In this document: positions 1-64,000 of the stretch, one piece after another
Numbering within the stretch: position 1 is the stretch's first letter
Layout of the letters: the number at the start of each line of letters is the position of its first letter
Assembly (NCBI RefSeq): GCF_005877005.1
Contig: NZ_SSNH01000004.1
Location: 62,001 to 126,000 of the forward strand
DNA length: 64,000 nt
Source of the DNA: Sinomonas susongensis
GTDB taxonomy: Bacteria > Actinomycetota > Actinomycetes > Actinomycetales > Micrococcaceae
Reading direction: 5' to 3'
Notes under the pieces: model-generated
Told to the model about the DNA's origin: nothing
Databases searched by the model: none
Seen by the model: only the letters and a program-made list of their open reading frames with translations
Position numbers and translations under genes: made by a program

Positions 1-190
1 CGAAGCTGCCCTCGACGACACGAATCTCGGCCGGCTCATCACGATCTTCGAGGAGCTGCGCGAATCGAGCCAGCTCATCGTCATCACGCACCAGAAGCGC
101 ACGATGGAGGTCGCCGACGCCCTCTACGGGGTGTCGATGCGGGGCGACGGGGTCTCGACGGTCGTGAGCCAGAAGCTCGAGCGGGTATGA
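1..190 (+). CDS. smc: Chromosome segregation ATPase SMC, C-terminal end (partial)
   Basis: This is the last 62 codons of SMC, read from base 2 to the TGA at 188-190; the start lies outside the window. The residues [22 protein letters not shown] are the D-loop and switch end of the ABC-type head domain, and the SMC tail ([17 protein letters not shown]) follows. SMC condenses and segregates chromosomes with ScpA/ScpB. The order smc-ftsY is the usual one in Actinobacteria, and ftsY starts 58 bases downstream. Confidence 0.9.
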
Positions 191-248
191 CGGCGGATGC
201 CGCCTCCCGGAGCGCAGGGGCCGGAGGGCCTGTGAGAAGCTAGGTCTC

Positions 249-1469
249 GTGACAGACCTCTCCGCACTCCTGCCTTTCATCCTCGCCGTGATCGTGCTCT
301 TCATCGTCGCCGGGTCCGTCATCGGGCTCGTCCGCGGTCGCCGCTCGAAGGTGCGCTACACCGGGACGAGGGACGCGAACGACCCCGTCCTCGCGCCCAA
401 CCAGCCGAACGTCGCAGGCGGCGACACGGGAGCGCCGACGGCGGTCGCCGAGCCCCCCACGCCGGTCCTCGAGCCCGACGAGGCCGTGGAGGTCCCCGAA
501 GCCTTCGAGCAGCCGAGGGTCGAGGAAGTCCCGACCGAGACGCCGGCCCCAGTGGCGGGGCGCCTCCAGCGACTCCGCGAGCGGCTCGTCAGGAGCAACA
601 ACATGCTCGGGAAGGGCCTCCTTGCCCTGCTCTCGAGCGACCGCATCGACGACAACGTGTGGGATGAGGTCGAGGAGACGCTGCTCCTCGCCGACATCGG
701 CACCGAGCCGAGCCTCGAGCTCGTCGAGACGCTCAAGGACCGGGTCAAGGTCATGGGCAGCCGCAACCCCGACGAGGTGCGTGAGATGCTCCGCGAGGAG
801 CTCGTCCGGCTCGTCGATCCCACGCTCGACCGGTCCCTCAACGTCGACCGCAAGGCAGGCAAGCCCGCCGTCGTCCTCGTCGTCGGGGTCAACGGCGTCG
901 GCAAGACGACGACGGTCGGCAAGCTCGCGCGAGTCCTCGTGGCCGAGGACAAGGACGTGCTGCTCGGCGCGGCGGACACCTTCCGGGCGGCAGCGGCCGA
1001 GCAGCTTGCGACGTGGGGTGCGCGGGTCGGGGTGCCGACCGTGAAGTCGGACGTCGAGGGAGCCGATCCGGCGTCCGTTGCGTTCGAAGCCGTCAAGGCA
1101 GGCATCGAGCAGGAGGCCGACGTCGTCATGGTCGACACCGCGGGGCGCCTCCAGAACAAGGTCGGCCTGATGGACGAGCTCGGCAAGGTCAAGCGCGTCA
1201 TCGAGAAGCTGACCGAGGTGGACGAGGTGCTCCTCGTCCTCGACGCGACCACTGGCCAGAACGGGCTCAACCAGGCCAAGGTCTTCTCGGAGGTCGTGCG
1301 GATCACCGGAATCGTCCTCACGAAGCTCGACGGAACCGCGAAGGGCGGCATCGTCGTCGCGATCCAGAAGCAGCTCGGGGTGCCCGTCAAGCTCGTGGGC
1401 CTCGGCGAGGGTCCCGACGACCTCGCGCCGTTCGACGTCGAGGGCTTCGTCGACGCGATCCTGAACTAG
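249..1469 (+). CDS. ftsY: Signal recognition particle receptor FtsY
   Basis: FtsY docks the SRP-ribosome-nascent chain complex at the membrane and, with Ffh (8351-9931), forms a GTPase heterodimer that hands proteins to the SecYEG translocon. It has 406 residues. Residues about 5-29 form a membrane anchor, which is typical of actinobacterial FtsY. An acidic Pro/Glu-rich linker runs to about residue 100, followed by the NG domain. GTPase motifs are visible: GVNGVGKTT near 213, DTFRAAA, DTAGR near 295 and TKLDG near 357. The start is GTG at 249. A strong terminator follows. Confidence 0.96.
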   Translation: MTDLSALLPFILAVIVLFIVAGSVIGLVRGRRSKVRYTGTRDANDPVLAPNQPNVAGGDTGAPTAVAEPPTPVLEPDEAVEVPEAFEQPRVEEVPTETPAPVAGRLQRLRERLVRSNNMLGKGLLALLSSDRIDDNVWDEVEETLLLADIGTEPSLELVETLKDRVKVMGSRNPDEVREMLREELVRLVDPTLDRSLNVDRKAGKPAVVLVVGVNGVGKTTTVGKLARVLVAEDKDVLLGAADTFRAAAAEQLATWGARVGVPTVKSDVEGADPASVAFEAVKAGIEQEADVVMVDTAGRLQNKVGLMDELGKVKRVIEKLTEVDEVLLVLDATTGQNGLNQAKVFSEVVRITGIVLTKLDGTAKGGIVVAIQKQLGVPVKLVGLGEGPDDLAPFDVEGFVDAILN

Positions 1470-1480
1470 CGTCGCCCACC

Positions 1481-1522
1481 GCCGACGGCGGGTGCCCGCT
1501 CAGGCGCGCACCCGCCGTCGGC
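1481..1522. terminator. Bidirectional terminator between ftsY and the MFS gene
   Basis: A 15-bp perfect stem (GCCGACGGCGGGTGC and its complement) with a 12-base loop lies between the convergent ftsY and MFS genes. The MFS stop codon at 1500-1502 falls inside the loop, so the hairpin overlaps the end of that gene. There is no long U-tract, as is common in high-GC Actinobacteria. Confidence 0.75.
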
Positions 1523-2723
1523 GTCCTGCCCACACGGGCATAGCCAGGAGCAGGCACACGCCCGAGGCCGCAAAGGCCCAGACATACCCGACACGGTCGG
1601 CGAGGATCCCCGCGAGCAGTGGGCCGACGATGCTTCCGACGTCGGAGGCCATCTGGAAGACGGCGAGCGGGGCGCCGCCGCTCCGCTCGCGGCCGATCGT
1701 GTCCGCGACCGTCGCCTGGAGGGCCGGGCTGAGGAGCCCCGCGCCGAAGCCCGCGACGACGGAGAGCGCGAACAGGACGGGCTCGTTCGTGCTCAGCCCC
1801 ATGACGCCCGTAGCCGCCGCGGCGGACGCCAGCCCCGAAAGTGCGAGGGGACGCCGCCCCCACGTGTCGGCGAGCCGTCCCGAGAACGTCAGCGCGGCAG
1901 CCGTCCCGAGGGCGAAGAGCGCAAGCGCGAGCCCTGCGGCTGCCGGCGCGGCGCGCAGCGCCTGCGCCGCGAACAGCGGAACAAGCGCCATGCGGATCCC
2001 GAGCGTGGCCCAGCCGTTCGCGAAGTTGGAGACGAGTGCCGCGCGATACGGAGGAAGCTCGAGGGCCTCGACGAGACGGAGCGGGGGGAGCGCGGTACGC
2101 GGAACCGCGTCAGGACCGCGGCCGAGCAGGATTCCCACGATCGACGCCGCGACGACGAGGGTCCCTGCGTAGACGAGGAACGGCACCCGCAGCCCGAACC
2201 CTGCGAGCAGGCCGCCGACAAGCGGCCCAGCGATGCTCCCGAGCAGGAACGACGACGCGTAGAGGCCGCTCACGCGCCCCCGGGCCTCAGGGGGAGCGAG
2301 CCGCACGATGAGCCCGGACGAGGAGATCGTGAACATCGTCGAGCCGAGGCCGGCCAGCCCCCGGAACAGGAGCAGCTGCCAATAGCTTCCGGCGAACGCG
2401 CACGCACCCGTGAACACGGCGACCGTCAGGACGCCCACAACGTACACGGGGCGCTCTCCGAGCCTGTTGACGAGGCTCCCCGCACTCGGCGCGAGGACGA
2501 GCCGGGTGAGGGCGAAGGCGCTGACGATGATGGACGCGGCAGTCGCGCCCACCCCGAAGCTCGCCGCGAACTGCGGGAGGACGGGAGACACGAGGCCGAA
2601 GCCGATCGCGATCGCGAAGGCTGCGACCACGAGCACCCAGACGTCCCTGGGAATCGGTGCACGGGGAGCGCGCCCGTCCCGGCTGGCAGGGCGGAGCAGC
2701 GTCCGGAAGGCAGGTCTGGGCAT
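1500..2723 (-). CDS. Major facilitator superfamily transporter
   Basis: A 407-residue membrane protein with about 12 hydrophobic segments. An MFS motif A-like loop (GSLVNRLGERPVYVVG) follows the second helix, and a second one (GRLADTWGRRPLALSG) lies in the second half. MFS proteins are proton-coupled or uniport transporters; this one most resembles the drug or metabolite exporter branch, but the substrate cannot be read from sequence. It is transcribed divergently from amt, and its ATG at 2723 lies only 14 bases from the GlnR-like array, so nitrogen status could affect it too (inference). Confidence 0.85.
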   Translation of the reverse strand: MPRPAFRTLLRPASRDGRAPRAPIPRDVWVLVVAAFAIAIGFGLVSPVLPQFAASFGVGATAASIIVSAFALTRLVLAPSAGSLVNRLGERPVYVVGVLTVAVFTGACAFAGSYWQLLLFRGLAGLGSTMFTISSSGLIVRLAPPEARGRVSGLYASSFLLGSIAGPLVGGLLAGFGLRVPFLVYAGTLVVAASIVGILLGRGPDAVPRTALPPLRLVEALELPPYRAALVSNFANGWATLGIRMALVPLFAAQALRAAPAAAGLALALFALGTAAALTFSGRLADTWGRRPLALSGLASAAAATGVMGLSTNEPVLFALSVVAGFGAGLLSPALQATVADTIGRERSGGAPLAVFQMASDVGSIVGPLLAGILADRVGYVWAFAASGVCLLLAMPVWAGRRRRVRA

Positions 2724-2736
2724 GCCACAAGAGTAC

Positions 2737-2774
2737 GAAACACAGCCGAAACGAAGTTGTCACGCGACCTTAAT
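2737..2774 (+). promoter_or_regulatory. GlnR-like binding array upstream of the first amt
   Basis: Four half-sites with exact 6-base spacers are visible: GAAAC (2737), GAAAC (2748), GTCAC (2759) and TTAAT (2770). This matches the alternating GTnAC/GaAAC, n6 architecture known for actinobacterial GlnR boxes. The same array with the same spacing occurs at 4755 ahead of the second amt. A conserved AACTTGTAAC block follows both, near 2784 and 4803. Binding by GlnR is inferred. Confidence 0.65.
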
Positions 2775-2927
2775 TTCCAGGGCCAACTTGTAACGGCCGG
2801 GCAATTTCGGCCGCGAGCGGACGAAACACCGCGGCGTCAGTCTTTTCTCAGTGGCTCGTCTGGCCGCCGAGGCAGCGGCGGGGACGGGCCAGGCGTCCCC
2901 CGTTCACCCCTCGAAAGGCAACTCACC

Positions 2928-4304
2928 ATGAATGCTGGCGATACCGCCTGGGTCCTCGCATCAGCAGCGCTCGTGCTGCTGATGACCCCTGGGCTTGCGT
3001 TCTTCTACGGAGGCATGACCCGTGCCAAGTCCGTCCTCAACATGATGATGATGAGCTTCGGCGCCATCGCCCTCGTGGGCGTCCTGTGGGTGCTGATCGG
3101 CTACTCGATGTCGTTCGGCACGGACGCCTTCGGGGGCCTCATCGGCAACCTCGACAAGTTCGGCCTCCACGGCGTGCTGTCGACGGGCAAGGACATGCCG
3201 CTCCAGGGCACGATCCCCGAACTCGCCTTCGTGGGCTTCCAGGCCGTGTTCGCGATCATCACGGTCGCGCTCATCTCCGGCTCCATCGCCGACCGGGCGA
3301 AGTTCGGCTCGTGGATGGTCTTCGCGGCCCTGTTCGCGGTCCTCGTCTACTTCCCGGTCGCTCACTGGGTGTTCGACGCCAACACGTCCGGCGGGAGCTT
3401 CGTCGGCGGCTGGCTCAACCACCTCGGGGTGATCGACTTCGCAGGCGGTACAGCCGTCCACATCAATGCCGGCGCCGCGGGCCTAGCGCTCGCGCTCGTC
3501 CTCGGCAAGCGCAACGGGTTCGGCAAGGACCCGAACCACCGCCCGCACAACCTCCCGTTCGTCATGCTCGGTGCCGGCCTCCTGTGGTTCGGCTGGTTCG
3601 GCTTCAACTCGGGCTCGGCCCTCGCGGCCAACGGCACGGCGGCGTTCACCTGGATCAACACGCTCGTGGCGCCCTGCGCCGCGACCCTCGGCTGGCTCCT
3701 GGTGGAGAAGATCCGCGACGGCCACGCCACGTCCCTTGGCGCAGCCTCGGGCGCGGTCGCCGGTCTCGTTGCGATCACCCCGGCCTGTGCGGCGGTCTCC
3801 CCGCTCTGGGCGATCATCCTCGGCGTCCTCGCCGGCGCGGTGTGCGCGCTCGCCGTCGGCCTCAAGTACCGCTTCGGCTATGACGATTCGCTCGACGTCG
3901 TGGGCGTCCACATGGTCGGCGGCATCGTCGGCACGCTCTTCATCGGTCTCGCGGCGGGTCCCGGTGCCCCTTCGGGGGGAACCGGCCTCTTCTACGGGGG
4001 CGGGTTCGACCTGCTCGGCAAGCAGGCCATCGGTGCCTTCACCGTCCTCGGGTACTCGTTCATCGTCTCGCTCCTCATCGGGCTCGCGATCAAGGCCACC
4101 ATCGGATTCCGGGTCACGAACGAGGCCGAGGAGGCCGGCGTCGACATCGCGATCCACGCGGAGACGGCCTACTCGTCGGCCGCCTCGGGCGGCAACGGCT
4201 TCCACCCGCTCGGCGGCAAGGAGGCGGCGAGCGAGGAGATCTCGCGCTTCAACGCCGACGATCTGCTCACCCAATCCACGAAGGCAGGGAAGGTCACTTC
4301 ATGA
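2928..4304 (+). CDS. amt: Ammonium transporter, first copy
   Basis: An Amt/MEP/Rh channel of 458 residues that conducts ammonium across the cytoplasmic membrane. It begins MNAGDTAWVLASAALVLLM with the usual extracytoplasmic N-terminus. Family signatures include the FYGGM segment, DFAGGTAVHINAGAAGLA, FNSGSALAANG and VHMVGGIVGTLFIGL, which contains a conserved pore histidine. The chosen ATG at 2928 follows GAAAGG. The stop overlaps the glnK start by four bases (ATGA), indicating translational coupling. It is a close paralogue of the gene at 4947. Confidence 0.95.
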   Translation: MNAGDTAWVLASAALVLLMTPGLAFFYGGMTRAKSVLNMMMMSFGAIALVGVLWVLIGYSMSFGTDAFGGLIGNLDKFGLHGVLSTGKDMPLQGTIPELAFVGFQAVFAIITVALISGSIADRAKFGSWMVFAALFAVLVYFPVAHWVFDANTSGGSFVGGWLNHLGVIDFAGGTAVHINAGAAGLALALVLGKRNGFGKDPNHRPHNLPFVMLGAGLLWFGWFGFNSGSALAANGTAAFTWINTLVAPCAATLGWLLVEKIRDGHATSLGAASGAVAGLVAITPACAAVSPLWAIILGVLAGAVCALAVGLKYRFGYDDSLDVVGVHMVGGIVGTLFIGLAAGPGAPSGGTGLFYGGGFDLLGKQAIGAFTVLGYSFIVSLLIGLAIKATIGFRVTNEAEEAGVDIAIHAETAYSSAASGGNGFHPLGGKEAASEEISRFNADDLLTQSTKAGKVTS

Positions 4305-4639
4305 AGCTCATCACCGCGATCGTCCGGCCGGAGAAGCTCGACGCCATCCGGGAAGGCCTCGAGTCCTACGGGGTCCAGGGCCTGACAGTCAGCTCGGCAA
4401 GCGGCTACGGCCAGCAGCGCGGCTACACGGAGGTGTACCGCGGCGCAGAGTACAGCGTCGACCTCCTCCACAAGGTCCGGATCGAGGTCCTCTCGACCGA
4501 CGAGCAGACGGACGACATCCTCGACGTGATCATCACGACGGCGAACACCGGCCGGGCAGGCGACGGCAAGGTCTGGACGGTGGATGTCCACGAGGCAATC
4601 CGGGTCCGGACCGGTGAGCGCGGGGCGGCCGCGATCTAG
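4301..4639 (+). CDS. glnK: PII nitrogen regulatory protein GlnK, first copy
   Basis: A 112-residue PII trimer subunit that senses 2-oxoglutarate and ATP/ADP and plugs the Amt pore. The T-loop RGYTEVYRGAEY is intact, with Tyr51, the residue modified by GlnD (uridylylation or adenylylation). The C-terminal signature TANTGRAGDGKVWTVDV is present. It is translationally coupled to amt. The glnD gene that follows amt-glnK in many Actinobacteria is absent here; a terminator follows instead. Confidence 0.95.
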   Translation: MKLITAIVRPEKLDAIREGLESYGVQGLTVSSASGYGQQRGYTEVYRGAEYSVDLLHKVRIEVLSTDEQTDDILDVIITTANTGRAGDGKVWTVDVHEAIRVRTGERGAAAI

Positions 4640-4658
4640 CGGTGCTGCCCAACGGCAC

Positions 4659-4693
4659 GCGGACGACGGCGGGGCGCACCCGCCGTCGTCCGC
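4659..4693 (+). terminator. Terminator after glnK
   Basis: A hairpin with the 15-bp stem GCGGACGACGGCGGG and a 5-base loop lies 20 bases after the glnK stop. It belongs to a recurrent GACGACGGCG-type stem family seen at several gene ends in the window. Confidence 0.75.
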
Positions 4694-4754
4694 TGGCTTG
4701 GATGGATTTGCCTAGATCCACTGGCCCGATCCCCTGGCCCGGAATCACGCGGAC

Positions 4755-4792
4755 GAAACATGGCGGAAACACACGCGTGACCCCGGCTTAAC
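4755..4792 (+). promoter_or_regulatory. GlnR-like binding array upstream of the second amt
   Basis: GAAAC (4755), GAAAC (4766), GTGAC (4777) and TTAAC (4788) are each separated by exactly six bases, the same architecture as at 2737-2774. The amt1-amt2 intergenic stretch 4640-4946 holds only the terminator, this array and the leader; I see no gene in it. Nitrogen control by GlnR is inferred from the consensus. Confidence 0.68.
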
Positions 4793-4946
4793 GTCCGGGG
4801 CAAACTTGTAACTTTCGGGCAACACGGACGGTGAGAACCCGAAACACCAGCGCGGGAATCTGGTCCCAGTGGCCCTTCCGTCCACCGCCTCCGAGCGGTG
4901 GGGAAGGGCCCGACTACCGCCCCCGTCTGGAAGGCCCGCTCGGCTC

Positions 4947-6350
4947 ATGAATGCTGGAGATACCGCCTGGGTTCTCGTTTCGGCAGCCCTCGTCCTGCTC
5001 ATGTCACCGGGACTCGCGATCTTCTACGGCGGCATGACCCGGGTGAAGTCGATGCTCAACATGATGATGATGAGCTTCGGGGCCCTCGCCGTGATCGGCG
5101 TCCTGTGGGTCATGGTCGGCTATTCGATCTCGTTCGGCGACGACGCGTTCGGGGGCCTGTTCGGCAACCCGTTCGAGTTCTTCGGGCTGCACGGACTCCT
5201 TTCGACCGGAAAGGACATGCCGCTCGTCGGGACCATCCCGGAGATCGTCTTCGTCGGCTTCCAAGGGGTCTTCGCGACCGTTACGGTCGCCCTCGTCTCG
5301 GGCGCCATCGCCGACCGCGCGAAGTTCGGCTCGTGGATGGTGTTCGCAGCACTGTGGGGCGTCCTCGTGTACTTCCCGGTCGCCCACTGGGTGTTCGACG
5401 GCTCCAAGAACTCGGCCGGGACATTCGTGGGCGGCTGGCTCAACCACCTCGGCCTCATCGACTTCGCGGGCGGGACGGCGGTCGAGGTCAACGCGGGGGC
5501 GGCGGGCCTCGCGCTCGCCCTCGTCCTGGGCAAGCGCCTGGGCTTCGGCAAGGATCCGAACCACCGCCCCCACAATCTTCCGCTGGTCATGCTCGGCTGC
5601 GGGCTGCTCTGGTTCGGCTGGTTCGGCTTCAACGCAGGCTCGGCGCTCGCCGCCAATGGCACGGCGGGATACGTGTGGATCAATACCCTCGTGGCCCCGT
5701 GCGCGGCGGTCCTGAGCTGGCTCCTGGTCGAGAGGCTCCGCGACGGCCACGCGACGTCGTTCGGCGCGGCTTCCGGCGCGATCGCCGGCCTCGTGGCGAT
5801 CACCCCCTCCTGCGCCTCCCTCTCGCCCCTGTGGTCGATCGTGCTCGGCGCCGTGGCGGGGGCCGTGAGCGCCCTGGCCGTGGGACTGAAGTACCGCTTC
5901 GGCTACGACGATTCGCTCGACGTCGTCGGCGTCCACCTCGTCGGCGGCATCGTCGGCACTCTCTTCATCGGACTCGCCGCGAGCCCCGGGGCGCCCGTGG
6001 GCGGGGCAGGCCTGTTCTACGGCGGCGGTTTCGGGCTCCTCGGCCGGCAGGCGCTCGGCACGGTGTCGGTCCTCGGATACTCGTTCCTGGTCTCGCTTGT
6101 GCTGGCCTACGCGATCAAGGCAGTCATGGGCTTCCGGGTCGCCAAGGAGGTCGAGGAGGTCGGCGTCGACCTCGCGATCCACGCAGAGACCGCCTACCAC
6201 TCGGGCTCGTCGGCGGCCGGCGGCTTCCACCCGCTCGGCGAACGCGGCCCGGTCGGCGACGGTCTCGGCTTCGAGGACGACGAGCTCGTCGCCGGGCACC
6301 GTGAGCGTCAGCTCATTCACAGCGGCAGCGGCGCGAAGGCGGGCGCATGA
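4947..6350 (+). CDS. amt: Ammonium transporter, second copy
   Basis: A second Amt channel of 467 residues, collinear with the copy at 2928 throughout (MNAGDTAWVLVSAALVLLMS, FNAGSALAANG, VHLVGGIVGTLFIGL). The two copies differ most in the C-terminal cytoplasmic tail, which is the part that contacts GlnK. Several start codons lie upstream in frame, but ATG 4947 aligns with amt1 and is preceded by GGAAGG. Its last four bases overlap the second glnK. The layout shows duplication of the whole operon, including its regulatory array. Confidence 0.94.
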   Translation: MNAGDTAWVLVSAALVLLMSPGLAIFYGGMTRVKSMLNMMMMSFGALAVIGVLWVMVGYSISFGDDAFGGLFGNPFEFFGLHGLLSTGKDMPLVGTIPEIVFVGFQGVFATVTVALVSGAIADRAKFGSWMVFAALWGVLVYFPVAHWVFDGSKNSAGTFVGGWLNHLGLIDFAGGTAVEVNAGAAGLALALVLGKRLGFGKDPNHRPHNLPLVMLGCGLLWFGWFGFNAGSALAANGTAGYVWINTLVAPCAAVLSWLLVERLRDGHATSFGAASGAIAGLVAITPSCASLSPLWSIVLGAVAGAVSALAVGLKYRFGYDDSLDVVGVHLVGGIVGTLFIGLAASPGAPVGGAGLFYGGGFGLLGRQALGTVSVLGYSFLVSLVLAYAIKAVMGFRVAKEVEEVGVDLAIHAETAYHSGSSAAGGFHPLGERGPVGDGLGFEDDELVAGHRERQLIHSGSGAKAGA

Positions 6351-6685
6351 AGCTGATCACAGCGATCGTCCGGCCGGAGAAGCTCGACGCCATCAGGGAG
6401 GGCCTCGAATCCTACGGCGTCCAGGGCCTCACGGTGAGCCGGGCGAACGGCTACGGCCGCCAGCGCGGCTACACGCAGGTGTACCGAGGTGCCGAGTACA
6501 GCGTCGACCTCCTCCCCAAAGTGCGCATTGAGGTGCTCGCCGCGGAGGACCAGTCCGAGGACATCCTCGACATCCTCATCACGACGGCGAACACAGGCCG
6601 GGCCGGCGACGGCAAGGTCTGGGTCATCCAGCTCGACGAGGTGGTCCGGGTGCGGACGGGCGAGCGCGGGCCCGACGCGATCTGA
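6347..6685 (+). CDS. glnK: PII nitrogen regulatory protein GlnK, second copy
   Basis: A 112-residue PII protein, the same length as the first copy. The T-loop RGYTQVYRGAEY keeps Tyr51. Differences from copy 1 lie mainly after residue 56 (LLPKVRIEVLAAEDQSEDIL) and in the C-terminus, where WVIQLDEVVRVRTGERG replaces WTVDVHEAIRVRTGERG. The start overlaps the second amt by ATGA. The separate partners suggest dedicated Amt-GlnK pairs, though PII trimers of such similar subunits could also mix (inference). Confidence 0.94.
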   Translation: MKLITAIVRPEKLDAIREGLESYGVQGLTVSRANGYGRQRGYTQVYRGAEYSVDLLPKVRIEVLAAEDQSEDILDILITTANTGRAGDGKVWVIQLDEVVRVRTGERGPDAI

Positions 6686-6735
6686 CGCGCGGGCCCGCCG
6701 CCGTCCGACACGCTCCAGACCGACGGGGGAGGAGC

Positions 6736-8262
6736 CTATGCGTCGCCTGCCGTCTCGGGGCCGCTGAGCCCCGTGCCCGTTCCGTCCTCGCCCGGGGCCG
6801 ACGTCGCCCAGCTCGACGGCCCGAGGCTGCCCGCCGGGTAGGTGTCCAGGGGAACCTCGCCGGCCGCCCAGGCATTCAGCACGGGCTCGACCACCTGCCA
6901 GCAGCTCTCCGCCGTGTCCCCTCGGACGGAAAGGAAGGGGTCCCCGTTGAGGACGCCGTCGAGGACCTCGCCGTAGGGCAGCAGATCGGTCGCGTTGAGT
7001 TCGGAGTTGAGCGTGACGCGGTCGAGGGTCAGGATGTCCCCGGGGCCGTTGACGTCGACGTCGAGCTGGAGGACGTCGGGGCCGAATCCGATGCGGAGCC
7101 GGTTCGGTTCGTCCACCCCGATGAAGCCCTCCGGGAGGTGCGGCACCGGCTTGAACGTGATGACGGCCTCTTTGCGCTTCGTGCCGAGCGCCTTGCCCGA
7201 GCGGAGGATGAACGGGACGCCGGCCCAGCGCCAGCTTGCAAGCGTGACAGTCACTTCTGCGAGCGTCTCCGTTTCGCGAGACGCGTCGACGCCGGGCTCC
7301 GCAGTGTAGTCCGGGATGTCGCGGTCCCCGATGCGACCGGCGGTGTACCGGGCGCGGCGTGTGGTCTCCGAGAAGGGCTCTTGGATACGCGCGGCCCGCA
7401 GGACGGCACTGATCTGGTCCCGCAGGTCGCGCTGGTCGAGCTTCGCCGGCGCGTCCATGGCGAGGATCGCCATGACGTGCAGGAGGTGGCTCTGGACCAT
7501 GTCCCGCAGCGCACCAGCCCGGTCGTAGTAGCCCGCGCGGCCCTCGAGGGCGAGGTCCTCGTCGAAGAAGACCTCGACCTTCTCGATGTGGTCGCGGTTC
7601 CACACCGGCTCGAGGAAGTTGTTCGCGAAGCGCAGGCCAAGGATGTTCAGGACCGTTCCCTTGCCCAGGAAGTGGTCCACCCGGTGGATCTGCTGTTCGG
7701 GGAGGAGCGAACGGAGCGTCTCGTTGAGCGCCGCAGCCGAGGCCTCAGAGGTGCCGAACGGCTTCTCGAGGACAAAGCGGGTCCCGGGCGGAAGCTCGCC
7801 GGGCGCGAGGGCCTCGCAGGCCTTCTCCGTGATGTGGGGCGGGAGGGCGAAGTAGACGGCCACGGGCGCCTCGAGCTTCCCGAGGGCGCGTGCGAGCTCG
7901 CCGGGAGCGGTGACGTCGAGCTGCTCGTACCGGGATTCCCGGCGGATCCGCTCGAGTTCCTCCCGGCCCTCAGGAGCGGCGTCCGCGAGCGCGTCCTCCG
8001 TCGCGTCGTGCACGCGCTGCGACCATTGGTCCTCTGTCCAGGCCTCGGCCCCGGCTCCCGTCACCGAGAGCCCGGCGTGGCGGCCGGTGGCGATGAGGCG
8101 CGCGAGGCCGGGGAAGAGCAGGCGGCCGGTGAGGTCGCCTGAGGCCCCGAGAATGAGGAGGCTCCGCACAGGCTGGGGAGACCAGTTGCGCTCTGCGATC
8201 GACGGCGCGGTGGATCTGCTGTTCTTTTCGTCTGCAGTCTGGGTCGTCACGGTGCCCAGCAT
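6736..8262 (-). CDS. zwf: Glucose-6-phosphate 1-dehydrogenase
   Basis: This enzyme oxidises glucose 6-phosphate to 6-phosphogluconolactone, making NADPH, and is the first step of the oxidative pentose phosphate pathway; gnd at 52962 is a later step. The nucleotide-binding motif ILGASGDLTGRLLFPGLA and the substrate site RVDHFLGKGTVLNILGLRFAN are clear. The canonical site reads RIDHYLGKE, so this is a diverged paralogue type. The gene stands alone rather than in a tkt-tal-zwf-opcA cluster. ATG 8262 was chosen; GTG 8274 and GTG 8250 are alternatives, and none has a strong RBS. Confidence 0.9.
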   Translation of the reverse strand: MLGTVTTQTADEKNSRSTAPSIAERNWSPQPVRSLLILGASGDLTGRLLFPGLARLIATGRHAGLSVTGAGAEAWTEDQWSQRVHDATEDALADAAPEGREELERIRRESRYEQLDVTAPGELARALGKLEAPVAVYFALPPHITEKACEALAPGELPPGTRFVLEKPFGTSEASAAALNETLRSLLPEQQIHRVDHFLGKGTVLNILGLRFANNFLEPVWNRDHIEKVEVFFDEDLALEGRAGYYDRAGALRDMVQSHLLHVMAILAMDAPAKLDQRDLRDQISAVLRAARIQEPFSETTRRARYTAGRIGDRDIPDYTAEPGVDASRETETLAEVTVTLASWRWAGVPFILRSGKALGTKRKEAVITFKPVPHLPEGFIGVDEPNRLRIGFGPDVLQLDVDVNGPGDILTLDRVTLNSELNATDLLPYGEVLDGVLNGDPFLSVRGDTAESCWQVVEPVLNAWAAGEVPLDTYPAGSLGPSSWATSAPGEDGTGTGLSGPETAGDA

Positions 8263-8350
8263 GTCACCGCACACGTGCCGTTGGTACCCTAGTCATTGGC
8301 AGATCCGTCGATTGGCGGGCAACTCACAGGACTGAAAGCGACTCCGTCAC

Positions 8351-9931
8351 GTGTTCAACTCCCTCTCGGACCGTCTGACTGCGACGTTCAAGAACCTCCG
8401 CGGCAAGGGCCGCCTGAGCGAAGCCGACGTCGACGCTACCGTCCGCGAGATCCGGCGCGCCCTGCTCGACGCCGACGTCGCCGTTCCCGTGGTGCGCGAT
8501 TTTGCGGCCCGCGTGCGCGAACGCGCCCTGGGCGCCGAGGTAGCCGCCGCCCTCAACCCGAGCCAGCAGGTCGTCAAGATCGTCAACGACGAGCTCGTCA
8601 CGATCCTCGGCGGCGAGACGCGCCGCATCCGCCTCGCGAAGAATCCTCCGACCGTGATCATGCTCGCGGGCCTCCAGGGTGCGGGCAAGACGACGCTTGC
8701 GGGCAAGCTCGCGAAGTGGCTCAAGGGCCAGGGGCACTCGCCGATCCTCGTCGCGGCGGACCTCCAGCGGCCCAACGCCGTCACACAGCTCCAGGTGGTC
8801 GGCAACCGTGCCGGCGTCCCGGTCTACGCCCCGCACCCGGGGGTGCAGTCCGAGTTCGAAGCCGCGACGGGCGATCCGGTCGGCGTCGCACGGGGGGGCG
8901 TGGAGGAAGCCCGCCTGAAGCTGCACGACGTCGTCATCGTGGACACCGCGGGCCGCCTCGGCATCGACGCCGAGCTCATGCAGCAGGCTGCGGACATCCG
9001 CGCCGCGGTGAACCCGGACGAGGTCCTGTTCGTCATCGACGCGATGATCGGCCAGGACGCCGTCAACACCGCGAAGGCGTTCGAGGAAGGCGTCGACTTC
9101 ACCGGCGTCGTCCTCACGAAGCTCGACGGCGACGCCCGCGGTGGCGCGGCCCTCTCCGTCGCGTCCGTCACGGGCCGCCCGGTGATGTTTGCGTCCACTG
9201 GCGAGGGCCTCGACGACTTCGAGCTCTTCCACCCTGACCGCATGGCGTCCCGCATCCTCGACATGGGCGACGTCATGACGCTCATCGAGCAGGCGGAGAA
9301 GAACTGGGACCGGGACGAAGCCGCCCGGATGGCGAAGAAGTTCGCCGACCAGGAGGACTTCACCCTCGAGGACTTCCTCGCCCAGATGCAGCAGATCCGC
9401 AAGATGGGCTCGATGAAGAAGCTGCTCATGATGATGCCGGGCGCTGCCCAGTTCCGGCAGCAGCTCGAGCAGTTCGACGAGCGCGAGATCGACCGGGTCG
9501 AGGCGATCGTCCGGTCCATGACGCCGCACGAGCGCGTCGCGCCGAAGATCATCAACGGCTCGCGGCGCGCGCGCATCGCACGGGGTTCCGGCGTGCACGT
9601 CTCCGAGGTCAACGGGCTTCTCGAGCGCTTCGGGCAGGCCCAGAAGATGATGCGGCGCATGGCCGCGGGAGGCGGCATCCCCGGAATGCCCGGGATGCCG
9701 GGGACGGGCGGGGGCTCGCGGAAGCCCGCCGGCAAGAACAACAAGAAGAAGGCCCGCTCGGGCAACCCCGCGAAGGCGGCCCAGCAGCTCCGCGAGGCCG
9801 AGCAGCGCCGGGCGGCCGGGGCGGCGAACGCCGTCACGACGGGCTCCTCCTTCGGCCAGCAGGCCTCCGAGGACTTCGACCCGGCGTCGCTCAACCTGCC
9901 CAAGGGCTTCGACAAGTTCCTCGGCAGCTGA
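8351..9931 (+). CDS. ffh: Signal recognition particle protein Ffh
   Basis: The SRP54 GTPase binds signal sequences and the 4.5S RNA and delivers nascent chains to FtsY (249-1469). It has 526 residues: an N domain from residue 1, a G domain with GLQGAGKTT near 112, DTAGR and TKLDGDARGG, then a Met-rich M domain (MQQIRKMGSMKKLLMMMPG) from about 330. The long C-terminal tail is Gly/Lys/Ala-rich (GIPGMPGMPGTGGG and KKKARSGNPAK), as in Actinobacteria. The GTG start at 8351 gives the normal N-terminus MFNSLSDRLTATFKNLRGKG. Confidence 0.96.
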   Translation: MFNSLSDRLTATFKNLRGKGRLSEADVDATVREIRRALLDADVAVPVVRDFAARVRERALGAEVAAALNPSQQVVKIVNDELVTILGGETRRIRLAKNPPTVIMLAGLQGAGKTTLAGKLAKWLKGQGHSPILVAADLQRPNAVTQLQVVGNRAGVPVYAPHPGVQSEFEAATGDPVGVARGGVEEARLKLHDVVIVDTAGRLGIDAELMQQAADIRAAVNPDEVLFVIDAMIGQDAVNTAKAFEEGVDFTGVVLTKLDGDARGGAALSVASVTGRPVMFASTGEGLDDFELFHPDRMASRILDMGDVMTLIEQAEKNWDRDEAARMAKKFADQEDFTLEDFLAQMQQIRKMGSMKKLLMMMPGAAQFRQQLEQFDEREIDRVEAIVRSMTPHERVAPKIINGSRRARIARGSGVHVSEVNGLLERFGQAQKMMRRMAAGGGIPGMPGMPGTGGGSRKPAGKNNKKKARSGNPAKAAQQLREAEQRRAAGAANAVTTGSSFGQQASEDFDPASLNLPKGFDKFLGS

Positions 9932-9943
9932 CACTGCGCGGCG

Positions 9944-9984
9944 ACGAGAGGGCCCGGCCGTGAAGCCGGGCCCTCTCGTCTTTC
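9944..9984. terminator. Terminator between ffh and thiC
   Basis: A 15-bp perfect stem (ACGAGAGGGCCCGGC and its complement) with a 6-base loop is followed by TCTTTCC. It lies between the convergent ffh and thiC genes and can serve both directions. Confidence 0.85.
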
Positions 9985-9988
9985 CGAC

Positions 9989-11866
<1,878 letters not shown>

Positions 11867-11939
11867 AATCACGCAGGCTAGCAGACTGCCGCCCTGGGGG
11901 CTGGATGAGTCCTCGACCTGCGGGAACAATCCTTCTTGC

Positions 11940-11951
11940 TTGAATGTTCAA
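11940..11951. promoter_or_regulatory. Palindromic operator candidate upstream of the VOC dioxygenase
   Basis: TTGAATGTTCAA is an inverted repeat of 5+5 with a 2-base centre, 44 bases ahead of the VOC gene start, in a locally AT-rich promoter region. Catechol-dioxygenase-type VOC genes are often controlled by MarR-type or DUF24 regulators on such sites. No regulator gene lies nearby, so the assignment is an inference. Confidence 0.4.
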
Positions 11952-11995
11952 CTAAACGTAGTCTAGGAAGCAAGCCATCCATCTGAGGAGCAACC

Positions 11996-12889
11996 ATGAG
12001 CACGCCGTCCAGCCTCTCCACCCCGAGCCAAGACCTCCTGCCGGCAGACCTCAGCATGGGCACCGTCATGCTCAAGGTCGGGGACATGAATCTCATGCTC
12101 GACTACTACCAGCGCGCGCTCGGGCTCGTGCCCCTCAGCGAGTCCCTTGGCGGCGTGTACCTCGGGCGCGGGGCAGTCCCGATCATCCATCTGAGCCCCG
12201 CCGCCGGCCTGCAGGTCCCCGGGCGCGGCGAAGCAGGCCTGTTCCACACTGCGATCCTCTTCGACAGCCGCTCCGACCTCGCCGCCACGGTCGCGACCGC
12301 CGCCCAGTACGACCCCCGCCTCTTCGCGGGCAGCGCCGACCACCTCGTCTCCGAGGCGTTCTACTTCACCGACCCCGAGGGCAACGGCGTCGAGCTCTAC
12401 TTCGACAAGCCGCGCAGCACGTGGCAGTGGCAGGGCAACCAGGTCGTTATGGACAGCCTTCCCCTCCCGCCACAGGGCTTCCTCCAGGCGAACCTGACCG
12501 AGCAGGCCGTGAGCGAGCAGAACGAGTCTGCAGCCGGAGTCGGGCACGTCCACCTCCAGGTCGGCGACGTCGCGACCGCGCACGGGTTCTACGTCCAGAC
12601 GCTCGGGTTCGAGCAGACGGCCGGATGGCACGGCCAAGCCCTGTTCGTGTCTGCCGGAAAGTACCACCACCACATGGCCATGAACGTCTGGAACAGCCGC
12701 GGCGCGGGCCCGCGCAAGGACACTTTGGGGCTTGGGGAGGTCCTCATCCAGGTTCCGGGGAGCGACGACATCCTCGCCGCTGCGGACCGGCTCAAGGCGG
12801 CCGGGGTAGCGACCCAGCACGACGGGCTCGAGCTCCGCTTCGAGGATCCCTGGCGGAACCGCATCCGCATGGCGTCCGTGGCAGCCTGA
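11996..12889 (+). CDS. VOC-family extradiol dioxygenase-like protein (CatE type)
   Basis: A 297-residue protein with two vicinal-oxygen-chelate modules, residues about 19-140 and 180-295. Candidate metal ligands are His in the first module (LFHTAILF), Glu in GNGVELYFD, His in VGHVHLQVGD and the HHH cluster of KYHHHMAMNVW. The family includes Bacillus CatE catechol-2,3-dioxygenase and related ring-cleavage or quinone-detoxifying enzymes; the substrate here is unknown. The ATG at 11996 follows GAGGAG. It appears monocistronic behind the palindromic operator candidate. Confidence 0.82.
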   Translation: MSTPSSLSTPSQDLLPADLSMGTVMLKVGDMNLMLDYYQRALGLVPLSESLGGVYLGRGAVPIIHLSPAAGLQVPGRGEAGLFHTAILFDSRSDLAATVATAAQYDPRLFAGSADHLVSEAFYFTDPEGNGVELYFDKPRSTWQWQGNQVVMDSLPLPPQGFLQANLTEQAVSEQNESAAGVGHVHLQVGDVATAHGFYVQTLGFEQTAGWHGQALFVSAGKYHHHMAMNVWNSRGAGPRKDTLGLGEVLIQVPGSDDILAAADRLKAAGVATQHDGLELRFEDPWRNRIRMASVAA

Positions 12890-13004
12890 CCACTCCTGCG
12901 TTACGCTCGACGTGTCCGCGGTCTCCGCGGGCACGTTGCCCGTCCCACAGCCAGTTTCGCGGGGCCCGGCCGGGCCCGGCAGCTGCCCGATCGAGGGGGA
13001 TACT

Positions 13005-13466
13005 GTGTCAGCTCCCAGCCCGTTCGCCGAAGTCTTCGTATCGACTCACACCGAGGCAATCCGCCGTGCCGCGGACCTCGACTCCGGAACCGCCGCAGAC
13101 GTGGACGGCAGCGGAGTCCGCATTCCCGGCGTCTCCGACTACGAGATCGAACAGCTCGGGACGCTTGTGGGGGCCGCGGTGCACGCCGCGGGCGCCGACT
13201 ACGAGCTCACCATGGTCGACGTCGCAAGCGACACCCTGCTCGCCGTCCCGTCCGCGATGGTCCGGGCCCTTGCCGAGCTGCTCGCCTACGAGACGGATGA
13301 AGGGGAGGGAGACGCCGTCGAACGCGTCGCGGCCGCGTGGGTCGACCAGGAGGACCTGCCGTTCGATGCCCAGGAGGCCTACGGCTACGTCGAGCAGCTC
13401 GCCAAGCTCGCAGCCGACGTGGATGACTCAAATCAGCAGGAGCTCTTCGTCTGGGCGGGCTCCTGA
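13005..13466 (+). CDS. Conserved hypothetical protein
   Basis: I do not recognise this 153-residue acidic protein (MSAPSPFAEVFVSTHTEAIRRAADL). It has no membrane segment, signal peptide or cysteine motif. It is rich in Ala, Asp and Glu, and helices are likely over most of its length. GTG 13005 is favoured over an in-frame start at 12912 because GAGGGGG precedes it. Codon use matches the backbone. It is co-oriented with rpsP but separated from it by 182 bases that contain rpsP promoter-like sequence. Confidence 0.75.
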   Translation: MSAPSPFAEVFVSTHTEAIRRAADLDSGTAADVDGSGVRIPGVSDYEIEQLGTLVGAAVHAAGADYELTMVDVASDTLLAVPSAMVRALAELLAYETDEGEGDAVERVAAAWVDQEDLPFDAQEAYGYVEQLAKLAADVDDSNQQELFVWAGS

Positions 13467-13648
13467 CGCGCGTCGCCCCGCGAATCGCAAAATGCCCTGG
13501 CCGTCTGGCACAATAGAGGTGTACCCGACTGGCGCGGCCCCTCTCTCCGCGTGCGTCGCGTCCACCAGAGCCCGCCCGAGTATGGCCCGCCCCACGGGAG
13601 CAGAAAGCGCGAGTTCGCCCTTTTCCAGAAACAGGAGTGACCACACCC

Positions 13649-14047
13649 GTGGCCGTTAAGATTCGCCTCAAGCGCTTCGGCAAGATGCGCCAGCCGTTCT
13701 ACCGCATCGTCGTCGCGGACTCGCGCACCAAGCGCGATGGCCGTGCCATCGAGGAGATCGGCAAGTACCACCCGATCGAGGATCCCTCGTTCATCGAGGT
13801 CAACTCCGAGCGTGCGCAGTACTGGCTTTCCGTCGGCGCCCAGCCGACCGAGCAGGTTCTCGCCCTCCTCAAGGTGACCGGCGACTGGCAGAAGTTCAAG
13901 GGCCTCCCGGGCCAGGAGGGCACCCTCAAGGCGCCGAAGGCAAAGGAATCCTTTGTCGCGCCTGAGAAGGACTCCGTGATCCGTCCGGAGGCGCCGAAGG
14001 CTTCGACGCCCGCCGAGGCACCGGCCGAGACGACCGAGGCTGAGTAG
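13649..14047 (+). CDS. rpsP: 30S ribosomal protein S16
   Basis: A 132-residue S16 that binds 16S rRNA and helps assemble the 5' domain of the 30S subunit. The signature [24 protein letters not shown] is at the N-terminus. The tail after residue 90 is an Ala/Pro/Glu-rich extension ([20 protein letters not shown]) typical of Actinobacteria. GTG 13649 was chosen (VAVKIRL) with AGGAG about 10 bases upstream. It opens the rpsP-khpA-rimM-trmD cluster. Confidence 0.96.
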
Positions 14048-14048
14048 T

Positions 14049-14291
14049 TTGCTGTCCGACGCGCTCGAGCACCTCGTCCGCGGCATCGTGGACAACCCGG
14101 ACGACGTCACAGTGGAGGCGAAGAACGGCCGCCGCGGTGACGTCCTCGAGGTCCGCGTCCATCAGGACGACCTGGGCCGCGTGATCGGCCGTCAGGGCCG
14201 CACGGCCCGTGCGCTGCGCACAGTCGTCGCCGCCCTCGCCGAGGGCGATTCGGTGCGCGTCGACGTCGTCGACACGGACCGGCGTCGCTAG
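14049..14291 (+). CDS. khpA: KH-domain RNA-binding protein KhpA
   Basis: An 80-residue single KH domain. The GxxG loop is IGRQGRTARALRTVV, near residue 44. KhpA binds structured RNA, often with KhpB/Jag, and affects ribosome maturation and cell division in Gram-positives. The start is TTG at 14049, one base after the rpsP stop, so it is co-transcribed with rpsP. This rpsP-khpA-rimM-trmD order is standard. Confidence 0.92.
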   Translation: MLSDALEHLVRGIVDNPDDVTVEAKNGRRGDVLEVRVHQDDLGRVIGRQGRTARALRTVVAALAEGDSVRVDVVDTDRRR

Positions 14292-14315
14292 GCGCCGGAC
14301 TCGCATCAACAGCTG

Positions 14316-14366
14316 AAGGCCCCGGCCCCTCCGCCCGCTTGAGACGGCTGAGGGGCCGGGGCTTTT
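14316..14366 (+). terminator. Intrinsic terminator or attenuator between khpA and rimM
   Basis: A 15-bp stem (AAGGCCCCGGCCCCT and its near-complement) with a loop of about 18 bases is followed by TTTTC. It lies inside the ribosomal operon, so it may reduce rimM-trmD transcription relative to rpsP-khpA. Confidence 0.7.
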
Positions 14367-14400
14367 CTGCGCATCAACATCAGCACGAGGAGAGGAAGAC

Positions 14401-14967
14401 ATGCAGGTTCGCGTCGCGCGCATCGGCAAGCCACACGGCATCCGAGGCGAGGTGACCGTGCAGGTCCTGACGGACTCGCCCGAGGACCGCTTCGCCCACG
14501 GCGCCGTGTTCGACGTCGATCCCCCCTCGCATGGGTCGCTCACCGTGCGCTCCGCGCGCTGGAACAAGGACATCCTCGTCGTCGGATTCGAGGAAGTCGC
14601 CGATCGCAACCGGGCTGAGGAGCTGCGCGGCGCAACGCTCTCCATCGACACCGACGAGGTCGAGGACGGCGACGACGAGGGCTGGTACGAGCACGAGCTC
14701 GTGGGGCTTGAGGTGCGGGTCGACGGCGAGCGCGTGGGAACCGTATCGGCGCTCCAGGTGATGCCCGCCCAGGACCTGCTGGTCGTCGACACTCCGAACG
14801 GCGAGGTGCTCGTCCCCTTCGTCGAGGAGATCGTGCCCGACGTCGACCCGGAGGGGGGCTTCGTCGTCGTCGTTCCGCCGGCAGGACTGTTCGAGCTCAA
14901 TGCCGAGCCGAGCGTGCCTGCCCAAGGCGGCGGCGCGACCGGGGACGACGGCGGGGAAGACGCCTAG
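14401..14967 (+). CDS. rimM: Ribosome maturation factor RimM
   Basis: A 188-residue factor needed for 30S maturation that binds S19. The N-terminal motif RVARIGKPHGIRGEVTVQ and the C-terminal PRC-barrel (WYEHELVGLEV, LLVVDTPNGEVLVPFVEEIVPDVD) are intact. The last 20 residues are a Gly/Asp-rich tail. The ATG follows AGGAGAGGAAGAC. The stop at 14965-14967 abuts the trmD ATG at 14968. Confidence 0.95.
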   Translation: MQVRVARIGKPHGIRGEVTVQVLTDSPEDRFAHGAVFDVDPPSHGSLTVRSARWNKDILVVGFEEVADRNRAEELRGATLSIDTDEVEDGDDEGWYEHELVGLEVRVDGERVGTVSALQVMPAQDLLVVDTPNGEVLVPFVEEIVPDVDPEGGFVVVVPPAGLFELNAEPSVPAQGGGATGDDGGEDA

Positions 14968-15774
14968 ATGCGTATCGACGTCGTCAGCATCTTCCCCGAA
15001 TATCTGGCGCCGCTCCGCCTGTCCCTGCTGGGCCGCGCTCAGGAGGACGGCATCCTCGAGCTCGAGGTGCACGATCTCCGCGACTTCACGTTCGACCGGC
15101 ATCGCACCGTCGACGACACGCCCTACGGCGGGGGCGCAGGCATGGTCATGAAGCCCGAGCCCTGGGCTCTCGCGCTCGACGCGGTCCTCGCGGCGCAGAC
15201 CGCGTACAGCGACCCCGAGGGCCACGGGGTGCGGCCCACCCTCATCGTTCCCTCGCCCGCAGGCGAGGTGTTCACCCAGTCGCTCGCGTACGAGCTCGCC
15301 GAAGAGCCGACGCTCGCCTTCGCCTGCGGGCGCTACGAGGGCATCGACGAGCGGGTGCTCGACTGGGCGGCCGAGCGGTTCCGGGTTCGGCCTGTGAGCC
15401 TGGGCGACTACGTGCTGAACGGCGGCGAGGTGGCCGTCATGGCCATGGTCGAGGCGATCGGCCGGCTCCTTCCCGGGGTCGTGGGGAATCCCGAGTCGCT
15501 TGTGGAGGAGTCGCACTCCGATGGGCTCCTCGAGTACCCGGTCTACACGAAGCCCTCGTCCTGGCGCGGGCTCGACGTTCCGGAAGTCCTCCTGAGCGGC
15601 AACCACGGGCGGGTTGCGAAGTGGCGCCGTGAGCAGCAGCTGCGGCGCACCGCGTCACGCCGCCCCGAGCTGCTCGACGGAGTGGACGCGTCCCAGTTCA
15701 GCGGCGGGGAGCGCGAGGTCCTGCGCGAACTCGGGTATGGCGTGGACGAGAGCGGGCGGCTCGCGCGCGCCTGA
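14968..15774 (+). CDS. trmD: tRNA (guanine-N1)-methyltransferase TrmD
   Basis: This SPOUT methyltransferase makes m1G37 next to the anticodon of several tRNAs and prevents +1 frameshifting. It has 268 residues. It starts [13 protein letters not shown], has the substrate loop [17 protein letters not shown] and the trefoil-knot SAM site [13 protein letters not shown]. The C-terminal domain carries [27 protein letters not shown]. It directly follows rimM without a gap. Confidence 0.96.
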
Positions 15775-15985
15775 CGAGCGGCCTGCTGCAAGGGCGATTC
15801 GCGCGCCGAGGGCACCCCGTGGCAAAATAGAGCGTTGCGCCCGCCGGGTTCGGACTCTGCCACAGGGGAGCCGGCCAACGGCTTGGGCGTCCCGCCTCCG
15901 GGTCATCCGGCCGGCGGGTGAGAGCACGGGCCCTCGGGTCCGCGACTGAAGCGATTGACCTGTGGCAGTCGCCAGGAGAAGCATC

Positions 15986-16345
15986 ATGCATCATCTCGAC
16001 GCTGTCGACGCCCCCTCCCTGCGCTCCGACATCCCCTCCTTCGGCCCCGGCGACACCCTCAAGGTGCACGTCAACATCATCGAAGGCAAGAACTCCCGTG
16101 TTCAGGTCTTCCAGGGCTTTGTCATCGGCCGTCAGGGCCACGGCGTCCGCGAGACCTTCACCGTCCGCAAGGTTTCCTTCGGTGTGGGTGTCGAGCGTAC
16201 GTTCCCGGTTCACTCCCCGATCATCGAGAAGATCGAGGTCGTGACGAAGGGCGACGTCCGCCGTGCGAAGCTCTACTACATGCGCGAACTCCGCGGCAAG
16301 GCCGCGAAGATCAAGGAGAAGCGCGACTACAGCTCGGCCAAGTAA
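15986..16345 (+). CDS. rplS: 50S ribosomal protein L19
   Basis: A 119-residue L19, located at the 30S-50S interface. Signatures are [26 protein letters not shown] and [17 protein letters not shown] 15986 was chosen ([15 protein letters not shown]) because CCAGGAG precedes it; an in-frame GTG at 15962 lacks an RBS. The 211-base gap after trmD has GGCAAAATAGAG near 15822, which resembles GGCACAATAGAG near 13507 ahead of rpsP. Both are candidate -10 regions. Confidence 0.95.
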
Positions 16346-16384
16346 AACCCTCTTGGTGGGCACAGTCTCAACAGCTGACGCGTC

Positions 16385-17071
16385 GTGACCGCTCAGGCAG
16401 ACACCGACCGCAGCAACCGGTCCGAGCGCCGGCCCAGGCTTCTGGGCTGGCGCTCGGCGCTTCTCGGCGTCGTCGTCGCGCTCATCGTGTGGAGCCTCAT
16501 CAGGGCCTTCGTCGTCGACGTCTTCTACATTCCGTCCGGCTCGATGGAGCCCCTGCTCCAGCCCGGAGACCGCGTCGCCGTCTCCCGCACTGCCTTTTCT
16601 TCCCGGCCCATCGAACGGGGCGACGTCGTCGTCTTCGATGGGCGCGGTTCGTTTGCGCCGCTCGACAGCGGGCGCGGCTGGATCGGTGACGCGCTGCAGG
16701 GCGCGGGGGAGTGGCTCGGAGTCGTGCCCACCGAGACCGTCTACGTCAAGCGGGTCATCGGCGTCGCGGGGGACCACGTCGCGTGCTGCAGTCCGGACGG
16801 GCGGCTCACCGTCAATGGAAAGCCGATCGACGAGCCGTACCTCTACCGTGGCGATGCTCCGAGCTCGATGAAGTTCGACGTCGTCGTGCCTTCGGGGCGC
16901 CTGTGGCTCCTCGGCGACCACCGGTCCGATTCGGTGGACTCGCGCGCACTCCTCGGGGCGCCCGGCGGCGGCCTGATCCCGGTCGGCCGTGTCATCGGCG
17001 CGCCCGTCGCCATTCTCTGGCCCCTTGATAGATTGGGGCCGATGACCACCACTCCAAAGGAGGTCCGGTGA
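16385..17071 (+). CDS. lepB: Signal peptidase I, first copy
   Basis: A 228-residue membrane serine protease that removes signal peptides from Sec and Tat substrates. One N-terminal transmembrane helix (about 24-43) is followed by the catalytic Ser in YIPSGSMEP, the catalytic Lys in YVKRVIGVAGD and the box GDHRSDSVDSR. The start is GTG at 16385. The stop overlaps the second lepB start by four bases (GTGA). Two tandem copies are common in Actinobacteria. Confidence 0.94.
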   Translation: MTAQADTDRSNRSERRPRLLGWRSALLGVVVALIVWSLIRAFVVDVFYIPSGSMEPLLQPGDRVAVSRTAFSSRPIERGDVVVFDGRGSFAPLDSGRGWIGDALQGAGEWLGVVPTETVYVKRVIGVAGDHVACCSPDGRLTVNGKPIDEPYLYRGDAPSSMKFDVVVPSGRLWLLGDHRSDSVDSRALLGAPGGGLIPVGRVIGAPVAILWPLDRLGPMTTTPKEVR

Positions 17072-17853
17072 CCCACGGGGCCGAGACAGGACCGCACGAC
17101 GCCGAGCAGCGCCCCTCCGCTGAGGATCCACGGGACGATCTGGACGCGCCTGATCCCGTAGACCCCGTGCCGGAGGACAAGCACCGTCGAGGCGGACTGC
17201 TCTCATGGATCCGTGAGGTCGCCCTCATCCTCGTCATCTCGATCGTCCTCTCGTTCGTCATCAAGACGCTCTTCTTCAAGGCGTTCTTCATCCCGTCAGA
17301 GTCGATGGTGCCGACGCTCGAAGAGAACGACCGGATCTTCGTGAACCTCATGGTTCCCCGCAACTTCGCCCTCCAGCGCGGCGACGTCGTCGTCTTCAAG
17401 GACACGAAGGGGTGGCTCCCGCCGTCGACCGACGGCGTGCAGAACTGGTTCCAGAAGAGCCTCGAGTTCATCGGGCTGCTTCCGGACACGTCGCAGCAGT
17501 ACCTCGTCAAGCGCCTCATCGGCCTGCCGGGCGACCACGTCGTGTGCTGTGACGCCCAGCAGCGCGTCACGGTCAATGGCGTGGCGCTTGTCGAGCCCTA
17601 CGTCAATCCCGCCGAGGTGCCGCGGCCGGTGCCGTTCGACGTCGTCGTTCCCGCCGGGGAGGTGTGGGTCATGGGCGACAACCGCAACCACTCGTCCGAC
17701 TCGAGGTTCCACAACGCGGCGCAACCGGGGAATGGCTTCATTGACGAGAAGGACATCGAGGGCCAAGCTGTCGTTATCGCCTGGCCGCTCAACCGGCTGG
17801 GGACGTTGAGCAACTACCCGAGTACCTTCTCTTCCATTCCCGCACCCCACTGA
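17068..17853 (+). CDS. lepB: Signal peptidase I, second copy
   Basis: A 261-residue type I signal peptidase. An acidic cytoplasmic N-terminal stretch of about 45 residues precedes the transmembrane helix (about 51-70). The catalytic Ser is in FIPSESMVPTL, the catalytic Lys in YLVKRLIGLPGD, and GDNRNHSSDSR is intact. It is larger than copy 1 and similar only in the catalytic boxes, so the duplication is old. The GTG start at 17068 overlaps the upstream lepB, and rnhB starts one base after its stop. Confidence 0.94.
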   Translation: MTHGAETGPHDAEQRPSAEDPRDDLDAPDPVDPVPEDKHRRGGLLSWIREVALILVISIVLSFVIKTLFFKAFFIPSESMVPTLEENDRIFVNLMVPRNFALQRGDVVVFKDTKGWLPPSTDGVQNWFQKSLEFIGLLPDTSQQYLVKRLIGLPGDHVVCCDAQQRVTVNGVALVEPYVNPAEVPRPVPFDVVVPAGEVWVMGDNRNHSSDSRFHNAAQPGNGFIDEKDIEGQAVVIAWPLNRLGTLSNYPSTFSSIPAPH

Positions 17854-17854
17854 C

Positions 17855-18604
17855 ATGACAGCCCTCGAGTCAGCACGCGTCCGGCCCCCGTCGCGAAAGC
17901 CCGCCGCCCCCGCACCCACACTGAGGTACGTGCGCCAGCTTGCGGTCGAGCACGGCCCGCTCGTTGCCGGGTGCGACGAGGTCGGCCGTGGGGCCCTTGC
18001 GGGTCCTGTCAGTGTCGGCGTGGTTGTCGTCGATGCGCGCACGGTCCGGACACGCACCGTCCTGCGGGACAGCAAGCTGCTCACGCCGGAGAAGCGCGTC
18101 GAGCTCGTGCCGCTTGTGAGGACTTGGGGTGTCGCAAGTGCCGTCGGGCACGCGAGCGCCGACGAGATCGATGCGTACGGGCTCATGGAGGCCCTCCGGC
18201 TCGCGGGCACGCGCGCTCTGGCCGAGATCGCGTCCGCGGGCGTCGTCCCGGATGTCGTTCACCTCGACGGCAACTACGACTGGCTCGGCCGCGGGGGCCA
18301 GAACGCCCTCTTCGGGGATGCTGTCGCCGCGCCGATGACGCCGGTTCGCACGATGATCAAGGCCGATCTGAAGTGCCAGGCCGTCGCCGCCGCGAGCATC
18401 CTCGCGAAAGTCGAGCGGGACACGCTCATGATGCAGCTCGGTTCCGAGGATCCGCGCTTCGGGTGGGCGGTCAACAAGGGCTACGCGACGCCGGAGCATC
18501 GCGCGGCCCTCCTCGCATTCGGTCCGACCGGCTGGCACAGGCGCAGCTGGAATCTCGAAGGCGGCGCGGTGCTCCTCGAGGACGATGGGAAGATAGAACT
18601 ATGA
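17855..18604 (+). CDS. rnhB: Ribonuclease HII
   Basis: RNase HII cuts RNA in RNA-DNA hybrids and starts the removal of single ribonucleotides from DNA. It has 249 residues. The metal-binding motif is in CDEVGRGALAGPVSVGVV, with the second acidic site in VVHLDGNYDWL and the conserved IKADLKCQAVAAASILAKVERD block. It has an extra basic and proline-rich N-terminus of about 25 residues. It lies between lepB and the DUF2469 gene, which it overlaps by ATGA. Confidence 0.94.
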   Translation: MTALESARVRPPSRKPAAPAPTLRYVRQLAVEHGPLVAGCDEVGRGALAGPVSVGVVVVDARTVRTRTVLRDSKLLTPEKRVELVPLVRTWGVASAVGHASADEIDAYGLMEALRLAGTRALAEIASAGVVPDVVHLDGNYDWLGRGGQNALFGDAVAAPMTPVRTMIKADLKCQAVAAASILAKVERDTLMMQLGSEDPRFGWAVNKGYATPEHRAALLAFGPTGWHRRSWNLEGGAVLLEDDGKIEL

Positions 18605-18924
18605 GCGCTGAAGACCTCGAGAACTACGAGACGGACATGGAGCTCCAGCTCTACCGCGAGTACCGTGACGTCGTCTCGCTGTTCAGCTACGTCGTGGAGA
18701 CCGAGCGCCGGTTCTACCTGGCCAACCACGTCGACCTTCAAGCCCGGTCCGCGGACGGCGAGGTCTACTTCGACCTGACCCTCCAGGACGCGTGGGTGTG
18801 GGACGTGTACCGCAGCGCGCGCTTCGTGAAGAGCGTCCGAGTCATCACGTTCAAAGACGTCAACGTCGAGGAGCTGCCGAAGGTGGAGGACCTCGCGCTT
18901 CCCAAGGACGGTCTCGGGACGTAG
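18601..18924 (+). CDS. DUF2469 family protein
   Basis: A 107-residue conserved actinobacterial protein, MSAEDLENYETDMELQLYREYRDVVSLFSYVVETERRFYL and onward. The function is unknown. The gene almost always sits between rnhB and yraN in this phylum. The ATG overlaps the rnhB stop by four bases. It has no membrane segment; it is acidic and probably cytoplasmic. Confidence 0.92.
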   Translation: MSAEDLENYETDMELQLYREYRDVVSLFSYVVETERRFYLANHVDLQARSADGEVYFDLTLQDAWVWDVYRSARFVKSVRVITFKDVNVEELPKVEDLALPKDGLGT

Positions 18925-19032
18925 CCGGGCGCGGCTTGAGGCTTTGGTCCTCCACAGGGGCCGAAGCGGCGTTTTCCCCACATAGTTTCTGAACCGGCTG
19001 TCGGCTGTCCGGCCAGCGGGAATGCTGGCCGT

Positions 19033-19389
19033 ATGAGGGCGAAGGACAGACTCGGTCAGCGTGGTGAGCGGCTCGCCGAGGACTACTTGAAGGCGAGCGG
19101 TGCCGTCATCCTGGATCGCAATTGGCGGTGCCGGGACGGGGAACTTGACCTTGTGGCGCTCGACGGCGCGGTGCTCGTCGCGGTCGAGGTGAAGTCACGC
19201 TCGTCCTGGGACTTCGGGCATCCCTTCGAAGCGGTCGACGACGCGAAGCTCGCCCGGGTCGCGCGCCTCGCCGCTGCGTGGGCCAAGGAGCATCGACTGC
19301 AGCGCGCCCGACGCCGCGTGGACGTGATCGCCGTGACAAGGCCGGAGGCGGCTTCGCCGTTGGTGGAGCATCTGCGGGGCGTCGCGTGA
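19033..19389 (+). CDS. yraN: YraN/UPF0102 family endonuclease-like protein
   Basis: A 118-residue predicted nuclease of the restriction-endonuclease fold. The catalytic-type residues are visible as GELDLVALDG and VAVEVKSRSS (D and ExK). It starts MRAKDRLGQRGERLAEDYLKASG. The TGA overlaps the comM GTG at 19386 by four bases, so comM is translationally coupled to it. This is the intact chromosomal copy; a shortened, diverged copy lies at 36070. Confidence 0.92.
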   Translation: MRAKDRLGQRGERLAEDYLKASGAVILDRNWRCRDGELDLVALDGAVLVAVEVKSRSSWDFGHPFEAVDDAKLARVARLAAAWAKEHRLQRARRRVDVIAVTRPEAASPLVEHLRGVA

Positions 19390-20329
19390 GCGGGGTGGGG
19401 CGTGCGCTGGGGATCGGGCTGGTGGGGCTGAACGGGTTCGTGGTGGAGGTCGAGTCGGACATCGGGCAGACGCTTCCGGCGTTCGTGCTGCTCGGCCTTC
19501 CGGATTCGGCGTTGAACGAGGCGAAGGAGCGGGTGAGGTCCGCGGCGCAGAACTCGGGCCTTCCGTTGAGCCGGCGCAAGATCACGGTCAACCTCATCCC
19601 GGCGTCGCTGCCGAAGCGGGGTACCGGGTTCGATCTGGCGATCACTGTCTCCGCGCTGGCCGCTGCGGGGGATATCCGTCCTCCTGCGGATACGGTCTTC
19701 GTCGCCGAGCTCGGCCTGGACGGACGGCTGAGGCCCGTCCAGGGGGTCCTGCCGGCGGTGATGGCGGCGGTCCGGGCGGGCTACCCGGATGTGGTCGTTG
19801 CGTCGGCGAACGAGGCGGAGGCGCGGCTCGTGCCGGGGGCGCGGGTGCGTGCGTATGGGAGCCTTGGGGCCCTCGCGCTCGACCTCGGTGCGGACCCGCT
19901 GAGCGTGGTCGTTCCGGAGGGGTCCGGGCGCGGTGCTCCGGCGGCTCCGGCGGGGGAGGGCGAGGTCGGTGGCGGGTCTGGCCGGGTGGGTCCGGACCTG
20001 CGTGATGTGGCGGGTCAGCAGGAGGCGCGGGCCGCGCTCGAGGTGGCGGCGGCCGGAGGGCATCACATCCTGATGCTGGGGCCTCCGGGTGCTGGCAAGA
20101 CGATGCTGGCCGAGCGGCTTCCGGGGATCCTTCCGGATCTGGATGACGAGGCGGCGATGGAGGTCACGGCAATCCACTCGCTCTCGAGCCGGCCGAGTGC
20201 GACGCGCGAGCTCGTCCGCCGGCCGCCCTTCGAGAGCCCCCACCACACGGCGAGCCCGGCAGCGATCGTCGGCGGAGGGGCGGGGATCGCGCGTCCCGGG
20301 GCGGCTTCGCGCGCGCACCGCGGCGTCCT
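19381..20329 (+). repeat. Left copy of a 949-bp direct repeat (5' comM)
   Basis: Lines compared base by base are identical to 36211-37159, a constant offset of 16,830. The first mismatch to the left is at 19380 (C against T). The first to the right is at 20330 (G against C, silent in Leu315). Eleven more bases match to 20341 before the sequences part. This repeat flanks the island and would allow its excision by homologous recombination, leaving one intact comM. Confidence 0.95.
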
Positions 20330-20426
20330 GTTCCTCGACGATTCAAGGGAGTTTATACACTCCCCGGTGGCAGCACAACATGGCGTCACCGCAAGGTCCC
20401 GCCTCGCGATCAGGATACCGAATTAA
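19386..20426 (+). pseudogene. comM: Truncated comM (5' part, interrupted by the island)
   Basis: This reads as ComM/YifB from MSGVGRALGIGLVGLNGF through Walker A (GPPGAGKT, residues 232-239) to LFLD in Walker B. It then enters island DNA and ends after 346 residues (RSRLAIRIPN). The full-length protein is 520 residues. ComM is an AAA+ helicase that promotes branch migration during natural transformation. This fragment keeps the original yraN-comM expression signals, so a truncated protein with the N-terminal Lon-like domain may still be made. It would lack the rest of the ATPase and is probably inactive, or could interfere with hexamers (inference). Confidence 0.92.
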
Positions 20427-20636
20427 GAGATCGGATACCAGATACGTAGGAATCGACTCTTAACTGGGGATTCAACCGGCGCGACGACGGAAGAGGTTGG
20501 CGGCTTTTGCCGTCTTCGTCACATAGGGGCAAGCCAAAGAAACAAAGGCTGCCTGTGCATCAGGCACCGCAAGCCGGAAATGTCGCACCCTGTGGGCTAT
20601 TTTGGATTCCAGCAACTTCGATCCGTAGGGGGGACA

Positions 20637-21221
20637 GTGGCGCTTCGTCGCGTTGATTCGGCCAAGCTTGTCCATGAGCCAGGGTGGTTCGGCAAAGGAC
20701 CGTTCGTCATGGTCCTCGGCCGGCGCGAGTTCGACGTGGGACGGCAGCGCAAGTGGAAGCAAGAAGAGGTCGACAACTTCTGGGACGCCGCCACGAGGTA
20801 CCCCGCATGGATCGCGACGACTAACGGAGTCCGGTACTGGCTCTTCCGCGGTCGCATCTTCTCGGAGAACGAGCACCTAGACCAAGGTGAGGTGTACGCG
20901 CTCCTCGTGTCTCGCGACCAGTACAACCAGCGCAAGGTCGATCGAGCCGTAGCAGCGGTTCAACAGGGAAGCACGCGCACCGCGCCGAACCGACGCCAGG
21001 GCATTCCCGATGAGGTGAAGCAGTACGTCTGGCAGCGGGACGGTGGCCGTTGCCGCAACTGCTGGACCGACACCGAGCTTCAGTTCGACCACATCATCCC
21101 CGTCGCCATGGGCGGCAGCAGTGAGCCTGAGAACCTCCAGCTCCTCTGCGGACCGTGCAACCGAGCCAAGGGTGCCGGCCTGACCAACCGTGGGGTACCG
21201 CCGGGGCCGACCTGGGGCTAG
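20637..21221 (+). CDS. HNH endonuclease
   Basis: A protein of 194 residues from GTG 20637, which has a strong GGGGGG RBS; an ATG at 20580 would add 19 residues. The C-terminal HNH domain is complete. CRNC is the first zinc pair, FDHIIPVAMGGSSEPENLQLLC carries the D-H, G-G and N-L residues, and CGPCNRAKG is the second pair. The N-terminal 110 residues (a WKQEEVDNFWDAA region and YWLFRGRIFSENEHL) are not recognised. It is the first gene inside the left junction, about 300 bp from the comM break. No methyltransferase is near, so classical restriction is unlikely. Homing or anti-phage use is possible. Confidence 0.85.
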   Translation: MALRRVDSAKLVHEPGWFGKGPFVMVLGRREFDVGRQRKWKQEEVDNFWDAATRYPAWIATTNGVRYWLFRGRIFSENEHLDQGEVYALLVSRDQYNQRKVDRAVAAVQQGSTRTAPNRRQGIPDEVKQYVWQRDGGRCRNCWTDTELQFDHIIPVAMGGSSEPENLQLLCGPCNRAKGAGLTNRGVPPGPTWG

Positions 21222-21261
21222 ATCCTGTTGGTGACCGACGCAGAAGCCGTAGTTTAGGCGC

Positions 21262-21549
21262 ATGACTAGCGAACCCACCGGAATCTGTTGGTGTGGATGC
21301 GGGACCGAGGTCGGACCAGGCTCCTACTTCGCCCCAGGGCACGACCGTGTCGCCGAAGCAGCGGTCTTGGCAGCCCGATATGGGAACTCGGTGCAGCAAC
21401 TCGTCGAGAAGCACGGATTCGGGCCGGACAAGAGTGTCCGGGAGGCAGCGGTTCAGAGCGGCCGCTGGGAGCGGTGTCAGGCCCCGGGTTGCGACTTCGT
21501 TGGTTCCCCTTTTAGCCTCCACATGCATCGCAACAGGGAACACCACTAA
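21262..21549 (+). CDS. Small zinc-finger protein of unknown function
   Basis: A 95-residue protein with two probable metal sites. The N-terminal ICWCGCGTEV segment is followed by YFAPGHD. The C-terminal CQAPGCDFVGSP segment with HMHRNREHH looks like a C2H2-type finger. The middle is helical (VAEAAVLAARYGNSVQQLVEKHG). It follows the HNH gene on the same strand. I cannot assign a function; DNA or RNA binding is a guess from the fingers. Confidence 0.65.
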   Translation: MTSEPTGICWCGCGTEVGPGSYFAPGHDRVAEAAVLAARYGNSVQQLVEKHGFGPDKSVREAAVQSGRWERCQAPGCDFVGSPFSLHMHRNREHH

Positions 21550-21710
21550 TCTCAGCGGGGGGATGGGCTTCAAATCCGGCATCCATCAACGGATATGGAC
21601 GTGCGCGTCCTCGTGATTTAGGCAACATGCCCATCACGTTCATTTCCCGGCAACCTCCGGAGTGGGACGCTTGGTCTTGTCGCAGGAACTGCGACCTCGG
21701 ACCTAACGAA

Positions 21711-21735
21711 AGAGGACCCGTGGCAGCGGGTCCTC
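21711..21735 (+). terminator. Hairpin terminator
   Basis: AGAGGACCCG and CGGGTCCTCT form a perfect 10-bp stem with a 5-base loop, followed by TCTC. It lies downstream of the HNH and zinc-finger genes. The gap 21550-21877 holds this hairpin and the leader of the small peptide gene; I see no other gene. Confidence 0.7.
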
Positions 21736-21877
21736 TTCTCCGGCTCGAGGCCGATACGGGCAGCTCGCGTGCCGCTCCGAAATGGGTTCTACGTTCCTCA
21801 CTGTAGGGGGACTCCATGGGCTTACGCCAGAAGGCACGCTTGCGAATCCCGGATGTTGCGCAGGGGAGGAGGAACCG

Positions 21878-21973
21878 ATGCACATCAACGGGAAGGACAT
21901 CGCCGCTATCGTGATCGCCGTGCTGCGGCTGATCAAGGCCGTCATCCAGCTGGTCGCCGACAACACGAAGTAA
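21878..21973 (+). CDS. 31-residue hydrophobic peptide
   Basis: A very small ORF, MHINGKDIAAIVIAVLRL and onward, ending with VADNTK. Residues 8-27 form an uninterrupted Ile/Val/Leu/Ala-rich helix with Arg17 and Lys20 spaced for an amphipathic face. GGGAGGAGG about 6 bases before the ATG is an excellent RBS. A strong hairpin terminator follows 24 bases after the stop, so this is a compact complete transcription unit. Size and composition resemble membrane-acting toxin or signalling peptides, but no family is recognised. Confidence 0.65.
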   Translation: MHINGKDIAAIVIAVLRLIKAVIQLVADNTK

Positions 21974-21996
21974 GTGCGACATGAAGTAAGTGCGAC

Positions 21997-22026
21997 GGTT
22001 GGCCCCGGGCTGTTCCGGGGCCAACC
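21997..22026. terminator. Strong hairpin terminator after the small peptide gene
   Basis: GGTTGGCCCCGG and CCGGGGCCAACC form a perfect 12-bp stem around a 6-base loop. Just upstream the sequence GAAGTAAGTGCGAC occurs twice in tandem, the first copy spanning the peptide gene stop codon. Confidence 0.8.
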
Positions 22027-22098
22027 ACTCCACGGCGGTGCACGAGTCAAATTAGACTCTCACCAGTATCAAAGCGTCTCTCATGGGGGTAGTAGGTC

Positions 22099-22989
22099 TT
22101 GAAGGTCTTCATCAGCTGGTCCCAAGACTCGTGCGAGTTTGCCGGCGCCCTCAAGAAGGTTATGAGGCAGCTCTTCGATACTGTTGAGACCTTCTTCAGC
22201 CCGGAGATCCCCGCCGGTGAGCAATGGCTCAACATGATCGAAGAAGAGCTAACGGACACGGACTTCGGGATCATCTGTGTGACGCGCCAGAACCAGCTCG
22301 CCCAGTGGCTGAACTACGAAGCCGGCGCCTTATCCCGCCAGGTGGGAGATCGGCGCAAGAGGCTGGGGGTCCTGCTCCTTGATTTCGAGAACACGAACGA
22401 CGTCGCGGGTCCATTCAAGAACTTCCAGATGAAGATGGCCACGCCGGAGGGCTTCAAGGGCCTGATGAAGTCGGTCAACGAGCTGGGCCCGAACATTGAT
22501 CTAGACGTCCTTGATGGTCGTATCGCCGGGGCATGGCCGCTCCTTGACGAGGCTCTCACCGCCCTGAGGAGCAGTGGACCGGCACCGAAAGTACCAGTGC
22601 GAAAGCTCGACGAGAAGGTCGACGAGCTGCTGACTCTCGTGCGCGGGTTCGACAAGTCGCTGAACGCCCCCGTGATCGCACCATTCGTCGTCTCGCCCGA
22701 GGAACGTGAGCAGGGCCGGGAGTTCATTTCTAGGCTCTACAAGCTGATGCGCGGGCGCGATGTTCATCTGTCATTCCGCCCTCTCGATGAGTCGACCAAC
22801 GTGCTCGACGTCTCACTTGCCGTAAGCGCTCAGGATCGCCGCTCGATCGAGGGGTACTATCGAGCTTTCTTCCCCGATGACACGAAGAGGCTCGTGATCA
22901 TGGACACCGCTTGGAAGGATCGCTTCGCGGTCGCTGCCGAGCAAGAACCCGAGGAGTCCATGCTGGCCAGTGAGTACAGCGATCTGTGA
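22099..22989 (+). CDS. TIR-domain protein
   Basis: A protein of 296 residues from a TTG start preceded by GGGGGT. Residues 1-130 read as a bacterial TIR domain: KVFISWSQDS at the first strand, FFSPEIPAGEQW, then GIICVTRQNQLAQWLNYEAGAL. The Glu in NYEAGAL sits where the catalytic glutamate of NAD-cleaving TIR enzymes lies. The C-terminal 100 residues (FVVSPEEREQGREFISRLYKLMRGRD and onward) are unrecognised. Bacterial TIR proteins commonly make nucleotide signals or deplete NAD during phage infection. No SIR2/ThsA-type effector is adjacent, so it is not an obvious Thoeris system. Confidence 0.8.
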   Translation: MKVFISWSQDSCEFAGALKKVMRQLFDTVETFFSPEIPAGEQWLNMIEEELTDTDFGIICVTRQNQLAQWLNYEAGALSRQVGDRRKRLGVLLLDFENTNDVAGPFKNFQMKMATPEGFKGLMKSVNELGPNIDLDVLDGRIAGAWPLLDEALTALRSSGPAPKVPVRKLDEKVDELLTLVRGFDKSLNAPVIAPFVVSPEEREQGREFISRLYKLMRGRDVHLSFRPLDESTNVLDVSLAVSAQDRRSIEGYYRAFFPDDTKRLVIMDTAWKDRFAVAAEQEPEESMLASEYSDL

Positions 22990-23087
22990 TTCGCGCACAA
23001 GGGCAGCACTTCCCTTTAGGTAACGAAAAAACTGGAGCCAATATAGTCTCCGCTACCCTTTCACCGGGGGAAGCGCCACAATCGAGT

Positions 23088-23267
23088 ATGTGCGCCATTA
23101 TCGTCGGTGTTCTCGCCTTCATCGTCGCCTCCGCTCTGGCTAACTTTCTCCATATATCGGTGCTTTGGTTCGTCGTCGGAGTGCCGGTCGCAATCTTCGG
23201 GTACGTGCTCTACGACGTGTTCTGGGACCCTACCGCCCGAAAACAGCGGCGAGAGCTGTACAAGTAG
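23088..23267 (+). CDS. Small membrane protein
   Basis: A 59-residue protein. Two hydrophobic segments (IIVGVLAFIVASALANFL and ISVLWFVVGVPVAIFGYVLYDVF) precede a basic tail, ARKQRRELYK. ATG 23088 was preferred over an in-frame start at 22986 because ACCGGGGGAAG lies ahead of it. It follows the TIR gene by 98 bases on the same strand and could be co-transcribed with it. No family is recognised. Confidence 0.6.
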   Translation: MCAIIVGVLAFIVASALANFLHISVLWFVVGVPVAIFGYVLYDVFWDPTARKQRRELYK

Positions 23268-23460
23268 CCGGATCTTCGACACGGAGCGGAACGCCGCTTG
23301 CTGCGGTGCTTTTCGCGAGGTACTCGGCTAGGTTGAAAGACGGATTCATCTACTTCTATTTTACGAAATTCTTGACGAAATTGATAGGTCGCCTCTCAAT
23401 AAGGGCCAGGAAGACCGGTAATCAGCCGGACTTCGCACCTAGCCCTGAAAGGGGAGAGCA

Positions 23461-23760
23461 ATGGGGTTTCGCCAGATACGCACTTCCGACATCACCGGCG
23501 CGACGATTGACGACAACAAGGTGATCACCGTGGTCGTCCGAGCAGCTGGCAAGCAGTTCGACACGACGGCTGAGGAGATCGCGCCGCTCAAGCGGGTCAC
23601 CAACGTCGTCCAGCTGGAACTCAAGCACGCGAACGGCAAGACCGAGGAGATCCTCGTCGACAAGGCCGACTTCGACAAGCTCGTCACGGCCGATGTCCTG
23701 AAGCGGGCAGACAGTTTGCGAGGGAGGAGGCAAGGTTATAGCCCGAAGAACGGTGGCTGA
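23461..23760 (+). CDS. Hypothetical protein
   Basis: A 99-residue charged, soluble protein (MGFRQIRTSDITGATIDDNKVITVVVRAAGKQFDTTAEE and onward). It is predicted to have several short beta strands in the first 60 residues and a basic tail (RGRRQGYSPKNGG). GAAAGGGGAGAG gives a good RBS. A hairpin terminator lies 71 bases after the stop. I recognise no family; the preceding 190 bases (23268-23460) hold nothing I can name. Confidence 0.6.
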   Translation: MGFRQIRTSDITGATIDDNKVITVVVRAAGKQFDTTAEEIAPLKRVTNVVQLELKHANGKTEEILVDKADFDKLVTADVLKRADSLRGRRQGYSPKNGG

Positions 23761-23830
23761 CCCCAACCTTGGCCCTGGTCTTGCGCTCGAGTTATCGCGC
23801 GGGGCTAGGGCCTTTCACTTTGCATTGAAA

Positions 23831-23857
23831 AAGGGCAGCTCGCTAGGGGCTGCCCTC
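23831..23857. terminator. Bidirectional hairpin terminator
   Basis: AGGGCAGC (23832-23839) and GCTGCCCT (23849-23856) pair around a 9-base loop, with A-rich sequence on the left and CTCTC on the right. It separates the plus-strand 99-residue gene from the minus-strand DUF3846 remnant. Confidence 0.7.
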
Positions 23858-23862
23858 TCTCA

Positions 23863-24337
23863 TCACGCAGGAATGACACGCACGTCGTTGACCAAAGCCC
23901 ATTTTGAGGCGAGAACCTGGCCGTGGTTGTATGCCTCCCCGACGTCGTTGAACCGACGCAGGCTGCCACTCCATCTGTTCGTGTCCTCGATGGTGGTCAC
24001 CTGGACGCGGTACGTCTCGGTGTGGAAGAAAAGGTCGATCAGCTCGTCCGGGACGGCCTGCGTATCGCCCTCCTCTTCAGCCGGCCGGCCCACGATCAGG
24101 ACATCGCCCATAAGCGCGTCCATGCCGCCATCTGGTCAGATGAGTCCAGAGCGCGAGCGTGGCACGACGGTTGAGGGGAAGTCCCACGCTCTTACCGTCC
24201 TCATTGATGACTAGCGTTGCGTCGGGTCGATCGATGGCCAGGACTTCGATGTAGCCGCCGACACCCTTCTGCATGTCCGCCAGTCCGTCCACGTCGATCA
24301 GCTCGATCGGCTGGGACTCCTCAGCTGGGATCTTGAT
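23863..24337 (-). pseudogene. DUF3846-type gene, frameshifted and without a normal start
   Basis: Two minus-strand frames together make one DUF3846-like protein. Part 1 (24337 down to about 24130) reads IKIPAEESQPIELIDVDGL, then GGYIEVLAIDRPDATLVINEDG and LPLNRRATLALW. Part 2 (from 24123) continues MGDVLIVGRPAEEEGD to the stop at 23863. A +1 shift is needed near 24125-24135. No ATG, GTG or TTG precedes the IKIPAEE segment; the first usable start is GTG 24292. DUF3846 proteins are small and common in actinophages and mobile elements. The gene looks broken, unless part 2 is translated from its own ATG. Confidence 0.65.
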
Positions 24338-24360
24338 TGCCTGAGCCGAACTTGACGGGT

Positions 24361-24546
24361 CTACGCGGCCTCATCGCGGTCTCGTGGCGCCTCGCGCTGA
24401 AGTAGCTCAAAGACGATGTGGACGATCTCGCGCTGTGTGGCAGCGAGCCGATCGGGGGAGTGCCTGATGGCTTCGACGCTGCCGAGCAACTCTGCGTAGC
24501 GCGTCTCAAGGTATGCGGATGGTGACTCTTGAATGTGGTCGATCAT
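24361..24546 (-). CDS. Small hypothetical protein
   Basis: A 61-residue, mostly helical, charged protein (MIDHIQESPSAYLETRYAEL and onward). Its stop lies just upstream of the DUF3846 remnant, so the two probably formed an operon on the minus strand. AGGAAA precedes the ATG. No family is recognised. Confidence 0.5.
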   Translation of the reverse strand: MIDHIQESPSAYLETRYAELLGSVEAIRHSPDRLAATQREIVHIVFELLQREAPRDRDEAA

Positions 24547-24660
24547 GTTGGTTTCCTAGTTCCGCCGGCCAAGTCGTTTGGTAAGCGGGACTAGGTGCAT
24601 CAATGCGAGTGCTGATGCATCCAGCGGGCCACGGAGGTGTACAAAAGATAGTTGTAGTTA

Positions 24661-24789
24661 CTAAATGATAGTGGTGTGGCCCTTGCAAAAATAGATGTTT
24701 CGCTTGCGGGGGTGTGAACCCGTGCGAATAAGCTGCCAGCAGACGACTGCGAGTCCTCTGCTCTTCACGCGCCAGGTGAGGGTGGGCAT
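24661..24789 (-). CDS. Possible 42-residue basic protein
   Basis: A short minus-strand ORF beginning MPTLTWRVKSRGLAVVCWQL and ending KGHTTII. It is rich in Arg and Lys and holds two cysteines. CAGGTG lies directly ahead of the ATG. Being short and unmatched, it may be a chance ORF. Confidence 0.3.
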   Translation of the reverse strand: MPTLTWRVKSRGLAVVCWQLIRTGSHPRKRNIYFCKGHTTII

Positions 24790-24931
24790 CACCTGACGCT
24801 TGAAGAACCAAGGAAAGGGGTGCTGACGGCGAATGTCATAGCCGTCGCGGTCTGTGCCCCGTCCTAGATACTTTGGAGAATATCACTAAAAGAAGGTGGG
24901 CGAGGCACCCTAGAAAGGGCGAGCACTGCTT

Positions 24932-25039
24932 CTACTTGGTAGCTTGCTGGCGTTTTAGATTCAGTTTGTGAAGCTCGACGAAGAACTGTTCTGAGGGCAG
25001 TGCTTCGTAACTGAGCGTGATGCTAGATAACTTACTGAT
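24932..25039 (-). CDS. 35-residue ORF with a perfect Shine-Dalgarno and an apparent ATC start
   Basis: On the minus strand AGGAGGTG (25051-25044) is followed four bases later by ATC AGT AAG, reading ISKLSSITLSYEALPSEQFF and onward to the TAG at 24932. No ATG, GTG or TTG exists in this frame before the peptide, and a TGA sits just upstream. The RBS and spacing are ideal, so this is either a rare AUC-initiated gene or one whose ATG has mutated. The surrounding 24790-25203 is AT-rich; I see nothing else firm there. Confidence 0.4.
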   Translation of the reverse strand: MSKLSSITLSYEALPSEQFFVELHKLNLKRQQATK

Positions 25040-25203
25040 AGATCACCTCCTGACGCACAGTGTGAAGTATCACGTCCATTTTTGCAGTACAGGTTCATGA
25101 GTATTGCAGTTAGCAGAGGTGCCGACGGAAGGAAATGTGGAAAAGTCTGTCGGACAGAAGTGCTTGGGGGCGGCCAGCCTGCTCGAGCTGGCCACCCTCG
25201 GCG

Positions 25204-25341
25204 CTAGACCTGCTTCACCTGGAGCAGCTGCCATCCCTCGGGCACCCTGGCCTGGATGAGTTCGAACGCCTCCTGGTAGGCGCCGGCTTCGACCTCGATT
25301 TCTCTTGTCTCTGTGGGGCGGATGGTGCCACCAACTTTCAC
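25204..25341 (-). CDS. Small DUF4177-like protein
   Basis: A 45-residue ORF from GTG 25341: MKVGGTIRPTETREIEVEAG, then AYQEAFELIQARVPEGWQLL and QVKQV. The EGWQLLQV ending resembles the small DUF4177-type modules (GWELVSV). The same kind of EGWEFVSQ module forms the N-terminus of the DUF4839 protein 52 bases upstream on the same strand, so the two are probably an operon. The function is unknown. Confidence 0.5.
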   Translation of the reverse strand: MKVGGTIRPTETREIEVEAGAYQEAFELIQARVPEGWQLLQVKQV

Positions 25342-25392
25342 TCGTTCGACACTAGCGCCCTGCGGGGCACGACGGCCCTCGCCGCTCCGGTG

Positions 25393-26130
25393 TCACCGAA
25401 CGGCGGTTGAGACTGGAGAGAGGTAGAAGAGGTTGCCGCTGGAGTTGTAATCGCCAACGTCGGCGACGAGGTGGACGTTATCTCTCTGGGCGACCGAAGG
25501 CTGCGTTCCGGTGAGATGCATTTGAACCATGCTGACGCCGTTGTACTGGAAAGCCGGCCCCACCTGATGGTCTGCACTGTAGTTTCCAGCAGTGATCAAC
25601 ACGTCATACACATATTTGTCGCCATCGTGACTCGATAGCAGAGTGATGTTTCCATCGAACTCGATCGTCCGTCCCTGGTACTTCGCAGCGAAATCCTCTT
25701 GCTGCTTCTCGGACGGTTCCGGTGCGGCCAGAAGCGCTGCGAGATCTGCATTGTTCTGGACGGTCAGATTCTGCACCGCCGGGGTCGCCGACGTTGCGGA
25801 CGTCGACGGGGCAGAGGTGGCCTTCTCGCTCGCTACAACTGCGACGTCAGATGCGGACGCCGTCGGCGCAGCGGTAGCCCCGCCACCATGTGTTGCGTCT
25901 ACTGTGATGCCGACGATAGCGAGGACCAGAAGCAAGGCCGCACCCGCTCCTATGAGCTTCAGCGGCAGCTTGGCCTTTACGCGCCGGAACTCCATCTTCG
26001 TCCGCAGCAGCTCCTGGTTCTGGGAGACAAACTCCCAGCCTTCCTTCTCCCACTTCGCCCTCGTCCTGGCTTCTGCGCCACGAATCGTCTGGACGTTCTT
26101 GACCTCGTACTTTGGCTGTTCGTCAGCCAT
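25393..26130 (-). CDS. DUF4839 domain membrane protein
   Basis: A 245-residue protein. Residues 1-55 form a cytoplasmic module (KYEVKNVQTIRGAEARTRAKWEKEGWEFVSQ and the KMEFRR segment). A transmembrane helix lies at about 59-78 and is followed by a Ser/Thr/Ala-rich linker. An extracytoplasmic domain from about 125 (VQNNADLAALLAAPEPSEKQ, RTIEFDGNI, FYLSPVSTAVR) matches my recollection of DUF4839. The function is unknown; such proteins are frequent in Micrococcales accessory regions. ATG 26130 follows AGGGGGAAGCCGC. Confidence 0.72.
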   Translation of the reverse strand: MADEQPKYEVKNVQTIRGAEARTRAKWEKEGWEFVSQNQELLRTKMEFRRVKAKLPLKLIGAGAALLLVLAIVGITVDATHGGGATAAPTASASDVAVVASEKATSAPSTSATSATPAVQNLTVQNNADLAALLAAPEPSEKQQEDFAAKYQGRTIEFDGNITLLSSHDGDKYVYDVLITAGNYSADHQVGPAFQYNGVSMVQMHLTGTQPSVAQRDNVHLVADVGDYNSSGNLFYLSPVSTAVR

Positions 26131-26227
26131 GCGGCTTCCCCCTAGTCCCTCACTGCTGCGTGCGTCATCGTTTCACAGAGACGATCAGGCGCTGGCATGG
26201 TTACGCTTCCTGGCCTCCGCGACCGTC

Positions 26228-27163
26228 ATGGCGTTGGGCTTGGTATCGGCGGAAGTCGCGGACACATTTGAGAGACTGAACGGCATGAGTGAAGCGTGGC
26301 GCCCGTTCGGAGTCGAAGACGATGCCGCGGAGGAATACGAGGCGTTGGTCGACGGCGTTCCCGACTGGATGTTCACGTCGTTCTGGTCGTGGGTCTTCAG
26401 CGCTTTTCAGTATGCGGTGAATCCTGAGATGCCATACGAGATGGAACAAGACGTCGCGTTCGACCGCGTGCGCCTGATGCGGTTCGAGCGCAAGTGTCGC
26501 GTGATGGTGGGCTTCATCAACACCTCCACTGTCTCCTCCGCTCTCGATAGCATGCAGCGGGCGATTCAGCGCCGGAATCTCGAGCTTGTCCTCGCTGACT
26601 TCATCATTTCTGAGGATTACCCGTCACGTGCTGAGTCACTGGAGACGATCCTGCAGGAGGCCGGCTCGGTGTGGAAGGTCGGCGCGCGGGCCGGTAAGCC
26701 GGCCCTCGTCCGCCGGGTACCGGAAGCTGTTCAAGACGCGGCCGACCGGACAATCGCATCGTCGCGACATGCCGGCAAGCGCCTCGCTGAAGCCTGGTCG
26801 GCTACGTTCGGCATGCGCCCTGACCCGTCCCAGGCCTACGCTCTCGCGGTCAAGGCGGTGGAAGACGCCGCGATTCCGGTAGTCTGCCCGACGGCCCGCA
26901 ATGCCACGCTTGGCAAGGTCATCATCCAGATGCGCGACCAGAGGAATTGGTCCCTCCCGATGCAGCGGGACGACCCCGAAGTGACAAGCGGCGCAGCCCT
27001 CCTCGGCATGATGAAAATGCTATGGGCGGGGCATGCGGATCGTCACGGCGGACACGAAGCACAGCGGCTCGACATCACTCACGAGGAAGCTGAAGCCGCC
27101 GTCATGGCCGCCGTCACCCTCGTGCAGTGGTTCACTTCAGGAGCGGTAACCAGGCGCTCCTAG
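26228..27163 (+). CDS. HEPN/Abi_C-like protein (tentative)
   Basis: A protein of 311 residues from ATG 26228; ATG 26285 is an alternative, and the RBS is poor for both. The open frame continues upstream, but there it is only the antisense of the DUF4839 gene. The C-terminal 120 residues (AYALAVKAVEDAAIPVV, ATLGKVI, LWAGHADRHGGHE, EEAEAAVMAAVTLVQWF) have the layout of abortive-infection C-terminal (HEPN-type) domains, with the RHG element. If so, it may be an RNA-cleaving defence protein. The N-terminal half is unrecognised, and a strict Rx4-6H motif is not obvious. Confidence 0.5.
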   Translation: MALGLVSAEVADTFERLNGMSEAWRPFGVEDDAAEEYEALVDGVPDWMFTSFWSWVFSAFQYAVNPEMPYEMEQDVAFDRVRLMRFERKCRVMVGFINTSTVSSALDSMQRAIQRRNLELVLADFIISEDYPSRAESLETILQEAGSVWKVGARAGKPALVRRVPEAVQDAADRTIASSRHAGKRLAEAWSATFGMRPDPSQAYALAVKAVEDAAIPVVCPTARNATLGKVIIQMRDQRNWSLPMQRDDPEVTSGAALLGMMKMLWAGHADRHGGHEAQRLDITHEEAEAAVMAAVTLVQWFTSGAVTRRS

Positions 27164-27462
27164 CGCGGCCCGCTCGGCGCGATGACACGCCGCGAGACGT
27201 GCTTGGCTTCGGTCCAGAGGTTCCGTGCTCCCACGAAGTACTCCTTGGGCCACTTGATCTGGATGAGCACGTGCTCTCGAGTCCAGGCGAGGGCGAAGCC
27301 CGGCATCGTGGTGGGGGATAACGACGAGTCCACCACGCTCACTTCGACCCACACCGGAAGCGCCTTCTGCGGCCGGTAGACGGAAGCCTGGCCGATCGCA
27401 TCCTCGGGCACTTCCGCCGGCTCAGGGGCAGGTGGCCCTACTTCGTTGAGCCCTCCCACCAT
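27160..27462 (-). CDS. Hypothetical protein
   Basis: A 100-residue protein whose C-terminal half (VWVEVSVVDSSLSPTTMPGF, then ALAWTREHVLIQIKWPKEYF) looks like a real folded beta-rich segment, with a Pro/Glu-rich N-terminus. The 3' end overlaps the stop of the convergent HEPN-like gene by four bases. No family is recognised. Confidence 0.55.
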   Translation of the reverse strand: MVGGLNEVGPPAPEPAEVPEDAIGQASVYRPQKALPVWVEVSVVDSSLSPTTMPGFALAWTREHVLIQIKWPKEYFVGARNLWTEAKHVSRRVIAPSGPR

Positions 27463-27489
27463 GCCTCAAGGATCGCACATATGTTCGAA

Positions 27490-28038
27490 TCACATGCCGC
27501 AGGAAGCGGCAGCGTCTGAGGAGAGGCCGAGCTTGACACGGACGGCTTGGGCCTTGGCAGCTCCGCCGGAGTCCTTCCACCCGTTCCATGCCGTGGTGAG
27601 CCCTTGCTGGTCGACCTGGCTCGCCAGTGCGTTCGCGCTCGCGATGTCGGTGTAGAGGTCGTTTACGAACGCATCAACGTCGCCTTTGATGAGTGATGGC
27701 CAGGCAAGAGGCGGATTGGCGAGTGCCCTCGCAGCCGTGGCGAGACCATCACGATAGGCGCCGGCTGCGGACTTCTCTGCCTGCACGTTCAGTGGGTTGG
27801 CTGTGAACGCTGCGTTCAGCGGCATGATGAGCCGGTTAGCCGGGCAGATGCTATCGAGGAAGTACTTGCCTGCCGCCTGGGTGCTCAGTGCCGTCGGTGT
27901 GGGAGTTGGGGTGGGGGTCGGCGAAGGCGACGATGCGACGGGCGCTGTTGGGGTCGAGGCAGACTCTGGATGCGGCGAGCCGCAACCGGCCACAGCGATC
28001 AGACATGCCATAGACATGACGAGACCAAGCTTCTTCAC
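27490..28038 (-). CDS. Putative lipoprotein
   Basis: A protein of 182 residues from GTG 28038 (RBS GGGGGA). The signal peptide KKLGLVMSMACLIAVAGC ends in a lipobox (AVAGC), with Cys about residue 18. A low-complexity Ser/Thr/Pro linker contains six Thr-Pro dipeptides in a row, and a helical domain with two further cysteines follows (SICPANRL and AASCGM). It is predicted to be anchored on the outer face of the membrane. The linker style is shared with the lipoprotein at 30093. Confidence 0.7.
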   Translation of the reverse strand: MKKLGLVMSMACLIAVAGCGSPHPESASTPTAPVASSPSPTPTPTPTPTALSTQAAGKYFLDSICPANRLIMPLNAAFTANPLNVQAEKSAAGAYRDGLATAARALANPPLAWPSLIKGDVDAFVNDLYTDIASANALASQVDQQGLTTAWNGWKDSGGAAKAQAVRVKLGLSSDAAASCGM

Positions 28039-28235
28039 TTGTATTCCCCCATTTTGGAGCGATTGGACCTGTCCAACCATATCCCGACGTCCAGGCAAGG
28101 ATCAGGCGCGCGAATCGCTGTTGATCCGCCCCAGTAGTCGCCCGGAAATCGAGTACCGCCCAAGTGGTGCACCGCTGTCTCGGGCGTGCGAGCGTAGGAC
28201 AACCAAATCCAGTATCGGCCATGGGGAGTATCGGA

Positions 28236-28607
28236 ATGGAAACTGAAGCTGTCCTGACGTTCACCTCGCACATCGAAGGCAAGAACGCGAAGGTACACGT
28301 CTACCGTGACCGGATCGAGTGGGGAAAGAACCGGCATGTCATCAACCGGGCAGCGGGTCAGGCCGGCCGCGCTGTCCTCGCTGGGAGCACGTTTGGTCTC
28401 TCGCTTTTGGGGGGCGGCGTCAGCAAAGTAGCCTCCCCGGACATGATCCCGATGCGGCAGATAACCGGCGTGACGACGAAGCGGGACGGCCTGATCAACT
28501 CCAAGGTCTGCGTGATCACGAGCGGCGACACCATCGAGTTCCGCGTCTCCCACGGCGATGCTGCGAATATCAAGAACGTCATCTCGCAGCTCATGCTGGC
28601 GGTCTGA
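28236..28607 (+). CDS. Bacterial PH-like domain protein (tentative)
   Basis: A protein of 123 residues from ATG 28236 (RBS GGGGAG; an ATG at 28221 is also in frame). The pattern of strands AVLTFTSHIEGKNAKVHVYRDRIEW, a Gly-rich helix (AGSTFGLSLLGGG), then PMRQITGVTTKRDG, VCVITSGDTIEFRVSHG and a final helix resembles bacterial pleckstrin-homology-like domains. The function is unknown. Confidence 0.55.
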   Translation: METEAVLTFTSHIEGKNAKVHVYRDRIEWGKNRHVINRAAGQAGRAVLAGSTFGLSLLGGGVSKVASPDMIPMRQITGVTTKRDGLINSKVCVITSGDTIEFRVSHGDAANIKNVISQLMLAV

Positions 28608-28822
28608 GCGACTGGACGCGACACACGTTCACTCCGGGACGTCGACGCCGTACTTCCACGCCAGGCCGCGGATGTCCTGGGGTCGATTACCAGATGAAGA
28701 TCTTGGATCGGAGTTCAACTACGTCCCGCTGTCTTTCGCTCCTCGTGTGACAATGACCCCAGACGGCACGCCTGACGCGACCGGCTGGGGTCTATTCGTT
28801 GTTCTGTGCCGATGGAGTTCAG

Positions 28823-29926
28823 ATGTCCCGCTTTTCGCCGCGATCGCTCATCGCACCGCTCGCACTCCTGGCACTGACGACCACTTCTCTGACGGGATGC
28901 TCGCCGTCATCGACGACGACAGCATCAAGCTCACCGACGCAGAATGCGGCCGACAACAGCGTCGGCGGCTGGGTCGGCACCGCCCAAGGCGCGGCAATGT
29001 TCCTTCAGTGGACGCGCAACGGCAACAGCGTCACGGGCAGCCTGGTCGAGACGAACGTTCAGTCGAGCGACAACACCAAGACGCAGAACTACAACGACTC
29101 GTTTACAGGGACGATCTCGGGCAGCAGCGCGACCCTCACCTTCAGCGGCCTGCTGGGCGCATCTTCCAACCTCTCGGCTTCCCTTCAGGGAGGCAACATC
29201 ATCATGTCCTTCCCCCAGAGCAACGGCACGATCGACACGGTCACAATGACGCCGGGCACCGTCGCCCAGTACAACAAGGACGTCTCGAGCCTCGACGGGC
29301 AGGCGCAGGCCAATGCGCAGGCGTCCGCCAGTGCAGCCGCCGCGGCGGCTCAGGCAAGCGCGAGTGCGGCGGCAGAGGAGGCGTTCCAGCAGCGGGTGAA
29401 CAGCGAGCAGCAACAGGCGAGCAGCGATCTCGCCTCGCTCCAGCACGACGACGACTTCACGCCTGGGCTGAAGACGATGGAGGGTGATCTCACGCAGACC
29501 GATGCGGACCTTCAGCGCACGCAGACCGATGCCGCCAAGGGTGGCGGGGACCAATGCCTCAACGCCAGCACGACGGTGTACAACGACGCGGCAACCACGG
29601 TCTACAACGACGTGCAGACCAACCTCTACAACCATTCACTCAATCTTGAGAATCAGGCCCAGACGGTCCGTCAGGAGATCTCCAGTCTCCAGAGCGACCT
29701 CCAGGCGCTTGAGAACGAGGGGGCGACCGGCCCCTCAGAAGCGCCGAGCGAAATTAGTGGGGCGAACGCGGCGATTGCCGGCGCGGTAGCAGCGGCCAAC
29801 CAACACATTGACCAGGGCAACGCTTACGTGGCAACGGCCTACCAGGTGGCCAATAGCGTTGCCACCGGGTCATGTGCTGGGATGGGGCCGGGCAACCCGC
29901 CCGAGCCGGTGAAGCACATCAGCTGA
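28823..29926 (+). CDS. Putative lipoprotein with coiled coils
   Basis: A protein of 367 residues from ATG 28823, preceded by GGAG. The signal peptide ends in SLTGC. A Ser/Thr linker is followed by a beta-rich domain of about 100 residues (GGWVGTAQGAAMFLQWTRNG, GSLVETN, FTGTISGSSATLTFSGLLG). A long Ala/Gln-rich helical part then carries the repeat-like ASASAAAAAAQASASAAAEE, and a coiled coil (QTVRQEISSLQSDLQALENE) lies near the end. It is a probable surface-anchored protein; its function is unknown. Confidence 0.7.
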   Translation: MSRFSPRSLIAPLALLALTTTSLTGCSPSSTTTASSSPTQNAADNSVGGWVGTAQGAAMFLQWTRNGNSVTGSLVETNVQSSDNTKTQNYNDSFTGTISGSSATLTFSGLLGASSNLSASLQGGNIIMSFPQSNGTIDTVTMTPGTVAQYNKDVSSLDGQAQANAQASASAAAAAAQASASAAAEEAFQQRVNSEQQQASSDLASLQHDDDFTPGLKTMEGDLTQTDADLQRTQTDAAKGGGDQCLNASTTVYNDAATTVYNDVQTNLYNHSLNLENQAQTVRQEISSLQSDLQALENEGATGPSEAPSEISGANAAIAGAVAAANQHIDQGNAYVATAYQVANSVATGSCAGMGPGNPPEPVKHIS

Positions 29927-30092
29927 CCGGGTTCGTAACGCGTCTTTTACGTGTCCAAGCTGTGATACGTTCGCTCTACTTATTCCGTTCGCAGTCGCAC
30001 CCACTGTTCAACGAGTATTGAAGCCGCAAGGCTCTCTTTGCTATGCCATGACCTCTTTTGGATGCGACCGTGCATTCATAAGGGGGACTCCT

Positions 30093-30614
30093 ATGAAGAG
30101 GCTTATTTGCGGTGCCGTCGCCGGCACCGCGCTTTTCGCCCTGACGGCGTGCGGCGGCACTTCGCAGGCCTCTGCTCCGGCATCCAGTGCGAGCGCCTCG
30201 CCGTCACCGACGCCAACGCCGACCGCAAGCACGTCGACGACGACCCAGGTCGCCTCAGCGATCTACAGCGCCCGTCAGTCGTTTATGAAGGCTGCCTCCG
30301 ACTGGGACAGCAACGAGTGCTCAATGGTGCTCCCGACGGGGCAGACGGGGATCACGCCCGGTCTCTGTGTCGCTGACCTCTCGATCATGAACTCGTCGGG
30401 GCAGACGATCGTCCTTCAGCTCGACGGGGTGAAGCCTTGGCCCTCGGAACTCTCTGACCTGGCAACCAGCACGCGCTCATATGTGAACCAGGCCGCGGGC
30501 CTCGCCAACACGACGGACTACTCGTCGACCAACATGCAGACCTTCGACACGGCGCGGCTCTTCGCCTTCAACAAGCTTCAGTCATGGGCGCCGTACATGG
30601 GGAGCGGGAGCTAG
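30093..30614 (+). CDS. Putative lipoprotein
   Basis: A 173-residue protein. MKRLICGAVAGTALFALTAC is a lipoprotein signal peptide (lipobox LTAC), followed by a Ser/Pro/Thr linker and a domain with two more cysteines (NECSMVLP and GLCVADL). AGGGGGAC lies ahead of ATG 30093. It belongs to the island lipoprotein series on the plus strand. Confidence 0.7.
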   Translation: MKRLICGAVAGTALFALTACGGTSQASAPASSASASPSPTPTPTASTSTTTQVASAIYSARQSFMKAASDWDSNECSMVLPTGQTGITPGLCVADLSIMNSSGQTIVLQLDGVKPWPSELSDLATSTRSYVNQAAGLANTTDYSSTNMQTFDTARLFAFNKLQSWAPYMGSGS

Positions 30615-30680
30615 AAGCAGCGGCTCAACCTGAATGCCGGCCATCTCTTGGCTGTTATCACAACATGATGGGGAAAGCAC

Positions 30681-31076
30681 TTGAAGAAAATCGCAATGGC
30701 CACCCTCTGCGTGGCCGCTCTCTCGCTTACCGGATGCGCACCGTCCACCTTCGCGGCGAAGGGGACCATTACGGTGACCGGCAGCGTGACCAACTACCAA
30801 ACGGACAATGATCCGCAGTGCCACGGTTATAACGGGTTCGACGACATGCAGCACGGCGCCCAAGTCACCATCTCCGCCGATGGAAAGACGGTCGCTGTGG
30901 GGAGCTTGGACCAAGGCGTGTCAGGCGATGGGAACACCAGCTGCACGTTCAGTTTCTCCATCGCGGATGAGCCGGGCGGCAGCAAGTTCTACAGCGTCGA
31001 GGTCACCCATCGAGGCGCGATGCAGTACTCCGAAGACCAGCTGAAGAGTGGGGTCGGCCTGTCGCTGGGCTCATGA
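30681..31076 (+). CDS. Putative lipoprotein
   Basis: A protein of 131 residues from TTG 30681 (RBS GGGGAAA). The signal peptide MKKIAMATLCVAALSLTGC carries the lipobox LTGC. The mature part (GTITVTGSVTNYQTDNDPQC, a DMQHGAQVTISADGKTVAVG segment and CTFSFSIADEPGGSKFYSVE) is beta-rich with two cysteines that could form a disulfide. The function is unknown. Confidence 0.7.
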   Translation: MKKIAMATLCVAALSLTGCAPSTFAAKGTITVTGSVTNYQTDNDPQCHGYNGFDDMQHGAQVTISADGKTVAVGSLDQGVSGDGNTSCTFSFSIADEPGGSKFYSVEVTHRGAMQYSEDQLKSGVGLSLGS

Positions 31077-31271
31077 CGAACGGTACGTGACCTAAGGGGA
31101 TTGGATCAGGGCGACGAGCGGTGTTGCAACTCGCTTGCCCAATCCTTGGACATGTACGCCAAAGGGACGACCTATGCCATAACATCAGCGTGACGTCCGC
31201 GGCGGTCCGCCCCGACGGAGGGGCGCTTGAAGCAGTCCGAGTGCCGATAAACCTGCCTTGAAGGGGGAGCC

Positions 31272-32027
31272 ATGGGCTACACCGAGCACCGGATTCTTCA
31301 CACGAACAAAAAGCAGCTGAAGGTCCAGAAGCAGATCGCTGCCAACACTGCGGCCCAGGTGCAGATCCAGCGCCAGCAGCAGCGTCAGCAGCTCGAGATC
31401 CAAAAGCAGCAGCTCGAGATCCAGCGCCAACAGATGCTGATTTCTGAACGTCACCGTCTCGATTCACTTGCGGCTACTCATGTCGCTGAAGGCACGATGA
31501 CGCGTCCCCAAGCTGACGAGTTCGTCGAGCTTGAGATGGTGAACTTTGCGGTGCCACCAGCGCAGCCCAGGCTCAGGGTTAGGCCGGCAGGGATACTTTC
31601 TGCGGGAGGGAATGACAGGGAAAGCCTCAAGATGAATCTGGCCGGCTGGTATAAGGACGATGCCATCGCCCGGTATTGGGACGGGGCGCGGTGGACACTC
31701 CAGACCATGCCGCTAGAGCAGGCGAAAGCGCTCGTTCGTCGAGAGTGGGAGGCCGCTGGAGATGCGGCCGCAGCGAGCGGCGCCCCGCTGAAGTCCCGCA
31801 AGGTGGCTGGGCTCCTTGCGATCTTCCTGGGCTGTTTCGGCATTCACCGCATGTATCTCGGGAGTGGAGCCCTCGGCTTTCTTCTCCTGCTCTTCTGCCT
31901 CTTGACGAGCTTCTTCCTCTTCGGAGTCCCGTCCCTGATCATTGGGATCGTCGACGGGGTCAAGATCCTTCGGGGTGTGAACCCAGAATTCCAGCGGGAT
32001 TCTCGAGGGCTTCCTCTACGCGCCTAA
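31272..32027 (+). CDS. DUF2510-TM2 domain membrane protein
   Basis: A 251-residue protein. Residues about 13-62 are a Gln-rich coiled coil with the repeat QQLEIQKQQLEIQRQQ. Residues about 122-143 (AGWYKDDAIARYWDGARWT) are a DUF2510 Trp motif. A TM2 domain from about 173 (KSRKVAGLLAIFLGCFGIHRMYLG, then two hydrophobic helices) follows. The GGGGGA RBS supports ATG 31272. DUF2510 with TM2 is common in Actinobacteria; the role is unknown. Confidence 0.75.
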   Translation: MGYTEHRILHTNKKQLKVQKQIAANTAAQVQIQRQQQRQQLEIQKQQLEIQRQQMLISERHRLDSLAATHVAEGTMTRPQADEFVELEMVNFAVPPAQPRLRVRPAGILSAGGNDRESLKMNLAGWYKDDAIARYWDGARWTLQTMPLEQAKALVRREWEAAGDAAAASGAPLKSRKVAGLLAIFLGCFGIHRMYLGSGALGFLLLLFCLLTSFFLFGVPSLIIGIVDGVKILRGVNPEFQRDSRGLPLRA

Positions 32028-32068
32028 GTCGGCGAGATGCTCGGTCATGTATGCGAGGGAGATACGAA

Positions 32069-32305
32069 TTGAAGCAGAAGCTGATCTCCGCGACGATCGC
32101 CGGCGTGACGGTCCTGGCCCTCACCGGATGCGTCGGTTCAACCCAAGCGGCGCCGGCGACAGTTACCGTGACCGCGACTCCTCCTCCGGCCCTCTCTCAA
32201 CCGCCTGCGCCAGCAACGCCTTCAGCCGTGGTCAACGCTGCTCCCGCTCCATCTGCCGTCGCCACGGCGCCGGAGCAGCCGAAGCCGGCGTACACACGCC
32301 TATGA
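32069..32305 (+). CDS. Lipoprotein-like signal and linker ORF
   Basis: A protein of 78 residues from TTG 32069 (RBS AGGGAGA; an ATG at 32051 is also in frame). The signal LKQKLISATIAGVTVLALTGC has a perfect lipobox, followed only by a Pro/Ala/Thr-rich linker and the end PKPAYTRL. There is no folded domain. The stop overlaps the ATG of the next ORF (ATGA). It may be the front half of one lipoprotein split by a frameshift, with the globular half at 32302. Confidence 0.55.
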   Translation: MKQKLISATIAGVTVLALTGCVGSTQAAPATVTVTATPPPALSQPPAPATPSAVVNAAPAPSAVATAPEQPKPAYTRL

Positions 32306-32640
32306 CCTTGAAGCTGGCGTACAACGAGACGATCATCGAATGCGTCAGCGACCCGAGTGACAAGGGAAAGGTGTTCAACCTCCTGGACGGTGACACCGAG
32401 ATTGAGACCGTCATGAATCAGAATGAGGATCTTTACGGGGTGACCAACGCGATAAGTCCGTCCCAGCTTGGCTGTCTGTTCAAATACCTCGGGATTTCCT
32501 TGCAAGTAGCCAGCAACATCCTTCATTGCCAGCCTGGTGCCGCGACACAGACCACCACTGAAGGAAACCTTGATTACGCGTGGAAGTGCACCAGCAGAGA
32601 GCTTGGCTTAGTCGTCAAGGTTAACAATCCCGGAACCTAG
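32302..32640 (+). CDS. Hypothetical globular protein, possible second half of the split lipoprotein
   Basis: A 112-residue protein, MTLKLAYNETIIECVSDPSD and onward, with four cysteines (IECVSD, GCLFKYL, LHCQPG, KCTSREL). It overlaps the preceding lipoprotein-signal ORF by four bases. It has no signal of its own. Fusion of the two would give a normal lipoprotein layout of signal, linker and Cys-containing domain. Either a frameshift mutation or translational coupling explains the arrangement. Confidence 0.5.
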   Translation: MTLKLAYNETIIECVSDPSDKGKVFNLLDGDTEIETVMNQNEDLYGVTNAISPSQLGCLFKYLGISLQVASNILHCQPGAATQTTTEGNLDYAWKCTSRELGLVVKVNNPGT

Positions 32641-32663
32641 CGAGCGCCTCCGCGGCCTACTAA

Positions 32664-32703
32664 CAGAACGACCCCTGGCGGATTATCGCTGGGGGTCGTT
32701 CTG
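32664..32703 (+). terminator. Hairpin terminator after the lipoprotein series
   Basis: CAGAACGACCCC and GGGGTCGTTCTG form a perfect 12-bp stem with a 16-base loop, 24 bases after the preceding stop. It ends the plus-strand series 30093-32640. The gap to 32899 shows nothing else. Confidence 0.8.
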
Positions 32704-32898
32704 CGTGGGTTGCTTAGCATCCCCTGCCACAGGACGTTGCCTCTTTCTTATCGCATAATCTACCTTCGGTTTCAAGGCCCGCCGCTTTTCTGCCAGCGTG
32801 GGCTCGAAATGGCGTGTGTTCGTTTCAGGTACGGCATGGTGTTTGTTTAGCAGGTCTGAGAGGTTTATATGGCCTCATAATCGCACGAATGCGTCTAA

Positions 32899-33084
32899 AT
32901 GTATCTCCCCGCCTATAGCGTCGACTACATCCTCCAAGCGATCGTCGATCGGTCCTCCCTCGAGCCAGCTGGCATCCTGCGGATGCTGGCTGACCACATC
33001 ATCGAGGGGGAGAGCTTCGCAGACGCCGCTTGCCGCTTGGCAATTGACCTGATCAAGAGCGGCGTAATCGAGGGCGCGGCGTGA
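32899..33084 (+). CDS. Small hypothetical protein
   Basis: A 61-residue helical protein, MYLPAYSVDYILQAIVDRSS and onward, ending IKSGVIEGAA. No good RBS is visible. Its stop overlaps the start of the next gene by four bases (GTGA), which supports both as real and co-translated. The function is unknown. Confidence 0.5.
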   Translation: MYLPAYSVDYILQAIVDRSSLEPAGILRMLADHIIEGESFADAACRLAIDLIKSGVIEGAA

Positions 33085-33317
33085 TCGACGCTGCCACCTT
33101 GCGTAAGGGTCTCGCCCAAGGGATCAGCAACGCCGAGCGCACAAAGCTCGACGACAGCCGGCCGATGGTCGCGGGCTGCGCTCATCCGCTCCAGACCTAT
33201 CGCCAAACCGTTGTCCCAACGAACGCCCGGTTCAAAGGCGCCGGTGCTCACTTCATCGTGAAGGCTTGTGTCACTTGCCGGACGAAGCGCGCCGTCGACT
33301 ACGTGGTGGAGCGCTGA
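33081..33317 (+). CDS. Small hypothetical protein with a CxxC pair
   Basis: A protein of 78 residues from GTG 33081. GCAHPLQTYRQT and KACVTCRTKRAVDY bring a Cys-x-His and a Cys-x2-Cys together, a plausible single zinc site. It is coupled to the 61-residue ORF upstream. The function is unknown. Confidence 0.5.
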   Translation: MIDAATLRKGLAQGISNAERTKLDDSRPMVAGCAHPLQTYRQTVVPTNARFKGAGAHFIVKACVTCRTKRAVDYVVER

Positions 33318-33477
33318 CGGATAGCTCCCACCACCGATCTTCGACATATCTGCGAATACTTGTCTTTCACATGTCAAATTGAAAGGATGACGCTTGCCGC
33401 AAGCGGGACCTGACGTCGTCGAAAACATGGGGGTGCCGGCCGGCGTATCTGCTTCATACGAGTAGGGGGTCCCTGAC

Positions 33478-34293
33478 ATGACCGAACTGAGCGAAGAACG
33501 CCCCGCCGAGGCTGAGAGTACGCCGGAAGCGCCGAGCACACCGGTTGTCGAACAGCCTGTCGTCGACACCGGACAGACCGAGCCCGTCCCTGTGGAGCCA
33601 AGCCAAGAGCCGCCAGCAGGTGATGAGCCATCGGTCACAGACGCTCCCATCGTGGATGGCGCGTCGAGCACCGCGCCGTGGCCCCCGATGCCACCACAGC
33701 CTCCAGTCGCCACGCGCAAGCGGCCCGGCAAGCTGCGCAGTGTCCCTCGCCGGGCCTGGATCACCGTAGGCGCTCTCTTCGTCGCGGGCGGTGTGATCGG
33801 CGCCCTTATCGGAGTTGCTGCCCAGCCTGACCCGACGACGAGCAAGGCGTACGTCGCGCTCCAGAGTGCTGCCGCGAGCCAGAGCTCCCAGATTGTCGAT
33901 CAGAATGGGACGATCCAGAACCTTCGCTCTCAGGTCGACTCCAATTCTTCACAGGCTGCTGCTCTTTCGGCTGCACAGGCGTCGGTCGCTGCCCAGGCAT
34001 CAGCGGTGGCGTCTGAGCAGGCGGCTGTACAGTCCGCACAGGCTGTGGTCGTTCAGAACCAGATCCCCGCAGGTGAATACGTTGTTGGTAAGGACGTGAA
34101 GGCCGGGACGTATCGCAGCAACGGTCCTGATGGCAGCAATGGTGCCGGCTGCTTCTACGAGTGGCGAGCGGGAACTGATGCCAACGCCTCGATCATCGAC
34201 AACAACATCTCTCAGGGAGCCGCGACGGCGACACTGACCGACGGTCAAGTGTTCCGTACCGATGGTTGCCAGCCATGGAACAAGGTCGGCTGA
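33478..34293 (+). CDS. Membrane-anchored protein with an extracytoplasmic domain
   Basis: A 271-residue protein. Residues 1-80 are acidic and Pro-rich. A basic patch (RKRPGKLRSVPRRA) precedes a transmembrane helix at about 93-114. An Ala/Gln/Ser-rich coiled coil follows to about 190. The C-terminal domain IPAGEYVVGKDVKAGTYRSNG, with two cysteines (GCFYEW and DGCQPW), is a module often attached to actinobacterial surface proteins. GGGGGT precedes ATG 33478. The function is unknown. Confidence 0.7.
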   Translation: MTELSEERPAEAESTPEAPSTPVVEQPVVDTGQTEPVPVEPSQEPPAGDEPSVTDAPIVDGASSTAPWPPMPPQPPVATRKRPGKLRSVPRRAWITVGALFVAGGVIGALIGVAAQPDPTTSKAYVALQSAAASQSSQIVDQNGTIQNLRSQVDSNSSQAAALSAAQASVAAQASAVASEQAAVQSAQAVVVQNQIPAGEYVVGKDVKAGTYRSNGPDGSNGAGCFYEWRAGTDANASIIDNNISQGAATATLTDGQVFRTDGCQPWNKVG

Positions 34294-34315
34294 TGCCAAG
34301 GTAACGCCAAAAGGT

Positions 34316-34349
34316 GAGGCCCACAGTGACGAAAAAGGCTGTGGGCCTC
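34316..34349 (+). terminator. Hairpin terminator
   Basis: GAGGCCCACAG and CTGTGGGCCTC form a perfect 11-bp stem with a 12-base loop, shortly after the stop of the 271-residue protein gene. Confidence 0.8.
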
Positions 34350-34371
34350 ATTCATGTCTAGAGTGCGGAAC

Positions 34372-34394
34372 TTCGGGCTTCACCCGTTTGATGC
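34372..34394. repeat. Short direct repeat flanking the nuclease gene, left copy
   Basis: These 23 bases match 35462-35484 at 21 positions (starting TTCGGGCTTCAC, ending TTGATGC). The two copies bracket the nuclease gene at 34410-35375. Read on the minus strand, both encode IKRVKPE near a stop codon, as if the gene had been inserted into or copied with a 3' coding end. Confidence 0.6.
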
Positions 34395-34409
34395 CTGGGG
34401 TATGTGCGC

Positions 34410-35375
34410 TCAGCCGTTGCCGTCTGGGAGATCGAGTGGCTCGCTCGCCCGCTCGGCCTCAGCCCGATATGCATTGGCCACGTTCGTCGCGAAGGCGATC
34501 AGGTCGTTGACGGTCGCGTCGGAAATCCAGCCAGGCCCAGTCCTAGCCGACTTGCTGTCCAGACGGAAGATCGCATTCGCCTGAGTGCGGAATGATTCTG
34601 TCGTCAACGCCGGAATGGCAATGCCGCTGTTGCTGCCGGCGTACGAGCGGAACGGGATGACGACGTGGCCATCCGGGTACAGCGCGATCACTGAGCGCTG
34701 CCTTATGCCGCCCGTTGCTGGTCCGCGAGCAGCCAGTGTCACGTGGCGACCGTCCCCGTAGAACCAGACCGCGTGGCCGAACGACCGCCATCTGCTGATG
34801 ACCTGCTCGACCGCCTGCCTCAAGGAAGCGTCGGTGAATCGAGACCAGAACTCGTCGACGCCGCCACCGCCTTCGGTGCGCTTGACTGCCCCCACGCTTG
34901 CGGTGAAGCTGTTCGGGCGCACGACTGTGTCGAAAAGCGGCGCCCAGAGGCTGTCGCCGATCCGGACGGCCCGCGCCTCGAGCAGCCACACTTTGATGCC
35001 CTTATCCGGATCAAGTTCCGCCAGATCGTTCAAGTACTCGGCCACGGCGCGGAACTCGTCCCGGTGCTCCTCGGCAATGACCACCAGGCCGCGGGCGCGC
35101 GGGGGAGCGACTGCATATGCGAGACCGCGGGTCAGATGGTCGTGGTCAGCGCGGCCATACTGGTTCTCGATCACGAACGACGTGCCGTCCTCGCCTTCGG
35201 CGACAATGTCGATTCGGCGTCCACCGGTCGTCGGTACCTCTGTCTTGCCGATCTCGACGAGATCCACCCCGATAGCGGCGCCAATCTCGTCGAGACGCTC
35301 GGCCAGTAGCGGAGTGAAGTCAGATGCCTCGCCTCTCCACGCCTCGGTGAGGCGCCCGAACTCCACTCTCCCCAT
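34410..35375 (-). CDS. PD-(D/E)XK nuclease-like protein
   Basis: A protein of 321 residues from ATG 35375 (MGRVEFGRLTEAWRGEASDF); GTG 35384 is also possible. The nuclease-type core is GGRRIDIVAEGEDGTSFVIE followed by NQYGRADHDHLTRGLAYA. Here D and E-x-Q occupy the D and (D/E)xK positions of the fold, the lysine being Gln. The middle (GLVVIAEEHRDEFRAVAEYL and KGIKVWLLEARAVRIGD) is typical of this group of stand-alone nuclease-like proteins. The C-terminal 120 residues are unrecognised. No methylase is nearby. A defence or DNA-repair role is inferred. Confidence 0.7.
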   Translation of the reverse strand: MGRVEFGRLTEAWRGEASDFTPLLAERLDEIGAAIGVDLVEIGKTEVPTTGGRRIDIVAEGEDGTSFVIENQYGRADHDHLTRGLAYAVAPPRARGLVVIAEEHRDEFRAVAEYLNDLAELDPDKGIKVWLLEARAVRIGDSLWAPLFDTVVRPNSFTASVGAVKRTEGGGGVDEFWSRFTDASLRQAVEQVISRWRSFGHAVWFYGDGRHVTLAARGPATGGIRQRSVIALYPDGHVVIPFRSYAGSNSGIAIPALTTESFRTQANAIFRLDSKSARTGPGWISDATVNDLIAFATNVANAYRAEAERASEPLDLPDGNG

Positions 35376-35434
35376 TGAAGTCACGAGCGAATCGTAGCGC
35401 TTCGAGCTAACACATGGCGCTCCTTATTCGGATC

Positions 35435-35578
35435 TCAGAGTTCGGAGCTGCCCCGCCACTGTTCGGGCTTCACACGCTTGATGCTCGATGCCCGCGCCCA
35501 GCCGACGTGGTAGACGGCCGCGGCGTCGACCACTCGATCAGGCCGTAGAACTTGGTCCAGGCGTAGGCCTTCCCTCAA
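35435..35578 (-). CDS. Possible 47-residue ORF or gene remnant
   Basis: From TTG 35578 the minus strand reads MREGLRLDQVLRPDRVVDAA, then AVYHVGWARASSIKRVKPEQ and WRGSSEL. The tail looks protein-like and is shared in part with the sequence left of the nuclease gene. Upstream (35579-35762) another frame ends SSLQEFPKYGKPLV. Together 35385-35762 probably holds remnants of one or two broken genes; nothing intact is visible. Confidence 0.3.
   Translation of the reverse strand: MREGLRLDQVLRPDRVVDAAAVYHVGWARASSIKRVKPEQWRGSSEL
35462..35484. repeat. Short direct repeat flanking the nuclease gene, right copy
   Basis: This partner of 34372-34394 matches at 21 of 23 bases, 1,090 bp away. Confidence 0.6.
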
Positions 35579-35762
35579 TGCTGCCGACCTAGACGAGGGG
35601 CTTGCCGTACTTCGGGAACTCCTGGAGCGATGATGCGTCGCCGATCGGCCGGGTCTCCTCGGCGCGCATCCTGGCCATCATGCGCTCGAACTCGTCCGGG
35701 CTCCCGCTCTTGGTCGCACGTCAAGATTAGAACATGTGTTCGAACGGGATCGATGGTTGGTG

Positions 35763-35981
35763 CTACACGAAGAAGCCGCGCTGGACAGCAGAGATCATGA
35801 ACGAAGTAGCACCGATGGCTATCATCACGACCCACGCGACCCCCTGGCCTAGCAGCCGGCGGTTGGCTGAACGTAGTGCATGCAAGATTATCCAGCCGAA
35901 GACGGAGACATCTGCGACGTAAATGAGGATGACGAGCACAGCGCGGAGGAAGCTCGGCATGCTATCGACGGCGTACGGCAT
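35763..35981 (-). CDS. Small two-helix membrane protein
   Basis: A 72-residue protein. Two hydrophobic segments (FLRAVLVILIYVADVSVFGW and GVAWVVMIAIGATSFMIS) are separated by a basic loop (RSANRRLLGQ). GGAGGG precedes ATG 35981. It is the last island gene before the imported yraN-comM promoter region, and is divergent from it. The function is unknown. Confidence 0.6.
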   Translation of the reverse strand: MPYAVDSMPSFLRAVLVILIYVADVSVFGWIILHALRSANRRLLGQGVAWVVMIAIGATSFMISAVQRGFFV

Positions 35982-36069
35982 TTGCCCTCCACCGTGAGCG
36001 CTTCGGCGTGTTCCCCACATGGTCTCCGTTCCGGGGCCAGCTGATCGCTCCAGTGGGGAAGCTTGCCCT

Positions 36070-36219
36070 ATGAGGTCGAAGGACAGAATCGGACTGTGCG
36101 GTGACGGGCTGGTCGAGAACTATTTGAAGATGAGCCAGGCCGCTTTCTTCGCTCGCGACTCCGTGACGGGGCCGGAGGCGGTTTCGCCGTTGGTGGAGCA
36201 TCTGCGGGGTGTCGCGTGA
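36070..36219 (+). CDS. Internally deleted, in-frame yraN leader ORF
   Basis: A 49-residue ORF that joins a diverged yraN start (MRSKDRIGLCGDGLVENYLK, compare MRAKDRLGQRGERLAEDYLK) to the normal yraN end (PEAVSPLVEHLRGVA). About 69 codons, including the whole nuclease core, are missing. The reading frame is kept, and the TGA overlaps the comM GTG at 36216 exactly as in the intact locus. It cannot be an active nuclease. Its likely value is to preserve translation coupling into comM. The upstream region 35990-36069 resembles the chromosomal yraN leader (TCCCCACAT block) with many changes. Confidence 0.7.
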   Translation: MRSKDRIGLCGDGLVENYLKMSQAAFFARDSVTGPEAVSPLVEHLRGVA

Positions 36220-37159
36220 GCGGGGTGGGGCGTGCGCTGGGGATCGGGCTGGTGGGGCTGAACGGGTTCGTGGTGGAGGTCGAGTCGGACATCGGGCAGA
36301 CGCTTCCGGCGTTCGTGCTGCTCGGCCTTCCGGATTCGGCGTTGAACGAGGCGAAGGAGCGGGTGAGGTCCGCGGCGCAGAACTCGGGCCTTCCGTTGAG
36401 CCGGCGCAAGATCACGGTCAACCTCATCCCGGCGTCGCTGCCGAAGCGGGGTACCGGGTTCGATCTGGCGATCACTGTCTCCGCGCTGGCCGCTGCGGGG
36501 GATATCCGTCCTCCTGCGGATACGGTCTTCGTCGCCGAGCTCGGCCTGGACGGACGGCTGAGGCCCGTCCAGGGGGTCCTGCCGGCGGTGATGGCGGCGG
36601 TCCGGGCGGGCTACCCGGATGTGGTCGTTGCGTCGGCGAACGAGGCGGAGGCGCGGCTCGTGCCGGGGGCGCGGGTGCGTGCGTATGGGAGCCTTGGGGC
36701 CCTCGCGCTCGACCTCGGTGCGGACCCGCTGAGCGTGGTCGTTCCGGAGGGGTCCGGGCGCGGTGCTCCGGCGGCTCCGGCGGGGGAGGGCGAGGTCGGT
36801 GGCGGGTCTGGCCGGGTGGGTCCGGACCTGCGTGATGTGGCGGGTCAGCAGGAGGCGCGGGCCGCGCTCGAGGTGGCGGCGGCCGGAGGGCATCACATCC
36901 TGATGCTGGGGCCTCCGGGTGCTGGCAAGACGATGCTGGCCGAGCGGCTTCCGGGGATCCTTCCGGATCTGGATGACGAGGCGGCGATGGAGGTCACGGC
37001 AATCCACTCGCTCTCGAGCCGGCCGAGTGCGACGCGCGAGCTCGTCCGCCGGCCGCCCTTCGAGAGCCCCCACCACACGGCGAGCCCGGCAGCGATCGTC
37101 GGCGGAGGGGCGGGGATCGCGCGTCCCGGGGCGGCTTCGCGCGCGCACCGCGGCGTCCT
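36211..37159 (+). repeat. Right copy of the 949-bp direct repeat (5' comM)
   Basis: Identical to 19381-20329. Because the flanking yraN parts differ strongly while these 949 bases are identical, either this part was copied recently between the two sites by gene conversion, or the repeat arose by very recent exchange. Confidence 0.95.
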
Positions 37160-37778
37160 CTTCCTCGACGAGGCCCCCGAGTTTCATCGGAACGTTCTCG
37201 ATTCCCTGCGCCAGCCTCTCGAGAGCGGCGTGGTCAGCATCGACCGGGCGGCCGGGACGGCGGCATATCCGGCCCGGTTCCTGCTCGTGCTCGCGGCCAA
37301 TCCTTGCCCCTGCGGCCAAGGCTCTGGCAAGGGCCTTCTGTGCACCTGCCCGCCCCAGGCGAAGCGACGGTACCTCGCACGGCTCTCCGGCCCGCTCCTC
37401 GACCGGGTGGACATCCAGCTCGGCGTACGGCACGTTTCTGCCGTCGATCTGGGAAGCAGCACCCCCGGGGAGGCCTCTCAGGCCATCGCCGCCCGGGTCC
37501 TGCGCGCGAGGGAGCGCCAAGCCGAACGGTTGCGCCCCTTCGGCTACTCGACAAACGCGGAGGCGCCCGGACGGCTCCTGCGGGGTCCGCTGAGGCTCCC
37601 GTCCACATCGACGGCCATCTTGGATCGCGCCCTTGAGACGCACACCCTCACGGCCCGGGGCTACGACCGCGTCCTCCGGCTCGCGTGGTCCATCGCGGAC
37701 CTGGCCGGCAGTGCGCGGCCGACCGCCGACAACGTCGGGGAAGCGCTGCTCCTTCGCACGGCGGAGGAGGCCCGATGA
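36216..37778 (+). CDS. comM: ComM/YifB family Mg-chelatase-like AAA+ protein
   Basis: A 520-residue, full-length protein. ComM is a hexameric helicase that extends heteroduplex by branch migration when transformed DNA is integrated. It has an N-terminal Lon-protease-like domain, Walker A GPPGAGKT (232-239), Walker B LFLDEAPEF (about 315), NPCPCG with a Cys cluster (CPCGQGSGKGLLCTCPP) and a C-terminal lid (ARGYDRVLRLAWSIADLAG). It is rebuilt from the island-side 5' part and the chromosomal 3' part. The GTG start overlaps the mini-yraN stop, and the stop overlaps the dprA ATG. Confidence 0.95.
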   Translation: MSGVGRALGIGLVGLNGFVVEVESDIGQTLPAFVLLGLPDSALNEAKERVRSAAQNSGLPLSRRKITVNLIPASLPKRGTGFDLAITVSALAAAGDIRPPADTVFVAELGLDGRLRPVQGVLPAVMAAVRAGYPDVVVASANEAEARLVPGARVRAYGSLGALALDLGADPLSVVVPEGSGRGAPAAPAGEGEVGGGSGRVGPDLRDVAGQQEARAALEVAAAGGHHILMLGPPGAGKTMLAERLPGILPDLDDEAAMEVTAIHSLSSRPSATRELVRRPPFESPHHTASPAAIVGGGAGIARPGAASRAHRGVLFLDEAPEFHRNVLDSLRQPLESGVVSIDRAAGTAAYPARFLLVLAANPCPCGQGSGKGLLCTCPPQAKRRYLARLSGPLLDRVDIQLGVRHVSAVDLGSSTPGEASQAIAARVLRARERQAERLRPFGYSTNAEAPGRLLRGPLRLPSTSTAILDRALETHTLTARGYDRVLRLAWSIADLAGSARPTADNVGEALLLRTAEEAR

Positions 37779-39022
37779 GCGGCGAACCACAATCACGCGG
37801 CTGCGGCCTCGGGATTCCCACAGGGGGCGAGGCGCTCGCAGAGATCAGGGCGGCGAGAGCAGCTCTGACGCGGCTCATCGAGCCCGGAGACGCGACAGCT
37901 GCCCTGCTGGTGGGAGCGTTGGGGCCCGTCGAGGGACTCCAAGTGGCGACTGGAAAGCGCTCCGTCGATCCCGCCATCGAGGGGCACGTCAGGAGCCTCC
38001 TGCTGGGCTCCGGGGCCAAGGCGTGGGAGGGCTTCTCGGCGGCGGTGGAACGGTGGAAGGGCCGGGTACCTGATCTTGCACCCCACCGCGACCTCGAGAC
38101 GATTGCCCGGTTTGGCGGCCGGTTCGTCATTCCGGAGGATCCCGAGTGGCCAGACGGGTTTGAGGATCTGGGGGAGCAGGCTCCCCATGGCTTGTGGGTG
38201 CGCGGGGAAGAACGCCTGCCAGCGCAGCGTTCGGCGGTCGCCGTCGTGGGGTCGCGCAATGCAACGAACTATGGGCTGAGTGTCTGCGGAGAGCTGGCCA
38301 AGGGGCTGGTCGACCGCGGTGTGACCGTCGTGAGTGGCGGAGCCTACGGAATCGACGCCCAAGCACATCGTGCGGCACTTGTGACCGACGGGACCGTCCT
38401 CCCGACCGTGGCCGTCATGGCGGGAGGACTCGACCGCTACTACCCTTCGGGCAACGAGGAACTCCTTCGTGAGGTGGCCCGTCGCGGACTGCTCGTCTCG
38501 GAGCTGCCGCCCGGAGGAGCGCCCACACGGCACCGCTTTCTTCGGCGGAACCGGCTCATCGCCGCGCTTGCGGCGGTGACGGTCGTTGTCGAGGCCCAGT
38601 GGCGATCCGGAGCCAGGAGCACCGCGCACCATGCAGCAGACATCGGGCGGACAGTGGCCGCCGTTCCGGGCTCTGTCTACAGCGCAAGCTCGGCCGGCTG
38701 TCATCGGCTTCTCCGGGACGGCGTGGCCGTCTGCGTCACCGACGTCCAAGAGGTCTACGAACTGCTCGCGCCCGTGGGCGACGGACTCGCAGCCGAGCGG
38801 GAAGGCCGCACCGCCATTCACGACGGCTTGGCAGTCGAAGACCTGCTCCTCCTCGATGCGCTGCCGGTACGGAAAGGAGCTGGGATAGACAGTCTGACGG
38901 CGGTCGCGGGCCTCAGCACGGCCCAAGTCAGGGCCGGACTCGGACGGCTTCAGCTCATGGGCCTGTGCCAACAGACTGCCGGAGGGTGGCGCAGGACGGA
39001 CCAGAGCCCTGGGAAGAGATAA
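37775..39022 (+). CDS. dprA: DNA-processing protein DprA
   Basis: DprA loads RecA on incoming single-stranded DNA during transformation. It has 415 residues. The Rossmann-like DNA-binding core is clear: VAVVGSRNATNYGLSVCGEL, TVVSGGAYGIDAQAHRAAL, VMAGGLDRYYPSGNEELL and SELPPGGAPTRHRFLRRNRLIAAL. A winged-helix-like C-terminus (TAVAGLSTAQVRAGLGRLQL) follows. The ATG overlaps the comM stop, so comM and dprA are coupled; loss of comM expression could reduce DprA as well. Confidence 0.95.
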   Translation: MSGEPQSRGCGLGIPTGGEALAEIRAARAALTRLIEPGDATAALLVGALGPVEGLQVATGKRSVDPAIEGHVRSLLLGSGAKAWEGFSAAVERWKGRVPDLAPHRDLETIARFGGRFVIPEDPEWPDGFEDLGEQAPHGLWVRGEERLPAQRSAVAVVGSRNATNYGLSVCGELAKGLVDRGVTVVSGGAYGIDAQAHRAALVTDGTVLPTVAVMAGGLDRYYPSGNEELLREVARRGLLVSELPPGGAPTRHRFLRRNRLIAALAAVTVVVEAQWRSGARSTAHHAADIGRTVAAVPGSVYSASSAGCHRLLRDGVAVCVTDVQEVYELLAPVGDGLAAEREGRTAIHDGLAVEDLLLLDALPVRKGAGIDSLTAVAGLSTAQVRAGLGRLQLMGLCQQTAGGWRRTDQSPGKR

Positions 39023-39158
39023 GGCGGTGAGAAGACATAGGGGCCAAGAAGCGATGGCGGCGCGAGTAGGAATGCGCCGTGAGAAGCGATAGGCGATCGT
39101 GACCGAGCGGGAAGAGTGTCGGCTTGTTGTCGGCGGGGGCAACGGCCAGAGTGGGTAG

Positions 39159-40085
39159 GTGACCGAAGAGACGCCGCTTCCCGCGGGCCTGCGCGAACCC
39201 CTCGAAGGGTTCCTGAGGCAAATCGCGCTGGGACGAGGCCGCTCCCAACACACGGTTCGCGCGTACGAGGGCGATCTCCTCTCGATGCTCCGATCAGCCC
39301 AGCAGGACGGGGCACAGGATCTCTCCGACCTCGACCTCGCGCGCCTCCGGAGGTGGCTCGGGCGGCAGAGCGAAGCGGGGCTCGCGAGGTCGACACTTGC
39401 GCGGCGGACTGCGGCTGTCAGGTCCTTCATGGCGTGGGCGGTCCGTGAGGGCCGTCTCGACGTCGACCCCTCCCTTCGGCTTGCTTCGCCGAAGCGCCAT
39501 CCGAGCCTCCCCGGCGTCCTGCACCAGGAACAGACGAGGCGTCTGCTCGATGGCCTGTCGAAGGCGGCGGGCGAGGGGGATCCGGTCGCCGTCCGCGACT
39601 GGGCGCTTGCCGAGCTCCTGTACGCGACAGGGATCCGCGTCTCAGAGCTCGTCGGGCTCGACATCGACGACGCGGACCTCCACTCGCGAACCCTGCGCGT
39701 GCTGGGCAAGGGCAACAAGCAGCGAACCGTGCCGTTCGGAGTCCCGGCCGCTGACGCCGTCGTCCGCTGGCTCGGTGCGCGGTCCGCGCTCGTGACAGGG
39801 AGCAGCGGGTCCGCGCTCTTCCTCGGCCGTCGCGGTGGGCGCCTCGGCCAGCGGCAGGCCCGGGAGACGATCGACGCCGCGCTCAAGTCCCTCGGGGATA
39901 CCGCTGCGAGCGGCCCGCACGCCCTGCGTCACACGGCGGCCACCCATCTCCTCGACGGCGGCGCGGACCTCCGGTCGGTCCAGGAGCTGCTCGGGCACTC
40001 GAGTCTCGCGACCACGCAGCTCTACACCCACGTCTCAGTGGAGAGGCTCCGCTCGAGCTACCTCCAGGCGCACCCGAGGGCCTGA
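39159..40085 (+). CDS. xerC: Tyrosine recombinase XerC
   Basis: A 308-residue recombinase that, with XerD, resolves chromosome dimers at dif. It has an N-terminal SAM-like domain (LGRGRSQHTVRAYEGDL) and a catalytic domain with Arg in YATGIRVSELVGL, Lys in GKGNKQR, HALRHTAATHLLDGG, LGHSSLATTQLYTHV and the nucleophilic Tyr. The GTG start follows GGTAG. Its place after dprA is conserved in Actinobacteria, so it is a housekeeping gene and not the island integrase. Confidence 0.93.
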   Translation: MTEETPLPAGLREPLEGFLRQIALGRGRSQHTVRAYEGDLLSMLRSAQQDGAQDLSDLDLARLRRWLGRQSEAGLARSTLARRTAAVRSFMAWAVREGRLDVDPSLRLASPKRHPSLPGVLHQEQTRRLLDGLSKAAGEGDPVAVRDWALAELLYATGIRVSELVGLDIDDADLHSRTLRVLGKGNKQRTVPFGVPAADAVVRWLGARSALVTGSSGSALFLGRRGGRLGQRQARETIDAALKSLGDTAASGPHALRHTAATHLLDGGADLRSVQELLGHSSLATTQLYTHVSVERLRSSYLQAHPRA

Positions 40086-40312
40086 GACGTCACGCAGAAG
40101 CGTTTCGCGCGCAACACGCCGCAACGACATCCACGTGCTGGCAGTTCTGCCGCCTGTCGTGCAGAATGGCCGTTGTCGGGTTTCTCCGCTCAAGGGGCGA
40201 GCATCATGCATCCTTGGGACGGCGGCCCGCCAACAACTGAAACAACCACAGGTTCACACGCTCCGTGCTGACGGTCGTAGGGGAAGACGTACCGACAGCG
40301 ATGGAGGATGGA

Positions 40313-40816
40313 ATGTCTGCAGTGATGACCCGTGGTCTGCTGTTCGTGCACTCGGCACCGAGTGCGCTATGCCCGCATGTGGAGTGGGCGATCGGCTCCG
40401 TCGTTGAAAAGCGCACGGATCTTGAGTGGAGCCCTCAGCCGGCCGCGCCCGGAATGTTCCGCGCCGAACTCTCGTGGGTCGGGGCGCCCGGCACGGGCGC
40501 TCAGCTCGCGTCGTCCCTCAGGGGATGGGCGCATCTGCGCTACGAGGTCACCGAGGAGCCAAGCCCCGGTGTCGACGGCGCGCGCTGGTCGCATACCCCA
40601 GAGCTCGGAATCTTCCACGCGACGACGGACGTCCACGGCAACATCATGGTGACCGAGGACCGCATCCGCTATGCGTACGAGGCCGGTGCCGGCGACCCCG
40701 CGGTCGTCTTCCAGGAGCTTTCGCTCGCCCTGGGGGAGGCGTGGGACGAGGAGCTCGAACCGTTCCGGCACGCCGCCGAAGGCGCCCCGGTGAGGTGGCT
40801 CCACCAAGTCGGCTGA
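40313..40816 (+). CDS. DUF3145 family protein
   Basis: A 167-residue actinobacterial protein of unknown function. MSAVMTRGLLFVHSAPSALC, HVEWAIGSVV and the FRAELSWVG region identify the family. GGAGG lies five bases before ATG 40313, which decides among several in-frame starts. A strong bidirectional terminator separates it from the convergent fab cluster. Confidence 0.9.
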   Translation: MSAVMTRGLLFVHSAPSALCPHVEWAIGSVVEKRTDLEWSPQPAAPGMFRAELSWVGAPGTGAQLASSLRGWAHLRYEVTEEPSPGVDGARWSHTPELGIFHATTDVHGNIMVTEDRIRYAYEAGAGDPAVVFQELSLALGEAWDEELEPFRHAAEGAPVRWLHQVG

Positions 40817-40843
40817 GCTGGTTCAGCACCGACCTTCATCGCA

Positions 40844-40880
40844 AGCGAAGAGGGCCCGCATCATGCGGGCCCTCTTCGCT
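40844..40880. terminator. Bidirectional terminator between the DUF3145 gene and fabF
   Basis: AGCGAAGAGGGCCCGCA and TGCGGGCCCTCTTCGCT form a perfect 17-bp stem with a 3-base loop. It ends both the DUF3145 gene and the minus-strand fab operon. Confidence 0.9.
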
Positions 40881-40904
40881 GTCTCCGCCGAGTTCTCGGC
40901 GGGG

Positions 40905-42140
40905 TCAGTGGCTGCGGACGACGAGGACGGCGTTGTGGCCGCCGAAGCCGAAGGAATTGCTGAGTGCAACGATGTCGCCCTGCGGGAGGTCACGCGCGTC
41001 CGTCACGACATCGAGCGGGATCTCCGGGTCCTGGTGGTCCAGGTTGATCGTCGCCGGGGCCTTGCGCTCGTGGACGGCGAGGACCGTGAGCACAGCCTCG
41101 ACGGCGCCGGATGCGCCGAGGAGATGACCCATCTGGGACTTCGTCGCGGAGACCGCGACGTTCTCGACGTGGTCGCCCAGCGCCGCCTTGAGGGCCGTGT
41201 ACTCGGGCTTGTCGCCGACCGGTGTCGAGGTCGCGTGCGCGTTGACGTGCACGATGTCCTCGGGCTGGACGCGGGCGTCGAACATGGCGGCCTTGAGCGC
41301 GCGCGTCGCGCCGAGTCCCTCGGGATCCGGGGCCGTGATGTGGTAGGCGTCAGCCGTCACAGAGGTGCCTGCCAGCTCTGCGTAGATGCGGGCGCCGCGG
41401 GCGAGGGCGTGCTCCTCGGCCTCGAGGACGAGAGCACCTGCGCCTTCGCCCATCACGAAGCCGTCGCGGTCGATGTCATAGGGCCGTGACGCGTGCTCGG
41501 GGTCGTCGTTCCGCTTCGAGAGGGCCTGCATGGACGCAAACGCCGCGAGCGGCATGGGGTGGATCGCAGCCTCGGCACCGCCGACCATGACGACGTCGGC
41601 CTTCCCCGAGCGGATGAGCTCCTGGCCCACCGCCACGGCCTCGGTGCCGGAAGCACAAGCTGAGACGGGCGTGTGCGCGCCGGCGCGGGCCCCGAGGTCG
41701 AGGCTCACGGCAGCAGCGACGCCGTTCGGCATGAGCATAGGAACGGTCATGGGCAGGACCCGGCGAGGGCCCTTCTCCCTCAGAGTGTCCCAGCCGTTGA
41801 GGAGCGTCCAGACACCGCCGATGCCGGTCGCGAAGGCCACGGCGAGGCGATCGTGGTCGATCTCCTCGATGCCCGAGTCCTTCCAGGCTTCACGGGCCGC
41901 GATGACGCCGTACTGTGTCGAGGGGTCCATGCGCTTCATCTCTACCCGTCCGAGCACGTCCTCCGCAGGCACGGAGAGCTTCGCGGCGATCTTCACGGGG
42001 AGGTCGTACTTCTCCACCCAGTCGTCGGTCAGCTGACGGACGCCCGAGACGCCCTTGACGACGTTCTGCCAGAGGGTGGGAACGTCCCCGCCGATCGGGG
42101 TGGTGGCGCCGAGGCCGGTGACGACAACTTTGCGGGCCAT
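40905..42140 (-). CDS. fabF: 3-oxoacyl-ACP synthase II
   Basis: This condensing enzyme elongates acyl-ACP with malonyl-ACP in type II fatty acid synthesis. It has 411 residues. The active-site Cys is in PVSACASGTEAVAVG, and the two His are in NAHATSTPVGD and KSQMGHLLGASG. MARKVVVTGLGATTPIGGD is the normal N-terminus, so ATG 42140 was chosen over upstream in-frame starts. It is the last gene of fabD-fabH-acpP-fabF. Confidence 0.96.
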   Translation of the reverse strand: MARKVVVTGLGATTPIGGDVPTLWQNVVKGVSGVRQLTDDWVEKYDLPVKIAAKLSVPAEDVLGRVEMKRMDPSTQYGVIAAREAWKDSGIEEIDHDRLAVAFATGIGGVWTLLNGWDTLREKGPRRVLPMTVPMLMPNGVAAAVSLDLGARAGAHTPVSACASGTEAVAVGQELIRSGKADVVMVGGAEAAIHPMPLAAFASMQALSKRNDDPEHASRPYDIDRDGFVMGEGAGALVLEAEEHALARGARIYAELAGTSVTADAYHITAPDPEGLGATRALKAAMFDARVQPEDIVHVNAHATSTPVGDKPEYTALKAALGDHVENVAVSATKSQMGHLLGASGAVEAVLTVLAVHERKAPATINLDHQDPEIPLDVVTDARDLPQGDIVALSNSFGFGGHNAVLVVRSH

Positions 42141-42246
42141 GCTGCACTCTTTCGGTTCGGTGGGCCGCCGCTGCGGGAGCTGCGAGGGCTGGCAGGTGGA
42201 GCAGACGGCCGGCACCGAGGAGGTGCCGACCGTCAGCGGAGAGAGA

Positions 42247-42492
42247 TCAGGCCTGGGCCTTCGAGATGAAGTCGACAGCGTCGCCCACGGTCGAGAGGTT
42301 CTTGACCTCCTCGTCCGGGATGCGGACGCCGAACTTCTCCTCGGCGTTCACGACGATGGTCATCATGGAGATCGAGTCGATGTCGAGGTCGTCCGTGAAG
42401 GACTTGTCCGGCTGGACCGCCTCGGGGGCCAGGCCCGTCTCCTCGTTGATGATCTCGGCCAGGCCGGCGAGGATCTCTTCGTTGCTAGCCAT
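42247..42492 (-). CDS. acpP: Acyl carrier protein
   Basis: An 81-residue ACP that carries growing acyl chains on 4'-phosphopantetheine. The attachment Ser is in DLDIDSISMM, near residue 40. The helix II/III sequence EEKFGVRIPDEEVKNLSTVGD is normal. GGAGCCGAA lies ahead of ATG 42492. It sits between fabH and fabF. Confidence 0.95.
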   Translation of the reverse strand: MASNEEILAGLAEIINEETGLAPEAVQPDKSFTDDLDIDSISMMTIVVNAEEKFGVRIPDEEVKNLSTVGDAVDFISKAQA

Positions 42493-42597
42493 TTCGGCTC
42501 CTTCTCTCTGATCGCCGGCTGGCGCCGACTGGCTGGGCAAGCCGCTTGTGCGGCTTGGCTTCGCGCGCGCCGGGCACGGACCCGGAACGCTTGGGAA

Positions 42598-43659
42598 CTA
42601 GGGGAGGGTGATGACCTGTGCGCCGAACACGAGGCCGGCACCGAACCCGATCTGGAGCGCGAGCTTGCCGCTCAGCTCGGGGTTCTCCTTGAGCAGCCGG
42701 TGCGCGGCAAGCGGGATCGACGCCGCCGAGGTGTTGCCGGCGTCCGCGATGTCGCGGGCGACGACGACGCTCTCGGGCAGCTTGAGCTGCTTGACCATCT
42801 CGTCGATGATACGCATGTTCGCCTGATGCGGCACGAATGCGGCGAGGTCCTCCGCCTTGACCCCCGCGGCGTCGAGCGCGCGCTGCGCGACCTTCGCCAT
42901 CTCCCAGACGGCCCACCGGAACACGGACTGTCCGTCCTGGCGCAGCGTCGGCCAGATCTTCGTTTCGGTGCCGAGGACGGCGGCTGCCTCCCCGGGACCC
43001 TCGCGTTCGGTCTCCTCCGAGAGGTCGCGGACGTCGAGGAGCGAGTGGGTCATACCGATGGTGCTCCACTTGCTGCCGTCGGAGCCCCACACCGAGGGGC
43101 CGATGCCCGGGACGTCGGACGGCCCCACGACGACGGCTCCCGCGCCGTCCCCGAGGAGGAACGAAATGCTCCGCTCGGAATTGTCGATGTAGTCGCTGAG
43201 CTTCTCCGCTCCCACGACGAGCACGTATTCCGCGACGCCCGAGCGCACGAGCGCGTCGGCCTGGGCGATGCCGTAGCAGTACCCGGCGCAGGCGGCCGAG
43301 ATGTCGTACGCCGGGGCGGGCGTCGCACCGAGACGGTCACAGAGGAGCGCCGCGGCCGACGGCGTCGCGTAGGGGTGCGACACGGTCGAGATGATGACGG
43401 CGCCGAGCTGCGAGGCCTTGATGCCCGCCTTCTCGATGGCCTCGCGCGAAGCAGCCTCGGCCATGTCGATGAGGTCGACTTCTGCAGGGGCGCGGTGCCG
43501 CGTCACGATGCCCGTGCGTTGGCGGATCCACTCGTCGGACGAGTCGATCCACTGGCAGATCTCCTCGTTCGTGACGTAGACGCTGGGGCGGTAGACCCCG
43601 AAGCTCAGAACCCGCGAGTGGCTCTGGACCGGTGCCTGACGGAGCGTGGGGGTGCTCAT
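42598..43659 (-). CDS. fabH: 3-oxoacyl-ACP synthase III
   Basis: This enzyme starts fatty acid synthesis by condensing acyl-CoA with malonyl-ACP; in this group branched primers are usual. It has 353 residues. The catalytic triad is Cys in DISAACAGYCYG, His in FVPHQANMRI and Asn in DAGNTSAAS. The N-terminus has about 20 extra residues before SFGVYRPSVYVTNEEI. The ATG overlaps the fabD stop by four bases. Confidence 0.95.
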   Translation of the reverse strand: MSTPTLRQAPVQSHSRVLSFGVYRPSVYVTNEEICQWIDSSDEWIRQRTGIVTRHRAPAEVDLIDMAEAASREAIEKAGIKASQLGAVIISTVSHPYATPSAAALLCDRLGATPAPAYDISAACAGYCYGIAQADALVRSGVAEYVLVVGAEKLSDYIDNSERSISFLLGDGAGAVVVGPSDVPGIGPSVWGSDGSKWSTIGMTHSLLDVRDLSEETEREGPGEAAAVLGTETKIWPTLRQDGQSVFRWAVWEMAKVAQRALDAAGVKAEDLAAFVPHQANMRIIDEMVKQLKLPESVVVARDIADAGNTSAASIPLAAHRLLKENPELSGKLALQIGFGAGLVFGAQVITLP

Positions 43660-44609
43660 GCGAGTTCCTCTTCGGCCGAGGGGTTCTGCTCCGCGTCCGC
43701 GGCGAACAGTTCGAGGGCCGCCGTGAGGTCGGCCGGCGTCTTGACGGCGACGGTCTTGACCCCGGGCAGTCCTCGCTTGGCGAGTCCGGTGAGGGTGCCG
43801 GCCGGGGCGAGCTCGATGAGGCCGGTGATGCCGAGGGCCTTGAAGGTCTCCATGCAGAGGTCCCAGCGCACGGGGCGCGACACCTGGGCGACGAGGCTCT
43901 CGACGGCGGCGGTGCCGGAGACAACCTCGCGTCCGTCGTAGTTCGACAGCAGCGGAACCGCGGGGTCGACGATGTTCAGGCTGGGACGGAGCTCCTCGAG
44001 GGCCGCCACCGCCGAAGCCATGTGCTGAGTGTGGAAGGCGCCCGCCACCTTGAGGGGGATGATTCGGGCCTTGGCCGGGGGAGCTGCGGCGAGGGCCGCA
44101 AGCTGCTCGAGCGTCCCGGCGGCGACGATCTGCCCGCCGCCGTTGACGTTCGCAGGGGTCGCGCCAACGGCTTCGATCGCGCGCTGCACCTCGTCGGGGT
44201 CACCGCCGAGGACTGCCGTCATCCCGGTCGGGGTCACCGCGGCGGCCTTGGCCATCTCGCGGGCGCGGAGGCCCACGAACTTCATCGCATCCGTGTCGTT
44301 CAAAACGCCCGCGAGGGAAGAGGCCGTGATCTCGCCGACGGAATGCCCGGCGAGGACGACGGGCAGCGTCGAGAGCTCGACGTCGAAGAGCGCCCGCGCG
44401 GCCACAAGGCCGGCGGCGACGATGAGGGGCTGGGCGACAGCCGTGTCCTTGATGGCCTCTTCGTCAGACGTGGTTCCGTGGGCGATGAGATCGAGGCCGA
44501 CGACTTCGCCGAGCGCACCAAGCTGCTCGGCGACGGACGGCAGGTCGAGCCATGGGGCGAGGAAGCCCGGAGTCTGGGCGCCCTGTCCAGGGCAGACAAT
44601 TGCTAGCAC
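43656..44609 (-). CDS. fabD: Malonyl-CoA:ACP transacylase
   Basis: This enzyme transfers malonyl from CoA to ACP. It has 317 residues. The catalytic Ser is in VVLAGHSVGEITA and the catalytic His in AGAFHTQHMASA. VLAIVCPGQGAQTPGFLAPW is the usual N-terminus, so GTG 44609 (after CTGGAAAC) was chosen over the longer ATG 44654. It is the first gene of the fab operon, with a FasR-like operator 68-85 bases upstream. Confidence 0.95.
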   Translation of the reverse strand: MLAIVCPGQGAQTPGFLAPWLDLPSVAEQLGALGEVVGLDLIAHGTTSDEEAIKDTAVAQPLIVAAGLVAARALFDVELSTLPVVLAGHSVGEITASSLAGVLNDTDAMKFVGLRAREMAKAAAVTPTGMTAVLGGDPDEVQRAIEAVGATPANVNGGGQIVAAGTLEQLAALAAAPPAKARIIPLKVAGAFHTQHMASAVAALEELRPSLNIVDPAVPLLSNYDGREVVSGTAAVESLVAQVSRPVRWDLCMETFKALGITGLIELAPAGTLTGLAKRGLPGVKTVAVKTPADLTAALELFAADAEQNPSAEEELA

Positions 44610-44676
44610 GTTTCCAGCTTTCCAAAGTGCGGTTGGTTCCAGCGGTGCCCCCACGCACCAAGCTCCAGAACCCGGA

Positions 44677-44694
44677 TTGTAGGAAGTCTACAAC
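44677..44694. promoter_or_regulatory. FasR-type operator candidate upstream of fabD
   Basis: TTGTAGGAAGTCTACAAC is an inverted repeat (TTGTAG and CTACAA around five bases). It lies between the fasR stop and the fabD start and closely matches the site upstream of fasR itself at 45996. Control of fabDHPF by the PucR-type FasR is known in Streptomyces; binding here is inferred. Confidence 0.65.
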
Positions 44695-44719
44695 GGGGCC
44701 ATGCGCGTCGAGGGTCATC

Positions 44720-45958
44720 TCAGGGGGTCTGGCGCACCGCCCGCTCGCGCGTGGCGGGCTGCGCCGCGAGCCTTCCGACGACGAGCGCAGTCTGCAGCAC
44801 GAACGCTTCCCGAGGCAGGAGGGGGTCCCAGCCGGTGACGTCGCAGACACGGCGCAGCCGGTACCGCACCGTGTTGGCATGCACGAAGAGCTCGCGCGCG
44901 GTGGCCTCGAGCGAGTGCCCGAGCTCGAGGTACGCGCTGAGGGTCTCCACGAGCCCGTTCGACGCGGCGAGGAGCGGGCGGTAGATCTTCTGGACGAGCG
45001 CGCGCCGCGCCGCGTCGTCGCCCGCGACGACCCGCTCGGGGAGGAGATCGTCCGCCGCGACGGGCCGCGGCGCGTTGGGCCACGCCCGCGCGGCCGACAG
45101 GCCGGCGAACGCGGCCTGGGCCGATGAACTGACCTCCGGGAGGCTTTCGGCACGGGGCCCGAACACGACAGGGCCGGGCGCGAACAGCTCGCTCAGGCGC
45201 GTGTACGCCGTCTCGTCCTCCTCGACGCCGCCGAGGATGAGGATGAGCCGGTCCCCCTGGATGCCCACGAGGGCGTCCTTCGCATAGCGGCTCGCGGTGC
45301 GCCGCATGTCGCCCACATAGCTGGGACTGGGTTCGAGTGGCGAGCTGCCCACCATGACCGCGAAGTTGCCCTGCGCCTTCCAGCCCAGCGCGGCGATCCG
45401 GGACCTCAGGGCGTCCGTGTTCTCGCCACGGAGGATTGCGTCGACGATGAGCGCCTCCAGCCGCGTATCCCATGAGCCGCGCGTCTCCGCGGCGCGCGCA
45501 TACACGTCGGCGGCGGCGAAGGCCACCTCCCGCGAGTAGCGGAGCACAGCCTCTCGGAGCGCCGGCTGGTCATCCTCGGAGGCGAGATTCGGCACCTGGT
45601 CCTCGACCACTTCGACGACGATCCGGATGAGCTGGAGCGCCTTCTGGAGGCTGATCGAGCGGGTGAGCTCGGTGGGCGCGTTGCCGAAGACGTCGGAGAG
45701 CACCCACGACGGAAGGCTGGGCCGCTCGTACCACGTGACGAACGCGGCGATGCCGTTCTGGGCGACGAGCCCCAGCGCAGAGCGCTCGTCGGCGCTCAGC
45801 CGCCCGTACCAGGGGAGGGCCCGTTCGAGCTCGCGCGTCGTCGTCGTCGAGAGCTGGCCGACGCTGTTTCGCAGCTTCTTCAGGGTCTCGGCCTTCGCAG
45901 GGGAGGCCGTCAGGCGGCCACGGCGGGCACCTCCTGCTGCTTGCGTCTGAGTCGGCAT
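44720..45958 (-). CDS. fasR: PucR/CdaR-type regulator of fatty acid synthesis (FasR-like)
   Basis: A 412-residue protein. The C-terminal helix-turn-helix (LSAYLELGHSLEATARELFV followed by HANTVRYRLRRVCDVTGWDP) is the PucR/CdaR HTH_30 signature. The middle is the GGDEF-like sensory fold of the family. It lies directly ahead of fabD on the same strand, as FasR does in Streptomyces, where it activates fabDHPF. Two related operators, ahead of fabD and ahead of fasR, suggest autoregulation (inference). Confidence 0.85.
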   Translation of the reverse strand: MPTQTQAAGGARRGRLTASPAKAETLKKLRNSVGQLSTTTTRELERALPWYGRLSADERSALGLVAQNGIAAFVTWYERPSLPSWVLSDVFGNAPTELTRSISLQKALQLIRIVVEVVEDQVPNLASEDDQPALREAVLRYSREVAFAAADVYARAAETRGSWDTRLEALIVDAILRGENTDALRSRIAALGWKAQGNFAVMVGSSPLEPSPSYVGDMRRTASRYAKDALVGIQGDRLILILGGVEEDETAYTRLSELFAPGPVVFGPRAESLPEVSSSAQAAFAGLSAARAWPNAPRPVAADDLLPERVVAGDDAARRALVQKIYRPLLAASNGLVETLSAYLELGHSLEATARELFVHANTVRYRLRRVCDVTGWDPLLPREAFVLQTALVVGRLAAQPATRERAVRQTP

Positions 45959-45995
45959 GTGAAGAGCATAGGCTCCGCTCCGCCGTCGCCTGAAT

Positions 45996-46013
45996 TTGTG
46001 AGAAGGCTACAAC
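45996..46013. promoter_or_regulatory. FasR-type operator candidate upstream of fasR
   Basis: TTGTGAGAAGGCTACAAC differs from the fabD-upstream site TTGTAGGAAGTCTACAAC at only three positions. It lies 38 bases ahead of the fasR ATG. Confidence 0.6.
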
Positions 46014-46083
46014 GACGCGGGTGGCTTCGAGTGCTCGGAGAGGGCGGCGCACCGGGGGCACGACGGCGGGGCGAGCGGACGAC

Positions 46084-46126
46084 GACGACGGCGGCGCCCC
46101 CCGCTGTGGGGAGCGCCGCCGTCGTC
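46084..46126 (-). terminator. Terminator of aceE
   Basis: GACGACGGCGGCGC and GCGCCGCCGTCGTC pair around a short G/C-rich loop, 37 bases past the aceE stop. It belongs to the recurrent GACGACGGCG stem family. Confidence 0.8.
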
Positions 46127-46162
46127 TGTCATTCCTCCGGGACGAGACCCGGGGTGGGCCGC

Positions 46163-48904
46163 TTAGCTTTCGCCGCCCGCGTTGCCGGTCGTCCCGGCGT
46201 TGACGTCGAGCAGCTGGTAGCGCTCGAACGCCTGGCGCGGGGCGTCGGCGTCGACCTCGCCGCGGCGGGCGAGCATCTGCAGCGCCCGGACCACGACGGA
46301 GTGGCTGTCGATGTGGAAGTACCGCCGTGCTGCCGCCCGGGTGTCGGCGAAGCCGAAGTCGTCCGCGCCGAGCGACGCGAACTCGTTCGGCAGGAACTGC
46401 CGGATCTGGTCCGGGACGGCCTTCATGTAGTCCGTCACGGCGACGATCGGGCCCGTAGCCCCGGCGAGCTGCTGCGTCACGAACGGAACGCGCGGCTCCT
46501 GACCGGGGTTGAGGAAGGCCTCCTGCTCGGCGGCGAGACCGTCGCGGCGGAGCTCGTTCCACGAGGTCACGCTCCACACATCGGCTGAGACGCCCCATTC
46601 CTCGGCGAGGATCCGCTGGGCCTCGAGGGCCCACGGCACAGCCACGCCCGAGGCGAGCAGCTGGGTCCGAGGACCGTCGACCTTGGCGGGTGCGAGCAGG
46701 TAGATGCCCTTCACCAGACCCTCGACGTCGAGCTCCTCCGGCTCAGCCGGCTGGACGATGGGCTCGTTGTAGACGGTGAGGTAGTACATGACGTTCGGGT
46801 CCGGGTGGTTTCCGCCGTACATCCGCTCGATGCCCGACTTCACGATGTGCCCGATCTCGTACCCGTACGCCGGGTCGTAGGTGATGACCGCGGGGTTCGT
46901 CGAGGCGAGGAGCGGCGAGTGGCCGTCCGCGTGCTGGGTGCCCTCGCCCGTCAGCGTCGTGCGGCCGGCCGTCGCGCCGATGATGAAGCCGCGCGCCATC
47001 TGGTCGGCGGCGGCCCAGATGCCGTCTCCGGTGCGCTGGAAGCCGAACATCGAGTAGAAGACGTAGACCGGGACGAGCGTCTCGCCGTGTGTCGCGTAGG
47101 ACGTGCCTGCCCCCGTGAACGCGGCGACGGAGCCCGCCTCGTTGATGCCCGCGTGCAGGATCTGGCCGGCGGGCGACTCCTTGTACGCGAGGACGAGGTC
47201 ACGGTCCACGGACAGGTAGTTCTGGCCCTTCGGGTTGTAGATCTTGGCCGTCGGGAAGAACGCGTCCATGCCGAAGGTGCGGGCCTCGTCGGGGACGATC
47301 GGCACAATCCGCTTGCCGAATTCCTTATCCCGCATGAGGTCCTTGAGCAGGCGGACGAATGCCATGGTCGTCGCAGCCTGCTGCTTGCCCGAACCGCGCT
47401 TGGCGACCTCGTAGGCCTTCTCGTCCGGAAGGGCGATTCCCTGATGGGGGTCCCGCCGCTCGGGCAGGAAGCCGCCGAGGAGCTTGCGCCGTTCCATGAG
47501 GTACTGGATCTCGGGGGAGTCCATGCCCGGGTGGAAGTACGGCGGACGGTACGGATCGGCCTCGAGCTGCTCGTCCGTGATCGGGATGCGCAGGTGGTCG
47601 CGGAAGTCCTTGAGGTCCTGCAGCGTCATCTTCTTCATCTGGTGGGTCGCATTGCGGCCCTCGAAGTGCGGGCCGAGGCCGTAGCCCTTGACCGTCATGG
47701 CCAGGATGACGGTCGGCTTGCCCTTGAACTCGGTCGCCGCCTTGTACGCCGCGTAGACCTTCCGGTAGTCGTGGCCGCCGCGCTTGAGGTTCCAGATCTG
47801 CTCGTCCGTGAGGTCGCCGACGAGCTCCTTCGTCTCCGGCGTCTTGCCGAAGAAGTGCTCGCGCACGAATCCGCCCGACTCGGCCTTGTACGTCTGGTAG
47901 TCGCCGTCCAGCGTCTCGTTCATGATCTTGACGAGCTGGCCGTTGGAGTCCTTCTTCAGAAGGCCGTCCCACTCGCGGCCCCAGATGACCTTGATGACGT
48001 TCCAGCCCGCACCGCGGAAGAACGCCTCGAGCTCCTGGATGATCTTGCCGTTCCCGCGCACCGGGCCGTCGAGCCGCTGCAGGTTGCAGTTGATGACGAA
48101 CGTGAGGTTGTCGAGATTGTCGTTGGCGGCGAGCTGGAGGAGGCCGCGGCTCTCCGGCTCGTCCATCTCGCCATCGCCGAGGAACGCCCAGACATGCTGG
48201 TCAGAGGTGTCCTTGAGGCCGCGGTTGTGGAGGTACCGGTTCGTCTGGGCCTGGTAGATCGCGTTCATGGGGCCGATGCCCATCGACACGGTCGGGAATT
48301 CCCAGAAGTCCGGCATCATGCGGGGGTGCGGGTAGGAGGACAGGGCGTGCCCCTTGTGGGACTTCTCCTGGCGGAAGCCGTCGAGGTCCTCCTCGCCCAG
48401 GCGGCCCTCCATGAAGGCGCGGGCGTACATGCCGGGCGAGGCGTGGCCCTGGAAGAAGACCTGGTCCCCGCCTCCGGGGTGGTCCTTGCCGCGGAAGAAG
48501 TGGTTGAAGCCCACCTCGTAGAGCGTCGCCGCGCCCGCGTACGTCGAGATGTGGCCGCCCACCCCGATGCCGGGACGCTGGGCGCGGTGCACCATGACCG
48601 CGGCGTTCCAGCGCATCCACGCGCGGTACCGGCGCTCGACCTCCTCGTCCCCGGGGAATTCGGCCTCCTGGTCCGCGGGGATCGTGTTGACGAAGTCCGT
48701 CGTGGTCACCATCGGGACGCCGACGCTCTGCGCGCCGGCCCGCTGGAGAAGGCTGCGCATGATGTACTGCGCGCGCTCTGTGCCATGCTCTTCGATCAGG
48801 GCGTCGAGAGACTCGATCCATTCGGCGGTCTCTTCGGGGTCGCGGTCCGGCAGCTGATTCGTCAGGCCGCTGAGGATGTGCGAGGTTTCCTCTCCTACAG
48901 ACAC
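46163..48904 (-). CDS. aceE: Pyruvate dehydrogenase E1 component, homodimeric type
   Basis: A thiamine diphosphate enzyme that decarboxylates pyruvate and acetylates the E2 lipoyl group. It has 913 residues from GTG 48904, which has GAGAGG seven bases ahead; TTG 48910 is too close to the RBS. The ThDP motif is [20 protein letters not shown] with FVINCNLQ. Homodimeric E1 of this length is typical of Actinobacteria. It depends on thiamine, made in part by thiC in this window. E2 and E3 genes are not in the window. Confidence 0.96.
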
Positions 48905-49220
48905 GTCCAAACCTCTCTTCGAGCCCGAGGGCCCGGAGCTGGTAGCTGCCGGACGTCGGGCGATATCGTCGCTGGGCCCTACGTGCAGGCCCGTTTTCGT
49001 GTGGGCGCCCCTCTAGGCAGCCGGGTTCCCCAGCTAGAGCAGCGGCGCGCTCTCTGCCACTCTAGTCGGGTCGGCTGGGCACTCGCAGCGCGTGCGCTTG
49101 ATGCTACGCGCCAAACGGTGTTGGCTTATAGGTACATTCCGTGCGCAGCCGGGCGTGGTATCCAGTACTCATGCCCGGAAGTCGACGCGGATGCACCTGA
49201 ATACTGCAAGGAGGAAGAAC
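48905..49220. other. Divergent promoter region between aceE and the DUF3052 gene
   Basis: A 316-base stretch without a gene. It must hold the aceE and DUF3052 promoters. TTGGCTTATAGGTACATT near 49121-49138 is the most promoter-like AT-rich spot for the plus strand, but no consensus -35/-10 pair can be fixed. Confidence 0.4.
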
Positions 49221-49634
49221 GTGGGCGAGACCGACACCGCTGCGGGGAGTAACGTGGCGGGGCGATTGGGTTTCAAGGACGGAGACCTGATCCAGGAGTT
49301 CGGCTACGACGAGGACGTCGACTTCGACCTCAGAGCCGCCATCGAGGACACGGTGGGCTCCGAACTCCTTGACGAGGCTGACCATGACGTCGTCGACGCC
49401 GTCGTCGTCTGGTGGCGCGATGGCGACGGGGACCTCGTGGACATGCTGGTCGACGCCCAGACGACGCTCGAGGACCACGGGGTCATCTGGCTCCTGACGC
49501 CCAAGCAGGGGCGTGAGGGCTACGTCCCGCCGGCAGAGGTGCAGGAAGCTGCCCCCACGGCGGGCCTGCACTCGACCTCGACGGCGGGCGTCTCGAAGGA
49601 TTGGCACGCGACGCGGCTCGCCCGCAAGAAGTGA
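49221..49634 (+). CDS. DUF3052 family protein
   Basis: A 137-residue actinobacterial protein. NVAGRLGFKDGDLIQEFGYD, WWRDGDGDLVDMLVDAQTTL and GVIWLLTPKQGREGYV identify the family. The function is unknown. GTG 49221 follows AAGGAGGAAGAAC. The gene is divergent from aceE and overlaps the downstream peroxiredoxin start by GTGA. Confidence 0.9.
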   Translation: MGETDTAAGSNVAGRLGFKDGDLIQEFGYDEDVDFDLRAAIEDTVGSELLDEADHDVVDAVVVWWRDGDGDLVDMLVDAQTTLEDHGVIWLLTPKQGREGYVPPAEVQEAAPTAGLHSTSTAGVSKDWHATRLARKK

Positions 49635-50113
49635 CGTTTCCGCAGGGCGACGCGGGTGCCCTGGAGGTCGGAAGCCAGGCTCCTGACTTCGAACTCCCGA
49701 ACCAGTTCGGCGAGCCCGTTCGGCTCTCGTCGCTGCGGGGTTCGCCGGTCGTGATCGTCTTCTATCCGTTCGCGTTCTCGACGATCTGCACTGGCGAGCT
49801 CGGTGCGATCCGCGACGGGCGGGACGTCTTCGCCTCGGCGGGCGCGCAGGTCCTCGCTGTGTCCGTCGACAGCAAGTTCGCTCTCAGGGCCTTCGCCGAG
49901 GCCGAAGGCTACCCGTTCCCCCTCCTGGCCGACTTCTGGCCCCACGGTGCTGTTGCGAGGCGCTACGGCGTCTTCGACGAGGCGAGCGGGATGGCCCGCC
50001 GGGGCACCTTCATCCTGGACCGAGAGGGGACTCTGAGGTTCCGGGCGGTCAACCCGCCGGGGGAGCCTCGGGGCCTTGGAGTGTATTCGGCGGCCTTGGC
50101 CGATATCCGTTAG
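49631..50113 (+). CDS. AhpE-type peroxiredoxin
   Basis: A 160-residue thiol peroxidase that reduces peroxides or peroxynitrite. PDFELPNQFGEPVRLSSLRG and the peroxidatic Cys in FYPFAFSTICTGEL define an AhpE/AhpC-like peroxiredoxin. No clear resolving Cys is present, consistent with the 1-Cys AhpE group. GTG 49631 overlaps the DUF3052 stop, so the two are coupled. A tRNA gene follows 28 bases later. Confidence 0.9.
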   Translation: MTFPQGDAGALEVGSQAPDFELPNQFGEPVRLSSLRGSPVVIVFYPFAFSTICTGELGAIRDGRDVFASAGAQVLAVSVDSKFALRAFAEAEGYPFPLLADFWPHGAVARRYGVFDEASGMARRGTFILDREGTLRFRAVNPPGEPRGLGVYSAALADIR

Positions 50114-50141
50114 AGTAGAGCAGCGCCGGCGGAGCCGGTGA

Positions 50142-50214
50142 GGGTCTTTAGCTCAGCTGGTAGAGCGCCACGCTTACACCGTGGATGTCATCGGTTCGAT
50201 CCCGGTAGGACCCA
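50142..50214 (+). tRNA. tRNA-Val (TAC anticodon)
   Basis: A cloverleaf of 73 bases. The acceptor GGGTCTT pairs with AGGACCC, with one G-T pair. The D-arm is GCTCAGCTGGTAGAGC. The anticodon stem CCACG/CGTGG encloses loop CTTACAC, giving anticodon TAC. The T-arm contains GGTTCGATCC. The discriminator is A, and CCA is not encoded. Confidence 0.95.
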
Positions 50215-50296
50215 CTCTCTTCAATCCATGACCCCCGGCGATCCAGTTCCTGGACCCCGGCGTCAGAATGTCGGTGCCGGTCTATAGCTTCTGGGC

Positions 50297-50572
50297 ATGG
50301 AGAAAGTCCTCGTTCGCATGGCCCCTGACGGTGCCCCCCGTTCCTTCACCCGCGGAAGCCTGGACTGGCGCGTCGCAGCCACCCCAGTGCGCTGGTTCGA
50401 GCGCGTGCGGTGGTGGGAGGCGAAGCGCGGGCTCCCACGCGGGCACGGGCGCGTCGACGTCGAGGTATGGCAGGTGCAGGCGTTGCCGGGCCCGCGCGGC
50501 CGCGGCCTCACGACCTTCGAGCTTGTACGTGACGCGACGGGCGGTTGGAGCGTGCGCGACAGCTTGAACTGA
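50297..50572 (+). CDS. Small conserved hypothetical protein (DUF6504-like)
   Basis: A 91-residue protein (MEKVLVRMAPDGAPRSFTRG, then WRVAATPVRWFERVRWWEAK), Trp- and Arg-rich. I recall similar small actinobacterial proteins annotated as DUF6504, but this is not certain. It has a backbone-like codon pattern and a hairpin terminator after it. The function is unknown. Confidence 0.6.
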   Translation: MEKVLVRMAPDGAPRSFTRGSLDWRVAATPVRWFERVRWWEAKRGLPRGHGRVDVEVWQVQALPGPRGRGLTTFELVRDATGGWSVRDSLN

Positions 50573-50589
50573 TGCCGGCGGGGCATGGA

Positions 50590-50637
50590 AAGAGCCTCCC
50601 GCCGCAGCCATTGGGGGATGCCGCGGTGGGAGGCTCT
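50590..50637 (+). terminator. Hairpin terminator
   Basis: AGAGCCTCCC and GGGAGGCTCT pair, with further pairing inside (CGC/GCG), 18 bases after the preceding stop. Confidence 0.7.
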
Positions 50638-50767
50638 GTGTGAATGCTAGGTGAACTGGATGTGAACTCCAAATCGGATCGCGGCCTTCTCGGCGCCCCT
50701 TCGGAGTGGTGCGCGTTCAGTATTCTGGACAGAGAGCGGGTAGCCCCCCGCAGACGTGAGGAGCGCC

Positions 50768-51598
50768 GTGGCACCGAGCCGATCATCACACCCGACCGAC
50801 TCAGCGCGGAAGCCGGGTGACGCACTGGCCTCTTCGCCCGCGCCCGCCGTCACCCGCGCGGCGGCCGTGCTGGAGGTCCTGGGTGCCTCCGCCACCGGTC
50901 GGGCGACCCTGAGCGATCTTGCCCGCGAACTCGGGATTCCGAAGTCGTCGACGTCGAATATTCTCCAGGCCCTCGAAGATGCGGGCCTCGTATCCCGGGA
51001 CGGAAGCGAGTTCTCGCTCGGACGGAAGCTCGTAGAGCTCGGCGCGTCCTACCTGAGCCGGAGGGACGAGATCCGCGAGTTCTACCAATTCTGCGGGCAG
51101 GCGCCGGCACTGTCCCGGGAGACGGTGCGCGTCGCACTCCTCGACGGCGACCACGTCATCTATCTGGCCCGATATGAGGGCCATCCCGCGGTGCGGCTCA
51201 CCTCGACCATCGGCGACAAGATGCCGGCGTCGCTGTGCGCAGTGGGCAAAGCGCTCGTCGCCCGGCTCCACGAGCGCGACTGGGAGGAGATGTACCCCGA
51301 CGACGCAGAGCTCCCCGTCCTCACGCCGCGTTCGATCAGCAGCGGCCGCCAGTTCAAGGAAGAGCTCCGCCGGATCAGGGAGGACGGCTACGCGTTCGAA
51401 GACGAGGAGTCCACGCTCGGCGTGGTGTGCGTCGCAGTTCCGGTTCCCACCCGCGGCGCACATGGACCCAACCTCGGCGTCAGCGTGACCGCTCTCAAGG
51501 CGACGTTCACGGAGGAGCAGAAGAAGACGATGGTCTCTGAGCTCAAGGAACTCGCCCGGGCGTTGGGCAACCCAATGGGGCAGTGGCCGACCGGCTGA
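50768..51598 (+). CDS. IclR-family transcriptional regulator
   Basis: A 276-residue protein. The N-terminal winged helix (VTRAAAVLEVLGASATGRAT, then LSDLARELGIPKSSTSNILQ) and the C-terminal IclR effector domain (DKMPASLCAVGKALVA and GYAFEDEESTLGVVCVAVPV) are intact. GTG 50768 was chosen for the GAGGAG ahead of it. The convergent neighbour is a D-2-hydroxyacid dehydrogenase, a common kind of IclR target, but convergence makes direct control unproven. Confidence 0.9.
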   Translation: MAPSRSSHPTDSARKPGDALASSPAPAVTRAAAVLEVLGASATGRATLSDLARELGIPKSSTSNILQALEDAGLVSRDGSEFSLGRKLVELGASYLSRRDEIREFYQFCGQAPALSRETVRVALLDGDHVIYLARYEGHPAVRLTSTIGDKMPASLCAVGKALVARLHERDWEEMYPDDAELPVLTPRSISSGRQFKEELRRIREDGYAFEDEESTLGVVCVAVPVPTRGAHGPNLGVSVTALKATFTEEQKKTMVSELKELARALGNPMGQWPTG

Positions 51599-51618
51599 AC
51601 GGGAACTCCCGTGGTGCA

Positions 51619-51660
51619 GGCCGGCCACCCCGGGGCCGGCCACCCGGGGGCCGGTCAGTA
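51619..51660. repeat. GC-rich tandem repeat between convergent genes
   Basis: GGCCGGCCACCC occurs at 51619 and again at 51634, with a partial third copy GGCCGGTCA at about 51649 that runs into the stop of the dehydrogenase gene. The units can also pair with one another, so it may work as the shared terminator. Confidence 0.5.
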
Positions 51661-52752
51661 GAAGTGCACGGGGTCCACGCGGTGGGGCAGCGGCTCGCCG
51701 GCGAGATACTTGCGCAGGTTCTCCGTGAATCTCTCTGCGATGAGACGGTTCTCGGCCGCGCTGAGCGCTGACGTGTGCGGCGAGACCAGAACGTTCGGAT
51801 GGTCCCACAGGGGAGAGCTGGCGGGCAGCGGCTCGGTGGCGAAGACGTCGAGGCAGGCGTAGCCGACGGTGCCCGCCTCGAGGGCATCCAGGAGGGCGTC
51901 CTCGTCGACGACCGTCCCGCGCCCCACGTTGACGAGGGTCGTTCCGGGTCGCATGGCCGCGAACACGTCGCGGCCGATGAGCCGCTCCGTGAACGGTGTC
52001 CCGGGCAGGGTGTTGACGACGGCGTCGGCGCCCGCGACGAGCTCGGGCAGCCGCTCCGCTGTGGCCACCTCGTGGATGCCCTCGATCGGCTCGGCGTTTC
52101 GCTTCGTGCCGCTCACGGTCATTCCGAGGCCGCGCGCGAGCCGTGCCGTCTCGAGGCCGATTTCGCCAAGCCCTGCCACGACGACATGGGAACCGGCTGC
52201 AAGACGGGTCGGGGTGCGGAGTTCAGGCCAGTGCTTCTTGCGCTGGTCCGCGGCAAGTTCAGAGGTCCTCTTGAGGCCGTTGAGGATTCCCATGAGCGCG
52301 AACTCGGCGAGCGGGAGTGCATGCACTCCGGCCGACGTCGTGACGACGACACGTTCGAGGTCCGCCGTCGACACACCGCTTGCCTTGACGGCTCCGCCAG
52401 CCCCAGCGGCCATGGCGTGGACCCACCGCAGCCGCGGGTTCTCGCCGACCACCCGCGCGAAACCCGCTGGCGACTCGTTCGGGAACCCGTAGAGCACGTC
52501 CGCCGAGTTCATGAGCGACCAGTAGCGCTCCTCCGCATGAGGGGAGCGCCGAAAGCCGGGGTCGCCGGAATGGTCTGCGGGGAAACGCTCCGGCGGAAGG
52601 AGATCGGGTTCGTACAGGACCGTGATCTGGGGGTGGGCGACCCGGATGGTCTCGACGAGCTCGGGCTCGAGGGGGACTGCGATGGCCACCTTGAGCGGTT
52701 GGACTTCCTGAGCGGGCGGGGCAGCGACGACGGAGTGTGATTCGGGACTCAT
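51655..52752 (-). CDS. D-2-hydroxyacid dehydrogenase
   Basis: A 365-residue NAD(P)-dependent oxidoreductase. The cofactor motif is VVVAGLGEIGLETARLARGL. The catalytic Arg is in LVNVGRGTVVDEDALL, the Glu in DVFATEPLPASSPLW and the His in VLVSPHTSALS. The substrate could be glyoxylate, hydroxypyruvate or a phosphonate; it cannot be fixed from sequence. ATG 52752 was chosen; the first 18 residues are extra compared with the fold. Confidence 0.9.
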   Translation of the reverse strand: MSPESHSVVAAPPAQEVQPLKVAIAVPLEPELVETIRVAHPQITVLYEPDLLPPERFPADHSGDPGFRRSPHAEERYWSLMNSADVLYGFPNESPAGFARVVGENPRLRWVHAMAAGAGGAVKASGVSTADLERVVVTTSAGVHALPLAEFALMGILNGLKRTSELAADQRKKHWPELRTPTRLAAGSHVVVAGLGEIGLETARLARGLGMTVSGTKRNAEPIEGIHEVATAERLPELVAGADAVVNTLPGTPFTERLIGRDVFAAMRPGTTLVNVGRGTVVDEDALLDALEAGTVGYACLDVFATEPLPASSPLWDHPNVLVSPHTSALSAAENRLIAERFTENLRKYLAGEPLPHRVDPVHFY

Positions 52753-52961
52753 ATGTCCAGTCTACTGAAAGGCGACTAGCATGCTGAACAAGCCTGCTCG
52801 TTCCTTGGCAACGGCGGCAACCTGGGCGAGAAGTTAGGTCCGCCGAAATAGGGTGTCAAGAAACCCCACCGCAGCGAGCGGTCCACTAGCGTAGTCTGCG
52901 GCACTTGGCTGCGGCCGCACCGCGCAGCAACCTGGGCACGGCCCGAGAAACGGAGAGTACA

Positions 52962-54401
52962 TTGTCTGCACAGATCGGCGTCACCGGACTCGCGGTGATG
53001 GGCGCCAACCTCGCCCGCAACCTCGCTCGCAACGGCTACACCGTCGCACTCCACAACCGTTCGGTCGAGAAGACCGACGCCCTGCTCGCCAAGCACGGCG
53101 ACGAGGGAGACTTCGTCCGCACCGAGTCCCTCCAGGAGCTCGTCGACTCGCTCGAGAAGCCCCGCCGCGTGCTCATCATGGTCAAGGCGGGCGGCCCCGT
53201 GGACGCGGTCATCGACCAGCTTGTGCCGCTTCTCGAAGAGGGCGACATCGTCATCGACGCCGGGAACTCCCACTACGAGGACACCCGCCGTCGCGAGGCC
53301 GCGCTGGCCGAGAAGGGCCTCCACTTCGTGGGCGTCGGCGTCTCCGGCGGCGAGGAGGGCGCGCTCAAGGGCCCGTCCATCATGCCCGGCGGCTCCAAGG
53401 AGTCCTACCAGGCGCTCGGCCCGCTGCTCGAGAAGATCGCAGCGAAGGCCGACGACGGCACGCCGTGCTGCGCGTGGATCGGCACCGACGGCGCGGGCCA
53501 CTTCGTGAAGATGGTGCACAACGGCATCGAGTACGCCGACATGCAGGTGATCGGCGAGGCCTACGACCTCCTCCGCGCGGGCGCCGGCATCGAGCCCGCC
53601 GACCAGGCGGCGATCTTCGACGACTGGAACAAGGGCGAGCTCTCCTCGTTCCTCATCGAGATCACGGCCGAGGTCCTTCGCCACGTCGACGCGAAGACGG
53701 GCAAGCCGTTCGTCGACGTGGTCGTGGACGCTGCGGGGCAGAAGGGAACGGGCCGCTGGACCGTCCAGTCGGCGCTCGACCTCGGTTCCCCTGTCTCGGG
53801 CATCGCCGAGTCGGTGTTCGCACGCGGCATCTCCTCCCAGCGAGCACAGCGCGAGATCGCGCAGGAGACGCTCGCCGGCCACGAGGGCGACGTGAGCCTT
53901 CCGGAGAACTTCGTCGAGGACGTGCGCCAGGCGCTCTACGCCTCGAAGCTCGTGAGCTACGCGCAGGGTCTCGACATGCTCTCGGGTGCCGCGAAGGAAT
54001 ACGGCTGGGACCTCAAGCTCGACGAGATCGCGTCGCTGTGGCGCGCAGGCTGCATCATCCGCGCCGAACTCCTCAAGGACATCATGGAGGCGTACAAGGG
54101 CGACGAGAAGCCCGCGAACCTCCTGTTCGCGCCGGCCTTCGTCAAGTCCGTCGGCGACGCCGTGCCGGCCTGGCGCCGCGTCGTCGCCACCGCGGTGCAG
54201 CTCGGCATCCCCGTGCCCGTCTTCTCCTCCTCGCTCGCGTACTACGACGGTCTGCGCCGCAAGCGCCTCCCGGCCGCCGTCATCCAGGGCCAGCGGGACC
54301 TCTTCGGCGCCCACACGTATCAGCGGGTGGACACTGAGGGCACGTTCCACACGCTCTGGGGCGAGGACCGCTCAGAGGTGTCGGCAGTCGACACGCACTG
54401 A
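52962..54401 (+). CDS. gnd: 6-phosphogluconate dehydrogenase, decarboxylating
   Basis: It converts 6-phosphogluconate to ribulose 5-phosphate with NADPH and CO2. It has 479 residues. The N-terminal dinucleotide site IGVTGLAVMGANLARNLARN, the substrate block VGVGVSGGEEGALKGPSIMPGG, KMVHNGIEYADMQ and the C-terminal RAGCIIRAELL are intact. TTG 52962 follows GGAGAG. Together with zwf it makes oxidative pentose phosphate NADPH. Confidence 0.96.
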   Translation: MSAQIGVTGLAVMGANLARNLARNGYTVALHNRSVEKTDALLAKHGDEGDFVRTESLQELVDSLEKPRRVLIMVKAGGPVDAVIDQLVPLLEEGDIVIDAGNSHYEDTRRREAALAEKGLHFVGVGVSGGEEGALKGPSIMPGGSKESYQALGPLLEKIAAKADDGTPCCAWIGTDGAGHFVKMVHNGIEYADMQVIGEAYDLLRAGAGIEPADQAAIFDDWNKGELSSFLIEITAEVLRHVDAKTGKPFVDVVVDAAGQKGTGRWTVQSALDLGSPVSGIAESVFARGISSQRAQREIAQETLAGHEGDVSLPENFVEDVRQALYASKLVSYAQGLDMLSGAAKEYGWDLKLDEIASLWRAGCIIRAELLKDIMEAYKGDEKPANLLFAPAFVKSVGDAVPAWRRVVATAVQLGIPVPVFSSSLAYYDGLRRKRLPAAVIQGQRDLFGAHTYQRVDTEGTFHTLWGEDRSEVSAVDTH

Positions 54402-54448
54402 CCCCGGGCAACTTGCGCGCCCCACGTGTCGGGCGCCTGACGGCACCA

Positions 54449-54496
54449 GACGACGACGGCGCCGCCCACCTCGCGTGGGCGGCGCCGTCGTCGTCT
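54449..54496. terminator. Very strong bidirectional terminator
   Basis: CGACGACGGCGCCGCCCAC and its perfect complement form a 19-bp stem with a 5-base loop, with GA/TC flanks extending it. It separates the convergent gnd and phosphatase genes and belongs to the GACGACGGCG family. Confidence 0.9.
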
Positions 54497-54521
54497 GTCC
54501 GATGCTCCAGACGCGCTTTAG

Positions 54522-56129
54522 CTAGCGGTGGGCGTCCGAGCGGGGACGGCGCAGCGTGAAGGTCTCGAACACCTCGAGTCCTCCGCCGACGCCGGTCACG
54601 TTGTAGTAGGTGACCTTCATGGTCGTCTCCCCGCCGGGCACGCCGGGATCGACCTCGAAGGCGCCGAAGCCATACGACTTCGCCGCGTCCCGGACTGCGG
54701 ACCACGGGGCTGGCTCGTGCACGTAGACCGGCGTCCGGTGCCCCGTGCTCGGGTCCGGCTGGGCCGAGACGGAGACGATCACGCGGCACTCGGGCGGCGT
54801 GAAGAGGAGCTGGTTCGACGGCGCGGACGTCCCACCGCCGCCGAGGATCATGTGGACGGTGCCCTGCGTGGTGTCGACGCTCTGGGTCCCCTTGGCAGCG
54901 GGGATGGGAGTCAGGGTCTGGTTGGCCTGCTGGCCCCGGATCGGGTGCGAACGCTCGTAGTGGTGCTCGTGGCCGCACACGACGAGGTCCACCCCGTACC
55001 TGTCGAACAGCGGGACCCATTCCTGCCGGACGCCGAGGTCTGCGCCGTTGAAGTTGTTCGCCGTGCTGATCGCGACCTGGTGCATGCACACGACGATCCA
55101 ATCGACGTCGCGGCTCGCCCGCGCTGCCTTCAGCTCGCTCTCGAGCCACGCCTTCTGGGCGCCCTTCGAGTATCCGCGGACGTAGGAGTTGCCGCCGTCC
55201 TGGTAGCAGATGTCGTCGTTCGCCAGTGAGATGACGCGCACCGCGCCGACCGTGAAGCTGTACCAGAGGCCGCGGGTCACGTCGGTCTGGCCACCGGCTT
55301 CGGGAACCTCGAAGTAGGTCTGGTAGGCCGCGTAGCCGATGGAGCCGTTCCCGAGCTCGTTCTCGTGGTTTCCCGCGGACGGCATCCACGGACGGTTCCG
55401 TGCGCTGCGGGAGTTGTTGGCCCAGAAGTCCCACCAGGTCCGGATGCGGTCGGTAGCGAGGTTCGCGTAGCAGAGGTCGCCGTTGAAGAGATGGAACATT
55501 GGCTGGACACGCTCGACGCCGCCGGTCGTGTCCCCCGCGGCGGGGGAGCCCAAGTTGTCGTTGACCCAGGTGGTGCTTCCGGGCTGCTGCTTCCCCAGGG
55601 TCGGGGTGCCCTGGTCGCCGAAGCTCGTGAACGTCACGCGGGCCCGGCCGCGTGGACCGGTCGTGAAGGTCCCGAATTCGGGGGTGGCGCCGGCGTGAAC
55701 TGCTGCGTAGAGGTAGCCGGTCGAAGCGTGGAGCCCATCGAGGGCTGCGTGATGCGTGTAGACGGTGCGCCCGGACTTGGCGTCGACGTAGCTCTTGGTC
55801 ACCGCGGCAACGGCCGCGTTGAAGTTGCCGTGCCCGTCGCCGAGGAGAACGCGCGCGTCGGCGACGGGCTGCAGCGTGTGCCACGAGACCACGACCACGC
55901 TCGACGCGTCGGCGCCGAACTGGAGGTGGAGGCCATCGACAGCGGGGACGGAGGCGGCGTCGGACGCCGAGAGGGACCCGGGGAGGTCCTTGTTCGAGCC
56001 CTGCGGCGTGCCGGGTGCGGCGTCCGCAGGGGCGGCGATGGCGGTTGAGCCGGCGGCCGCGGCGAGGCCCGCGCCGATGAGCAGGCGACGGCGCGTGACG
56101 GGGGAGTTTTCAGGAGGCGTCGTGGTCAT
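54522..56129 (-). CDS. Tat-exported purple-acid-type metallophosphatase
   Basis: A 535-residue secreted protein. The N-terminus TRRRLLIGAGLAAAAGSTAI is a twin-arginine signal followed by an Ala-rich cleavage region. A fibronectin-III-like N-terminal domain (LQFGADASSVVVVSWHT) precedes a calcineurin-like metallophosphatase domain: FTSFGDQG, FNGDLCYAN, PSAGNHENE, VVCMHQVA and VCGHEHHYERSHP give the two-metal ligands. The C-terminal beta domain ends RRPRSDAHR. It probably scavenges phosphate from esters outside the cell. Confidence 0.9.
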   Translation of the reverse strand: MTTTPPENSPVTRRRLLIGAGLAAAAGSTAIAAPADAAPGTPQGSNKDLPGSLSASDAASVPAVDGLHLQFGADASSVVVVSWHTLQPVADARVLLGDGHGNFNAAVAAVTKSYVDAKSGRTVYTHHAALDGLHASTGYLYAAVHAGATPEFGTFTTGPRGRARVTFTSFGDQGTPTLGKQQPGSTTWVNDNLGSPAAGDTTGGVERVQPMFHLFNGDLCYANLATDRIRTWWDFWANNSRSARNRPWMPSAGNHENELGNGSIGYAAYQTYFEVPEAGGQTDVTRGLWYSFTVGAVRVISLANDDICYQDGGNSYVRGYSKGAQKAWLESELKAARASRDVDWIVVCMHQVAISTANNFNGADLGVRQEWVPLFDRYGVDLVVCGHEHHYERSHPIRGQQANQTLTPIPAAKGTQSVDTTQGTVHMILGGGGTSAPSNQLLFTPPECRVIVSVSAQPDPSTGHRTPVYVHEPAPWSAVRDAAKSYGFGAFEVDPGVPGGETTMKVTYYNVTGVGGGLEVFETFTLRRPRSDAHR

Positions 56130-56229
56130 GGGGCAACCATGCCCGCCTCAGTCCGCCAGCTAGCCAAGCCCGAGTGAACCCGGGGTGCACGCCCGGAGAA
56201 ACCTCATCCGCTCAGAGGCGCCCGACTGG

Positions 56230-56817
56230 TCAGATGTAGTAGTACTCCGCGGGGTCGACCGCCGGCTTCGTCTCCTTGACGGCGTCCCGGTGGCGCCACG
56301 TCGCGGGGATCCCGGTGACGATCGAGTTCGGGGGAGCGTCCTTCACCACCACGGCGTTCGCGCCGACGGCACTGCCGTGGCCGATGGTGATCGGTCCGAG
56401 CACCTTGGCTCCCGCCCCGATCGTGACACCGTCGCCGATCGTGGGGTGGCGCTTGACCTTGGCGAGCGAGCGCCCGCCAAGGGTCACGCCGTGGTAGATC
56501 ATCACGTCGTCGCCGATCTCGGACGTTTCCCCGATGACGACTCCCATGCCGTGGTCGATGAAGAATCGACGGCCGATGGTGGCGCCCGGGTGGATCTCGA
56601 TCCCGGTGAGGAATCGACCGGCCTGGGAGAGGAGGCGCGCCGGGAAGCGGAGCTCGGGCTTCTGCCACAACCGATGGGTCACGCGGTGGATCCAGATGGC
56701 GTGAAGCCCGGAGTAGGCGAGGAAGTTCTCGACGTTCCCGCGGGCTGCGGGGTCGTGGGCCCGGGCGGACTCGAGGTCCTCCCGGAGCCGCGCGAAGGTG
56801 CGTTTGATCAGAGACAC
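56230..56817 (-). CDS. cysE: Serine O-acetyltransferase
   Basis: It makes O-acetylserine from serine and acetyl-CoA, the substrate of CysK. It has 195 residues from GTG 56817 (RBS GAAAGAAG). The left-handed beta-helix hexapeptides include [20 protein letters not shown], with active-site Asp-His, [20 protein letters not shown] and [20 protein letters not shown]. It is the short actinobacterial form. It lies 38 bases downstream of cysK on the same strand. Confidence 0.95.
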
Positions 56818-56855
56818 AGACTTCTTTCTACCGCAGCCCGCCGGAAGGGGCGACT

Positions 56856-57788
56856 TTAGCCGCGGATGTCGTCGAAGAGGACAGTCGAGACGTAGCGCTC
56901 GCCGAAGTCGGGGACGACGACGACGATGAGCTTGCCGGCGTTCTCGGGCCGCTTCGCGAGCTCGAGGGCGCCCCACACGGCAGCACCCGAGGAGATGCCG
57001 CCCAGGATGCCTTCCTGGGTCGCGAGGGCGCGGGCCGTCGCGACGGAGTCCTCGAGGCTCGCGTCGAGCACCTCGTCATAGACGTCCCGGTCGAGAACCT
57101 CCGGTACGAAGTTCGCCCCGAGGCCCTGGATCTTGTGCGGCCCGGGTGAGCCGCCGTTGAGGATCGCCGAGTCCTTCGGCTCGACGGCCACGATCTGGAC
57201 GCCGGGCTTGCGCTCCTTGAGGAGCTGGCCGACACCCGTGATGGTGCCGCCCGTGCCGACGCCGCCGACGAAGATGTCGATCTTGCCGTCGGTGTCGTTC
57301 CAGACCTCTTCGCCCGTGGTCGCCCGGTGGATGGCGGGGTTCGCGGGGTTCGCGAACTGCTGTGCCCAGATCGAGTTCTCAGTGTTGGCGACGATCTCCT
57401 GTGCCTTCTCGACCGCTCCGCGCATCCCCTCGGATCCGGGCGTCAGGACGATCTCGGCGCCGTAGGCGCGGAGCAGAACGCGACGCTCGGTCGACATTGT
57501 CTCCGGCATCGTGAGGACGACCTTGTAGCCGCGGGCAGCGCCGACGAGCGCGAGCGCGATGCCCGTGTTGCCGGACGTTCCCTCGACGATCGTGCCCCCG
57601 GGCTTGAGTGCCCCTGCCTTCTCGGCAGCGTCGACGATGGCGACGCCGATGCGGTCCTTGACGCTGTTGGCCGGGTTGTAGAACTCGAGCTTGGCCGCGA
57701 CGTCCGCGCCAAGGCCCTCCGTGAGGCGGTTGAGCCGGACGAGGGGCGTGTTGCCGACCAGCTGGGTGACGTCATCGTAGATGCGCAT
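56856..57788 (-). CDS. cysK: O-acetylserine sulfhydrylase (cysteine synthase A)
   Basis: A PLP enzyme that makes cysteine from O-acetylserine and sulfide. It has 310 residues. The PLP Lys is in [34 protein letters not shown] and the C-terminal [12 protein letters not shown] complete the fold. ATG 57788 ([19 protein letters not shown]) follows AAGGAAC. CysE and CysK form the cysteine synthase complex, in keeping with the cysK-cysE operon. Confidence 0.96.
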
Positions 57789-57877
57789 GTGTTCCTTCTT
57801 GTCGATTCGGGGCGCGTTCAATCCAGGCAGCGCGTGGGGCTGGCCGCGCTCAGCCTAGCCATGCCCCTAAATGAGAG

Positions 57878-58402
57878 CTAGGCGTCAAGCCATGCCGAGT
57901 AATATTTCCGCGCCTTGGCAAGCTTCGGATTGATGATGACGCTGCAGTAGCCCGCATCCGGGTTCTTGGCGTAGTAGTCCTGGTGGAATTCCTCGGCGGG
58001 GTAGAAGGTGCTCGCGCGAGTGACCTCGGTGACGATGGGACGGTCCCACAGGGGCTGATTCCGTTCGATCGCCTCCTCGAACAGGACCTTCTCCTCGTCG
58101 TCCACGTAGAACATCGAAGACCGGTACTGCGTGCCCACGTCGTAGCCCTGCCGATTGAGCGTGGTCGGATCGTGCATTGCGAAGAACATGTCGAGCACGG
58201 TTTCGGCGGGGATGACCGTTTCGTCGAACGTCACGGCCACCACCTCCGCGTGTCCGGTCATGCCGCTGCACACGCTGTAGTAGTCGGGATTGGGCAGCTC
58301 GCCGCCCGTGTAGCCCGAGACGACGGACGTCACACCCCGGGTCTTCCGGTAGAGGGCGTCGAGGCACCAGAAGCATCCGCCGCCCAGAATGAAGGTCTTC
58401 AT
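57878..58402 (-). CDS. msrA: Peptide methionine sulfoxide reductase MsrA
   Basis: It reduces methionine S-sulfoxide in damaged proteins. It has 174 residues. The catalytic Cys is in FILGGGCFWCLDALYR. GYTGGELPNPDYYSVCSGMT, GHAEVV and the YYAKNPDAGYCSVIINPKLA tail with a candidate resolving Cys are typical. ATG 58402 gives the usual N-terminus MKTFILGGGCFWC. It is divergent from the Nif3-family gene, 54 bases away. Confidence 0.95.
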   Translation of the reverse strand: MKTFILGGGCFWCLDALYRKTRGVTSVVSGYTGGELPNPDYYSVCSGMTGHAEVVAVTFDETVIPAETVLDMFFAMHDPTTLNRQGYDVGTQYRSSMFYVDDEEKVLFEEAIERNQPLWDRPIVTEVTRASTFYPAEEFHQDYYAKNPDAGYCSVIINPKLAKARKYYSAWLDA

Positions 58403-58456
58403 GCTGCCTACAATGTCCGGGACGAGCGGAAGATTCCCGAGAGAGGGCCGGGTCTG

Positions 58457-59533
58457 GTGGCTGAGGAGAGCGGTACGGGGCAGAGCACTGGATCTGAGAC
58501 GCCTGGCGACGAGGTCCTCGCGCAGGAGAAACGTCCTGAGCAGGCTCCAGAGAAGCCGGCCGATCAGGCGCCGGGAGAGCGGGCGCCCGGCGAGGCTGCC
58601 GACGATCAGGCCGCGGGCGACGCCGCCGGAGAACAGACCGCGGGCGAGGCTGCCGATGATCAGGCCGCGGACGACGCCGAGGCCCCGGCTTCCGTGCCGA
58701 CCCTCGCCAAAGTGCTCCTCGCCGTCGAGGAACTCTGGCCCGAGTCGCTCGCCGAAGGGTGGGACGCCGTCGGGCTCGTGACTGGCCACCCCGCCCAGGA
58801 GGTGACGAAGGTCCTCTTTGCGGTGGACCCGGTCCTCGAAGTCATCGAAGAGGCCGTGACATGGGGAGCCGACCTCCTGATCACCCACCACCCCCTGCTG
58901 CTGCGCGGCGTCCATTCCGTCGCCGCCAACACCCCGAAGGGACGCGCGGTTCACCGGCTCATCGAGTCCGGCACCGCGCTCCTGACCGTGCACACGAACG
59001 GCGACAGCGCCGTCGGCGGCGTCTCGGACGTGCTCGCCGACGCCCTGGGACTCGAGAATGTGGAGCCCCTCACGAAGGCGGAGAACGGCCTCCCGGAGGA
59101 GGGCATCGGCCGGGTTGGGGAGCTCCCAGAGGTCACGAGCCTCGCCGACTTCGCCGGTACGCTCTTCGGAATCCTCCCCACGGTTGCCGGGGGAGTACGG
59201 GTCTCGGGCGACCGCGACGGACTCGTGCGCCGCGTGGCGCTGTGCGGGGGCGCGGGAGACAGCCTGTTCGAGAGCGTCCGTGCCGCGGGGGCCGACGTCT
59301 ATGTGACCGGGGACCTGAGGCACCATCCCGCTTCGGAGGCGCGCGAATCCAGCCCGGACGGCCGCCCCTACCTGATCGACGTGAGCCACTTCGCGAGCGA
59401 GTGGCTGTGGCTCCCTGCCGCTGCCCAGGCGCTCGACAACGTGCTCCACGACCAGGGCCACAACGTGGACATCCGCGTCTCCACGGTCAACACCGACCCG
59501 TGGGACTTCATCCTCACGCCGGGCGAGGGATAG
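58457..59533 (+). CDS. Nif3/YbgI family metal-binding protein with a repetitive N-terminal extension
   Basis: A protein of 358 residues from GTG 58457. Residues about 75-355 form the Nif3-like dinuclear-metal protein (TLAKVLLAVEELWPESLAEGWDAVGL, LLITHHPLLLRGVHSV, VHTNGDSAVGGVSDVLADAL, DVSHFASEWLWLPA). It is often annotated as GTP cyclohydrolase I type 2, without firm proof of activity. The first 75 residues are an Ala/Asp/Glu/Gln-rich low-complexity extension with an internal repeat (GEAADDQAAGDA and GEAADDQAADDA). It is followed by the coiled-coil zinc-ribbon-type gene, a conserved pairing. Confidence 0.85.
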   Translation: MAEESGTGQSTGSETPGDEVLAQEKRPEQAPEKPADQAPGERAPGEAADDQAAGDAAGEQTAGEAADDQAADDAEAPASVPTLAKVLLAVEELWPESLAEGWDAVGLVTGHPAQEVTKVLFAVDPVLEVIEEAVTWGADLLITHHPLLLRGVHSVAANTPKGRAVHRLIESGTALLTVHTNGDSAVGGVSDVLADALGLENVEPLTKAENGLPEEGIGRVGELPEVTSLADFAGTLFGILPTVAGGVRVSGDRDGLVRRVALCGGAGDSLFESVRAAGADVYVTGDLRHHPASEARESSPDGRPYLIDVSHFASEWLWLPAAAQALDNVLHDQGHNVDIRVSTVNTDPWDFILTPGEG

Positions 59534-59577
59534 AGTCGCAGCCACGAGCGGCACGCTCGATCCCGCTAGGAGGAACT

Positions 59578-60312
59578 ATGCCCAAGGCCCCCGCCGCAGA
59601 ACAGCTCAAGCTGCTCGACCTCCAGGCGCTCGACGCGAAGCTCCACTCCTTGGACCTGCGCAGACAGGCGCTCAACGCCGACCCTCGGCTCGCGCCGACT
59701 GCGGAGGAACTGGCCGCGGCCTCGCGCGCAGCGCGTGAAGCGGATCTCGCCGTCGAGGCGGCGCAGGCAGAGCTCGTCACGGTCGAACAGAACGTCGAGC
59801 AGGTCAGCACCCGGATCGAGAAGGACGAGGCGCGGCTCTATGCGGGGGGCCTCTCGAAGGACCTCCAGGCGCTCCAGCACGACATCGAGGGGCTCTCCGC
59901 GCGCCGCTCGGCCCTCGAGGACGCCGAGCTCGAGGTCCTCGAGCGGCTCGACGGGCTGCGAGCGCAGCAGGCCGCTGCGGCCGCCGAGCTTGCGCGGGTC
60001 CAGGCGGCGAGTGCCGCGCTCCGGAGCGAGCTCGACGCCCAGCTCGCTGCAGTCGCCGAGGAGCGCTCGCACGTCGCCGCCGAGCGGTCCGAGGTGGCGG
60101 GAAGGATCGAGCCAGGGCTCGTCGAGGTCTACGAGAAGACGCTCGCCAAACGGGGCGTCGGAGCCGCGCGCCTGTTCCATGGCACATCGGAGGGATCGGG
60201 CATGTCCCTCAGCCCGGGTGATCTGGCAGCCATCCGTGGGGCCGCCGAGGACGATATCGTCTTCTGCCCCGACTCCGGCTGCATCCTCGTGCGCTCGCCC
60301 GAATGGAGCTGA
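59578..60312 (+). CDS. Coiled-coil protein of the C4-type zinc ribbon family (DUF164), cysteines largely lost
   Basis: A 244-residue protein. Residues about 5-175 are a long antiparallel coiled coil (LKLLDLQALDAKLHSLDLRR and onward, with YAGGLSKDLQALQHDIEGL). The C-terminal region keeps the family position but reads LFHGTSEGSGMSLSPGDL and FCPDSGCILVRSPEWS. The first CxxC pair is absent, and the second is spaced C-x4-C. Zinc binding is therefore doubtful. AGGAGG precedes ATG 59578. It is co-transcribed with the Nif3-family gene; its role is unknown. Confidence 0.82.
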   Translation: MPKAPAAEQLKLLDLQALDAKLHSLDLRRQALNADPRLAPTAEELAAASRAAREADLAVEAAQAELVTVEQNVEQVSTRIEKDEARLYAGGLSKDLQALQHDIEGLSARRSALEDAELEVLERLDGLRAQQAAAAAELARVQAASAALRSELDAQLAAVAEERSHVAAERSEVAGRIEPGLVEVYEKTLAKRGVGAARLFHGTSEGSGMSLSPGDLAAIRGAAEDDIVFCPDSGCILVRSPEWS

Positions 60313-61080
60313 TCACCCCTCGAGGATGAGCGCGAGCGAGGCCGGCTTCCGGCCAGTGCTCCCTTCGCGCAGCTCAGCGTTCCAGCGTTCGCGCGCGGCC
60401 GCCAGAAGCGCCTGCGGCGTCCCGGGGGTCCGCCCCCTGCGCGTGAGCAGATGGCGCACGAACTCGCCCCGATGATGCTTTGCGAAGTGGCTCACCACGG
60501 TCCGCTTGCCGTTCCGCTCAGTGAGGACATCGACCGTGACGGTCCGGGCTGGCGGGGGAGCGTAGGCAGCTGCATAGGTGCTCGAGCGGCAGTCGACGAT
60601 GAGGCCGTCCGAGGCGCGTTCCTCGAGCGCCTCCGCGAGGAGCGGCTTCCAGAAGGAGGCGAGCCGCCCGAGGCCGGGAAGCGCCGTCGCCATCGAGAGG
60701 CGGTAGGCAGGGACGAGGTCGGCGAAGCCCACGGCTCCCCACAGGGCTGAGACGACGACGATGGCGGCGTCGGCCTTCCGACGCTGGGCCGGGGTGAGCG
60801 AGGCGTAGTCGAGCGCCTCGTACAGGACGCCCGAGTACACCCGGTGCGCGGGGGCCGCGGGCTCGGCATGGAGCCGCCGGTTGCGGTCGACGTCGTCCGC
60901 CAGCGAGGCGCCGACGCCTAGGACGTCGAGCGCGTCGTGGCGCCCGCTCACCTCTGCAAGGCTCTCCATGACCTGTTTGCGGGCCACCTCGAGGGAGGGG
61001 AAGCTCAGCGCGGAGAGGTCGACGGGGGCTCCGCCCGGCGCGGGGGTCTTGCCTTCGGAGGGCGGGAGGAGGATGAGCAC
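60313..61080 (-). CDS. yaaA: YaaA/DUF328 family peroxide-stress protein
   Basis: A 255-residue protein. MLILLPPSEGKTPAPGGAPV, the RVYSGVLYEALDYASLTPAQ segment, SALWGAVGFADLVPAYRLSM and VVSHFAKHHRGEFVRHLLTR identify the family. In Escherichia coli YaaA lowers free iron and limits DNA damage under peroxide. The start is GTG at 61080, and it is divergent from rnpB. The stop is immediately next to that of the convergent zinc-ribbon-type gene (60312/60313). Confidence 0.92.
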   Translation of the reverse strand: MLILLPPSEGKTPAPGGAPVDLSALSFPSLEVARKQVMESLAEVSGRHDALDVLGVGASLADDVDRNRRLHAEPAAPAHRVYSGVLYEALDYASLTPAQRRKADAAIVVVSALWGAVGFADLVPAYRLSMATALPGLGRLASFWKPLLAEALEERASDGLIVDCRSSTYAAAYAPPPARTVTVDVLTERNGKRTVVSHFAKHHRGEFVRHLLTRRGRTPGTPQALLAAARERWNAELREGSTGRKPASLALILEG

Positions 61081-61120
61081 CTCGGAATCCTACCCGCGAG
61101 GCCCGGGAGGCAGGGGCCGG

Positions 61121-61126
61121 TACAAT
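61121..61126 (+). promoter_or_regulatory. -10 element of rnpB
   Basis: TACAAT, followed by ATTCG, lies 8 bases ahead of the inferred RNA start at 61134. No convincing -35 is visible in the GC-rich sequence upstream. Confidence 0.6.
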
Positions 61127-61133
61127 ATTCGGG

Positions 61134-61542
61134 CGAGGTCAGGTCGGCCGGGCGATCGCGGGACGGTTCCCCTCGGGGGCCGTCGCGAGGAAAGTCCGGG
61201 CTCCACAGGGCAGGGTGGTGGGTAACGCCCACTCGGGGAAACCCGCAGGCCAGTGCCACAGAGAAGAGACCGCCGACGCGTGCCGCGTCATCGACGCGGA
61301 CCGCGACGGTAAGGGTGAAACGGCGGTGTAAGAGACCACCAGCTCCTCAGGTGACTGGGGAGGCTCGGTAAACCCCACCCGGAGCAAGGCCAGACAGGGC
61401 GCGTTCGAGGGCTGCCCGCCCGAGCGCCCGGGTAGGCCGCTCGAGGCCGCCGGCAACGGCGGTCCTAGATGGATGATCGCCTCCCACGCCCGGGCAACCG
61501 GGCGTGGTGACAGAACCCGGCTCATAGGCCGGCCTGTCCTCG
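61134..61542 (+). ncRNA. rnpB: RNase P RNA (bacterial type A)
   Basis: This is the catalytic RNA that removes 5' leaders from pre-tRNAs. Conserved elements are in order: GAGGAAAGTCCGGGCTCCAC (P4 5' strand and CR-I), GGGTAACGCCC, CCAGTGCCACAGAGAA, GGTAAGGGTGAAACGGCGG, GTAAGAGACCACCAGC, GGCTCGGTAAACCCC and the 3' ACAGAACCCGGCTCATAGGC (CR-V, P4 3' strand). The ends CGAGGTCAGGTCGGCC and GGCCGGCCTGTCCTCG pair as P1. Ends are placed to within a few bases. Confidence 0.95.
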
Positions 61543-61749
61543 CATCCCCCGGGAAGTGAGAGCCTGTGAGTGAGTTCACAGGGCTCGCCACCCCTTCCCG
61601 GTGGGGCGCCCCGTAGAATTGAAGACGAACGTAGAAGTTCAGGAGCCGGCTCTGCGATCGCAGTTGTCGGCTTTCTTCGTGTCGGGCGCCAGCACCAGGC
61701 CCCGGCCGCGCACGACGGCGTGCGCAAGACCGCAGAGAAAGGCACCTGT

Positions 61750-63252
61750 GTGAGCATGACGGAGACCGCCCGCAAGACGGAGGCCGACCTCAGCACGTGG
61801 ATCGGCCGAGAGGCCGCGGCGGAAGCGATGATCCCCCTGATCGGGCGCCTGTACCGTGAGAACAACGTCGTGACCTCGGTCCACGGGCGGAGCCTCATCA
61901 ACCAGTCCGTGGTCAGCCTGCTCAAGCTCCACCGCTGGGCCCGCCAGATCGACAGCGAGGAGCTCGACCTCGAGGAGACGCTCCCCATCCTGAAGGTGCT
62001 CGACTCGCTTCAGCTCGGCGCCGCATCGATCGACCTTGCGCGGCTCAACGAGAAGTTCCGCTCGGAGGGCGCAGGGCGCACGCTCGAGTCCTTCCTCCGC
62101 GACGAGCTGGCTCCCATCGTGGGCCAGCATGGTGCCGATCCCCGGCCCAGCACCGACGTCGTCCTCTACGGCTTCGGCCGCATCGGCCGTCTCGTGGCCC
62201 GCATCCTCATCGAGCACGCTGGCGGCGGCCATGGCCTCCGCCTCCGGGCCATTGTCGTGCGCAAGGGCTCCGAGAGGGACATCGTCAAGCGCGCGAGCCT
62301 CCTGCGCCGCGACTCGGTCCACGGCCCCTTCGACGGCACCATCACTGTCGACGAGGAGAACGGCACGATCCTTGCCAACGGGACGCTGATCCAGGTCATC
62401 TACTCGGACAGCCCGGCGGCCGTCGACTACACCGCCTACGGGATCGACGACGCCATCGTGGTCGACAACACGGGCCGGTGGCGCGACGAGGCGGGCCTCT
62501 CCCAGCACCTCGAGAGCAAGGGTGTCGCCCGCGTTCTGCTGACGGCACCGGGCAAGGGCAGCCTGCCGAACATCGTCCACGGGATCAACCACGAGGACAT
62601 CGCCGACTCGGACCGGATCGTCACCGCCGCTTCCTGCACGACCAACGCGATCACGCCCGTCCTCAAGGCCATCCACGACAAGTACGGCGTCGTTCACGGG
62701 CACGTCGAGACGGTGCACTCGTTCACGAACGACCAGAACCTCACGGACAACTTCCACAAGGGCGACCGTCGCGGCCGCTCCGCAGCGCTGAACATGGTGC
62801 TCACAGAGACCGGTGCGGCGAAGGCAGTCGCGAAGGCGCTCCCGGAGCTCGCCGGAAAGCTCACTGGCAACGCGATCCGGGTCCCCACGCCGGACGTCTC
62901 GATGGCGATCCTCAACCTGACCCTCGAGCACGAGACCACGAAGGACGAGGTCAACGCCTACCTGCGCGACATCTCGCTGCACTCCGCATTGCGCAAGCAG
63001 ATCGACTACATCGCGTCCCCGGAGGTGGTGTCGACCGACTTCGTCGGCTCGCGTCGGGCCGGGATCGTCGACGGGCTCGCGACCATCAGCAACGGCAGAA
63101 ACCTCGTGCTGTACGTCTGGTACGACAACGAGTTCGGCTACAGCTGCCAGGTCGTGCGGGTCCTCGAGGAGATGGCGGGCGTCCACGCGCCGTCGTTCCC
63201 CGCGCAGGCCGCCGAGCCTGCAGCCCAAGAGCTCTTGGCCTCAACTCGGTGA
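61750..63252 (+). CDS. gap: Glyceraldehyde-3-phosphate dehydrogenase, long form
   Basis: A 500-residue protein, against about 335 for ordinary GAPDH. An N-terminal helical extension of about 130 residues (TWIGREAAAEAMIPLIGRLY and onward) precedes the NAD-binding motif YGFGRIGRLVARIL. The catalytic Cys is in TAASCTTNAITPVLKAIHD, and WYDNEFGYSCQVVRV is at the C-terminus. The long form is a separate GAPDH branch found in some Actinobacteria and may favour NADP or the gluconeogenic direction (inference). GTG 61750 was chosen with GAAAGG ahead; ATG 61756 is also possible. Confidence 0.9.
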   Translation: MSMTETARKTEADLSTWIGREAAAEAMIPLIGRLYRENNVVTSVHGRSLINQSVVSLLKLHRWARQIDSEELDLEETLPILKVLDSLQLGAASIDLARLNEKFRSEGAGRTLESFLRDELAPIVGQHGADPRPSTDVVLYGFGRIGRLVARILIEHAGGGHGLRLRAIVVRKGSERDIVKRASLLRRDSVHGPFDGTITVDEENGTILANGTLIQVIYSDSPAAVDYTAYGIDDAIVVDNTGRWRDEAGLSQHLESKGVARVLLTAPGKGSLPNIVHGINHEDIADSDRIVTAASCTTNAITPVLKAIHDKYGVVHGHVETVHSFTNDQNLTDNFHKGDRRGRSAALNMVLTETGAAKAVAKALPELAGKLTGNAIRVPTPDVSMAILNLTLEHETTKDEVNAYLRDISLHSALRKQIDYIASPEVVSTDFVGSRRAGIVDGLATISNGRNLVLYVWYDNEFGYSCQVVRVLEEMAGVHAPSFPAQAAEPAAQELLASTR

Positions 63253-63293
63253 CGTCACTGGATTCGCCCAGTGAGCGGGGGCAAGATGCATCT

Positions 63294-63494
63294 ATGGAAG
63301 CGACTGAGCACGAGAGCACACTCGAACACGCACTCGACGTGGCGAGGGAGAACGCGAAGCAGGCACGCCGCCTGCTCGAGCACGCGCGGGCGCAGCTCGA
63401 GAGCGGCATCGTGGGCCCCGAGCGGGTGGCCCAGCTCGAAGAGCTGCTCCAGACCGCCGAAGAAGATCTGGCCAGGGTGACGAGGGAACAGTAG
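63294..63494 (+). CDS. Small helical protein
   Basis: A 66-residue protein, MEATEHESTLEHALDVAREN, AKQARRLLEHARAQLESGIV and onward, predicted entirely helical with a possible short coiled coil (VAQLEELLQTAEEDLARVT). GGGGGC lies ahead of ATG 63294. It follows gap on the same strand. No family is recognised. Confidence 0.6.
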   Translation: MEATEHESTLEHALDVARENAKQARRLLEHARAQLESGIVGPERVAQLEELLQTAEEDLARVTREQ

Positions 63495-63526
63495 CGCCTG
63501 TCCCCGAAGGGGCGCGCACGACCGAC

Positions 63527-63565
63527 AGGGCGCCGCCCGTCTGAAATCGCTGCGGCGCCCTTTCG
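63527..63565. terminator. Bidirectional terminator before def
   Basis: AGGGCGCCGC and GCGGCGCCCT form a perfect 10-bp stem with a 15-base loop, followed by TTC. It lies between the 66-residue gene and the convergent def. Confidence 0.75.
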
Positions 63566-63569
63566 GCGG

Positions 63570-64000
63570 TCAGTGGCCGAAAGGATCCGGGTCGACCCCA
63601 GGCATCCACGTCAGGCCGGGAACGCCCCAGCCATGCTTCTTGGCCGCCTTCTTCGCCTTGCGGGCATATCGGTCGATGAGCTTGTCGACGTAGAGCTTCC
63701 CGTCGAGGTGGTCGTACTCGTGCTGCACGACCCGAGCGAACCAGCCCGTTGCAATGAAGTCCACGGGCTTGCCGTCGCCGTCGAAGCCCTCGACGTGGGC
63801 CCAGTCGGCCCGCTTGAGGGGGTACGACTCGCCGGGGAACGAGAGGCAGCCCTCCTCGTCCTCCTCGGGATCCGGGGCCGTGCCGGGGACCTTCGTCAGG
63901 GTGAGCTTGGGGTTCACGACGACGCCGCGGGGCGGAACGCCGTCGTCGTTCTTGTACTTGTAGACGAAGATGCGGAGGCCCACGCCGATCTGGGGGGCCG
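63570..64000 (-). CDS. def: Peptide deformylase (N-terminus beyond the window)
   Basis: It removes the formyl group from initiator methionine. The visible C-terminal 142 codons contain motif 1 in part (PQIGVGLRIFVY), motif 2 EEGCLSFPGE with the metal Cys, and motif 3 VVQHEYDHLDGKLYVD with the HExxH-type metal site. The start lies past base 64000. The C-terminus has a basic tail (ARKAKKAAKKHGWG) as in many actinobacterial deformylases. Confidence 0.94.
   Translation of the reverse strand, partial: APQIGVGLRIFVYKYKNDDGVPPRGVVVNPKLTLTKVPGTAPDPEEDEEGCLSFPGESYPLKRADWAHVEGFDGDGKPVDFIATGWFARVVQHEYDHLDGKLYVDKLIDRYARKAKKAAKKHGWGVPGLTWMPGVDPDPFGH

Follow-up and report, generated by a model that had tools for sequence, protein, structure and literature searches.

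How can an island interrupt comM and still be bordered by a complete copy of this gene? The question is raised by a locus of the soil actinobacterium Sinomonas susongensis, which was analyzed within a stretch of 64,000 nucleotides (the window). The first-pass annotation had noted that the 5'-part of comM occurs twice, with 949 identical bases at a constant offset of 16,830 bp, and a blastn comparison of the window with itself bore this out. The identical bases (19381-20329 in the left copy) belong to a gapless direct repeat of 1,011 bp (19331-20341 and 36161-37171) with 99.5% identity, and the five mismatches (19338, 19339, 19352, 19380, and 20330) are confined to near the repeat ends, in a 36-contig draft genome in which a few differences within a 1-kb repeat could be lost in assembly.

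As had been stated, the island splits comM, the left copy being cut and the right copy being full length. The left protein matches residues 1-325, and the left ORF (19278-20426) departs from the comM sequence after 20341. The gene is whole again owing to a second 5'-half, which lies at the far edge of the island, at the place expected for the recombinase of the island, and is joined to the comM 3'-half; the genome contains one comM 3'-half and one weak AAA-domain match. The direct repeat, the truncated outer copy, and the complete copy together have the geometry of an insertion-duplication. The features of the locus are compiled in Table 1.

Table 1. Features of the comM locus (positions within the window)
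Feature	Position	Strand	Evidence or remark
Native yraN (UPF0102), intact, 118 aa	19033-19389	+	Pfam UPF0102 6.5e-26; stop overlaps comM start
Left comM copy, 5'-part only (residues 1 to about 318)	19386-20341	+	Cut at Walker B codon
Proposed attL: GA core (20340-20341), then element-side arm	20340-20365	+	Same GA position as other comM cuts
Island body, about 15.6 kb, lower GC	20342-35960		Right limit approximate
HNH endonuclease, 213 aa	20580-21221	+	PF01844 2.6e-12
TIR-domain protein (PADLOC TIR-TM-like), 296 aa	22099-22989	+	PF13676 5.9e-7; PDLC03016 4.6e-31
DUF4839 protein, 245 aa	25393-26130	-	7.4e-35
TM2 / DUF2510 protein, 251 aa	31272-32027	+	Profile match
Candidate phage-defence protein (PDC-S11), 324 aa	34410-35384	-	PDLC04911 2.4e-37
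Second copy of yraN upstream region and yraN start	35969-36135	+	About 27-31% divergence from the native copy
yraN remnant, 49-codon reading frame	36070-36219	+	In-frame internal deletion; start, stop, and comM overlap kept
Right copy of the 1,011-bp direct repeat	36161-37171	+	blastn self-comparison
Complete comM, 520 aa	36216-37778	+	ChlI, Mg_chelatase, and Mg_chelatase_C domains
dprA	37685-39022	+	PF02481 2.9e-64
xerC, downstream of dprA	39159-40085		Phage_integrase match

The island and the duplicated operon head

Between 20001 and 36000, the GC content of 1-kb windows ranges from 0.575 to 0.647, versus 0.654-0.722 in the remaining windows. Profile searches yielded no Recombinase (PF07508), Resolvase (PF00239), or Phage_integrase match in the island; a tyrosine integrase was thus rejected, the sole Phage_integrase match in the window being xerC. 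When 12 large serine recombinase (LSR) ORFs were used as tblastn queries, four matches to the window were obtained, all of them outside the island. Three of these are comM itself, into which the query ORFs run, and the fourth (52926-53219) falls in 6-phosphogluconate dehydrogenase. A tni-type (AbaR / Tn7-like) origin was also considered, and no transposase was found among the 17 island ORFs scanned with Pfam. At the right edge, an attR joining the element to the comM 3'-half is absent, and the comM 5'-copy is found there instead.

Relatives of the island were detected in 48 of 395 family genomes, as pieces only, in a shallow search that scored two candidates per genome; none of the 395 yielded a long island match at comM. 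Short island-like pieces occur within or next to the comM islands of G198 and G414 (the TIR gene) and of G010, and the PDC-S11 gene has DNA matches of 78-81% in G153, G348, and G003. The left edge, used as an exact 32-base pattern, gave 0 matches in the genome contigs, from which the own genome may be excluded.

The replacement segment had been described as the 5'-part of comM. This half is indeed present, but the duplicated stretch extends further to the left and also includes the region upstream of yraN and a yraN with an in-frame deletion. Because it begins upstream of yraN and holds this remnant, the duplicated piece is a piece of the chromosome rather than a phage attachment arm. The block 35969-36135 is 72.6% identical to the native intergenic region and yraN start over 168 bp (69.2% over 169 aligned columns), resulting in a mosaic of 69-73% identity in the yraN block and 100% over the adjoining 949 bp of comM. 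Old yraN divergence next to 949 identical bases requires homologous recombination between the copies. No donor of the second yraN was found among the loci compared, which included the 14 other members of the genus; the best long match was 70% (G006), and shorter stretches of 54 and 64 bp reached 76% and 72%, respectively. In a quartet comparison, seven sites group the native and right copies, and four and three favor the other groupings, too few to decide.

G000, G412, and (by eye) G131 agree in where the second copy begins, at roughly the same point shortly before yraN, and in each case other DNA immediately precedes it. Insertions upstream of yraN are not specific to the comM-restoring process, because a different one, of 1.1-1.3 kb, occurs there in the sister species G009 and G006; this insert is lipoprotein-like and did not match the island. 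Close to where the second copies begin is a TCCTCCAC-like block, which several family loci also show. It was considered as a recombination site, and may instead be a promoter or regulator site.

The left junction and comM insertions across the family

The left edge of the island falls on a GA dinucleotide within the Walker B codon of comM. The earlier statement that comM is an island hotspot held, and comM is cut at the same GA in 12 other family genomes. For the comM 5'-pieces of 13 genomes, including the own, the break was assigned by script to the position after GAY-GA in 12, and the 13th (G331) was assigned to the same codon by eye; a comM fragment in G058 is too decayed to place. On the 3'-side, the sequence was found to resume at GA-GGC in six of seven pieces, and in the seventh (G175) by eye. 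A uniform breakpoint over comM would fall within 3 bp of the GA position about 0.45% of the time. Family-wide, comM cuts lie near residues 85, 240, 319, and 490, with cut and restored cases at 319.

LSR ORFs adjoin the Walker B junctions in five genomes. Those of G225, G295, and G400 are 52-61% identical to each other, those of G320 and G175 are 91% identical, and all four of the five that were scanned contain Resolvase, Recombinase, and Zn-ribbon domains. In phage records, one Walker B LSR has only relatives with less than 60% identity, the best listed being 32%. By eye, the element-side arm of the island resembles those of G225, G412, G207, and G131, a likeness that is only broad. Because the same GA is cut elsewhere, with an LSR beside the cut in five genomes, the sequence at 20340-20341 is very probably an LSR attL, and the original insertion was probably made by an integrase.

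The distribution of LSRs differs between two classes of genomes, whose assignment by hand has its weaknesses: an LSR is present at the locus in five of the seven genomes with only a split comM, versus none of the seven with a second comM (Fisher test, one-sided p 0.010, two-sided 0.021). The two split-only genomes without an LSR next to the junction are G198 and G331, and the five genomes with an LSR have no second comM 5'-match. This set of 14 Walker B genomes excludes G104, in which the contig ends, and G174, in which the pieces overlap with a frameshift.

Similar layouts were found in other genomes. In G412, a member of genus g9, contig C31 runs from the comM 5'-part and the junction to its right end, where the last 95 bp equal the native yraN upstream region; the first 95 bp of C31 equal the end of contig C26, which carries the comM 3'-half and dprA. 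This appears to be a similar layout in another genus, with an apparently identical repeat collapsed in assembly. G131 contains two yraN copies, a cut comM 5'-fragment, and a full comM (78% identical) before dprA. G207 presents a mirror image, with an 804-bp repeat of the comM 3'-half at 100% identity and a 5'-remnant at 83.5%, and a complete comM adjoins both ends of a split comM. The cut fragment and the full comM lie on different contigs in G131, G414, G058, and G125, and one process need not fit all.

A proposed history and its alternatives

We consider it likely that an LSR island split comM and lost its LSR and attR, that a second operon head restored comM, and that the two halves were homogenized by recombination. 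As the comparison with other genomes suggests, an LSR element would have integrated at the Walker B codon, splitting the gene and leaving attL at 20340-20341. The element end with the recombinase and attR would then have been replaced by the second operon head, i.e. the block upstream of yraN, the 49-codon yraN, and the comM 5'-half, which is joined to the original comM 3'-half. The result is one complete comM before dprA and an island without its own way out. Either of two routes could give the observed structure: incoming DNA may have repaired the broken comM, or a cell with an intact comM may have taken up a circle of operon head, comM 5'-half, and island by a single crossover. Finally, judging from the divergence pattern, gene conversion or a crossover would have made the comM 5'-halves identical, while the yraN copies stayed diverged. 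Homologous recombination had previously been proposed instead of an integrase. Recombination did act on the repeat, but the left edge is at the LSR-associated GA cut site, and recombination probably followed an integrase insertion or moved its result. Against this history it can be held that, with neither an LSR remnant nor an attR, a single junction, by where it lies and how it looks, has to support the integrase origin, that a tandem duplication of the operon head before island arrival would look much the same, and that the draft assembly must cross a 1-kb near-perfect repeat.

An ordinary tandem duplication alone is ruled out, since the copies are separated by about 15.6 kb of DNA that has a lower GC content and carries other genes. 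However, yraN-comM might have been duplicated before an island entered the left copy, and a deletion might then have removed the right end of the island together with the left comM 3'-half. The yraN copies are old enough to differ by 27-31%, and the complete comM beside both ends of the split comM in G207 would fit this order of events; a random deletion, in contrast, would not be expected to let the second copies in G000, G412, and G131 start at about the same place, and we regard a prior duplication as unlikely. Some phages rebuild the gene they enter. Similarly, the element could carry the operon head permanently, such that an integrase inserts it at Walker B and the carried comM 5'-half rebuilds the gene each time. 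The rebuilt, complete comM and the occurrence of a similar layout in another genus (G412) are in line with this possibility, yet comM is split in the five LSR-bearing Walker B genomes, where a second 5'-match is missing. Moreover, yraN and the region upstream of it belong to the carried part, and a foreign element should have introduced a diverged comM 5'-half, not 949 identical bases, making permanent carriage quite improbable.

Insertion of a non-integrating circle by a single crossover within comM, with a serine recombinase never involved, would also yield the observed repeat if the circle contained a 1-kb comM fragment, and would suit an island without an integrase match. That the fragment ends on the GA cut position common to other genomes, of which five have an LSR next to it, is a coincidence expected only at the low rate given above for a uniform breakpoint, and renders this explanation very improbable. 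The assembler might, lastly, have copied one comM 5'-half to both sides of the island, as the genome is a 36-contig draft and the mismatches, which reads anchored in the unique flanks could resolve, are limited to the vicinity of the repeat ends. The right copy, for its part, comes with a separate yraN remnant that differs in sequence and has an in-frame deletion, and the same kind of layout is found in other genomes; an artefact is thus extremely improbable.

It is conceivable, although rather unlikely, that integrase islands in comM can turn integrase-free, with a circle of operon head and island entering and leaving an intact comM by RecA-dependent recombination. If so, comM would be whole in both states, the host competence gene would serve as a portable homology arm, and the occurrence of repeats of ~0.8-1.4 kb, identical in different genera beside old, diverged DNA, would be explained.

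ComM is described as assisting the integration of diverged DNA into the chromosome in natural transformation, which can remove mobile elements, and islands that interrupt comM have been discussed in the context of this conflict between transformation and mobile elements (PMC11472951, PMC4795794). The locus may represent a later stage of this conflict, in which comM is whole again and the island, without an integrase, is nevertheless retained. If the order of events were shown, it would be a record of the host regaining comM, or of an island no longer needing to break it. The family-wide set of comM cuts makes this idea testable in actinobacteria.

Comparison with known systems

In Campbell-type insertion-duplication, a circle with a gene fragment generates a truncated left copy and a complete right copy, the repeat being the carried fragment. 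The final geometry is the same here, but a probable LSR core terminates the fragment, and the yraN portion of the second copy is old and diverged. Islands, some with defence genes, interrupt comM of Acinetobacter baumannii, the AbaR elements being Tn7-like (PMC11472951). The interruption of comM is common to both systems. The first-pass annotation knew of no description of gene rebuilding of this kind; recovery of comM by recombination is discussed in PMC11472951, while a persisting island with a duplicated half of comM at its flanks, as found here, is not described in the available parts of that source. The recA island RME of Vibrio cholerae brings a complete, divergent recA together with a phage integrase, and its excision yields a circle (PMC4405046). 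Both islands are inserted in a recombination gene and a working copy is kept, but in S. susongensis half a gene, along with operon DNA from upstream of it, adjoins the other, native half, without an integrase.

Known LSR elements share the target gene: they insert in a Mg-chelatase-like gene (Durrant et al. 2022, PMC10083194), which, from the description in that source, we read as comM/yifB. In contrast to them, the island described here lacks the recombinase and attR, and a second comM 5'-half restores the gene, which stays split by the LSR-bearing islands of the compared family genomes. Because no LSR gene match is present in the island, we classify it as a remnant of an LSR element at the comM Walker B codon and not as an active member. 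The targeting of comM by LSRs was thus already known; what is new is an integrase-free island beside a restored comM.

The direct repeat and the second operon head

Self-comparison of the window yielded a direct repeat of 1,011 bp that flanks the island and contains five mismatches (positions 19338, 19339, 19352, 19380, and 20330) and no gaps. The 949 identical bases at an offset of 16,830 that had been reported in the first-pass annotation were recovered at 19381-20329. The duplication of the comM 5'-part was thus present, but it reaches further to the left than had been described, into the region upstream of yraN. The divergence is mosaic. In contrast to the repeat, the upstream block shows the identity listed in the table, and 69.2% identity to the native yraN head in a multiple alignment. 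The right-copy yraN lacks an internal part, while the frame is kept, with 49 codons from start to stop, and the native overlap between its stop and the start of comM is preserved. Because the upstream block and the in-frame yraN remnant precede the comM copy, the island's right edge constitutes a second operon head.

Features of the comM region and of other loci in the window
Feature	Position	Remark
Ammonium transporter and adjoining small gene	2757-6685	tandem duplication, copies ~81-83% identical (DNA); first small gene encodes a P-II regulator
rnhB and yraN		left of first repeat copy
TCCTCCAC-like and CCCACATAG-like blocks	18925-19032	pair with ~30 bp spacing ahead of yraN-comM; occurs in several Micrococcaceae loci
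Intergenic region upstream of yraN and yraN start	18932-19098
Direct repeat, left copy	19331-20341
1-kb windows of lower GC	20001-36000	GC 0.575-0.647; other windows 0.654-0.722
Island part with matches in G006	28745-30883	pieces 84-91% identical elsewhere in G006 (contig C12)
Upstream block, right copy	35969-36135	72.6% identical to 18932-19098
Direct repeat, right copy	36161-37171
Rest of comM, dprA, xerC		right of second repeat copy
6-phosphogluconate dehydrogenase, tblastn match	52926-53219

In our genome (G000) and in G412, and by eye also in G131, the start of the second copy lies a short distance upstream of yraN, close to a TCCTCCAC-like block. Because this block is present in several family loci, promoter selection explains the start point equally well as a recombination site. 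The pair of blocks is possibly a regulator or promoter site. In two sister species (G009, G006; loci L038, L039), an insertion of 1.1-1.3 kb with a lipoprotein-like reading frame lies between DUF2469 and yraN.

The Pfam scan took in 17 island ORFs, and the cargo comprises an HNH endonuclease, a TIR-TM-like protein, DUF4839, TM2/DUF2510, and the defence candidate PDC-S11. By tblastn against loci L043-L078, the TIR protein has relatives close to the Walker B junction of G198, G225, G400, G414, and G207. The matches in G006 indicate that the genus shares some of the island DNA at places other than comM.

Cut sites and recombinases at comM

The left comM reading exits the gene at the Walker B motif, near residue 319. 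comM was searched in sets of 58 genomes, 15 genomes of the genus, and 395 of the family, each including our own. A match was found in 390 of the 395 family genomes, for which the best three candidates per genome were scored, such that cut genes may be missed; a second search was run on 40 family genomes chosen for multiple matches or for a best match that was weak. Cuts were located near residues 85, 240, 319, and 490, differing by genome. The Walker B site was cut in 14 genomes (G000, G131, G198, G225, G295, G320, G175, G400, G331, G412, G414, G058, G125, and G207). The breakpoint, proposed earlier as a check, is indeed shared by relatives: the same GA position was found in 12 of 13 left junctions by script and in G331 by eye, the decayed left fragment of G058 lying outside these 13. 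All seven 3'-junctions resume at GA-GGC (six placed by script, G175 by eye). G303, G411, and G403 have the cut close to the Walker A motif (~residue 240); in G303, a distance of ~192 kb separates the two halves of comM.

PF07508 was searched in 26 genomes and matched somewhere in 24. Large serine recombinase (LSR) ORFs adjoin the Walker B junction in G225, G295, and G400 (52-61% identical) and in G320 and G175 (91% identical). The ORFs at residue 490 (G003, G010, G014; 72-75% identity) and at residue 85 (G014, G129, G411, G080; 45-64%) form separate groups; the 12 LSR ORFs compared fell into groups specific to one cut site each, two of them at Walker B. Pfam scanning of four of the five Walker B ORFs showed Resolvase, Recombinase, and Zn-ribbon domains in every one. 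A viral contig encoding an LSR 43% identical to the Walker B group bears comM residues 317-357 at its edge, and therefore some LSR elements at comM may be prophages; the relatives of a Walker B LSR among phage records were all below 60% identity. On the viral contig L192, comM residues 95-519 adjoin a serine recombinase. In G129 (L070:10346-12031), the first comM residues (to ~85) share one open frame with the LSR of the inserted element.

Inside the island of the window, neither profile searches with Recombinase, Resolvase, and Phage_integrase nor tblastn with the 12 LSR ORFs yielded a match. The four tblastn matches in the window fell in the two comM copies and in the 6-phosphogluconate dehydrogenase gene.

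An LSR was present at the junction in five of seven genomes with only a split comM (G225, G295, G400, G320, G175), but in none of seven with a second comM (G000, G131, G207, G414, G058, G412, G125). Among the other split-only genomes, G198 had no LSR next to the Walker B junction, and the LSR of G331, on the same contig but 67 kb from the comM 3'-half, was not counted. The difference (Fisher one-sided p 0.010, two-sided 0.021) is only suggestive, because the 14 genomes are related and the classes were assigned by hand, with G412 inferred, G125 frameshifted, and G131 containing an unassembled gap.

Parallel cases

In G412, the 5,893-bp contig C31 starts with the comM 5'-tail and then crosses the junction. 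The first 95 bp of C31 also form the end of contig C26 (comM 3'-half and dprA), the last 95 bp of C31 are identical to the yraN upstream region on contig C12, and comM residues 1-290 were absent from all contigs searched. This would fit the arrangement seen in the window, the two repeat copies being similar enough to have been collapsed during assembly. In G131, one contig carries rnhB, yraN, a 4-kb insertion, and a cut comM 5'-fragment, another carries yraN, full comM, and dprA, and the two comM 5'-parts are 78% identical. G207 is a mirror image, read from sequence on both sides of a ~3 kb middle: a complete comM on the left is followed by a 5'-remnant at the Walker B junction (83.5% identity) and by a stretch that includes TIR. 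Next comes a comM 3'-part that starts at residue 359 and extends into downstream DNA; it matches the 3'-part of the complete gene with 100% identity over 804 bp. In G414, G058, and G125, the cut fragment is on a different contig from the dprA-adjoining comM, which is frameshifted in G125. In G147, a comM fragment (residues 114-267, 73% DNA identity) lies between rnhB and a complete yraN-comM-dprA.

Proposed history and known systems

The first-pass annotation had favored homologous recombination over an integrase. Recombination between the comM halves is retained in our proposal, but insertion by an LSR at the Walker B junction would have come first. An LSR element probably cut comM there; the right part of the element, where recombinase and attR would lie, is missing, the second operon head stands there instead, and the comM 5'-halves were probably homogenized through homologous recombination. 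For the second copy, two routes could yield the same structure: homology-facilitated illegitimate recombination in a cell with broken comM, a process described for competent bacteria, or single crossover of a circle in an intact cell.

According to Durrant et al. 2022 (PMC10083194), 12.4% of predicted site-specific LSRs target a gene annotated as magnesium chelatase, and competence genes are enriched among LSR targets. A 2024 Acinetobacter/Legionella study (PMC11472951) describes how AbaR and other elements interrupt comM and discusses whether the gene could be regained through recombination. Our searches of open-access papers, which took in listings and abstracts, turned up no report of an integrase-free island in comM with a duplicated half of that gene flanking it. 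The recA island of V. cholerae (PMC4405046) differs in that it bears a full replacement recA.
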